DNA of 35,898 nucleotides, from positions 1 to 35,898 of the forward strand of contig JAJDZH010000081.1 in the NCBI GenBank assembly GCA_022824725.1, in the 5' to 3' direction. Origin of the DNA: Thermoanaerobaculia bacterium. Its GTDB lineage: Bacteria; Acidobacteriota; Thermoanaerobaculia; Multivoradales; Multivoraceae. Made by a program: the position numbers and the translations under genes. Below are positions 1-35,898 of this stretch, piece after piece. The notes below the pieces were generated by a model, which saw only the letters and a list, made by a program, of their open reading frames with translations, searched no databases and had not been told where the DNA came from. Numbering within the stretch: position 1 is the first letter of the stretch; every line of letters begins with the position of its first letter.

Positions 1-129
1 CGGCACAACGTCTCGGCGTATGACGCGATCTACGTCGCCCTGGCCGAGACCCTCTCCACGATCCTGCTGACGGCGGATCGGAAGCTCGCCGGTGCTCCGG
101 GGCTCGAAGGCCGTGTCGAGCTGATCTGA
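1..129 (+). CDS. PIN-domain protein (VapC-like ribonuclease toxin), C-terminal fragment
   Basis: The window opens inside an open frame whose last 42 codons carry the C-terminal signature of PIN-domain nucleases: SAYDAIYVALAE, then LLTADRKLA, ending in a TGA. In VapC-type toxins this segment holds the third and fourth acidic metal ligands, here the D of YDAIYVALA and the D of TADRKL. PIN toxins cleave RNA, often tRNA, and are normally encoded just after a small antitoxin gene; that gene and the N-terminal half lie outside the window, so toxin-antitoxin membership is inference. The gene ends 38 nt before the patatin-like gene on the same strand. Confidence 0.72.
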   Translation, partial: RHNVSAYDAIYVALAETLSTILLTADRKLAGAPGLEGRVELI

Positions 130-167
130 ACGAGGCTGCCGGAGACCGGGGATCAAGGGCTGATCGC

Positions 168-1364
168 GTGCCGCTGCCAACAAGAGAAACACCCGAGCGC
201 CAGCCCGCCGGCAGCGGCCACGGAAACGACGGCGGGAAGCCCCGAATCGGCCTCGTCCTCACCGGCGGCGGCGCGCGGGCGGCCTACCAGGTCGGGCTGG
301 TCCGGCACCTGGCGAAACGGCTGCCGGAGTTCCACTTCGACGTCCTGACCGGCGTTTCGGCGGGCGCGATCAACGCTTCCTTCCTCGCCTCCCACCAGGG
401 CAGCGCGGCAGAAGCGACGGAGGAACTGAGCCGGGTCTGGCTCGAACTGACGCCCGATCACGTGTTCCGGGACGACGGCTGGTCACTGGGCAAGATGGTC
501 CTTCGCTGGCTCCTGAACCTGGCTTCGGGCGGCCTGCGCTACCGGCCGCAGGTTCGAGGCCTGGTCGACACCTCGCCGCTGGGCGGGCACCTTGGCCAGG
601 TTCTCGGCGCCGACTCGGGCAATGGCCGCGTTCTGCCGGGAATCGCGAAGAACCTGGACCGCGGCCGGCTGGACGCGGTCTCCGTGACCACCGTCGAGTG
701 GTCGACGGGGCAGACGGTCACCTGGGTTCAGGGCCGCGACGTCGAGACCTGGGAACGGCCGAAGCGCCGCTCGGAGCGAGCCTTGCTCACGCTCGACCAC
801 GTCCTCGCCTCCGCCTCGCTGCCGCTGATCTTCCCGGCGGTGCGGATCGGCGACGCCTGGCATGGCGACGGCGGCGTCCGCCTGACCTCGCCACTGTCTC
901 CGGCCCTGCACCTGGGCTGCGACCGCCTGATCGCGGTGTCCACGCGGCACGAGCCCCTGGCGCCCAGGGCCGCTGCCGCCGCGTACCCGCCGCCGGCCCA
1001 GTTCGCGGGCGTGCTGCTGAACGCCGTCTTCCTGGATCAGCTCGACCAGGACGCGAACCGGATGGAACTCGTGAACGGCCTGCTGGCCCGAATGCCGGAG
1101 TCGGAACGGGGTTCGCTCCGCCTCGTCGACCTCGTGCTGCTGCGGCCCTCCGAGGACCTGGGGCAGCTCGCCGGCCGCTTCGAGCCCCGGCTGCCGAAGG
1201 CCTTCCGCTTCATGACCCGCGGTCTCGGCACCCGCGACACGAAGAGCCCGGACCTGCTGAGTCTGTTGATGTTCCAGCCCGACTACATCCGGGCTCTGAT
1301 CCAGGTGGGCGAAAGGGACGCCGAGGCGCGCCAGGACGAGATTGCGGCGTTGGTGCGGAGCTAA
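168..1364 (+). CDS. Patatin-like phospholipase
   Basis: A 398-residue cytoplasmic-type patatin domain, predicted to hydrolyse acyl esters of phospholipids or other lipids. The glycine-rich oxyanion motif TGGGARAAYQVG is near residue 32, the nucleophile elbow GVSAG (Ser of GXSXG) near residue 64, and the catalytic aspartate in DGG (HGDGGVR) near residue 223, so the Ser-Asp dyad is complete. No signal peptide is visible. The GTG start at 168 has an AAGGG about 10 nt upstream; the reading frame stays open earlier than the conserved domain, so the start is approximate. No CD-NTase or other cyclic-nucleotide defence gene is adjacent, so a housekeeping lipid role is more likely than a CBASS effector. 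A two-hairpin repeat begins directly after its TAA stop. Confidence 0.88.
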   Translation: MPLPTRETPERQPAGSGHGNDGGKPRIGLVLTGGGARAAYQVGLVRHLAKRLPEFHFDVLTGVSAGAINASFLASHQGSAAEATEELSRVWLELTPDHVFRDDGWSLGKMVLRWLLNLASGGLRYRPQVRGLVDTSPLGGHLGQVLGADSGNGRVLPGIAKNLDRGRLDAVSVTTVEWSTGQTVTWVQGRDVETWERPKRRSERALLTLDHVLASASLPLIFPAVRIGDAWHGDGGVRLTSPLSPALHLGCDRLIAVSTRHEPLAPRAAAAAYPPPAQFAGVLLNAVFLDQLDQDANRMELVNGLLARMPESERGSLRLVDLVLLRPSEDLGQLAGRFEPRLPKAFRFMTRGLGTRDTKSPDLLSLLMFQPDYIRALIQVGERDAEARQDEIAALVRS

Positions 1365-1480
1365 CGCGGCAGGATGGTCCGGAGGCCGGCGCTCCGCGCC
1401 GGATGCCGGCGAGGGCGCCGGCGCACCCAGTGTGGCGTGTTGTCTTCAGATGCCGGCGGGGACGCCGGCGCACCCAGTGG
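1365..1480 (+). repeat. Interspersed two-hairpin repeat, locus 1 (two terminal units)
   Basis: It starts immediately after the patatin stop with CGCGGCAGGATGGTC (1365-1379). Hairpin 1 is CCGGCGC-TCC-GCGCCGG (1386-1402). Hairpin 2 is GCCGGCG-AGGG-CGCCGGC (1405-1422) followed directly by GCACCCAGTG (1423-1432). A spacer containing TTGTCTTCAGA leads to a second unit, GCCGGCG-GGGA-CGCCGGC plus GCACCCAGTG (1452-1479). The same architecture recurs near 4.4, 15.6 and 19.3 kb. It lies between convergent genes and may also act as a bidirectional transcription stop, although no T-tract is present. Confidence 0.85.
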
Positions 1481-1492
1481 GAAGTGGATCGC

Positions 1493-2554
1493 CTACGCGA
1501 TCGTGATGTCCTCGCAGAGGTAGACGTCCTGAATGTGGTTCAGAAGCTCCACCCCCTCCTCCATCGGCCGCTGGAAGGCCTTGCGGCCGGAGATCAGTCC
1601 CTGGCCGCCGGCGCGGCGGTTGATCACCGCGGTCCGGACCGCGGCCGCCAGGTCGCCGGCGCCGCCGGAGGAACCGCCGGAGTTGATCAGCCCGACCCGG
1701 CCCATGTAGCAGTTCGCGACCTGCCAGCGCACGAGGTCGACGGGATGGTCGGACACCAGGTCGCTGTAGACCAGGTCGTGGGTCTTGCCGAAGCCGACCG
1801 CCGGGTAGCCGCCGTTCTTCGTCGCCTGCTTCTGCTTGACGATGTCCGCCTCGATCGTCACGCCGATGTGGTTCGCCTGCCCGGTCAGGTCGGCCGAGTC
1901 GTGGTAGTCGACGCCGTCGACGACGAAGGCGCTGTTTCGCAGGTAGCACCAGAGGATGCAGGCCATGCCGAGTTCGTGCGCCTGCTGGAAGCACTCGGCG
2001 ATCTCGACCAGTTCCTCGCGGCAGACGTCGGCGCCGAAGTACACCGTGGCGCCCACCGCCGTGGCGCCGAGGTCCCAGGCCTGCTCGACCTGCGAGAAGA
2101 GGACCTGGTGGTACGTATGCGGGTGAGTCAGGCTCTCGTTGTGGTTGAGCTTGACGATGAACGGGATCCGGTGCGCGTAGCGGCGGCCGATGCTGCCGAG
2201 CACGCCCAGGGTCGAGGCGACGCCGTTGCAGCCGCCCTCGACCGCCAGCCGGATGATGTTCTCGGGATCGAAGTAGATCGGGTTCGGAGCGAACGAAGCG
2301 GCTCCCGAGTGCTCGATGCCCTGGTCCATGGGCAGGATCGACACATAGCCGCTGCCGCCGAGACGGCCATGGCCGAGCAGACGTTCCAGGCTCGCCAGGG
2401 TGCGGTTGTTCCGGTCGGATGGCCCGAACGCCCGGTCGACGATGTCGGGCCCGGGGACGGTCAGGTGATCCTTCGGGATTCCCGTGCAGACGTGTCCGAG
2501 GAGGCTCTCCGCCTCACTGCCCAGCAGTTCTTCGATGCGCGCGATGTCGGCCAT
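1493..2554 (-). CDS. fbaB: Fructose-bisphosphate aldolase class I (DhnA/FbaB type)
   Basis: A 353-residue protein that reads like E. coli FbaB from end to end. It would cleave fructose 1,6-bisphosphate to dihydroxyacetone phosphate and glyceraldehyde 3-phosphate in glycolysis/gluconeogenesis. Family landmarks are [25 protein letters not shown] and GANCYMGR-like C-terminal phosphate-binding segments; the Schiff-base lysine sits in ADIVKQK. Length matches the family (about 350). The ATG at 2554 has a strong AGGGGAG Shine-Dalgarno 6-7 nt upstream. It is separated by 79 nt from the Nudix-like gene and has its own TAGAAT -10 candidate, so it is probably a separate transcription unit. Confidence 0.95.
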
Positions 2555-2596
2555 GTTCTCCCCTGGTTCAGAGACCCGGCGGGTCGGATCGGGCGC

Positions 2597-2602
2597 ATTC
2601 TA
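2597..2602 (-). promoter_or_regulatory. Candidate -10 box for fbaB
   Basis: On the minus strand TAGAAT lies 42 nt upstream of the fbaB ATG, giving a leader of about 35 nt that contains the AGGGGAG ribosome-binding site. No convincing -35 hexamer is visible at 16-18 nt spacing, so this is a weak call. Confidence 0.35.
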
Positions 2603-2633
2603 GGAGCTTGCGCCGCGGAACGCTACGTGTGAG

Positions 2634-3212
2634 TCAGTTCAAGCTGGCGGCCGGCGCCTCCCGCACCGCTTCCGGGCGCTCCAGCAGCTCCAGGAGCTGG
2701 AGCAGCACATCGAGGGCCGGCCCCCACAAGCGGTGCCGCCCGAGGTGGTAGACGGCGAGCGGCACCTGCTGCCCCTCGATCTCGAACGTCCGCTCCTCCA
2801 CCAGCCGGGGGTGCCGCAGCGCGGAAAGCGGGAGCCGCACGCCCGGCGCCTCCGTGTTGCTGCCGTCGTCCTCGGGAGACGGAACCGCGACCACGCATGC
2901 CCGCATCCTGAAGCCGCCTCTGCCGCCGACCTCGTCCAGCTCGCCGAGCCGGAGAATCCGCGACGGGTCGACGCCGAGACCGACGCTGCCAAGGCGCGCC
3001 ACGGTCGGCCAGGGGTCGTCGCCCTCGAAGGCGGCGGCCGGGAAACTGAGCGGAGGCGACTCGTTCGGCTCTTCCCGCAGCACCGTCCAGAGTTCGGCCG
3101 ACTCGACGTACAGAGGCACGACGACCGCGACGCTGGCGCCTTCGCCGCCCGGCGCCGCGGGCAGCCGCTTCGACCCCTCGAGACGCCGTTGAATCTGGAG
3201 GATCCAACTCAC
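2634..3212 (-). CDS. Nudix-fold protein of the CoA-pyrophosphatase type, catalytic box lost
   Basis: A 192-residue protein whose layout follows the NUDT7/YeaB CoA diphosphatase group. It has an N-terminal VAVVVPLYV strand, a FP..FEGDDPW segment where the Nudix box should start, a LGELDEV loop, the PLSAL segment, and the C-terminal HRLWGPALDVLLQLLELL that corresponds to the family's H-x-I-W-G-x-T end. The Nudix box itself is ruined: the GG after FP is AA, and the R-E-x-x-E-E-x-G-U core reads ARLGSVGLGV, with all catalytic glutamates gone. It is therefore probably non-enzymatic. GTG start overlaps the upstream membrane-protein stop (GTGA, 3209-3212), so it is translationally coupled. Family assignment is by motif layout only. 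Confidence 0.6.
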   Translation of the reverse strand: MSWILQIQRRLEGSKRLPAAPGGEGASVAVVVPLYVESAELWTVLREEPNESPPLSFPAAAFEGDDPWPTVARLGSVGLGVDPSRILRLGELDEVGGRGGFRMRACVVAVPSPEDDGSNTEAPGVRLPLSALRHPRLVEERTFEIEGQQVPLAVYHLGRHRLWGPALDVLLQLLELLERPEAVREAPAASLN

Positions 3213-5152
3213 GGAACCGACCCTATCCCCAGCACGTGGGTCGACGCTGGATCGTCGCCTCCGTCCAGAGTCAGACCCAGTCGAAACAGGTCGACGGACC
3301 CGTTCGACCACCACATCCGGTGGCGCGCTTCGGGTGCGCCCAGGAGCAGGCGCACCGACGTTCGACCCGACGGAAGAAACCTGCTCTCCTCGACTTCCCC
3401 GCCCACGACCTCCAGGGTCGTGTCCTCGCGCTCCAGGAGAATCCGGAGCCGCGGCCGACCCACCTCGCCGTCCGTTTCCCGGCTGGCGGGCGCGGCCGGT
3501 TCCCACGCGACGAGAAACTCCGCCGAGCCGCCTTCGACCAGGAGCCCCGACTCCCCGAACGGAGCGATCCTGCCCGCAACGGGCCGCAGCCAGACGCCGC
3601 CGGCGAAGAGCTCCGCCGGTTCTCCGGCCCGCGGACGCTGGCCAGTCTCCACCGCCAGGAAACGGTGCAGTGCACCCTCGGCCGCCGGGGACGGCCCGAA
3701 CGCCGCGGCGGGCCGCAGCCAGAGCGGGTACAGGAAGAGAGCCGAAGAAGCGGCGACCGCGGCGATTTTCGCCAGTCGCAGCCGGCCGGCGAGGAACCAG
3801 AACATCGGAAGAACGGCGCCGACCCCGCCGGGACCGCGAAGCACGGACTCGTCGCCGAGGTCGAACGGGAAGAGAACCAGGCGGGCTGCCAGCGACGCGA
3901 GACCGCCGAGCAGGAGCGTCCGCCGCCAGCCAGGGGCAAGCAAACCCCAGAACGCCGCCGCTACGAGGGGTACGCCGTAGGGAACGATCCCGACGGTCCG
4001 GCCGGCGACTCCGTGCAGCAGAGTCTCCGGACCCGCGCCGCCGGCCCGGAACTCGGGACCGGACCGGGTTCGCTCGGCGCCGCCGGCTGGTAGCGGGTCG
4101 AGACGCCACTCCTCCGCCTCGAAGTCGACCGCCGGAAAGCCGGTCGAAGGACTGAACACCGCCCGCTCCACCGGTCCGAAGCCGCCGCGGGCGAGCGCCG
4201 ATGTCCCGAACGATGCGCCGGCGGTCAGCACCGCCGTCACCGCGAGGGCAAGGAAGGCGGCTTCCCGCCGCGATTGCGCAAGGGCCAGCCAGGCGGCCGC
4301 GATCAGGGCCGGCAACAGGGTCAGACCGTCGACGGAGGCGAGCGTGGCGAGCGTGAGCAGGAGCCCGACGAGGGACCACCGGAGAGCCGCGGAGCGAAGT
4401 GGTCGCCGGCCTTGCGGCCGGCGCGGCTCCCTGGCCGCCTCCGGCGGCAGCCGGCGGGGGCGCCGGCGCACCCAGTGGGAAGCGGCCTGCGAAAGGCGGC
4501 GCACCCAGTGGGAAGCGGCCTGCGAAAGGCGGCGCACCCAGTGGGAAGCGGCCTGCGAAGGACGGGGCGCCCAGTGGGAAGCGGCCTGCGAAGGACGGCG
4601 CGCCCGGTCGGTAATCGGCATGACATGTACAACCAGAGCCCAGGCCAGGGCCGATGCGGCGAGGCGGAACGTCCCCGGCGATGGCAGCGGCAACAGGGTG
4701 AAGGCCGTCGTGCCGGCGACGAACACGGCGATCCAGGCCGGCGCCCAGGGACCGACGCGCCGCTCGAGCACCAGAGCCGAGCCGGCCGCCGCAACCGCCA
4801 GCAGCAGGCAGTTCAGCAGCGCCGGCCCCCACCGGGGAGAGATGCGGACGAACGGCGCCGCCAGCACGGCGTAGACCGGCGGCCGCCCGAAACCGATCCG
4901 GGCGCCGCCGGTACTGCTTTCCAGGGCGACTGCCTCAGGCTCTCCCCCGAAGAGCCGGACGTAGCGGTCGTAGTCCGCGCGGCCGTAGGTGAGGTCGCCA
5001 TCCCAGGCCAGACTCAGCGCCGCCATGCGGAAGGTGGTTTCCCGCTCCCCGGCGTCGAGGGCATCCGACCGCATCGTGGACGTGAACAGGGCGAGCAGCA
5101 GTCCGGCGAGCAAGAGCCAGGACCACCGCCGCCCGACCGTGCCTTGGATCAC
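3209..5152 (-). CDS. Polytopic membrane protein, GT-C glycosyltransferase-like
   Basis: A 647-residue integral membrane protein with about ten hydrophobic segments, the first at residues 11-27 (LLLAGLLLALF). The first periplasmic loop has MAALSLAWDGDLTYGRADYDRY followed by GRPPVYAVLAAPFV, the layout of GT-C-type lipid-linked sugar transferases of the ArnT/PMT kind; the acidic residues there could be catalytic, but substrate is unknown. The C-terminal about 180 residues are soluble and beta-rich. GTG start at 5152 overlaps the glycosyltransferase stop (GTGA) and its own stop overlaps the Nudix-like gene, so the three are coupled. Odd: a cytoplasmic-type loop near residues 180-235 is built from 11-residue repeats (PSQAASHWVRR) encoded by an expanded intergenic repeat. 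Confidence 0.72.
   Translation of the reverse strand: MIQGTVGRRWSWLLLAGLLLALFTSTMRSDALDAGERETTFRMAALSLAWDGDLTYGRADYDRYVRLFGGEPEAVALESSTGGARIGFGRPPVYAVLAAPFVRISPRWGPALLNCLLLAVAAAGSALVLERRVGPWAPAWIAVFVAGTTAFTLLPLPSPGTFRLAASALAWALVVHVMPITDRARRPSQAASHWAPRPSQAASHWVRRLSQAASHWVRRLSQAASHWVRRRPRRLPPEAAREPRRPQGRRPLRSAALRWSLVGLLLTLATLASVDGLTLLPALIAAAWLALAQSRREAAFLALAVTAVLTAGASFGTSALARGGFGPVERAVFSPSTGFPAVDFEAEEWRLDPLPAGGAERTRSGPEFRAGGAGPETLLHGVAGRTVGIVPYGVPLVAAAFWGLLAPGWRRTLLLGGLASLAARLVLFPFDLGDESVLRGPGGVGAVLPMFWFLAGRLRLAKIAAVAASSALFLYPLWLRPAAAFGPSPAAEGALHRFLAVETGQRPRAGEPAELFAGGVWLRPVAGRIAPFGESGLLVEGGSAEFLVAWEPAAPASRETDGEVGRPRLRILLEREDTTLEVVGGEVEESRFLPSGRTSVRLLLGAPEARHRMWWSNGSVDLFRLGLTLDGGDDPASTHVLGIGSVP
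4401..4610 (+). repeat. Two-hairpin repeat, locus 2, expanded into a 33-bp tandem array inside a CDS
   Basis: Hairpin 1 GCCGGC-CTTGCG-GCCGGC is at 4405-4422; hairpin 2 GCCGGCG-GGGG-CGCCGGC is at 4450-4467, followed by GCACCCAGTG at 4468-4477. From 4468 the end of the element is iterated with an exact 33-nt period: GCACCCAGTG or its variants start at 4468, 4501, 4534, 4567 and 4600. Each unit has the form GCACCCAGTGGGAAGCGGCC plus TGCGAAAGGCG. Because 33 is a multiple of three, the minus-strand membrane-protein gene stays open and encodes 11-residue repeats. Confidence 0.9.
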
Positions 5153-6795
5153 AGTGCGCGGTCGAAGGCGGTCGCGCCGCAGAGCGTCATCGAACCGCCG
5201 CCGAAGAGGTGCGGCTCGAAGCGGAGCCGTGCCCGGCCGATCGGTCGCCGGAGCTTGAGGGAGATCCGGCACGAGTCGCCCGGCGGCAGGTCCCGCGGCA
5301 GCGGAATCCACGGCCTGCCCCGGAACAGGTCCCGCCCACCGCTCCAGAGCTGGGGCTCGAGCACGACGCCGCCGTCCTGGTTGTGGCCCGAGAGCCAGGT
5401 GGCGAAGCCCGTGTTCGCCACGACGAGCTCGATCGAACGACGCTCGCCATCCGGCCAGGGCGGGTCGCAGCCCTCCACTTCGATCCGCCCTGGCAACCAG
5501 CCCCAGGTCAACGAGGTGGGTGCTGGCGGCTGCTGCGGCGGCGGCGGGGGCCGCTCCCCGGCCGGAGCGCGCGACCACTCGTCCAGAGCCTCGAAGACAG
5601 CCCGCGCCACCGACGCCGGCCGGTGCTCGCGTTCGACAAAGGCTCGCGCCGCGGCGCCCATCCCGGCGAGCCGGTCCGGCGCGGCGAGAAGACCCCGCAG
5701 CAGGGACGCGAGCGCGCCGGCCTCGGCGCCCGGATCGTCCTTGAGCGGAGCCTTGAGCACGATGTCGTCCGGCAGTTCAACGAACTGGGCGTAGTCGGAG
5801 ACCACCGCGGCCCGGCCCAGGGCGAGGATGCGAAGCAGCGAGGCCGAGGTTTCGCCCGCGCTCGGGTAGCGCAGGTTGAGGCAGAGGTCGCAGGCGGCGA
5901 TGGCGGTCGGGAACGACGCCGCGTCGAGGAAGCCGGCCATCGTGACCCGACCCTGGACCCCCAGGTCCCGGGCCAGGGCGTCGAGATCGAGTTCCGGCGC
6001 GACATCTCCCACCACCAGCGCGTGCGCCTGCTCCATCCCCGGCTCGGCGAGTACGCGCAGCAGCACGTCCGTGCGTTTGATCGGCGTCTGGAAGCCGAAA
6101 GAGCCGATCAGGACCGCCGAGCGAGGAACGCCGGCTCGCCGCCGCCAGGCCGCCGCCTGCTCGGGCCCGGGTAGAGCGGGCGCCGGCATCGGCATGGGCA
6201 CCCGGCGCATCGGCGGCAGCCGGCCCCCGGCCCGCCCCGACTCCTGGCCCAGCTCCTCCTCGAGGAACCGGAGACCCCAATCGCTATGGGTCAGCAGGCC
6301 GCGCTGCCGGAGCAACAGGGAGCGGTGCGCCGGCATCTCGAACAGCCGCGCCCGGCCGTGGCCGCCCCAACGGATCGACAGCGCCGCGGCCGCGCCCTCC
6401 CAGCCGTGCTCCTCGCCGAGGCCGCTGACGTAGGCGTCGAGATCCCCGGAGGCCAGGGTCGATTCGACCAGCAGGTGGTGCAGGCGCAGGTCGTGCACGG
6501 TCACCACCCCCGGGGAATCCAGGGCGAGCCGGCGGACGCCCTCGTGGTAGACGTTGTTGCCCATCTGGTAGAAGGGCAGGCGTCCGGCCGGGTCGAGCGC
6601 CGCCGCGTCGACCACCGGGTATCGGTCCAGGACGTGGGACGCGATCTCCTGCCCAGGCAGGCGGACCAGGCGCAGGTCGCAGAGCGGTGCAAGTTCGTCG
6701 AGCAGGTCGACGCTGTAGTCCGCGATCCCCGACCTGACCGGAGGCAGCGGCGACACGAAGTCGACCGCGGGGGCGCTGCTAGGACTGGCCGGCAT
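5149..6795 (-). CDS. Glycosyltransferase family 4-like, with C-terminal beta-sandwich domain
   Basis: A 548-residue predicted cytoplasmic glycosyltransferase. The N-terminal half begins FVSPLPPVRSGIADYS, typical of GT4 donors/acceptor domains, and contains TVHDLRLHH. The second Rossmann domain starts IGSFGFQTPIKRTDVLLR and holds GETSASLLRILALG, the position of the family's E-x7-E/nucleotide-sugar site, followed by VVSDYAQFVELP. After a proline-rich linker (near residue 415) comes an about 115-residue beta-rich domain with VANTGFATW and LPPGDSCRISLKLRRP, an Ig/NBR1-like sandwich. The ATG at 6795 lies 17 nt inside prfB; upstream in-frame residues are low-complexity and not conserved. It is probably involved in surface polysaccharide or glycolipid synthesis together with the membrane protein downstream (inference). 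Confidence 0.8.
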   Translation of the reverse strand: MPASPSSAPAVDFVSPLPPVRSGIADYSVDLLDELAPLCDLRLVRLPGQEIASHVLDRYPVVDAAALDPAGRLPFYQMGNNVYHEGVRRLALDSPGVVTVHDLRLHHLLVESTLASGDLDAYVSGLGEEHGWEGAAAALSIRWGGHGRARLFEMPAHRSLLLRQRGLLTHSDWGLRFLEEELGQESGRAGGRLPPMRRVPMPMPAPALPGPEQAAAWRRRAGVPRSAVLIGSFGFQTPIKRTDVLLRVLAEPGMEQAHALVVGDVAPELDLDALARDLGVQGRVTMAGFLDAASFPTAIAACDLCLNLRYPSAGETSASLLRILALGRAAVVSDYAQFVELPDDIVLKAPLKDDPGAEAGALASLLRGLLAAPDRLAGMGAAARAFVEREHRPASVARAVFEALDEWSRAPAGERPPPPPQQPPAPTSLTWGWLPGRIEVEGCDPPWPDGERRSIELVVANTGFATWLSGHNQDGGVVLEPQLWSGGRDLFRGRPWIPLPRDLPPGDSCRISLKLRRPIGRARLRFEPHLFGGGSMTLCGATAFDRAL

Positions 6796-7904
6796 CGGGA
6801 GTTTCGAGCTGCTGGCCCAACCAGGCGTCGATGAACGGATCGAGCTCGCCGTCGAGCACCTTCTCGACCGCCGACACCTCGAGCCTGGTCCGGTGGTCCT
6901 TGACCATGCGGTACGGGTGCAGCACATAGCTGCGGATCTGGGAACCGAAGCCGATCTCCATCTTCTGGCCCTCGCGCTCCGCCTGTTCCTCGCGGCGCTT
7001 CTGCACTTCCCGGTCGTAGAGCCTCGCCTTCAGGATCTTCATCGCCATCGAACGGTTCTTGATCTGGCTGCGCTCGTTCTGGCAACTGACCACGATGCCG
7101 CTGGGCATGTGCGTGATCCGCACCGCGGAGTCCGTCACGTTCACGTGCTGACCGCCGGCGCCGGACGACCGGAACGTGTCGATCCGGATGTCCTTGTCCT
7201 CGACCTCGATGTCGATGTCGTCCTCGACCTCGGGATACGCGTAGACGGAAGCGAACGACGTGTGGCGCCGCTTCGCCGCGTCGAAGGGCGAGATGCGCAC
7301 CAGGCGATGGACACCGCTTTCGCCGCGCAAACGGCCGAAGGCGTACTCGCCCCGCACCGCCACGGTCGCGCTCTTGAGCCCCGCTTCCTCGCCGTCCAGC
7401 CGCTCCAGCAGCTTGACGTCGAAGCCGCTCTGCTCGGCCCATCGCAGGTACATCCGCAGGAGGATCTCGGCCCAGTCCTGGGAATCCGTGCCCCCCTCCC
7501 CGGGATGAATGGCGAGCAGGGCGCTGCGGTCGTCGTCTTCCCCCGAGAGCTTGAGTTCCAGGTCGAGCTCTATCGATTCGCGCCCGACCCGGTCGATGAA
7601 GGAACCGAGCTCGGCGTCGTCCTCGGCGCCCGGAGCATCCTCGGCCAGCAGTTCGAGCCAGGCCTCGATCTCGTCCCGGTCCGCGTTCAGCCGTTCCACG
7701 GTCTTCCGCCGCCGTTCGAGAGCGCGTCGACGGCGCAGCAGCGGAGCGCTCTTCCTCGGCTCGTCCCAGAAGCCCGGCTGCTGCATCTCGTGATCGAGTG
7801 CCGCTAGCTGCTCCTCGAGCTCCGCCGGGTCAAAGATACCTCCGAAGGCCGTCCAGACGGTTCTTCAGATCGGAGAGCGAGCGGTTCGCGTCAGCGGCAA
7901 TCAT
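6779..7904 (-). CDS. prfB: Peptide chain release factor 2, expressed by +1 programmed frameshift
   Basis: RF2 terminates translation at UGA/UAA. The full protein is 374 residues: 24 codons from the ATG at 7904 to an in-frame TGA (7832-7830), then +1 into the frame beginning GAC at 7831, which gives DPAELEEQ and runs to a TAG at 6779. Visible RF2 landmarks are the stop-codon tripeptide SPF (ISPFDAAKRRH), the peptidyl-hydrolysis loop SSGAGGQHVN, and the RF2-type N-terminus NRLDGLRRYL. A gene model that begins at a later ATG would miss the first 40 or so residues. The ATG overlaps the lnt stop (ATGA, 7901-7904), and its 3' end overlaps the glycosyltransferase gene by 17 nt. Confidence 0.96.
7829..7844 (-). 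promoter_or_regulatory. prfB recoding site (SD-like GGAGG, CTT-TGA-C slippery site)
   Basis: On the minus strand the codons read CGG AGG TAT CTT TGA C. This has the SD-like GGAGG, a 3-nt spacer, the P-site CUU that can slip to UUU, and a weak UGA stop with a following C: the same arrangement as the autoregulatory RF2 site of E. coli. Low RF2 makes ribosomes pause at UGA and slip +1, raising RF2 synthesis. Confidence 0.95.
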
Positions 7905-9424
7905 CGGCGCAGTATGGCAAAGCCCGCGAGCGCCACGCAAAGCAGAGGCACGAGCAGCGGCGCGCGGGCGAAGGGAGTCATGCCGCCAAGCGGAACGACC
8001 TGCGCCCTCATGACCATCGCCTCGCCGATCGGCGAGTCGGCCAACACCCGGCCCCGCCGGTCGATCACGGCCGAGATGCCGGTGATCGCGGCCCGGACGA
8101 GCGGCCGGCCGTTCTCGGCCGCGCGGAAACGGGCGGGTCGCAGATGCTGGTGAGGCGCCCAGGTTCGGCCGTACCAGGAGTCGTTCGTGATCGTGACGAG
8201 GAGGTTCGCTCCGCGCCGCACGCGCGCCGCGACCTGCTCCGGAAAGACGATCTCGAAGCAGATCGACACTCCCAGCACGGCCCCGTCCGCGTCGAGGAGG
8301 CGTACCTCGTCGCCGGGAGAGAAGCCGCCGGCCTGGCGCGCCAACTGGCGTACCGCCGGCAGATGGCGGCCGAACGGCACGTACTCGCCGAAGGGAACGA
8401 GGTGCATCTTGTCGTAGGTCTGGCGCCGGGCGCGGCCCGAACCGGGCGTCAACAGATAGGCCGCGTTGAACGCCCGCTCCTCCGGAGCCGACCGGTCCCA
8501 GCGCGCGCTGTTGAGCAGCAGGGAGCAACCCTCGCCAACGACTTCCTCGAGATCGCCGGCGAACGTGCCGTCCCGTTCCACCTGGTACGGCCAGCCGGCG
8601 CTTTCGGGCCAGACGACGAGGCGCCCGGGTTCGCAGGCCTCCCGGCTGAGCGCGAAGAGCCGCTCCTGGTTCGAGGCGAGGTCGGCGAACTGGTCGTCGG
8701 GGCCACCATCGACCATCGCCGCGGTCGCCATGTGGATGTTGGGCTGCACCACCGCCACGTCCAGGCGGCGTTCGTCCCCGGGCGGCCGATCCAGGTTGGT
8801 CCAACGCGCGATCGACAGGATGGCCGCGACCGCAACCAGAACCGCTGCCGCTCCGCGGCGCCTCTCCCGGTCAACGAGGAGAAACAGGGCGAGAGCGGTG
8901 GCGGCGACCAGGAACGAGAGGCCCCAACTTCCGATCCAGCGGGTCGCGTCGAGAGCCCCGGGGACGTCCACCCAGGCGTACGCGAGCAGGTTCCACGGGA
9001 ACCCCGAGGGGCCGAGCCCGCGAACCCACTCCAGAGCGACCCAGATCGCCGGCGCGAGCAGCAGGGACAGCGCATCGCCGCGAGCGAGCAGCCTGCCCGC
9101 GAGCCAGCAGAACAGGCCGTGGTAGAGCCCCAGGTAGAGCGCCAGCAGACCCAGGAGCAGCGCCGACGCGAAGCCGGGCAGACCACCGTAGATCTCCAGC
9201 GTGCCGGCGATCCAGGGCACCGCGACCAGCCACGCCACCAGGCCATGCAACCACCCCAGCAACAGGCGGCGCAATGAACCGCCCGGTACGGCGGCGATGG
9301 CGAACACGGGTACCGCCGCGGCGAGCGGCAACAGCAATCCGGGGCGCTGATCGAAGCAGTACGCCCACCAGACCCCGCCGCCCGCGCTCAGGGCGAGTTG
9401 AAACCAGAGCGACCGGAACGGCAA
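7901..9424 (-). CDS. lnt: Apolipoprotein N-acyltransferase
   Basis: A 507-residue inner-membrane enzyme that N-acylates the diacylglyceryl-cysteine of lipoproteins, the last maturation step in diderm bacteria. The N-terminal about 200 residues form six or so hydrophobic helices (for example LLLGLLALYLGLYHGLFCWLAG). The C-terminal nitrilase domain has the catalytic glutamate in VVWPESAGWPY, the lysine in YDKMHLVPFGEYVPF and the nucleophile cysteine in SICFEIVFP, so the Glu-Lys-Cys triad is complete. The first listed start is TTG at 9424, 50 nt after the SPOR gene; the exact start is uncertain. Its TGA overlaps the prfB ATG, so the two are coupled. Confidence 0.95.
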   Translation of the reverse strand: MPFRSLWFQLALSAGGGVWWAYCFDQRPGLLLPLAAAVPVFAIAAVPGGSLRRLLLGWLHGLVAWLVAVPWIAGTLEIYGGLPGFASALLLGLLALYLGLYHGLFCWLAGRLLARGDALSLLLAPAIWVALEWVRGLGPSGFPWNLLAYAWVDVPGALDATRWIGSWGLSFLVAATALALFLLVDRERRRGAAAVLVAVAAILSIARWTNLDRPPGDERRLDVAVVQPNIHMATAAMVDGGPDDQFADLASNQERLFALSREACEPGRLVVWPESAGWPYQVERDGTFAGDLEEVVGEGCSLLLNSARWDRSAPEERAFNAAYLLTPGSGRARRQTYDKMHLVPFGEYVPFGRHLPAVRQLARQAGGFSPGDEVRLLDADGAVLGVSICFEIVFPEQVAARVRRGANLLVTITNDSWYGRTWAPHQHLRPARFRAAENGRPLVRAAITGISAVIDRRGRVLADSPIGEAMVMRAQVVPLGGMTPFARAPLLVPLLCVALAGFAILRR

Positions 9425-9474
9425 CCACCGCCCCCCGTTCCGCGGAGTTCCCCGCGGGCCGACCGGGCGGGCGT

Positions 9475-10032
9475 TCAGTTGTTCGGCGTGATCCAGGTCT
9501 CGAGTCCGTACTGTTTCGCGAGCTGCTCCGCGGCGGCCCCGGCGGCGGCCTGGTCCTCGAACGGCCCCACCCGTACCCGCTGCATCACCTGACCGTCCAG
9601 CGTCTGCGGCGACAGGAAGGCGCGGTGACCGTCGGCCCGCAGCTTCTGCTCGACCGAAGCCGCCTGCTCGGCATCGGCACTCGAGAACACCTGGACCACC
9701 AGGGCGGCGCCCACGGCCTGGCTCGGCGCGTCGGCCGCGGCAGCGGCACCGCCGGCGCCGGCGTCTTCATCGCCGGTCGCACCGAAGAAACGGACGACCT
9801 CGGCGGGCTCCGGTTCCGTCGCGGCGGCAGGCGGTTCAACCGCGGACAGGGCCGGCTCGGAGGCGGGCGCCTCCTCTTCCTGAACTCCGGCGAGATCCGT
9901 GGCTTTCGACTGACCCCACCAGACTCCCGCCGCGAAGGCGCCCACTACCGCCAGGACCAGAAGTGCTACGAACGCGGCAATCTGGGTGTTGGTGAGGGTG
10001 ACCTCATACGCTTCGTAGGCTTCGCGGCTCAC
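9475..10032 (-). CDS. SPOR-domain inner-membrane protein
   Basis: A 185-residue bitopic protein. Residues 1-17 are cytoplasmic, a single transmembrane helix follows ([20 protein letters not shown]), then an acidic Ala/Glu/Pro-rich linker to about residue 110, and a C-terminal SPOR domain ([20 protein letters not shown] ... [20 protein letters not shown]). SPOR domains bind peptidoglycan strands stripped of stem peptides at the division septum. GTG start overlaps the stomatin-like gene stop (GTGA, 10029-10032), so the two are translationally coupled. Which division or envelope protein it works with is unknown. Confidence 0.87.
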
Positions 10033-10808
10033 TCTTCGGGTTCTTGCGGCGGTGGGCTCAGGAAGCTCCCGAAGGCCCTCAACAGCTCAAGCGGCAACGG
10101 GAAGAGAATGGTCGAGTTCCGTTCCGTGGCGATGTCCGCGAGCGTCTGCAGGTAACGCAACTGGAGCGTGACCGGATTCGCGCTGATCGCGTTGGCCGCC
10201 TGGGCGAGAGACTCGGAGGCCTGGAGCTCGCCGCTGGCGTGAATCACCTTGGCGCGCTTCTCGCGCTCCGCCTCGGCCTGCTTGGCCATCGCGCGCTGCA
10301 TCTCCTGAGGCAGGTCGACGTGCTTGACTTCGACCATGGAGACCTTGATGCCCCAGGGGTCGGTCTGCTGGTCGATCACCGTCTGGAGCTGGTCGTTCAG
10401 AGTCTCCCGCTCGCTGAGCAACTGGTCCAGTTCCGTCTGGCCGAGGATCGACCGCAGCGTGGTCTGCGCCAACTGACTGGTCGCGAACAGGAAGTTCTCG
10501 ACTTCCACGATCGCCTTGGTCGGTTCCAGCACGCGGAAGTAGACGACCGCGTTCACCTTCACGGAGACGTTGTCCTTGGTGATGATGTCCTGAGGCGGCA
10601 CGTCCAGCACCACGGTGCGCAGCGAGACCTTGACCATGCGGTCGATCGGCCACAGCACCAGCACCAGGCCGGGGCCCTTCGGCTTTTCCAGAATCCGGCC
10701 CAGCCGGAACACGACGGCACGCTCGTACTCGGCCAGGACGTTGATCCACCTGGTGAGCAGGAAGAGGCCCGCGACGACGAGGAAGCCAATGAACGGAAGG
10801 GTGGTCAT
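10029..10808 (-). CDS. Stomatin/SPFH-family membrane protein (slipin)
   Basis: A 259-residue protein of the bacterial stomatin/slipin group. It has a short N-terminal hydrophobic hairpin ([16 protein letters not shown]), the SPFH/Band 7 domain with [10 protein letters not shown] and the [13 protein letters not shown] signature, and a C-terminal coiled coil rich in Ala/Glu ([19 protein letters not shown]). Such proteins oligomerise in the inner membrane into cage-like microdomain scaffolds and are usually encoded beside an NfeD protease, as here, 29 nt downstream of it. The gap from the nearest AAGGA to the ATG is long (about 13 nt). It is coupled by overlap to the SPOR gene. Confidence 0.93.
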
Positions 10809-10837
10809 ACGAATTCAGGTCCTTTCTGGAGAGTGAT

Positions 10838-12271
10838 TCACGAGTCCCGGACCGGTTCCACATGCAGGGTCATCCCGTCCACCTGGACGACCCGGACGCG
10901 GTCGCCCTCGGCCACCGCGACATCCGATTCCGCGTTCCAGATCTCGCCGTGCAACCGGACCTTGCCCGGCGCCCCGACGGCGATGCCGCTGCTGACCATC
11001 CCGAGTTCGTCGAGAAGTCCCTCGCTGCCGGTCGCCACCCGCCTGAACTGAGCCTTGAGCGCCAGGCGGCCCAGAGCCAGCGCGAGGAGGCCGATCGTGA
11101 TGCCGATCGCCACGACCAGGCGCAGACTCGCCTGCAGCGCGGGATCGGCGTCCCGGAACAGCATCATGGCCCCGAGACAGAACGAGATCGCGCCGGCAAG
11201 CGTCAGCATGCCGAAGCTCGGAATCTTGATCTCCAGCACCCATAGGACGCCGGCCAGCAGGAGCAGAGCCAGTCCGGCGTAGTTGATCGGCAGCACGGAC
11301 ATCGCCCAGAGTCCCAGGATCAGGCAGATGGCGCCGACGACGCCGGGGAAGATCGCACCCGGGTGGGTGATCTCGAAGATCAGACCGATCGAGCCCAGGG
11401 ACATCAGCAGGATCGCGATGTTCGGGTGCGCGATCGTCGAACGGATCCGCTGGAAGGCCGACATCTCGACGCGGCGGACCGAGGCGTCGCGGGTCCTGAG
11501 CGTCCGCTCCTCGCCGCCTTTCTCGACCACGCGGCCGTCGAGCTCGACCAGCAGCGACTGCAGACTGGGGGCGACGAGGTCGACGAGGCCCGCTTCGAGC
11601 GCCTCCTCGGCCGAGAACGACCTGCTCTCCGTCACCGCCTCTTCGGCCAGCTTCTGGTCGCGGCCGCGCCGAGCCGCCAGCGAACGGGCGGTCGCCGCCG
11701 CGTCCTGGGTGACCTTGTCGCCCATCGCGCCGGGAATGTCCTGGCCGCCTCCCGCCACGGGGTGGGCGGCGCCCGTGTTCGTGCCGGGCGCCATCGCCGC
11801 AACGTCCGCGCCGAGCAGGATGAAGAAGCCCGCCGAGGCCGCCTGGGCGCCGCTCGGGGAGACGTAGACGATGACCGGGGTGTCGGCTTCCAGAAACGCG
11901 GTGAAGACGGCGCGCATCGCCTGCATCTCGCCGCCCGGGGTCGACAACTCCACGACCAGCGCTTCGGCGCCGGCCAGGTCCGCCTCGGCGGTCACCTGTT
12001 CCATGAACTCGGCGACGACGACCTGGATCGCCGAGTCGATCCTCGCGACGATGACCTCCGGTCCGGCCTGCGCGTCGAGGTCGGACGCGCTGGCCGCCTC
12101 CCCGTCGGCCGGCGCGGCCACATCGGATTCCGACCCGGCTTCCGGTTCCGCGGCATCGCCCTCGCCCTCTGCTTCCAGCGCCGGTCCGGCGGCGAGCAGC
12201 GCCAGCGGGAGGAGGATCAGGATGAGGGCAAGGATCAGCCGCGCCGAACCTGCCAGCTTCGGAGCGTTCAT
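10838..12271 (-). CDS. NfeD-type membrane-bound ClpP-class serine protease
   Basis: A 477-residue full-length NfeD (1510-N type). A signal peptide or membrane anchor occupies residues 8-30, followed by an acidic Ala/Glu spacer. The ClpP/SppA-like domain has ELSTPGG and GAQAASAG, where Ser147 matches the catalytic serine, and GDKVTQDAAA, where Lys186 matches the general base of the Ser-Lys dyad. Four or five transmembrane helices follow (near 290-400), then the C-terminal OB-fold NfeD domain (VSSGIAVGAPGKVRLHGEIW). NfeD proteases of this type cleave the C-terminal tail of their partner stomatin, which is the next gene. ATG 12271 is preferred to an upstream ATG whose first 23 residues come from tRNA sequence. 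Confidence 0.92.
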   Translation of the reverse strand: MNAPKLAGSARLILALILILLPLALLAAGPALEAEGEGDAAEPEAGSESDVAAPADGEAASASDLDAQAGPEVIVARIDSAIQVVVAEFMEQVTAEADLAGAEALVVELSTPGGEMQAMRAVFTAFLEADTPVIVYVSPSGAQAASAGFFILLGADVAAMAPGTNTGAAHPVAGGGQDIPGAMGDKVTQDAAATARSLAARRGRDQKLAEEAVTESRSFSAEEALEAGLVDLVAPSLQSLLVELDGRVVEKGGEERTLRTRDASVRRVEMSAFQRIRSTIAHPNIAILLMSLGSIGLIFEITHPGAIFPGVVGAICLILGLWAMSVLPINYAGLALLLLAGVLWVLEIKIPSFGMLTLAGAISFCLGAMMLFRDADPALQASLRLVVAIGITIGLLALALGRLALKAQFRRVATGSEGLLDELGMVSSGIAVGAPGKVRLHGEIWNAESDVAVAEGDRVRVVQVDGMTLHVEPVRDS

Positions 12272-12278
12272 CGCCAAC

Positions 12279-12284
12279 AGTCTA
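12279..12284 (-). promoter_or_regulatory. Candidate -10 box close to the nfeD start
   Basis: TAGACT on the minus strand ends 7 nt before the nfeD ATG, so a transcript starting here would be essentially leaderless. No -35 element is visible; the expected -35 position falls in the 3' end of the tRNA gene. Alternatively nfeD is read through from the tRNA-Pro transcript. Confidence 0.3.
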
Positions 12285-12304
12285 CTTGACGGCAAGCGGC
12301 AAGA

Positions 12305-12381
12305 TGGTCGGGGCGAGAGGATTTGAACCTCCGGCCTCACGGTCCCGAACCGTGCGCTCTACCAGGCTGAGCTACGCCCCG
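12305..12381 (-). tRNA. tRNA-Pro (anticodon CGG)
   Basis: A 77-nt cloverleaf on the minus strand. Acceptor arms CGGGGCG and CGCCCCG pair; the D-arm is GCTCAGCCTGGTAGAGC; the anticodon stem is CACGG/CCGTG around the loop TTCGGGA, giving anticodon CGG; the T-arm is GGAGG-TTCAAAT-CCTCT. The discriminator is A and a CCA end is encoded (12307-12305). The 3' end is 33 nt before the nfeD ATG on the same strand. Confidence 0.96.
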
Positions 12382-12515
12382 TCGCACCAGGTCCGCATGA
12401 CGCGCTCCGCGCCGTACGCGAACCAGTTCGAGCGTCCGTCATCGGGCGCGCGAATGGCACGCCGCAGAATACGGTTCCCCAGCCCGGAAGTCCAGCGTCC
12501 GCCACCGACCGGAAA

Positions 12516-13292
12516 CTAGCCGGCGGGGTTCTGCTCCGGGACGGAGATCACGATCTCCTCGTCGTCGCCCGCTCCGTGCTCGAAGGGCTCGTCGTTCACT
12601 TCGATCGTCGTCACATCCACGCTGCTCAGGGTGAGCCGCACCTCCTCGTCGGCCGCGACGGTGAGCGACTCCCCCTGCACCCGCAGCTCGCTGACCGTTC
12701 GATCGCCGTCAACGTAGACGTCGACCCAACTCGTCCCCTGGAACTCCATCGTGACCCGCAAGGCACGCTCCGGCAGCGGCTCGGCCGGCGGCAGTTCCGG
12801 CGCCGTCTCGGTCAGCGGGGGGGCCATCGTCTCCACGTCCTCACCGGGATCCCGGTCCAGGGCGGTAAGCCAGACGATGGCGGCCGCGACCACTGCAAGA
12901 CCGACGAGGATCGCCACCGTTCGTCCGACCAGCCAGGTCGACGCAGGGCTTCCGCCCGTTTCCGAGGACCGCTCATACTCGCCGCCCGCGGAAGCGACAC
13001 GATAGAAGTTGAGGACTTCGTCCGCATCGAGGCCGACGATGCGGGCGTACTCGCGCAGGAAACCCCGGACGAAGATGGAGGCGGGAAGGAGGTCGAAACG
13101 GTTCTCCTCCAGCAACTCCAGGTAGCGGATGTTGATCTTGCTGGACTGCGCGATCGCCTCCAGATCGACGCGCCGAACCTCGCGCTGGCCGCGGAGCCAG
13201 GATCCGAACGACTCCCGTTCGACCCTGGCCTCGGGCGCCTGGTCCTGCTCGGACGCCTGACGTTCCTCAGGCGCCGGCTTCTGCTCGCTCAT
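12516..13292 (-). CDS. RodZ-like helix-turn-helix membrane protein
   Basis: A 258-residue bitopic protein. After a charged N-terminal 27 residues comes an HTH_25-type domain (FGSWLRGQREVRRVDLEAIAQSS ... FVRGFLREYARIVGLD), a membrane helix near residues 130-152 (VAILVGLAVVAAAIVWLTAL), an acidic/proline linker, and a C-terminal beta domain of the DUF4115 type (WVDVYVDGDRTV). This is the RodZ layout; RodZ links MreB filaments to the elongasome. No mreB is in the window, so function is by architecture. The ATG at 13292 has AGAGG about 9 nt upstream, and TACAAT (13331-13336, minus) is a plausible -10. The gene is divergent from the greA-type gene. Confidence 0.85.
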   Translation of the reverse strand: MSEQKPAPEERQASEQDQAPEARVERESFGSWLRGQREVRRVDLEAIAQSSKINIRYLELLEENRFDLLPASIFVRGFLREYARIVGLDADEVLNFYRVASAGGEYERSSETGGSPASTWLVGRTVAILVGLAVVAAAIVWLTALDRDPGEDVETMAPPLTETAPELPPAEPLPERALRVTMEFQGTSWVDVYVDGDRTVSELRVQGESLTVAADEEVRLTLSSVDVTTIEVNDEPFEHGAGDDEEIVISVPEQNPAG

Positions 13293-13462
13293 TTCGCCGC
13301 CTCTGCCCAGCGTGGCATACCCTCCGCGCCATTGTACTCCGTGAAGAGCTCACTGGCCGCGGACCCCTCCACACCTGCCGCGGCTGATACCATCATCGGC
13401 CTTGTTGACGCACCGTTGCCGCGGGCGCGCTCCACGGACGCCCAGGCAGCGCCGGCTACCGC
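13293..13462. promoter_or_regulatory. Divergent promoter region between rodZ-like and greA-type genes
   Basis: This 170-nt gap holds a minus-strand TACAAT (13331-13336) that would give the rodZ-like gene a leader of about 32 nt. It also holds a plus-strand extended -10, TGATACCAT (13385-13393), which would give the greA-type gene a leader of about 60 nt. Neither has a clear -35 hexamer. Confidence 0.35.
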
Positions 13463-15538
13463 ATGAGGATCCCGCAAAGCACTCAAGACAGCCTGGCGCG
13501 CGGTGACATCGACGCAGTAGAGGCGGACTGGCTGGCCGCGATCGAAGGCGATCTCGACGTCGAGCAGTTCCTCGCCATCACCAAGGGCCTCGTCCGGCTG
13601 GGTGAAGAGGATCGTGTGGGCACGCTCCTCGAGCTCCTCGACGACCAACTGCGGGAACGCGGCATGTGGGCCGCGCGCCTGGATCTCGTCCGCGGCGCCG
13701 CACACTACTTCGTGCGCAGCGGACAGGTCTACGACACCGTTCTGGACACCCTGCACAAGCTCTACCGCGACCGCGAATCCGACCTGGCCGACCTGCTCCA
13801 GGATCTCCATCTCGATCAGGGACGGCAGCACGCGGACAAGCTCTGGGACAAGGTGGACCGGCTCCGCAACCTGCTGGCGTTTCGGCCTGGCGACATCGTG
13901 GAAATGGAGGGCCGCGGCGTCGGCCGGATTGCCGACGTCAACATGCCGCTCCACGTCTTCAAGGTGGACCTGGAGAAGGTGAAGGGAGTGTCGGTCGGAT
14001 TCCGGGCAGCCGGCAAGATGCTCAGACTGCTGCCCGAAGGACACGTGCTCCGCCAGAAGCTGGAGGAACCGGAGCAGCTCGAAGGACTCAAGCCCACCGA
14101 GCTGCTCGAACGAACGCTCAAGAGCTACGACCGGCCGCTGACCGGCGCCGAAGTCAAGGTGATCGTCGTCGGCATCATCCCCGAGCGCCGGTGGTCGAGC
14201 TGGTGGACCAGCGCGCGGAAACAGCCGCAGGTGCTGTCCTCCGGCGGCCCGCGCCAGACCTACCAGTGGCTCGAGGCAACGGACGCGGAGGAGTCGCTGT
14301 GGCGCGAGTTCCAGGCCGCGCCAAACCGCCAGAAGGTCGGGCTCCTCCGGCGGGCGGCCAACCAGTCGCAGGAACTCCGCGGGCGGATGGCGGAAGCGCT
14401 CGATCGCCTCAGCCGCGCACTCAAGGACGCTCAGCCAGCGCTTGCCTTCGAACTCCGCTACGCCCTGGAGCGCTTCGGCGCCGAGCCCTCCTGGCCGGCC
14501 GAGGACCTGCTGAGGAACCTGCCGGACCCACTCGAGTTCTTCGCTTCCGTCGAGCAGCGCGCCGCCCGTGAACAGGGCTACGCGTTGCTCCCGGCCTGCA
14601 GGGACGACTGGCTCGACGTGCTCGAACGACGCTTCCTGCTGGAATCCGACACGAAAGCGATCGACGCGATCGCCGCGGTGCTGGAGGCGGAGACGCTGAG
14701 CCGCTGCGCCGCCCGTGCGCAGGTCCAGCCTCACCGCACCCCCGCGGCCTTTACCTGGCTGGTCGAACGGGCCGCTTCCGAGCCGGCGCTGCGGCAAGGT
14801 CGCCAGAGCCGCCTCCTGAACCTGCTGATCCAGGCACTGCGACACGAGGCCTTCGCACCTTTCCGGGCCCGAATCAAGGCCCTGTTCGACTCCGGCGGCA
14901 CGGCGCCCAGGCTCCTTCCGGAATTGACTCTCGACGAGGCCCGCCAGGCGGAGGTCGCGATCCGTCACGCAGCGCTCGAGGACTACCGTCGGGAACCGCT
15001 GCTGGCAGCTCTCCACCTGAAGTTCCCCGACCTTCAGGCCGACCAGGAAACCGTAAGCGACGATCTCTACGCGCTGCCGGCGTCGATCGAAGCGCAGCGC
15101 GAGAAGCTGAGGGAACTGGTCGAGGAGGAGATTCCGGCCAATCGCAAGGCGATCGAGGAGGCGCGGGCCATGGGCGACCTGCGCGAGAACTTCGAATACA
15201 AGTCCGCGCGGCAGCGCCACGAGTACCTCACCGCCCTGGCGACCCAACTGCAGCAGGACCTGCAACGCTCGGCGCCGATCGACATCGCGGGCGCGGCCTG
15301 TGACCGCCTGCGCATCGGCAACCAGGCAACGTTCGAGTCGGACAGCGGCGAACAGCGCACCCTGGCCATCCTCGGCCCCTGGGAAAGCGCGCCGGAACGG
15401 GGCATCATCTCGTACGAGTCGGACCTCGCCGGCCGTCTGCTCGGATCGGAGCCGGGAGCGAGGGTGGAGCTGGACGGCGAGACCTTCACCCTGCGCACGA
15501 TCGAGGCGGTTCCCGCCGCCAGCGTCGAGCCGGCCTAA
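13463..15538 (+). CDS. GreA/GreB-type transcription elongation factor with long helical N-terminal extension
   Basis: A 691-residue protein. Residues from about 545 to 690 are a complete Gre factor: an N-terminal coiled coil (REKLRELVEEEIPANRKAI ... SARQRHEYLTALATQL) with the conserved tip MGDLRENFEY bearing the acidic Asp and Glu that position Mg2+ in the RNA polymerase active site, and a C-terminal FKBP-like domain. Gre proteins rescue backtracked RNA polymerase by stimulating transcript cleavage. The first 540 residues are mostly alpha-helical, with a small beta insert near 140-180 (FRPGDIVEMEGRGVGRIADV). Stand-alone GreA is about 158 residues; a comparably long GreA (about 715 residues) is known in Chlamydia. 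Start ATG 13463. Confidence 0.88.
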   Translation: MRIPQSTQDSLARGDIDAVEADWLAAIEGDLDVEQFLAITKGLVRLGEEDRVGTLLELLDDQLRERGMWAARLDLVRGAAHYFVRSGQVYDTVLDTLHKLYRDRESDLADLLQDLHLDQGRQHADKLWDKVDRLRNLLAFRPGDIVEMEGRGVGRIADVNMPLHVFKVDLEKVKGVSVGFRAAGKMLRLLPEGHVLRQKLEEPEQLEGLKPTELLERTLKSYDRPLTGAEVKVIVVGIIPERRWSSWWTSARKQPQVLSSGGPRQTYQWLEATDAEESLWREFQAAPNRQKVGLLRRAANQSQELRGRMAEALDRLSRALKDAQPALAFELRYALERFGAEPSWPAEDLLRNLPDPLEFFASVEQRAAREQGYALLPACRDDWLDVLERRFLLESDTKAIDAIAAVLEAETLSRCAARAQVQPHRTPAAFTWLVERAASEPALRQGRQSRLLNLLIQALRHEAFAPFRARIKALFDSGGTAPRLLPELTLDEARQAEVAIRHAALEDYRREPLLAALHLKFPDLQADQETVSDDLYALPASIEAQREKLRELVEEEIPANRKAIEEARAMGDLRENFEYKSARQRHEYLTALATQLQQDLQRSAPIDIAGAACDRLRIGNQATFESDSGEQRTLAILGPWESAPERGIISYESDLAGRLLGSEPGARVELDGETFTLRTIEAVPAASVEPA

Positions 15539-15553
15539 GGCCGCCGAAGCGGG

Positions 15554-15622
15554 GCCGGCTTGGCGGCCGGCGCGTGTATCGGCGGCAGCGGGTCAGAAGA
15601 CCCGCGCACCCAGTGGCGAAGC
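15554..15622 (+). repeat. Two-hairpin repeat, locus 3 (stem-divergent copy)
   Basis: Hairpin 1 is GCCGGC-TTGGCG-GCCGGC (15554-15571). Hairpin 2 is GCGGGTC-AGAA-GACCCGC (15588-15605), followed directly by GCACCCAGTG (15606-15615). The 7-bp stem with 4-nt loop and the 10-nt foot are the same as at the other loci, but the stem sequence differs with both sides changed together. The tail GGCGAAGCGGCC resembles the start of the 33-bp unit at locus 2. It lies between the greA-type gene and gatC. Confidence 0.85.
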
Positions 15623-15642
15623 GGCCTCCAAGTAGCTGTAGC

Positions 15643-15651
15643 TGCTACACT
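15643..15651 (+). promoter_or_regulatory. Extended -10 promoter of gatC (probably leaderless)
   Basis: TGCTACACT (TGn plus TACACT at 15646-15651) ends 9 nt before the gatC GTG. A start site about 7 nt downstream of the box leaves a 5' leader of only 2-3 nt, and no Shine-Dalgarno is present. A short inverted repeat, GTAGC-N7-GCTAC (15632-15648), overlaps the box and could be an operator. Confidence 0.45.
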
Positions 15652-15660
15652 TATAGCGAA

Positions 15661-15978
15661 GTGTCTCTAGGCGTCGAAGAGGTTCGGCGGATTGCCGAAC
15701 TGGCCAGACTGCGGATCTCGGCCCGCGAAGAAACCACGTTCGCGAGTCAGCTCTCCGAGATCGTCGACTACATCGATCAGCTCCGGGAGTTCGATGGCGG
15801 CACGGCCTCCCAGGATGACACCCATGCGGCCACCGAGACGGCGGACAGCGACCTGCCCCGTCCCGCAAGTGCGGCAGACGGCGCGCTTCTCGACCAGTTC
15901 CTGGACAACGCGCCCGCGTCCCTCGACCGCTTTCTGCTCGTACCGCAAGTCAAGGCGACGCCGGGCGGCGAAGAGTGA
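15661..15978 (+). CDS. gatC: Aspartyl/glutamyl-tRNA amidotransferase subunit C
   Basis: A 105-residue GatC, the small subunit that wraps GatA and bridges it to GatB in the enzyme that amidates misacylated Glu-tRNA(Gln) or Asp-tRNA(Asn). The N-terminal VEEVRRIAELARLRIS and FASQLSEIVDYIDQLREFD are the family core. The GTG at 15661 is chosen because it gives the normal length; the open frame upstream runs into the repeat element. The TGA overlaps the gatA ATG (ATG 15978, TGA 15976-15978), so they are coupled. gatB is not in this window. Confidence 0.92.
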   Translation: MSLGVEEVRRIAELARLRISAREETTFASQLSEIVDYIDQLREFDGGTASQDDTHAATETADSDLPRPASAADGALLDQFLDNAPASLDRFLLVPQVKATPGGEE

Positions 15979-17435
15979 TGCAGGCGATGACCGCGGAGGG
16001 GCTGGCAGCCGCGATCCGTTCGGGGGAACGGAATGCCGTCGACGCCGTCGAGGCGGCGTTCGCCCGCATCGACGAGGTCGACGCCTCCGTTGGCGCCTTT
16101 CTCGAACTCTGGCGGGATGAAGCGGCCGAGCGGGCCGCCGACATCGACCGGCGGCGGGACGAAGGGTCGCCGCTCGGTCCGCTCGCCGGCGTGCCGACGG
16201 CACTGAAGGACAACATGTCCCTGGCAGGGCACGAACTGAACTGCGGCTCGCGCATCCTGGCCGGTTACCGCGCGCCCTACACGGCCGGCGCCGTCGAGCG
16301 TCTGGTGGCTGCCGACGCCGTGCCCGTCGGTCGGGTGAACATGGACGAGTTCGCCATGGGCTCGTCGTGCGAGAACTCGGCCCTGGCCACGACGCGCAAT
16401 CCCTGGCACCCGGCCATGGCGCCCGGCGGTTCGAGCGGCGGTTCGGCGGCGGCGGTGGCGGCGGCCGAGGCGCCCCTCGCCCTGGGCTCGGACACCGGCG
16501 GCTCGATCCGGCAACCGGCCGCCTTCTGCGGCGTGGTCGGCGTCACGCCGACCTACGGCCGGGTATCCCGTTACGGTCTCGTCGCCTTCGCCTCCTCGCT
16601 GGACCAGATCGGACCGCTCGCCCGGAACGTGCGGGACGCGGCCCTTGCGCTCGGCGCCATTGCCGGCCCCGACCCGCGGGACTCCACGTGCAGTGAAGAG
16701 CCCGCCTGTGACTTCCTGGAACGAATCGAGGACGGCATCGAGGGAGTGAAGGTCGGCACCATTCGCGAGGTCGGCACCTCGGCGCTGGAGAGTGACGCGG
16801 CACGCGGCTTCGAACAGGCGCTCGAGACGCTCGCACGCTGCGGCGCCGAGCTGGTCGAGGTCAGCGTCCCACTGGTCGAAGCCGCGGTCGCCACCTACTA
16901 CGTGCTCGCCAACAGCGAGGCCAGCGCGAATCTCGCCCGGTTCGACGGCAGCCGCTACGGCCACCGCGCCGCCGGCGCCCGGTCGCTCGCCGAGATGTAC
17001 ACCGGCAGTCGAAGCGAGGGTTTCGGCCCCGAGGTCAAGCGCCGGATCATCCTCGGGACCTTCGCCCTGTCCTCGGGCTACTACGATGCGTACTACGGCC
17101 GCGCCGCGCGGATCGCCGGGGCCCTGCGGCAGCAGTTCAGCGAGGCCTTCGACCAGGCCGAGCTGCTGGTGACGCCGACCAGCCCGAGCGGCGCCTTCCA
17201 GCTCGGCGAACGTGTCGACGATCCGCTGGCGATGTACCTCTCGGACGTGTTCACCACGCCGACCAGCCTGGCCGGCATACCGGGAATCTCGGTCCCCTGC
17301 GGCCTCGACAGCCGGGGACTCCCCCTCGGGCTCCAGATCCTGGCGGCGCCGTTCGCCGAGGGCACCGCCCTGCGTGCGGCCCGGGCGTTCGAACGGGAAA
17401 CGGGCTTCGAGTGCCGGCCGGAGGCAGTCCCATGA
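15978..17435 (+). CDS. gatA: Aspartyl/glutamyl-tRNA amidotransferase subunit A
   Basis: A 485-residue amidase-signature protein that releases ammonia from glutamine for tRNA amidation. The Ser-cisSer-Lys triad is complete: Lys in PTALKDNMSLAG, the cis-Ser in APGGSSGGSAAAVAAA and the nucleophile Ser in LGSDTGGSIRQPAAFCG. The GatA-specific MDEFAMGSSCENSA segment is present. ATG at 15978; a GTG one codon earlier is equally in frame. Its TGA overlaps the next gene's ATG (17432-17435), making gatC-gatA-amidase a coupled operon. Confidence 0.96.
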   Translation: MQAMTAEGLAAAIRSGERNAVDAVEAAFARIDEVDASVGAFLELWRDEAAERAADIDRRRDEGSPLGPLAGVPTALKDNMSLAGHELNCGSRILAGYRAPYTAGAVERLVAADAVPVGRVNMDEFAMGSSCENSALATTRNPWHPAMAPGGSSGGSAAAVAAAEAPLALGSDTGGSIRQPAAFCGVVGVTPTYGRVSRYGLVAFASSLDQIGPLARNVRDAALALGAIAGPDPRDSTCSEEPACDFLERIEDGIEGVKVGTIREVGTSALESDAARGFEQALETLARCGAELVEVSVPLVEAAVATYYVLANSEASANLARFDGSRYGHRAAGARSLAEMYTGSRSEGFGPEVKRRIILGTFALSSGYYDAYYGRAARIAGALRQQFSEAFDQAELLVTPTSPSGAFQLGERVDDPLAMYLSDVFTTPTSLAGIPGISVPCGLDSRGLPLGLQILAAPFAEGTALRAARAFERETGFECRPEAVP

Positions 17436-19222
17436 ACGTCCGCGCCTTCCTCCTCGCCGCCGCCGCCCTCGCCGTGCTCCTGCCCGCGGCAAGCGACGCG
17501 GTCACCCGGCGCATGGCCGTGCCGGAGATCGGATCGCCGAGTCCGGTCGCGGTGCTGGCATCCTCCGGCAGTATCCACATCGAGGCGAAGCCACGGCGGA
17601 ACGAAGGCCTGCTGGCATTCGCCGAGCGGCTCTGCGGCAGCGCCCGGCACGCCTCCGCCGTGAGCCGGGCGAACGGCGGCGTCCAGCAGCTACGCCGCGG
17701 CGTGCGCTACAAGGTGCCCTTCGATCTGCTTCCCGCGCGACACCAGCAGGCCGTCATTCGCGCCCTCCTGCCGAGGGATGAGGCCACCGCCGACGGTTGG
17801 CGGCACCGTGTCGCCTCCTCCTCACGCGGCGCCAGGTCGGAGAGCCTGTGGAGCATCGCGGAGTGGTTCACCGGCTCGGGCGAGAACCACGGGACACTGC
17901 GGCGGGCAAACAACCTGACCAGCAGCGTCATCCGGCCCGGTCAGGTCATTCTCATCCCGCGCAACATGCTCTCGGAGCCCTATGCCGGCATGCTGCCCGC
18001 CGCCGCGACCCGTCAGGTCGTCGCGGCGACGGACTCCGGAACCGGTTCCTCCGTCGGCGATGGGCCCTTCGCCCGCTACGGCTCGGACGGGCAGGGCGAC
18101 TACGCCAGCTACCGCCTGAAGGCCGGCGAGGCCCTCTACTCCAGCGTCGTCATGCGCTTCACCGGCCGGCTGCTGGCCAGCGACGTGAACGAACTGGCCG
18201 AGCGGATCAGGAAGCGCAACGCGATCCGCGACGTGCGTGACCTGCCGGTCGGCTACGAGGTCAGGATTCCGCTCGACCTGCTCTCGGCCCGCTATCTGCC
18301 ACCCGATCATCCGCGCCGCCAGGAGTGGGAAGAGCAGCGCTCCGCCTCCCGGCAGATCGAGAACGAGCTGATGGCCCTCGATCTCGACGGGGTCACGGTG
18401 GTGCTCGACGCCGGCCACGGCGGCCGCGACACCGGAGCGCCGGTCGGCGGGCTGTGGGAAAGCGTGTACGTCTACGACATCATGCTGCGCACGAAGCGGC
18501 TGCTGGAGAGCCGCACGGCCGCCGCCGTCGTGCCGACCACGCGGGAAGGCGCAACGTTCCGGATCCAGGACTCCGACGTGCTGCCGCGTTCCCGCGGACA
18601 CGTCGTGCTCACGAACCCCCCCTACCGCATCGACAACGCGGCGGTGGCGACGAACTTCCGGTGGTACCTGTCGAACTCGATCTACCGGCAGCAACGCAGG
18701 GCCGGCGCCGAACCGCGTCAGGTCATCTTCATCTCGATTCACGCGGATTCGCTGCACCCGTCGCTGCACGGCGCCATGGTCTACATTCCCGGTCTGGTCG
18801 GCATCACGAACAACTACGGCAAGTCGGGCAGCGTGTACAACGCCCGCCGCGAAGTCCGGGCCGAACCCCGCGTCTCCTTCACGCGAACCGAACGGACGAC
18901 CAGCAAGGGCCTGTCGCGCGACCTCGCCGAGCACCTGCTCGACAGCTTCCGCCGCGCAGACCTGGGCGTTCATCACAACAACCCGATCCGCGACCGGATC
19001 TGGCGCGGACGCCGCGTCTACGTGCCGGCGCAACTCCGCTTCAACCGGATACCGGCCAAGATCCTCCTCGAGGTCGGCAACCTGAGCAACGATCGGGACC
19101 GCCGCCTGATGAAGACCCGGGCCTACCGGCAACGGGTCGCCGAGGCGATCGTGAACGGCATCCTGTCCTACTACGGCGTGCCGAGCGCGGGCGCGGAGCG
19201 GAGCGTCACCGCCGGAAGCTAG
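17432..19222 (+). CDS. LysM-containing N-acetylmuramoyl-L-alanine amidase
   Basis: A 596-residue exported cell-wall hydrolase. A signal peptide covers residues 1-23 (FLLAAAALAVLLPAASDA). Three LysM-like segments follow near residues 50-95, 135-180 and 225-285; the clearest is SLWSIAEWFTGSGENHGTL ... IRPGQVILIPRNM. The C-terminal Amidase_3 domain has zinc ligands His329 (DAGHGGRD), a Glu in GGLWESVYVYD and His437 (ISIHADS), plus the catalytic Glu547 (LLEVGNLSN). It would cut the MurNAc-L-Ala bond in peptidoglycan. The strand order of the domain is normal, but inserts make it longer than AmiA/C-type amidases. The ATG overlaps the gatA stop. Confidence 0.9.
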   Translation: MNVRAFLLAAAALAVLLPAASDAVTRRMAVPEIGSPSPVAVLASSGSIHIEAKPRRNEGLLAFAERLCGSARHASAVSRANGGVQQLRRGVRYKVPFDLLPARHQQAVIRALLPRDEATADGWRHRVASSSRGARSESLWSIAEWFTGSGENHGTLRRANNLTSSVIRPGQVILIPRNMLSEPYAGMLPAAATRQVVAATDSGTGSSVGDGPFARYGSDGQGDYASYRLKAGEALYSSVVMRFTGRLLASDVNELAERIRKRNAIRDVRDLPVGYEVRIPLDLLSARYLPPDHPRRQEWEEQRSASRQIENELMALDLDGVTVVLDAGHGGRDTGAPVGGLWESVYVYDIMLRTKRLLESRTAAAVVPTTREGATFRIQDSDVLPRSRGHVVLTNPPYRIDNAAVATNFRWYLSNSIYRQQRRAGAEPRQVIFISIHADSLHPSLHGAMVYIPGLVGITNNYGKSGSVYNARREVRAEPRVSFTRTERTTSKGLSRDLAEHLLDSFRRADLGVHHNNPIRDRIWRGRRVYVPAQLRFNRIPAKILLEVGNLSNDRDRRLMKTRAYRQRVAEAIVNGILSYYGVPSAGAERSVTAGS

Positions 19223-19223
19223 G

Positions 19224-19340
19224 CGCGGCAGGATGGTCGCCGCTTCGCGGCGCGTTGTCTTCAGAAGCCGGCGAGGGCGCCGGCGCACCCAGTGTGCCGC
19301 GTCTTCAGAAGCCGGCGAGGGCGCCGGCGCACCCAGTGTG
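19224..19340 (+). repeat. Two-hairpin repeat, locus 4 (two terminal units)
   Basis: It starts 2 nt after the amidase stop with CGCGGCAGGATGGTC (19224-19238), identical to locus 1. Hairpin 1 is CGCCGC-TTC-GCGGCG (19238-19252). TTGTCTTCAGA leads to GCCGGCG-AGGG-CGCCGGC plus GCACCCAGTG (19267-19294), and a second identical unit lies at 19311-19338 (period 44). It separates the convergent amidase and lexA genes. Confidence 0.9.
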
Positions 19341-19369
19341 CCGCGTCAAGTCCGACAGACTGCCAGCAG

Positions 19370-19993
19370 TCAGTAGCGGCGCATCAGCCCGACCACGATC
19401 CCCTGGATGCGGAGTCGGTCCGCGGCGACATACAACGGTTCCATCTCCCGGTTCGCCGGCTGCAGCCGGATCGAATCGCCTTCGGGGAAGTAGCGTTTGA
19501 GCGTCGCCTCGTCGTCAACCAGGGCGACGACCACCTGCCCGGATCGGGCCCGGTCCCGCTCGGCGATCACCACCAGGTCGCCGTCGCAGATGCCGTCGTC
19601 GATCATCGAGTCCCCCTCCACCTCGAGGACGTAGCGCCGTCCGGCCGGGCCGTGCTCGAGCAGGTGTTCGGGAACCGTCAGGTCGTCGACGCCCGGCACC
19701 GCCTCGATCGGTCTGCCGGCGGCGATCCGGCCGTGGAAGGGCACGGCGTTCGCGGCCGGACGCCGGCCGCGCCGCGTCTTCTCCGTCAGCTCCAGGCCGC
19801 GCTTCTGATTCCAGCCGCCGCGCAGGTACCCCTTCTGCCTCAGGAGCTTCAGGTGCTTGTGGACGGTGCCGTAGGACCGGTAACCGAAACGGCGGCGGAT
19901 CTCCAGGTGGGTGGGTGCGATACCCCGCCTCTGGTGGAACTCGCAAACGAAGTCGAGAACCTGCTTCTGGCGCTCGGTCAGGAAGTCGTCCAC
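19370..19993 (-). CDS. lexA: LexA repressor
   Basis: A 207-residue SOS repressor. The N-terminal winged helix (LTERQKQVLDFVCEFHQRRG ... SYGTVHKHLKLLRQKGYL) binds operators. The C-terminal S24 domain has the self-cleavage bond Ala92-Gly93 in GRIAAGRP, the nucleophile Ser129 in EGDSMID and Lys166 in EATLKRYF. The Ser-Lys spacing of 37 equals that of E. coli LexA. The GTG at 19993 is the only available start, since an in-frame TGA lies three codons upstream; it has no Shine-Dalgarno. The gene is divergent from the M16 peptidase operon. Confidence 0.96.
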   Translation of the reverse strand: MDDFLTERQKQVLDFVCEFHQRRGIAPTHLEIRRRFGYRSYGTVHKHLKLLRQKGYLRGGWNQKRGLELTEKTRRGRRPAANAVPFHGRIAAGRPIEAVPGVDDLTVPEHLLEHGPAGRRYVLEVEGDSMIDDGICDGDLVVIAERDRARSGQVVVALVDDEATLKRYFPEGDSIRLQPANREMEPLYVAADRLRIQGIVVGLMRRY

Positions 19994-20002
19994 TGCCGGT
20001 CA

Positions 20003-20031
20003 ACTCTAGACGCAAACCCAGCGTAAGACAA
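20003..20031 (-). promoter_or_regulatory. lexA promoter with possible operator, leaderless
   Basis: On the minus strand TTGTCT (20031-20026), a 17-nt spacer and TAGAGT (20008-20003) make a good sigma-70-type promoter. The -10 ends 9 nt before the GTG, so the transcript is predicted to be nearly leaderless. An inverted repeat ACGC-N7-GCGT (20010-20024) lies between the two boxes and is a candidate LexA operator; it is not one of the standard E. coli or Bacillus SOS boxes. Confidence 0.5.
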
Positions 20032-20073
20032 CCGGCGCCACCCATCACCGGCCGCCGACCGGCCCGGGGCGCA

Positions 20074-20079
20074 TACACT
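20074..20079 (+). promoter_or_regulatory. -10 box of the M16 peptidase operon, leaderless
   Basis: TACACT ends exactly 9 nt before the ATG of the first peptidase gene, with no Shine-Dalgarno between them and no obvious -35. The geometry is the same as in front of lexA, gatC and the methyltransferase gene. Confidence 0.45.
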
Positions 20080-20088
20080 ACGCGGCCG

Positions 20089-21381
20089 ATGCCGGAGCAC
20101 CTCAAGCAACACGAACTCCCGAACGGCATGCGGGTCGTTCTCCACCAGGACCCGCGGCTGCCCCTGGCCGCCGTGAACGTCTGGTACCACGTCGGCTCGA
20201 AGAACGAGGAGACGGGCCGTACCGGCCTCGCGCACCTGTTCGAGCACATGCTGTTCCAGGGATCGGCGAACGTGTCGGAGAACGGCCACTTCGAGCACAT
20301 CCAGAAAGTCGGCGGCGTCGCCAACGGCTCGACCTGGTACGACCGCACGAACTACTACGAAACCCTGCCCGCGAATCATCTGGAGCTCGGCCTCTGGCTG
20401 GAATCCGACCGCATGGGCTTCCTGCTCGAGGCCCTCACCGAGGAGAAGTTCGAGAACCAGCGGTCGGTGGTCATGAACGAGCGCCTGCAGCGCGTCAACA
20501 ACCAGCCGTACGGCCTGGCGGGAGAACGTCTGAGCGAACTCCTCTACCGGCGTCCGAGCGGCGCCAGTCACCCGTACGCCTGGCCGGTGATCGGCTACAT
20601 GGACGATCTGGAGGCCGCCAACCTCGACAGCGTGGAGGACTTCTTCCGCACCTGGTACCGGCCGAACAACGCGGTCCTCACCCTGGCCGGCGACATCGAC
20701 TGCGAAGCCGCTCTCGAGCAGGTCCGGCGCTACTTCGGGGAGATACCGCCCGGGCCCCTGCCGCCGCCGCCCGCCGTCGAGCCGGCGACCGAGATCGGTC
20801 CCCACGGCGCTTCGCGGGAAATCCTGGAAGACTCGATCGAACTGCCGCGCTGTTACTCCGCCTGGTGCCTCGACGGCTACGGAAGCGACGACTGGTACGC
20901 CGGCGAGCTGCTGGCGATGATCCTCTCCTCAGGAAGGATGAGCCGGCTCCATCGCGACCTCGTCTACGAACGCCAGATCGCGCAGTCCGTTTCGGCGGTC
21001 ATCCTGCCCACCGAGATCTGCGCGACCTTCGCCATCATCGCCACCTGTCAGAACCGCGAGCCGGACCCTCTGACGAACGCCGAAACCCTGGAACAGGCGA
21101 CGCTCGAGCACGTGGAGGCGATCCGTTCGGCCGGCCCGACCGCCGAGGAACTCGAGCGGGCCCGGCGGAGTCTCCTGCTCGCACACCACGACAGCAGGCA
21201 GGATCTGGCCCTCTCCGCCGACCGCCTGTCCTGTGCCGCGACCTACTTCGGCGATCCGTCCAGGATCTTCACCGAACCCGAGCGTCTACTCGAAGTCGAC
21301 GCCGAACAGGTCCGGGACCTGGCGCGGCGCGCCCTCGGCCCGGAACGCCGCGCCGCCATCATCGTGGTGCCGAAAGCGTGA
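20089..21381 (+). CDS. M16 family zinc metallopeptidase, catalytic subunit
   Basis: A 430-residue M16B (mitochondrial-processing-peptidase-like) peptidase. The inverted zinc motif HLFEH is at residues 49-53, with the third ligand Glu131 in VVMNERLQR, so the active site is complete. No signal peptide is seen at the chosen ATG (20089), although the frame is open upstream; MPEHLKQHELPNGMRVV is a typical M16 N-terminus. Its TGA overlaps the GTG of the second M16 gene. Heterodimers of one HXXEH subunit and one inactive subunit are known for bacterial M16B enzymes; the substrate is unknown. Confidence 0.92.
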   Translation: MPEHLKQHELPNGMRVVLHQDPRLPLAAVNVWYHVGSKNEETGRTGLAHLFEHMLFQGSANVSENGHFEHIQKVGGVANGSTWYDRTNYYETLPANHLELGLWLESDRMGFLLEALTEEKFENQRSVVMNERLQRVNNQPYGLAGERLSELLYRRPSGASHPYAWPVIGYMDDLEAANLDSVEDFFRTWYRPNNAVLTLAGDIDCEAALEQVRRYFGEIPPGPLPPPPAVEPATEIGPHGASREILEDSIELPRCYSAWCLDGYGSDDWYAGELLAMILSSGRMSRLHRDLVYERQIAQSVSAVILPTEICATFAIIATCQNREPDPLTNAETLEQATLEHVEAIRSAGPTAEELERARRSLLLAHHDSRQDLALSADRLSCAATYFGDPSRIFTEPERLLEVDAEQVRDLARRALGPERRAAIIVVPKA

Positions 21382-22763
21382 CCGCGAACGGACAACCCGC
21401 GCTCGACCGTGGCCGGCCCCCTGTTCCCGGCCCCAGCAGGAGCTGCTCCTTCCCGCACTTCGAGGTCGAGAAGCTCGAATCCGGCGCCCGCCTGTGGACC
21501 CTCGACGTTTCGGGCTGCGGCCTGGTCACCGTCGTGTTGCTCATGCCCGGCGGCAGCGAACTCGACACTTCCGACCGCGCGGGCCTCGCTTCGTTCACGG
21601 CGGGGCTTCGCGGCGCCGGCACGAAGCACCGGGACGCGCTCGAGTTCGCCGCCGCCGCGGAGAACCTCGGCACCAGCATCTCGACTTCCTGCGGCTGGGA
21701 GAACGCGGCCGTCGGCACCACGATCGGCCTCGAGGATGTCGCGTCCGGCCTGGAACTCGTCGCCGAAGCCGCCGCGGAACCGGCCTTCCGGGACGAAGAG
21801 GTCGAGCGCCGGCGGCGGCGGCGCCTCGCCGAGATCGAGCGGCGTCGCAGCGATCCCGCCGCGCAGGCCAGGATCGCCTTCGCCCGCGCCGTCTACGGCG
21901 ACACGCCCTACGCCCACGCGACGATCGGCGACCGGAACACGACCGAGGCGATCACCCGCGAGGACATCGCCTCGTTCCACGGGCGGGCCCTCGCAGCGGA
22001 CTCGTGCCACCTGATCGCGGTCGGCGATCTCGGGCCCGGCAGCGTGCGCCGGGCGATCGAGGACACGGTCGAACCGCAGCTCCGGGCGCACGGCCGCCAT
22101 TTCGACGCCGCCACGGAGAGCCTCGAACCCGAGCCTGCCTCGCCATCGGGGCGCCGCGTCGTGGTCGTCGACCGGCCCGGCGCCGCGCAGACCGAACTGC
22201 GGATCGGACACTCCGGCGTACGACGACATCATCCCGACCGCGTCCGGCTCCAGGTGGCGAACTCCATCCTCGGGGGCAAGTTCATGAGCCGCCTGAACCT
22301 CACGCTCCGGGAAAAACACGGCTACACGTACGGCGTCTCGAGCGCGTTCGCCTTCCGTCGCGGCCCCGGCCCCTTCGTCATCTCGACCGCGGTGGCCAAC
22401 GAAGTCGCGGGCGCCGCCTGCCGGAAGACCGTCGAGGAAGTGGAACGGATGTGCGCCGAACCGCCAGGCGCGGCGGAACTCGACGACGCCCGCAACTACA
22501 TGGTCGGCGTCTTTCCCTACACGCTGCAGACGATCCAGGGCCTCTCCTCCCGCCTTCAGACGCTCGCGGTCTTCGACCTCGAGCGCGACGAGTACGACCG
22601 CTGGCCCGAACGGGTGCGCGCGACCTCGGCGGAAGATGTCCTCCAGGTCTGCCGCCGCCACCTGTTCCCTGAAGGCCTGACGATCACCGCCGTAGGTCCC
22701 GCCGACGAGCTCCTGCCGCAGCTCGAAAGCCTCGGAACGACCGAGGTGCAGGCGGCCGGCTGA
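21378..22763 (+). CDS. M16 family peptidase homologue, non-catalytic subunit
   Basis: A 461-residue M16 fold protein. Where the partner has HLFEH, this one reads ASFTAGLRGAGT, so zinc cannot be bound. The C-terminal R/Y substrate-clamp signature is kept (LREKHGYTYGVSS), as is the typical GGKFMSRLNLTLR segment. It would complete the closed chamber with the catalytic subunit. GTG start at 21378 overlaps the upstream stop (GTGA, 21378-21381), implying coupled 1:1 synthesis. Confidence 0.9.
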   Translation: MTANGQPALDRGRPPVPGPSRSCSFPHFEVEKLESGARLWTLDVSGCGLVTVVLLMPGGSELDTSDRAGLASFTAGLRGAGTKHRDALEFAAAAENLGTSISTSCGWENAAVGTTIGLEDVASGLELVAEAAAEPAFRDEEVERRRRRRLAEIERRRSDPAAQARIAFARAVYGDTPYAHATIGDRNTTEAITREDIASFHGRALAADSCHLIAVGDLGPGSVRRAIEDTVEPQLRAHGRHFDAATESLEPEPASPSGRRVVVVDRPGAAQTELRIGHSGVRRHHPDRVRLQVANSILGGKFMSRLNLTLREKHGYTYGVSSAFAFRRGPGPFVISTAVANEVAGAACRKTVEEVERMCAEPPGAAELDDARNYMVGVFPYTLQTIQGLSSRLQTLAVFDLERDEYDRWPERVRATSAEDVLQVCRRHLFPEGLTITAVGPADELLPQLESLGTTEVQAAG

Positions 22764-22863
22764 GCGCCGAAGAACGCCGCGCGCGTGGTATCTTCTGCGG
22801 CTGTTTCTACACTGCGGACTCACCCTGCGAAGAGCGGACCGAGACCCGCATAGCGTGAAAGAC

Positions 22864-22886
22864 GCGAGCCCCCGGTGCGGGCTCGC
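22864..22886 (+). other. Stem-loop in the leader of the EF-G-like gene
   Basis: A perfect 8-bp inverted repeat, GCGAGCCC-N7-GGGCTCGC, lies 23 nt upstream of the ATG at 22909, between a TACACT box (22808-22813) and the GGGAG ribosome-binding site (22899-22903). It could be a leader regulatory hairpin, or simply coding if the GTG at 22855 is the true start. Confidence 0.4.
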
Positions 22887-22908
22887 GGTGCCTGCGACGG
22901 GAGCGTCG

Positions 22909-25004
22909 ATGCAACTCGAGAACTCGGAACAAATTCGCAACCTCGCCGTCGTCGGACACAACGACAGCGGCAAGACGACACTGCTCGCCGGCCTCCTCTA
23001 CACCGGCGGCGTCCTCAACCGGCAGAACCGGGTGGAAGACGGGAACACGGTGACCGACTTCGACGATGAAGAAGTCCGGCGCGGCATCTCGATCGGTCTC
23101 GCCGTCTGCTACACGCCCTGGTCCGACGGGGCCGCGCACTACAAGGTCAATCTGATCGACTGTCCGGGTTCCGGCATCTTCGTCCACGAGAGCAGTTCCG
23201 GCATGCGCGCGGCCGACGCCGCCCTCCTGTGCGTGAACGCCGCCTCCCCAACCCAGGTGATGGCCGAAAAGGCCTGGGAGATCGCCGGCGAGATGGACCA
23301 GCCGGTGATGTTCCACCTGACGAAGATGGACCGCGACAACATCGACTTCGCCGGCTGCATCGCGGAACTCCAGGAGAACTTCGACCGCATGGCCCTGCCC
23401 GTCCAGATCCCGATCGGCGCCGGCAAGGACTTCGCCGGCGTCGTCGACCTGCTGAGCCGCAAGGCGCACCTCTACGACCGGGACGGCGCCGGCCGCAGCC
23501 AGGCGTCCGAGCCGCCGGCGGACCTCGCGGACCAGATCGACGACTGGCGCAACAAGCTGACCGAAGCGGTAGCCGAGAGCGACGACGAGTTGATGGAGGC
23601 CTACTTCGAGAACGGCGATCTGACCCAGGAGCAGTTGGTCCAGGGGCTGAAGGCCGCGATCAGGTCCCGCGCCCTGTTTCCGGTGACGATGTCGTCCGGC
23701 GGCCACGGCGTCGGCAACTCCGCACTGCTCGACACGGTGGTCCAGCTCCTGCCCTCGCCGGTGGACGCGCCGCCGATCCCGGCGGCCGATCTCGGCGGCG
23801 AGCCGGTGGAGCTGGATCGAGGCGACGGCGCGCCGGTGAGCGCGATCCTCTTCAAGACGATGAACGACCCCTTCACCGGCCGCATCTCCCTGCTTCGCGT
23901 TGCCGCCGGCGACATGGGTTCCGACACGGTCTACTGGAACGCGGGCCGCGAGGAGGCGGAGCGTGTCGGCCACCTGATGCACATGCAAGGCAAGAACGGC
24001 GAGGACGTTCCCCGACTCGTCGAGGGCGACATCGGCGGCGTGGCCAAGCTGAAGTCGAGCGCGACCGGCGACTCGATCACGAGCCGCGAGCGGCCGGTCA
24101 AGCTCGGCTTCCCATCGCCGCCGGTCGCCGCCATCTCGTTCGCGATCGAGCCGAAGACCAAGGGCGACGAGGAGAAGATCGGCGAGGCGGTGTCCCGCCT
24201 GGTCGAGGAAGATCCCAGCCTCCGCGCCGGCCGCGACCCGCAGACCGGGGAGTTCCTGCTCTCCGGCGCCGGCCAGCTCCACGTCGAGATCGCGGTGTCC
24301 AAGCTGAAGAGCCGGTCGAAGGTAGAGGTCATCCTGCATCCGCCGAAGGTGCCCTACCGGGAGGCGATCAAGAGAACCGCCGTCGGCCACGGCCGGCACA
24401 AGAAGCAGAGCGGCGGTCGCGGCCAGTTCGCGGACTGCACGATCACGATGGAACCCGTCGCCACGCCGGAGGAGTACGAGTTCGTCGACGAGATCTTCGG
24501 CGGCTCCATCCCCCAGAACTACCGCCCGGCGGTCGAGAAGGGCCTGCTCGAAGCGGCAGGCCGCGGCTACCTGGCCGGCTACCCTGTCGGCAACTTCCGG
24601 GTCCGATCCAGGACGGCAAGTACCACGACGTCGACTCCTCGGAGATGGCCTTCAAGGTCGCCGGCTCGCTCGCCTTCAAGGACGCGATGGCAAAGGCGTT
24701 GCCGACCCTCCTCGAACCGGTCATGAAGGTCGACATCAGCACGACCGAAGACTTCATGGGCGACATCATGAGCGACCTCTCCTCCCGCCGCGGCCGCCCG
24801 CAGGGCATGGAAGCCAAGGGCAACGCCCAGATCGTCAAGGCCACCGTCCCCATGGCAGAAATGCTCACCTACGCCCCCGCCCTCCGCTCGATGACCCAGG
24901 GCCGCTCCAGCTTCACGATGGCCTTCTCCCACTACGAGGAAGTCCCCCGCCAGATCCAGGAGAAGATCATCGCGGAAGCGAAGCGGGCGGAAGAAGAGGA
25001 CTAG
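22909..25004 (+). CDS. EF-G-like translational GTPase (FusA2-type), frameshifted near 24605
   Basis: An EF-G paralogue of about 698 residues if the frame is repaired. G1 is [10 protein letters not shown]3 is DCPGS (residues 84-88), G4 is TKMD and domains II-V follow, ending [15 protein letters not shown]. Odd points: the G3 motif has Ser88 where EF-G has the catalytic His, as expected for EF-G-like proteins of uncertain function. Also, near 24604-24606 the frame breaks: up to FRV the conserved sequence is in one frame, and from [17 protein letters not shown] on it continues in the next, as if one base were missing. Domain V is fully conserved after the break, so this is a recent mutation or an assembly error. 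ATG 22909 is chosen for its GGGAG ribosome-binding site; GTG 22855 is an alternative. Confidence 0.83.
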
Positions 25005-25078
25005 CCGGAGGCACCGGAGGCGCCGGAGTCGCGGCTACGCCGCGCGAAGCTCGCCGGTGGCGTTTGTCGGACGCACCC

Positions 25079-25252
25079 GCCTGCCGGGGTCCGGGGAAGG
25101 GGTCCCAGGGGACGCTCGCGCTCTCTTGGTAGAGGGAGGTTCCTGCGCTCGCTTCGGTCGCCGGCGCTCCGGGAGGGCGTCGGCAGAGGGAGGCTCTACG
25201 GCAGTCGCTTGGCTCCAGCCCCCTGGGACCCCCTCCCCGGACCCCGCCAGGC
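25079..25252. repeat. Inverted-repeat-bounded element (about 174 bp, MITE-like)
   Basis: The left arm at 25086-25111 (GGGGTCCGGGGAAGGGGTCC plus CAGGGG) pairs with the right arm at 25220-25245 with a single mismatch over 26 nt. The match extends outward to 25079/25252 with one further mismatch. Inside, AGAGGGAGG occurs twice in direct orientation, and GTAGAG/CTCTAC form a nested inverted pair. No ORF of transposase type lies inside. Confidence 0.7.
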
Positions 25253-25294
25253 TGGAGGTCGTCGTGCTACGAGGGTTCCTGCGACCATGCCCGT

Positions 25295-25303
25295 TGCTAC
25301 CAT
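25295..25303 (+). promoter_or_regulatory. Extended -10 promoter of the methyltransferase gene, leaderless
   Basis: TTGCTACCAT contains an extended -10 (TGn plus TACCAT at 25298-25303) that ends 9 nt before the GTG at 25313. No Shine-Dalgarno is present in the gap. Confidence 0.42.
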
Positions 25304-25312
25304 CGACGCATC

Positions 25313-26941
25313 GTGGAACCACTGCCGAAACCGACGGCCCGGAGCTTCATTCCTCCGCCAGCACCGGGCGAGCGACCTACTGAGTACGCGGACCGCATCG
25401 GGCAGTATCACGTTGCCTCCAGGTCGGAGACCGACCGAAAGCAGCATGGCCTCTACTTGACGCCTGTTGCCGCCGCCGACTTCATGGCAGCGCAGATCCG
25501 GGTCCCCGGTGACCATCTTCGGGTCCTGGACCCTGCCGCCGGTACGGGGATCCTCTGCTGCGCGGCCGTCGAAGAGCTCGCCGATCGCGACCCGCCGACG
25601 AGCCGGATCCAACTCGTCGCCTATGACGTTGATGCCGAGCTGGCGGAGCCTCTACAGGCGGTCCTCGACTACTTGCGGGAATGGTGCAAAGAGAAGCACG
25701 GAGTCCGCCTTGCGACTCGCCTCAAGCTGACGGACTTTGTCATGGATCACGCGGGGGCTCTTCACCACGAGGACAGCCTGATTCCGTCCGAGTCGGACGA
25801 TCCAGAGTTCGACATCGTCATTTCAAACCCGCCGTACTTCAAGATCAACAAGAGCGACCCACGGGCCGTCCTGGCCTCCAACGTCGTCTACGGCCAACCC
25901 AATATCTACGCTCTCTTCATGGCGGTCAGCGCCGCCCTGGTCCGCCCGGACGGCGACTTCATCTCGATTACCCCGAGGAGCTTTACCTCCGGTCTGTACT
26001 TCCGGAGGTTCCGCCAGGTCTTCTTCGACATGGTTCGGCCTACGTTGGTTCACGCGTTCGGCTCGCGCCGGGAGGCATTCAAGCGCGACGAGGTCCTGCA
26101 GGAGAACGTCATTCTTCACGGCACGCGACTCAACTCCGTGCCGCAGGATCCAAAGGCACCCTTCGTCATATCCAGCAGCCAAGGCGTTTCCGACCTGGAT
26201 GAGTCGTACCGCCGCACGACGTCGCTTCGGGCAGCCCTCAACCTCGACGACAGCGACCGCGTACTGCGACTGCCCGCTTCTGACGAACAGGCCCAGATCC
26301 TCGACCTGGTCGACTCGTGGCCGAATACACTGGCCAGTCTGGGCCTCGCCATCTCCACGGGACCGGTGATCCCGTTCCGCGCGAAGGACCTGGTCGATCG
26401 GGAGGGTCAAGTGCCCGAGTCGCACGTCCCGCTCCTCTGGATGAACCACGTACGTCCAATGCAGGTCACCTGGCCGTTGCAACGGCACAAGCCGGAGTAC
26501 ATCAAGCGCCAGGGCGCCGAGAAGCTTCTCCTACCGAACCGCAACTACGTTCTCCTGCGCCGCTTCACCGCGAAGGAAGAAGTCCGCCGACTCTCCGCGG
26601 CACCCTACGTCGCCCGGTCCATGCCCGTTCCCCAAGTGGGTCTCGAGAACCACTTGAACTACATCTATCGGCAGGCCGGTGCGCTCAGCGACGAAGAGGC
26701 ATGGGGCCTGGCGGCGCTCCATAACAGTCGCCTGCTCGACACCTACTTCAGGTGTCTGAACGGCCACACCCAGGTCAACGCAACCGAGCTACGCGCCATG
26801 CCGCTGCCGGAGAGCGACTTCATCGTCGAACTCGGCGAGCGGGTCCAGGAACTCGCCAGTCCGATTGACCATCTCGACCCACTGACTGCGGACCTCCTGT
26901 CTGCCGAAGTTCCCCGAGAGTTCGTCGTTGCGCAAACTTGA
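25313..26941 (+). CDS. N6-adenine DNA methyltransferase of the Eco57I/PstI type
   Basis: A 542-residue type II methyltransferase. SAM-binding motif I is DPAAGTG (residues 73-79), preceded by the GLYLTP segment, and the catalytic motif IV is NPPYF (172-176), the NPPY form of adenine-N6 enzymes. The C-terminal half contains a target-recognition region and TYFRCLNGHTQVNATELRAMPLP, typical of the M.BsuBI/M.PstI group, whose members are about 500 residues and methylate CTGCAG. Recognition of CTGCAG here is inference from the adjacent endonuclease remnant. It overlaps the endonuclease start by 14 nt. All motifs are intact, so the gene is probably active. Codon choice looks less GC3-extreme than its neighbours, suggesting transfer. 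Confidence 0.9.
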   Translation: MEPLPKPTARSFIPPPAPGERPTEYADRIGQYHVASRSETDRKQHGLYLTPVAAADFMAAQIRVPGDHLRVLDPAAGTGILCCAAVEELADRDPPTSRIQLVAYDVDAELAEPLQAVLDYLREWCKEKHGVRLATRLKLTDFVMDHAGALHHEDSLIPSESDDPEFDIVISNPPYFKINKSDPRAVLASNVVYGQPNIYALFMAVSAALVRPDGDFISITPRSFTSGLYFRRFRQVFFDMVRPTLVHAFGSRREAFKRDEVLQENVILHGTRLNSVPQDPKAPFVISSSQGVSDLDESYRRTTSLRAALNLDDSDRVLRLPASDEQAQILDLVDSWPNTLASLGLAISTGPVIPFRAKDLVDREGQVPESHVPLLWMNHVRPMQVTWPLQRHKPEYIKRQGAEKLLLPNRNYVLLRRFTAKEEVRRLSAAPYVARSMPVPQVGLENHLNYIYRQAGALSDEEAWGLAALHNSRLLDTYFRCLNGHTQVNATELRAMPLPESDFIVELGERVQELASPIDHLDPLTADLLSAEVPREFVVAQT

Positions 26942-27514
26942 CGAGGCGCGAACAATCCTCCGCGGCTTGGGGATGCCCGCAGCGCAGTCGAACGAGATGG
27001 CGGGGCTGACCCTGCTTGCCCTGTGCGGGATGGCCCAACAAGACTCCTGGTCAAAAGCGTCACGCGGTCGCCGGACCGTGACCAAAGGCATCATGGATCA
27101 CGTCCGTGAGCACTTCGGCCGCGACTACGCCCCCAACACTCGCGAGACCTTCCGTCGCCAGGTACTCCACCAGTTCGTCCTCGGAGGCGTCGCTGAGCAC
27201 AACCCGTTCGAGCCTGACCTGCCAACCAACAGTCCACGGTCCCACTACGCCATCAGCGAGCCCGCGACCGGCTCTTCCTCATCGAAGCGGTGACGTCACA
27301 CGGCCCGGTCGACCGAAAGCGCCTCACCGAGTTCGAGACGCTACTCGAGTCCTGCCGATCTAAGCCTGTCTACGTGAGTGTCTTCCCAAGCTTCGACGAG
27401 TTCCGCAAGCACATGAAGGTCATCGCCTGGGAGACCGAGGTCTGGCTTTCAGAGGTGCCGGACCACCTGATCCACTTCGACGGCGACAAGTTCCTGGGAC
27501 CCCAGGCTGTCTGA
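26928..27514 (+). pseudogene. BsuBI/PstI-family restriction endonuclease, internally deleted and frameshifted
   Basis: Two pieces of one endonuclease remain. The N-terminal piece (26928-27265, TTG start) has the family's helical domain: LLALCGMAQQDSW, YAPNTRETFRRQVLHQFV and [12 protein letters not shown]. The C-terminal piece, in another frame from about 27266 to 27514, has [17 protein letters not shown] and [20 protein letters not shown], the diagnostic end of the BsuBI/PstI family. Between them roughly 120 residues of the family are absent, including the central part with the GDT and PD motifs, and the pieces are out of frame. The first frame ends at a TGA at 27293 after a few non-native residues. 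The enzyme must be dead. Confidence 0.88.
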
Positions 27515-27550
27515 AGGCAAACCAGCCACCGTCGCCGTGGCAAGCGGCAA

Positions 27551-27913
27551 CTACTCGTCGGTGTCGACGAACTCGATGACGGCGAGCTCGGCGGCGTCGC
27601 CCTTGCGGGGGCCGAGCTTGGTGATGCGGAGGTAGCCGCCGGGGCGGTCGGCGTAGCGGGGGGCGATCTCGTCGAAGAGCTTCTTGACGTGGTCGCGGTT
27701 GGGCAGCCAGCGGCGGACGAGGCGGCGGGCGTGGACGGTGTCCTCGCGGCCGCGGGTGATCATCTTCTCGGCGACCGGCCGCAGCGCCTTGGCCTTGGCC
27801 AGGGTCGTCTGGATGCGGCCGTGGACGACCAGCGACGCGAGCTGGTTGCGGAACATCGCCCGGCGGTGGGCCGTCGTCCGGCCGAGTTTCTTGTAGCCAA
27901 CTCCGTGACGCAT
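27551..27913 (-). CDS. rplQ: 50S ribosomal protein L17
   Basis: A 120-residue L17, located near the exit of the polypeptide tunnel. The N-terminal [20 protein letters not shown] and the [22 protein letters not shown] segment are diagnostic. The ATG has AAGGAG 6 nt upstream. It is the last gene of the ribosomal cluster and faces the endonuclease remnant tail to tail across 36 nt. Confidence 0.98.
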
Positions 27914-27957
27914 CTTCGCTCCTTCCCGGGAGAACTCGAGAACGGTCCAGCGGGCCG

Positions 27958-28944
27958 CTAGGCCTGCACTCCGGTCTCCGCGTTCTCGGGAACCTCCATG
28001 CCGAAGGACAGACCCATCTTGTCGAGAACTTCCTGGATCTCCTCGAGCGACTTGCGCCCGAAGTTCTTGGTCTCGAGCATCTCCTTCTCGCTGCGCACGA
28101 CCAGGTCGCCGACCGTGTTGATGTTCGCGTTGCGCAGGCAGTTCGCCGATCGAACGCTCAGGTTCAGGTCGTCGATCGCCTTGAGCAGCAGAACATCCAG
28201 GTCACCGCCGTCGATCTCCTCTTCGGCCAAGGTGCCCTCGATCAGGCTCTCCTCCGCATTGATGAAGATCGTCAGGTGCTCGCGCAGCAGCGTGCCGGCG
28301 CGCGACATCGCCTCTTCCGGCGTCACGGTGCCATCGGTCCAGACTTCCACGATCAGCCGCTCGTAGTCGGTGGTACGACCGAGTCGGGCCGCTTCCACGC
28401 GGTAGTTCACGCGCTTGACCGGGCTGTGCACCGAGTCGAGCGGAATCCAGCCGATGCCCATCGACGGTTCGAGGTTGCGGTCCGCGCTGACGTAGCCGCG
28501 GCCGTTCCTGACCTGCGCCTCGAGACGGAGGCGGCCCCGTTCGTTGAGCGTGGCCACCTTGCTGGCCGCATCCCGGATCTCGACACTGGCAGCGGTCTCG
28601 AAATCGCCGGCGGCGACCTCCCGCGGACCCGTGACATCGAGGGAGATCACGCTGGTCGCACCGTCGAGAGAGCGCAGCGGCACCTGCTTCAGGTTGAGGA
28701 TGATGTCGGTGACGTCCTCGACGACCCCCTCGAGCGACGAGAACTCGTGCAGCGCGCCATCGATGCGCACCGCGGTGATCGCGGCGCCTTCGATCGCGGA
28801 CAGCAGACTGCGGCGCAGCGCGTTGCCGACCGTCGCGCCGAAACCGCGTTCGAACGGCTGGGCCGAGAACTTCCCGTAGCTGTCGGTCAGGGTCTCAGTG
28901 TCGATTTCGACGCGCTTGGGGCGTTGGAATCCCTTCCAGAGCAT
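27958..28944 (-). CDS. rpoA: DNA-directed RNA polymerase subunit alpha
   Basis: A 328-residue alpha subunit. The N-terminal domain ([25 protein letters not shown]) dimerises and nucleates core assembly; the C-terminal domain ([23 protein letters not shown] ... [12 protein letters not shown]) contacts UP elements and activators. The ATG at 28944 is preferred to a GTG two codons upstream, because TAGGAG ends right against the GTG but 6 nt before the ATG. It lies directly after rpsK; rpsD, usually between them, is absent from the 79-nt gap. Confidence 0.98.
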
Positions 28945-29023
28945 GTTCACTCCTACCTATCTCGATTGCGTTCCAGGTTGGAAACGTTGATTTCTCGCTA
29001 GCGATGCGGCGGCGGAACCGGGT

Positions 29024-29398
29024 TCAGACCCGGCGCCGCTTGCGGGGACGGCAGCCGTTGTGCGGAATCGGCGTGACGTCACGGATCGACCGGATGCTGA
29101 TGCCGGTCGCCTGCAGCGCCCGGACCGCGGACTCCCGGCCGCCGCCCGGCCCCTTGACCAGCACGTCGACCGTCCGCACGCCCATGTCCTTGGCCTGGTA
29201 GCCGACCGCCTGGGCCGCCACCTGGGCCGCGAAGGGCGTTCCCTTGCGCGATCCCTTGAAGCCGTTGCGGCCCGACGACGACCAGGTCAGGACGTTGCCG
29301 TCCGGATCCGTGATGCAAACCAGGGTGTTGTTGAAGGTCGCGTTGACATGCGCCACCGCGTGGGGCACGACGCGCTTCTCCTTCCTCGCCTTTGCCAT
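29024..29398 (-). CDS. rpsK: 30S ribosomal protein S11
   Basis: A 124-residue S11 of the 30S platform. The diagnostic segments are [36 protein letters not shown] and the basic end [15 protein letters not shown]. It sits 21 nt after rpsM and is preceded by a purine-rich leader (AAGGGGACAAGGACAG). Confidence 0.98.
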
Positions 29399-29419
29399 CT
29401 GTCCTTGTCCCCTTCCCCT

Positions 29420-29800
29420 TTACTTCGTGGCCTTCTTCTTGCCCGCGACGGTAGCCCGGCGCGGTCCCTTGCGCGTGCGCGCGTTGGTGTGCGTACGCTG
29501 GCCTCGAACCGGCAGGCTCTTGCGATGCCTGACGCCCCGGTAGCTGCCGATCTCCATCAACCGCTTGATGCTCTGGGTGACTTCCTTGCGCAGGTCGCCC
29601 TCGACCGCTCCGGCGTCCTGGACGACCTGACGAATGCGCCCGGTCTCGTCCTCGGTCAGGTCCTTGACCTTGACCGTCGCTTCGACGCCGGCCTCGTTCA
29701 GGAGCACCTGAGCCCGAGAGCGGCCGATGCCGTAAATGTAGGTCAGGCCGATGCCGACCTGCTTGTTCTGCGGTAGATCGATCCCCGCGATTCTCGCCAT
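29420..29800 (-). CDS. rpsM: 30S ribosomal protein S13
   Basis: A 126-residue S13 of the 30S head, contacting the P-site tRNA and L5. It begins [21 protein letters not shown]-like and has the GIGRSRA helix-hairpin-helix and the basic C-terminal tail [23 protein letters not shown] precedes the ATG. Upstream is rpmJ with a 21-nt gap. Confidence 0.98.
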
Positions 29801-29821
29801 AACGAACTCTCCTGATCCTCT

Positions 29822-29935
29822 TCAGCCCTGCCGCTGCTTGTGCTTCGGGTTCTCGCAGATGACGCGGACCACACCGCGACGCCTGACCACCTTGCACTTG
29901 ACGCACATCCTCTTGACTGACGCTCGCACCTTCAT
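29822..29935 (-). CDS. rpmJ: 50S ribosomal protein L36
   Basis: A 37-residue L36. Sequence starts [17 protein letters not shown] and ends [11 protein letters not shown], with the C-x2-C ... C ... H zinc ligands present (the C+ form). The ATG at 29935 follows a strong AAAGGAGGTT ribosome-binding site. It lies between infA and rpsM as in most alpha operons. Confidence 0.97.
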
Positions 29936-29966
29936 GATGAACCTCCTTTGGCTGCCGACCCGGCCG

Positions 29967-30188
29967 TCAGGTCCTCAGCCTGTAGACGATCCGACCGCGA
30001 CCCGGATCGTAGGGAGAGAGTTCGACCAGCACCCGGTCTCCCGGAAGAATGCGGATGAAGTGCTTGCGCATCTTGCCCGAGATATGGGCCAGGGCCTGAT
30101 GCTTGTTGTCCAGCTCGACCTTGAAGACCGCGTTCGGCAGCGTCTCCATGACCGTGGCCTCGACTTCAATCGCCTCTTCCTTCTTCAC
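29967..30188 (-). CDS. infA: Translation initiation factor IF-1
   Basis: A 73-residue OB-fold protein that occupies the 30S A site during initiation. It has [40 protein letters not shown] and the C-terminal [13 protein letters not shown] start at 30188, with GGAAGGGAAC about 9 nt upstream. It follows adk directly; map, common at this position, is missing. Confidence 0.98.
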
Positions 30189-30232
30189 TCCGTGTTCCCT
30201 TCCTTCTCCGCCAACTCTCGATTCTACTTCCG

Positions 30233-30805
30233 TCAGGCCCGCGCCGTCCCGGCCAGCGTCGCCTCGATCGCCGCCGTCACCTGTTCGATCGGGACGTTGC
30301 CGTCGACCCGGCGCAGCAGGCCCAGGCCCTCGTAGTGAGCAATCAGGGGCTCGGTCTGCGCCGCGTAGACCTGCAGCCGCTCGCGCACGACGTCCTCGCG
30401 GTCGTCCGCGCCGCGGCCGCGAAGAACGATGCGCTGGACCAGTTCCTCGTCCGGCACATCGATCGTCACGACGTGATCGATGTGGCTCCCGTTGAGGATC
30501 TCCTCGAGCGTTCCGGCCTGCGGCGCGGTGCGCGGATAGCCGTCGAGCAGGAAGCCCGCGGCCGCATCCGCCTGGCTCAGCCGGTCCCGCACCACTTCGG
30601 CCATGAGGTCGTCGTCGACCAGCGCGCCCGAGGCCATCACGCCTTCGACCCGTCGACCGAGTTCGCTGCCGGCGGCGACCGCCGCGCGCAACATGTCGCC
30701 GGTCGAGATGGCGGGAACGCCGAGCGTCGCCGCCAGGCGCTCCGCCTGCGTACCCTTGCCGCAGCCGGGCGCTCCGAGCAGCACGATGCGCAGGGAATCA
30801 GCCAC
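30233..30805 (-). CDS. adk: Adenylate kinase (short-LID form)
   Basis: A 190-residue adenylate kinase, interconverting AMP+ATP and 2 ADP. The P-loop GAPGCGKGT, the AMP-binding [11 protein letters not shown] and the LDGYPRT segment are intact. The LID is short ([12 protein letters not shown]), without zinc cysteines. GTG start at 30805 lies 8 nt inside the end of secY, so expression is coupled to the translocon gene as in other spc operons. Confidence 0.97.
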
Positions 30806-32183
30806 GGCGTCCCTTGATCCGGCCCCGCTTCATGAAGCCCTCGTAGTTCCTCATCACGAGCTGGCTCTCGATCTGCTGGAGCGTGTCCATCGCGACGCTG
30901 ACCACGATCAGGAGCGACGTGCCGCCGAAGTAGAAGTTGATCCCCATGCCTTCGGTGAGCCAGAGCGGCGCGTAGTTGTCCAGGGTCGAGCCGACGAAGG
31001 GGATGCCCCCCACCTTGAAGCCCGCGATCATGAACTCGGGCAGCACGGACACGCCCGCCAGGTAGAGGGAACCGACCAGGGTCAGGCGGGTGAGCACCCG
31101 GTCGATGTACTCCGAGGTCCGCCTGCCGGAGCGGATGCCGGGGATGAACCCGCCGTACTTGCGCATGTTCTCGGCAAGGTCGTTCGGGTTGAAGATGATC
31201 GAAACGTAGAAGTACGAGAAGAAGATGATCGCCGCCACGTAGAACAGGTAGTAGACCGGCTGTCCCCACTGCATGGCGGTCGAGATCCGCTGGATCGGCT
31301 CGTACTGGATCATTCCGGCGACCGTCGCCGGCACGGTGACCACGGAACTCGCGAAGATGACCGGAATCACGCCGCCCGTGTTCACGCGCAGCGGAAGGTA
31401 GGTGCTCTGTCCGCCGTACTGCCTGCGGCCGACGATCCGCTTCGCGTACTGCACGGGGATCCGCCGCTGCGCCCTCTCCATGTAGACGATGAAGGCCACG
31501 ACGACGAGCATGAAGACCGACAGCAACAGGATCTTGAGCAGGGACATCGCGCCGCTCTGGAGCTGGCCGAAGAGGCCCAGCACCGCGCCCGGCAGACCGA
31601 CGACGATGCCGGCGAAGATGATGAGCGAGATGCCGTTCCCGATCCCCCGTTCGCTGATCTGCTCGCCCAGCCACATCACGAAGGCGCAGCCGGTCGTCAG
31701 CGAGAGCACCGTGACGAACTTGAACCCGAGGCCCGGGTTGAGAACGAGATTCGCGCCTCCCGGCGAGGTCAGGTTCTCGAGGAAGAACGCGATGGTCGTC
31801 CCCTGGATGATCGAGATGACCACGGTCCCGTAGCGGGTGTACTGGGTGATCTTGCGCCGGCCCATCTCGCCCTCCTTGGAGAGCTTCTCGAGATAGGGCA
31901 CGACCACGGTCAACAGTTGCAGGATGATGGACGCCGAGATGTAGGGCATGATGCCGAGGGCGAAGAGCGCCACCCGGCCCAGGCTGCCGCCGGTGAAGGT
32001 GTTGACGAAACCCAGCACCGTCCCCTGCATCTGGTCCATGAACTCGCTCAGGGCCAGGGGGTCGATGCCCGGAGTCGGAATGATGCAGCCGATGCGGTAG
32101 ACCGCCAGCAGGCCCAGCATGAACAACACCCGATTCCGGAGATCCGGAATCGCGAAGATGTTGCGGAAACTCTCGACGCCCAC
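30798..32183 (-). CDS. secY: Preprotein translocase subunit SecY
   Basis: A 461-residue, ten-helix channel protein of the SecYEG translocon. Signatures are ALGIMPYISASIILQLL, the plug/TM2 region, the cytoplasmic loop RRIPVQYAKRIVGRRQYGG, and the conserved FNPNDLAENMRKYGGFIPGIR. The GTG start has GAGGGAG upstream. It follows rplO after an 11-nt gap. Confidence 0.98.
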   Translation of the reverse strand: MGVESFRNIFAIPDLRNRVLFMLGLLAVYRIGCIIPTPGIDPLALSEFMDQMQGTVLGFVNTFTGGSLGRVALFALGIMPYISASIILQLLTVVVPYLEKLSKEGEMGRRKITQYTRYGTVVISIIQGTTIAFFLENLTSPGGANLVLNPGLGFKFVTVLSLTTGCAFVMWLGEQISERGIGNGISLIIFAGIVVGLPGAVLGLFGQLQSGAMSLLKILLLSVFMLVVVAFIVYMERAQRRIPVQYAKRIVGRRQYGGQSTYLPLRVNTGGVIPVIFASSVVTVPATVAGMIQYEPIQRISTAMQWGQPVYYLFYVAAIIFFSYFYVSIIFNPNDLAENMRKYGGFIPGIRSGRRTSEYIDRVLTRLTLVGSLYLAGVSVLPEFMIAGFKVGGIPFVGSTLDNYAPLWLTEGMGINFYFGGTSLLIVVSVAMDTLQQIESQLVMRNYEGFMKRGRIKGRRG

Positions 32184-32194
32184 GAGCTACTCCC

Positions 32195-32629
32195 TCAGCC
32201 GATCACTTCACAGACGCCGCCCGCGGCCTCGATCTTGGCGCGCGCGGATGCACTGAAGCGGTGAGCCCGCACCGTCATCCCGGACGGCGCGTCGCCGTCG
32301 CCGAGGACCTTGAGCTTCATGCCGCGGCGTACCCGGCCGCGGGAGACGAGGAGTTCGACGTCGATCGTCTCGCCGAGACCATCGAGATCGCCGACGTTGA
32401 TCACCGTGTACTCGGTGCGGAAGATGTTCGTGAACCCGCGCTTCGGCACCCGGCGAACCAGGGGCATCTGGCCGCCTTCGAAGCCCGCCCGCCTCGAGAA
32501 GCCCGCCCGGGAGCGCTGACCCTTGTGGCCGCGCCCGGCGGTCTTTCCCGTGCCCGAACCCGGACCGCGGCCGACCCGCTTCCGCGGGCGGCGGCTGGCC
32601 TTCGCCGGTTTGAGATCGTGCAGCTTCAT
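32195..32629 (-). CDS. rplO: 50S ribosomal protein L15
   Basis: A 144-residue L15. The glycine/arginine-rich N-terminus RVGRGPGSGTGKTAGRGHKG and GFEGGQMPLVRRVPKRGF are diagnostic. The ATG at 32629 (MKLHDLKPAK) is chosen over an upstream in-frame start that lies within rpmD; GAGGACTGAA, which includes the rpmD stop, provides the ribosome-binding site. Confidence 0.98.
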   Translation of the reverse strand: MKLHDLKPAKASRRPRKRVGRGPGSGTGKTAGRGHKGQRSRAGFSRRAGFEGGQMPLVRRVPKRGFTNIFRTEYTVINVGDLDGLGETIDVELLVSRGRVRRGMKLKVLGDGDAPSGMTVRAHRFSASARAKIEAAGGVCEVIG

Positions 32630-32630
32630 T

Positions 32631-32816
32631 TCAGTCCTCCAGGACCTGGACGAGATGGGGAATCTTCCGCACCATGCCACGCACTGCCTGGGTGTCCTCG
32701 CGTTCCACGACGTGACGGATACGCCTCAGACCCAGGCTGCGCAGCACGTCACGTTGCGGCCTCGGCCTCCCGATCGCGCTCCGCACCTGCTGAATCCGTA
32801 TCGTCTTGCCTGCCAC
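32631..32816 (-). CDS. rpmD: 50S ribosomal protein L30
   Basis: A 61-residue L30. The sequence [14 protein letters not shown] ... [15 protein letters not shown] ... [14 protein letters not shown] matches the family over its full length. The GTG at 32816 has GGGGAGGTG 6-8 nt upstream. Unusually, the first 68 nt lie inside the 3' end of rpsE in a different frame. Confidence 0.96.
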
Positions 32817-33369
32817 TTTCGGCACCTCCCCGGTCTCCGTTTGTCGAACTGCCTCCATTCGTCGAACCGCCCGCCAGACCGTCGAGCGACTCCAGTCCCC
32901 GCAATGTCCGAACCTGCTTCTCGTTGCGGAGGGACATGAGCCCGGCAAAGGTCGCCTTGACCACGTTCTGCGGGTTCGTCGTGCCCAGCGACTTGGTCAG
33001 GATGTCCTGGATGCCGGCGCCTTCGACCACGGCGCGCACGGCTCCGCCGGCGATCACGCCGGTTCCCTCCGAAGCGGGCTTCAACATCACGCGGCCGGCG
33101 CCGAACACGCCCACCGTCTCGTGCGGGATCGTGGTTCCGGCAAGCGGCACCTGCACCAGGTTGCGCTTGGCGATCTGGATTCCCTTCCGGATGGCGGCGG
33201 GAACCTCCTTCGCCTTGCCCGAGCCGTAGCCGACCCGGCCGTTGCCGTCGCCGATAACGACCAGGGCGGTGAACGAGAAGTTCTTGCCGCCCTTGACGAC
33301 CTTCGTCACGCGGTTGATGTCGACAACCTGCTCGAAGAACTCGCTGTCGAGGTCTATGTCTCTAGCCAC
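32749..33369 (-). CDS. rpsE: 30S ribosomal protein S5 with acidic C-terminal tail
   Basis: A 206-residue S5, a fidelity protein of the 30S. The core has [37 protein letters not shown] and [22 protein letters not shown]. After about residue 165, where typical S5 ends, a 40-residue tail follows, rich in Gly/Ser/Asp/Glu ([20 protein letters not shown]). This tail is what overlaps rpmD by 68 nt. The GTG at 33369 starts [14 protein letters not shown]; the frame is open further upstream but unlike S5. Confidence 0.95.
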
Positions 33370-33424
33370 TGTTCGTGTCCCTGGCCAATGTTCGCTCCTT
33401 TGCTTCCCTGGCGGCTCCGGTTCA

Positions 33425-33811
33425 TCAGAACTCGAGGCCTCCCTCGCGCGCGCTGTCGGCAAGCGCCTGGATCCTGCCGTGATACAGGAATCCGCCGCGG
33501 TCGAAGATGACCGTGCGGAAGCCCTTTTGCTTCGCGCGCTCGGCCAGCGCCTGACCGACGGCCTGCGCCGCCTTGCAGCTTCCCGTCGAACCCTCGAGCG
33601 CTCCCTGGAGATCCGACTCGAGCGAACTCGCGAAGGCCAGGGTATTGCCCGACCGATCGTCGATCAACTGGGCGTAGATGTGACGCCGGCTCTTGTGCAC
33701 GGCAAGGCGAGGCCGTTCCTGCGAACCGCGCAGCTTCTTGCGGACGCGGTAGCGCGCCCGCTGCCGCCGGCGGCTGCGGTCGAGCGTTCTCTTTCTGCGC
33801 AGATCACTCAT
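33425..33811 (-). CDS. rplR: 50S ribosomal protein L18
   Basis: A 128-residue L18, binding 5S rRNA. The basic start [20 protein letters not shown], then [20 protein letters not shown] and the C-terminal [26 protein letters not shown] are diagnostic. ATG 33811. It follows rplF after 28 nt. Confidence 0.98.
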
Positions 33812-33839
33812 GCCTTGTCTTTCCTGTTCCGAAGCTGTC

Positions 33840-34385
33840 CTAGGCGGTCGCCGCCGCCTTGCCGACCTTGAGCCGGATTTCCTCGTCGCGGTAGCGGATG
33901 CCCTTGCCCTTGTACGCGTCGGGCTTGCGCAGGCTGCGCAGATCGGCGGCGACCTGCCCCACCTGCTGCTTGTCGTTGCCGGAAACGGTGATGCGATTCG
34001 CCCTCTCGTCGATCGAGACGTCCACGCCCTCCGGCACCGGGTAAACCACCGGGTGGGAGTATCCGAGCGCGAGATGAACCTCGCGGCCCTTGACCTCTCC
34101 CCGATAGCCCACGCCGACGATCTCGAGCTCGCGCCGGAAGCCCTCCGTGACGCCAACCACGGCATTGGCCAGGAGCGCCCGCGCCAGACCGTGCCGGGCC
34201 CGCTCCTCGCCGGTCGAGCCGGAACGGTGCAGCGTCACCACGCCGTCCTCCACCCGTACCTCGATACCGGGCTGAAGAGGCTGTTGCAGCCTGCCCCGCG
34301 GTCCTTCGATCGTCACCGTACCGCCGTTGACCGCGACGGTCGTCTTCTCCGGCAACGAGATCGGCGCTTTGCCTACACGCGACAT
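33840..34385 (-). CDS. rplF: 50S ribosomal protein L6
   Basis: A 181-residue L6 near the factor-binding site. It starts [20 protein letters not shown] and has [18 protein letters not shown] and the C-terminal [20 protein letters not shown]. It begins 3 nt after the rpsH stop. Confidence 0.98.
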
Positions 34386-34388
34386 CTT

Positions 34389-34787
34389 CTAGTACACCTC
34401 ACACAGGACCTCGCCGCCGACCCGCTGCCGGCGCGCCTGGGCGTCGGTCAGAAGTCCCTGCGAGGTCGAGAGGATCGCGACGCCCAACCCGTTCAGCACC
34501 GGCTTCAGGTCGTCGGCCGCGCGGTAGATGCGGCGTCCCGGCTTGCTGATCTTGCGCACCTTCGTGATCGCCGGCACCCCCTCCTTGTCGTAGGCAAGGA
34601 AGATCCGCAGCGTCCGGCCGGGGGGCGAGTCGAACACCTCATAGTCGCTGATGTAGCCCTGGTCGCGCAGGACCCGGCAGAACGCGATCTTCAGCTTCGA
34701 GGCGGGCGCCTCGGTGCGATCGTGCTTGACGATCAGCGCGTTGCGGATCGTCGTCAGAAGGTCCGCGATGGGATCGGTTACGGTCAT
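34389..34787 (-). CDS. rpsH: 30S ribosomal protein S8
   Basis: A 132-residue S8, binding 16S helix 21 and classically the autoregulator of the spc operon. It has TDPIADLLTTIRNAL, KISKPGRRIYRA and GLGVAILSTSQGLLTDAQAR. The ATG at 34787 is followed by the family start; upstream in-frame codons are in the rplE region and are not conserved. Only 41 nt separate it from rplE, so rpsN is absent. Confidence 0.98.
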   Translation of the reverse strand: MTVTDPIADLLTTIRNALIVKHDRTEAPASKLKIAFCRVLRDQGYISDYEVFDSPPGRTLRIFLAYDKEGVPAITKVRKISKPGRRIYRAADDLKPVLNGLGVAILSTSQGLLTDAQARRQRVGGEVLCEVY

Positions 34788-34828
34788 CGGATCTGTCCTT
34801 GAATTCCTCGGTTCCTGGTAGCGGAAGC

Positions 34829-35371
34829 TCAGCTCGCGAAGGGCATTCCCAGGCCCCGCAGCAGATGGAGCGCCTGGGCGTCGGACTCCGCCGACGTCAC
34901 GAGCGTCACGTTGATTCCCTTGGAGCCGTCGCTCCTGGAGTAGTCGACCTCGGGGAAGATGAGGTGATCGCGAATGCCCAGCGTGTAGCTGCCCCGACCG
35001 TCGAAGCTCCGGTCCGAGATGCCCCGGAAGTCCCGCACCCGCGGCAGCGCCACGGTGATCAACCGGTCGAGGAAGTACCACATCCGGTCGCGGCGCAGGG
35101 TGACCCGGCAGCCGATCGGCATCCCCTCGCGCAGCTTGAAGGCGGCGATGGACTTCCGGGCACGGGTGATCACGGGCTGCTGGCCGGCGATCAGCGCCAG
35201 CTCGGGCACGGCGTTCTCCAGCACCTTGATGTTCTGGATCGCTTCGCCGATGCCCATGTTGAGGACGATCTTCTCCAGCCTGGGCACCGCCATCGGGTTG
35301 GCGATGCCGAACTCCTCCTGGAGGCTCTTCGTGACCTCCTCCTGGTACAGGGTCCTGAGTCGGGGAACCAT
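34829..35371 (-). CDS. rplE: 50S ribosomal protein L5
   Basis: A 180-residue L5, binding 5S rRNA and contacting S13. It has [39 protein letters not shown] and [18 protein letters not shown]. The ATG at 35371 shares one base with the rplX stop (TGATG), so translation is coupled. Confidence 0.98.
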
Positions 35372-35694
35372 CAGCTCAACACCGAACCGCTGACCTTGGC
35401 GTACCGGGTCAGCTTGCCATCCTCGAGGCGTCGTCGCCCTACCCGCGTCGGCTTGTCCGTGTCAGGGCAGATCACCATGAGATTCGAGATGTGGATCGGC
35501 GCCTCCCGCTCCAGGATGCCGCCCTGGACCTGGCGCTGCGGGTTCGGCCGCTCGTGCTTCTTGACCATGTTCACGCGCTCGACTATGACCCGTTCGGAAC
35601 CGGGGAGAACGCGCAGCACCCGGCTGCGCGTTCCGCGATTGCGGCCAGCGATGACGAGGACCTCGTCGCCCTTCTTGATCTTCAGCCTGCGCAC
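35371..35694 (-). CDS. rplX: 50S ribosomal protein L24
   Basis: A 107-residue L24, an assembly initiator of the 50S. The KOW motif [20 protein letters not shown] is at the start, followed by [18 protein letters not shown] and [13 protein letters not shown] start at 35694, one nucleotide after the rplN stop. Confidence 0.97.
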
Positions 35695-35695
35695 G

Positions 35696-35898
35696 TCAGA
35701 TCACCTCCGGCGCCAGCGAGACGATCCGCATGAAGCGCCGCTCCCGCAGCTCCCGGGCGACCGGTCCGAAGACACGGGTGCCGATCGGCTCGCGCGCCTC
35801 GTTGATCAGGACCGCGGCATTGTTGTCGAAGCGGATGTAGCTGCCGTCGCGGCGGCGCCGCTCCTTGCGGGTGCGCACGATGACCGCGCGGACGACCT
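35696..35898 (-). CDS. rplN: 50S ribosomal protein L14, C-terminal part (cut by window edge)
   Basis: The last 67 residues or so of L14 are present: [28 protein letters not shown] and [28 protein letters not shown], a full-length family C-terminus. The N-terminal half lies beyond the right edge. Gene order rplN-rplX-rplE shows that the S10/spc cluster continues to the right. Confidence 0.97.

Follow-up and report, generated by a model that had tools for sequence, protein, structure and literature searches.

What are the short hairpins that recur, each followed by the same 10-nt foot, at four places on a contig of a Thermoanaerobaculia bacterium, and what spreads them? The stretch analysed, called the window below, comprises 35,898 nt (contig JAJDZH010000081.1 of assembly GCA_022824725.1). 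An earlier note had located six such units there and likened them to REP/BIME elements moved by RAYT (TnpA_REP) transposases. All six are present and read exactly as claimed, each 28 nt long (Table 1), and the repeats very probably belong, as REP elements, to a REP/RAYT system found in one Acidobacteriota genus. Most window copies are REPIN halves, consisting of an inner hairpin and a REP.

Table 1. Repeat units and associated parts in the window.
Feature	Position	Strand	Remark
Leader CGCGGCAGGATGGTC, locus 1	1365–1379	+	Common to locus 4; similar leaders precede some other own-genome copies
Upstream hairpin CCGGCGC-TCC-GCGCCGG, locus 1	1386–1402	+	Similar module ahead of other copies
REP unit GCCGGCG-AGGG-CGCCGGC + GCACCCAGTG, locus 1	1405–1432	+	Canonical REP reading (head CACTGGGTGC before hairpin) is on the minus strand
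Second REP unit, loop GGGA, locus 1	1452–1479	+	In tandem with first unit, 47 bp apart
Inner hairpin CGCCGGCC-TTGC-GGCCGGCG, locus 2	4404–4423	+	Resembles module between inverted REPs adjoining RAYT genes of relatives
Inner hairpin GCCGCC-TCC-GGCGGC, locus 2	4434–4448	+	
REP unit, loop GGGG, locus 2	4450–4477	+	
33-bp tandem array, locus 2	4464–4605	+	More foot copies without hairpin
Upstream hairpin GCCGGC-TTGGCG-GCCGGC, locus 3	15554–15571	+	Module also retained in G016 and G001
REP unit, second stem class, GCGGGTC-AGAA-GACCCGC + foot, locus 3	15588–15615	+	
Leader CGCGGCAGGATGGTC, locus 4	19224–19238	+	
Upstream hairpin CGCCGC-TTC-GCGGCG, locus 4	19238–19252	+	Only part of a locus flagged by terminator scan
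REP unit, loop AGGG, locus 4	19267–19294	+	
TGCCGCG, inverted relative to CGCGGCA at leader start, locus 4	19295–19301	+	Also in some other copies
Second REP unit, locus 4	19311–19338	+	44-bp direct repeat with first unit

The foot GCACCCAGTG occurs eight times exactly in the window and nine times when one mismatch is allowed; in shuffled windows the latter count averaged 2.37 with a maximum of 8, and none of 100 shuffles reached 9. Two of the exact feet (4501 and 4534), absent from the earlier note, lie inside the tandem array of locus 2 and lack a hairpin. The simultaneous exchange of both stem arms at locus 3 is real, stems elsewhere also change with compensation, and loci 1 and 4 do share a leader and a spacer. 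Three of the four window loci are placed between convergent ORFs: patatin and DeoC at locus 1, a GreA-GreB-like ORF and one without a Pfam hit at locus 3, amidase and LexA at locus 4. The setting of locus 2 is ambiguous.

Further copies, whose absence would have spoken against a repeat family, are abundant: genome-wide the foot is found 187 times, versus 15 for its reversed control. They are divided between 99 forward and 88 reverse positions, so that the claim of a single strand holds inside the window and fails for the genome. Nor has the sequence been kept at the expense of pairing. Among 108 own-genome copies read, all seven stem pairs are formed in 83 and six of seven in 8, while seven pairs appeared in 12 of 20,000 random 18-mers. 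Stem covariation reaches 0.271 against a shuffled mean of 0.131 (0 of 500 shuffles as high) and stays at or below 0.135 when slid. With foot variants allowed, 121 units with at least six of seven pairs were counted at the loci examined, which account for roughly two thirds of all 187 feet; 87 of these carry the stem GCCGGCG and 23 carry GCGGGTC. The units are thus high-copy interspersed palindromes within the 20–40 bp typical of REPs. A first covariance model (R1) was discarded for its low information, caused by the inclusion of foot-only tandem copies; its replacement (R2) was built from 26 units with at least six of seven pairs and therefore leans toward paired units by construction. With 150 candidates scored per genome, R2 found 27–157 hits in each of the 21 genomes of the genus, and outside the genus it found hits in two of 20 other genomes (1 and 9).

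The earlier note had suggested looking for a RAYT/Y1-HUH gene flanked by the same foot, and such a gene exists. The single Y1_Tnp hit of this genome lies outside the window (contig C119:7048-7716), in the densest foot cluster among the matches listed. Four inverted unit pairs with feet pointing outward are present on this contig, one immediately before and one immediately after the gene, an arrangement corresponding to a REPtron. The encoded protein scores above the cut-off of Pfam Y1_Tnp, matches NCBIfam REP_Tyr_transpos (4.4e-22) and E. coli TnpA_REP 4er8 (4e-4), and with 78.5 bits falls 1.5 short of the NCBIfam NF047646 cut-off of 80, which is exceeded by the proteins of G010 (84 bits) and G008 (82 bits). 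Residues H125 and H127 (HVH), Tyr184 and N188-P189 (NPV) are invariant in 12 of the 13 RAYTs of the genus (the alignment omits one gene, which contains an in-frame stop), supplying the HUH motif and the catalytic Tyr in Y---NP expected of RAYTs. NPVxAG is also invariant in these 12; the R/K position of the motif NP(L/V)(R/K)xG, as given by Nunvar 2010 (PMC2817692), is occupied by T, S, A, Q, K or N. The same paper names a conserved Thr close to the N-terminus as a further RAYT trait. Once hairpins consisting of N are disregarded, units lie on both sides of the gene in 10 of the 13 cases; the contig ends next to two further genes (L070, L071), whose remaining flank carries units, and the flanks of L074 hold one clear unit and, opposite it, a degenerate one.

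Stem class follows transposase lineage within the genus. On a tree of all 13 genus RAYTs and four outgroups, four stem classes, assigned by eye from flanking units, require three changes, the minimum possible; shuffled classes require 7.2 on average, and 0 of 200 shuffles was as low as three. G001 carries two RAYTs, each adjoining its own stem class. Most likely, each RAYT lineage serves its own stem class. The genome studied here has one RAYT, adjoining GCCGGCG units, and two stem classes, which implies that a second RAYT has disappeared or that the present one recognises both. RAYT presence is a weak predictor of copy number: nine of the 21 genus genomes have no RAYT hit, and four of these nine still hold 92–145 feet.

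Orthologous sites differ in occupancy between relatives. At locus 1 no recognisable unit was found in any of 20 relatives, and at locus 4 none in 19 of 20, the remaining one (G013) holding a unit of another stem class; flanks at element-free sites are 92–98% identical. Among the 11 of 20 relatives read at locus 2, three possess a GCGGGCC-class unit. The site of locus 3 holds GCGGGTC units with a shortened foot in G010, G005, G002 and G008, a pattern that loss in the closest relatives fits better than gain. No clear or convincing target duplication and no constant cleavage dinucleotide were seen at the junctions in these comparisons.

Copy number, compensated pairing, a RAYT inside a REP cluster, agreement between RAYT tree and stem class, and missing orthologous units together lead us to regard the repeats as REP/REPIN elements served by a RAYT. 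The resemblance to REP/BIME elements proposed earlier is upheld by the sole Y1_Tnp gene among inverted units, by stem classes that track RAYT phylogeny and by presence and absence at orthologous sites. On the strand opposite to that of the earlier note, each unit consists of a 5′ head, here CACTGGGTGC, and, set directly against it, a hairpin of 7 bp closed by a 4-nt loop. By analogy with characterized RAYTs, the Y1/HUH transposase encoded on C119 most likely binds both parts in single-stranded form, cleaves and rejoins the DNA beside them, and probably copies or moves single REPs as well as inverted pairs into small gaps between genes. The assignment of individual copies to a particular RAYT would likewise follow from known systems.

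The positions of the loci could point instead to bidirectional terminators or structured 3′ UTR RNAs kept for RNA folding between convergent genes, where three of the four window loci lie with their GC-rich, covarying stems. We consider this highly improbable. The REP units are not followed by the T run of an intrinsic terminator, which leaves the terminator alternative of the earlier note unsupported for the units themselves, and a scan of positions 1200–20000 gave 5 terminator-like sites versus 7.2 in shuffles. Its weak pick-up consists of two overlapping rows for the locus 4 upstream hairpin (19236–19252), which precedes CGTTGTCTTC. Rfam matched nothing in the window but a tRNA, elements are missing between closely similar flanks in relatives, and stem changes track transposase lineage. 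The repeats may have an RNA-level role in addition to their identity as REPs.

Alternatively, a DDE transposase could move the copies as MITEs, bounded by terminal inverted repeats (CTAGCAGTC...) and carrying the REP as a passenger. A subset of copies, including locus 4, does start with CGCGGCA and end with TGCCGCG, and several of them continue leftward to CTAGCAGTC or rightward to GACTGCTAG. By pattern, this subset amounts to 15 of 125 distinct own-genome contexts read for such ends, six of the 15 having TGCCGCG directly after the foot, and we give this explanation hardly any credence. Scarcely more probable is that the units are inert relics, distributed through recombination or gene conversion, and that the RAYT just happens to lie in an old cluster. 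One site does hold different stem classes in different species (loci 2 and 4), and tandem duplication is frequent, accounting for 20 of 29 pairs of neighbours no more than 250 bp apart at loci covering about two thirds of the feet. Against relics stand sites filled in one species and empty in relatives, and the agreement between RAYT and stem, which extends to two RAYTs in one genome.

The earlier note described a 3′ foot in place of the usual 5′ GTAG; the tag is indeed not GTAG, but its 3′ position is a matter of strand convention, since on the other strand the head abuts the hairpin on its 5′ side, as in known REPs. The sequence of this head, CACTGGGTGC, is not the canonical GT[AG]G tetranucleotide, which REPs carry 0–2 nt from the hairpin. 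Among 80 RAYT homologs, seven of them from this genus, 58 are accompanied by at least two 7-bp hairpins with an abutting GGNNC head (shuffles, 0 of 80). At the same 80 loci GT[AG]G at spacings 0, 1 and 2 is near background, with 3, 6 and 8 sites versus 1, 0 and 3 in one shuffle per flank; applied around 30 further RAYT loci from the phylum, this test gave 33 sites, and 0 after shuffling. One control locus, E. coli rayT, displayed GTAG hairpins under a relaxed search and no GGNNC. One comparison covered 57 of the 80 homologs and the 30 phylum loci, together with E. coli and P0001, whose labels were set manually. Replacement of E. coli Q95 by M as a single-residue cause of the new head is unsupported, as the Q-bearing homolog L114 also has GGNNC heads; across the 80 homologs this position is M in 38, A in 12, Q in 9 and another residue in 15, with 6 unread.

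We are inclined, by a little over even chances, to think that a large RAYT branch, spanning at least eight phyla by record label, uses a GG-N-N-C head (consensus CTGGGARC) rather than GT[AG]G, placed immediately against a GC...GC hairpin of 7 bp whose loop has 3–4 nt. The guide rule for cleavage-site choice should then differ from that of canonical RAYTs, and stem and head would co-diversify with the transposase fast enough to yield different systems within one genus. In the part of the literature searched, we found no account of REPs of these bacteria or of a GGNNC head, and within that scope this head class is apparently undescribed. RAYT-linked REPs in print are described mainly via GT[AG]G, and a survey keyed to it would miss the GGNNC branch; one survey (PMC6006769) lists RAYT subclasses without REP-like sequences and others with atypical ones. 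Within the genus studied here, stems and heads differ between species, and one genome holds two RAYTs; such natural pairs could be used to ask which RAYT residues recognise each part of the REP, and if the choice of cleavage site depends on guidance by the head.

As in the REP/REPIN/BIME elements and RAYTs of E. coli and Pseudomonas (PMC2817692, PMC6006769), short palindromes occur in high copy and in inverted pairs, inverted REPs bracket the transposase gene, the 5′ head is conserved and each RAYT has a REP type of its own. The present system differs from them in having the head CACTGGGTGC, of the GGNNC class abutting the stem, instead of GT[AG]G, and in its inner hairpins. The P. putida REP head TGTGGGAGC... 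(PMC2817692) departs at one base from the branch consensus CTGGGAGC; P. putida REPs and the GTAG-20 elements of O. terrae (PMC3733652) contain GTGG, whereas GT[AG]G occurs in 3 of 164 distinct heads of this branch. The TIRYT genes of Acidobacteria (PMC3733652) share the phylum, an HUH/Tyr transposase and flanking inverted repeats; they are described with the motif GGGGWSAS and terminal inverted repeats. TnpA_Y1 class 3 (foot CnGA; PMC6006769) is likewise found in Acidobacteria with a non-GTRG foot and high-copy structures, but is described with a Y----Q motif, whereas the RAYTs reported here have Y---NP.

The repeats in the window very probably represent a REP/RAYT system. All six units described in an earlier, sequence-only note were recovered exactly, each with a perfect 7-bp stem, a 4-nt loop and the abutting 10-nt foot GCACCCAGTG, which has eight exact matches in the window. 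The source genome (3.72 Mb in 490 contigs) carries 99 forward and 88 reverse copies of the foot, against 15 occurrences of a control pattern (reversed, uncomplemented). A Pfam search of the genome gave a single Y1_Tnp hit; it lies on contig C119, which is outside the window and is the richest in feet among the first 100 genomic foot positions listed. The encoded protein matches NCBIfam REP_Tyr_transpos (4.4e-22; 78.5 bits, slightly below the 80-bit cut-off), and in the PDB it is closest to E. coli TnpA_REP (4er8). Inverted pairs with outward feet flank the gene directly, 168 bp apart before it and 169 bp apart after it, so the foot-flanked transposase gene that the note proposed to look for was found. 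The note had also taken the 3′ foot as a difference from known REPs; on the opposite strand the unit reads 5′-CACTGGGTGC followed by the hairpin, which makes the foot a head on the 5′ side, like that of other REPs, and this distinction falls away. Foot-only repeats like the array listed below adjoin the RAYT at locus L032 (about 6889–6974 and 7970–8040). Long ORFs without a Pfam or NCBIfam match (window 15777–17492 and 2634–5578) adjoin loci 2 and 3, the gene boundaries around locus 2 being tentative.

Positions of the repeat loci, the tandem array and the RAYT gene
Feature	Sequence	Positions	Size or copies	Description
Locus 1	window	units at 1405–1432 and 1452–1479		
Locus 2	window	4450–4477		
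Locus 3	window	15588–15615		
Locus 4	window	units at 19267–19294 and 19311–19338		
33-bp tandem array	window	4464–4605	4.3 copies	foot repeated without hairpin; includes feet at 4501 and 4534
RAYT gene	C119	7048–7716	222 aa	HVH and Y---NPV motif

Pairing was scored in the 18 bases preceding each of 108 own-genome feet, taken regardless of content: 83 form all seven pairs, eight form six and 17 form fewer, compared with seven pairs in 12 of 20,000 random 18-mers from the same DNA. The main stems are GCCGGCG/CGCCGGC, in 68 copies, and GCGGGTC/GACCCGC, in 15; GCCGGCC/GGCCGGC is found in one, and 22 own-genome feet have no perfect abutting hairpin. Near the relatives' RAYT genes, seven pairs are formed at 50 of 63 feet, six at two and at most four at 11. 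For 54 distinct units from the genome and the relatives' RAYT flanks, chosen by foot alone (three rows gapped), the covariation score was 0.271, a value reached in 0 of 500 shuffles (their mean was 0.131), and sliding the partners gave at most 0.135; the count of pairs changed on both sides did not exceed the shuffles in this set. The note's proposal of selection on the fold is supported.

The 20 further genus genomes have foot counts of 15–210 (control 10–22), near background in G015, G019 and G020; across 20 genomes of other genera the range is 4–23 (control 10–33). A covariance model of the unit, accommodating head variants and pairing, gave 27–157 matches in each of the 21 genomes of the genus, most counts being lower bounds because 150 candidates were scored per genome; two of the 20 genomes of other genera gave weak matches (one and nine). 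RAYTs are present in 12 of the 21 genus genomes (13 genes). G004, G006, G016 and G018 carry 92–145 foot copies with no RAYT detected, for which loss, a gene missed in assembly or replacement may account. At L076, the RAYT of G003, the gene has one in-frame TAG and the REPs on either side look intact.

RAYT and stem diversify together. Units flanking the genus RAYTs have GCCGGCG, GCCGGCC, GCGGACC or GCGGGTC stems, with feet GCACCCAGTG, GCACCCAGAG or GCACCGACA, and the four stem classes require three changes on the RAYT tree, the minimum (shuffles averaged 7.2, and none of 200 needed so few), the GCCGGCC class not clearly forming a single clade. The two RAYTs of G001 differ in class and each adjoins units of the matching class, so species history alone does not account for the agreement. 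In the window's genome the only RAYT belongs to the GCCGGCG class, yet 23 of 121 units are GCGGGTC, which counts against a strict one-to-one rule.

In the relatives' RAYT flanks, inverted REPs surround hairpins, e.g., CGCCGGCC-nnn-GGCCGGCG and a GCCGCCTTCGGCGGC-type hairpin. The window elements, consisting of a REP with one or two hairpins of the types found between these inverted REPs, look like half REPINs. Among 29 neighbour pairs within 250 bp (121 units read), 20 are tandem, seven inverted with feet outward (128–170 bp) and two inward. A GGATGGTC-type leader, defined by our own search pattern, precedes the unit in 15 of 125 contexts; TGCCGCG lies directly 3′ of the foot in six of these 15, and several reach CTAGCAGTC or GACTGCTAG. 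MITE-like ends (on the left CTAGCAGTC... or on the right ...GACAGACTGCTAG/CCAG) surround the REP in a subset: L003, L008, L018, L054, L223, L224 and window 19224–19370.

Gain, loss and replacement of units all seem to occur at orthologous sites. At locus 4, 147 bp separate the amidase stop from the conserved LexA side; the distance is 7–12 bp in G003, G004, G017 and G001, with flanks 92–98% identical. Nineteen of 20 relatives have no recognisable unit there, and G013 has a GCGGGTC-class unit. Locus 1 has no recognisable unit in any of 20 relatives, G018 carrying 134 bp of other sequence. At locus 2 (11 relatives read), a similar element is found in G016, G018 and G006, a GCGGGCC-class unit in G004, G013 and G003, 95 bp and 64 bp without a unit in G001 and G010, respectively, and 37–43 bp in G017, G005 and G011. 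At locus 3, GCGGGTC units whose foot is shortened occur in G010, G005, G002 and G008, and G016, G001 and G018 keep remnants. In G013, G004, G003 and G017, the four closest relatives, the unit is cleanly absent, and nine others have none. Separate insertions in the relatives with units are an alternative account of this pattern; the absence in the closest relatives is best read as loss. No consistent target duplication was found.

The head class extends beyond the genus. Of 541 RAYT relatives from an alignment scan, 80 loci, not mutually independent, were analysed, seven of them in the genus. Perfect 7-bp hairpins (loop 3–5) with an abutting head were counted within 1 kb of each gene, with one dinucleotide shuffle per flank. 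GGNNC heads occur at 260 sites (at least one at 72 of 80 loci, at least two at 58), compared with six sites, and no locus with two, in shuffled flanks. For GT[AG]G, spacings of 0, 1 and 2 gave 3, 6 and 8 sites (shuffled 1, 0 and 3), with three spacing-2 sites each at L125 and L152. A pattern-free count of 5-mers abutting at least two hairpins was led by GGAGC at 22 loci, GGACC at 11, GGAAC at 8, GGTGC and CGGCA at four each, and GGTAC and CATGA at three each. Among 164 distinct heads the consensus is CTGGGARC, and GCSGGCS follows it; the search itself fixed G at −5, G at −4 and C at −1. Three of the 164 contain GT[AG]G. Thirty high-scoring control RAYT loci from the same phylum gave 33 GT[AG]G and 10 GGNNC sites (shuffles 0), most loci having neither head twice. 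In a quick tree of 89 RAYTs, with heads labelled per row, the branch holding the window's RAYT (58 rows, SH-aLRT 99) comprises 47 GGNNC, no GT[AG]G and 11 unassigned rows; the 29 rows beyond the enclosing 60-row branch comprise seven GT[AG]G (the E. coli label set by hand), one GGNNC and 21 unassigned. By record label, GGNNC rows come from Acidobacteriota, Verrucomicrobiota, Lentisphaerota, Chloroflexota, Bacteroidota, Planctomycetota, Pseudomonadota, Armatimonadota and a Kapabacteria record. L272, a RAYT locus from another genus of the phylum, has many CGACGGC-stem hairpins with heads TTCGGAGAG (17) and GTCCCGTAG (5).

It is the head class that sets this REP/RAYT system apart as a new variant: a limited literature search found no published description of a GGNNC-type class. 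One survey gives GT[AG]G as the canonical REP tag, with no REPs found for subclasses 2.1 and 2.3 and atypical REPs for 2.6 and class 3 (PMC6006769). A second paper describes the GTAG and CGTC superfamilies, acidobacterial TIRYT genes, O. terrae GTAG-20 elements mostly with GTGG and REPtrons lost from some species (PMC3733652). For one RAYT, an altered GTAG motif is described as moving the cleavage sites (PMC8266576). The head could instead be a drifted GTGG head, which would lower the novelty. P. putida REP heads, as given in PMC2817692, are TGTGGGAGC, one base different from CTGGGAGC. In the published term, a RAYT between inverted REPs is a REPtron, and the RAYT of this genome has the same arrangement.
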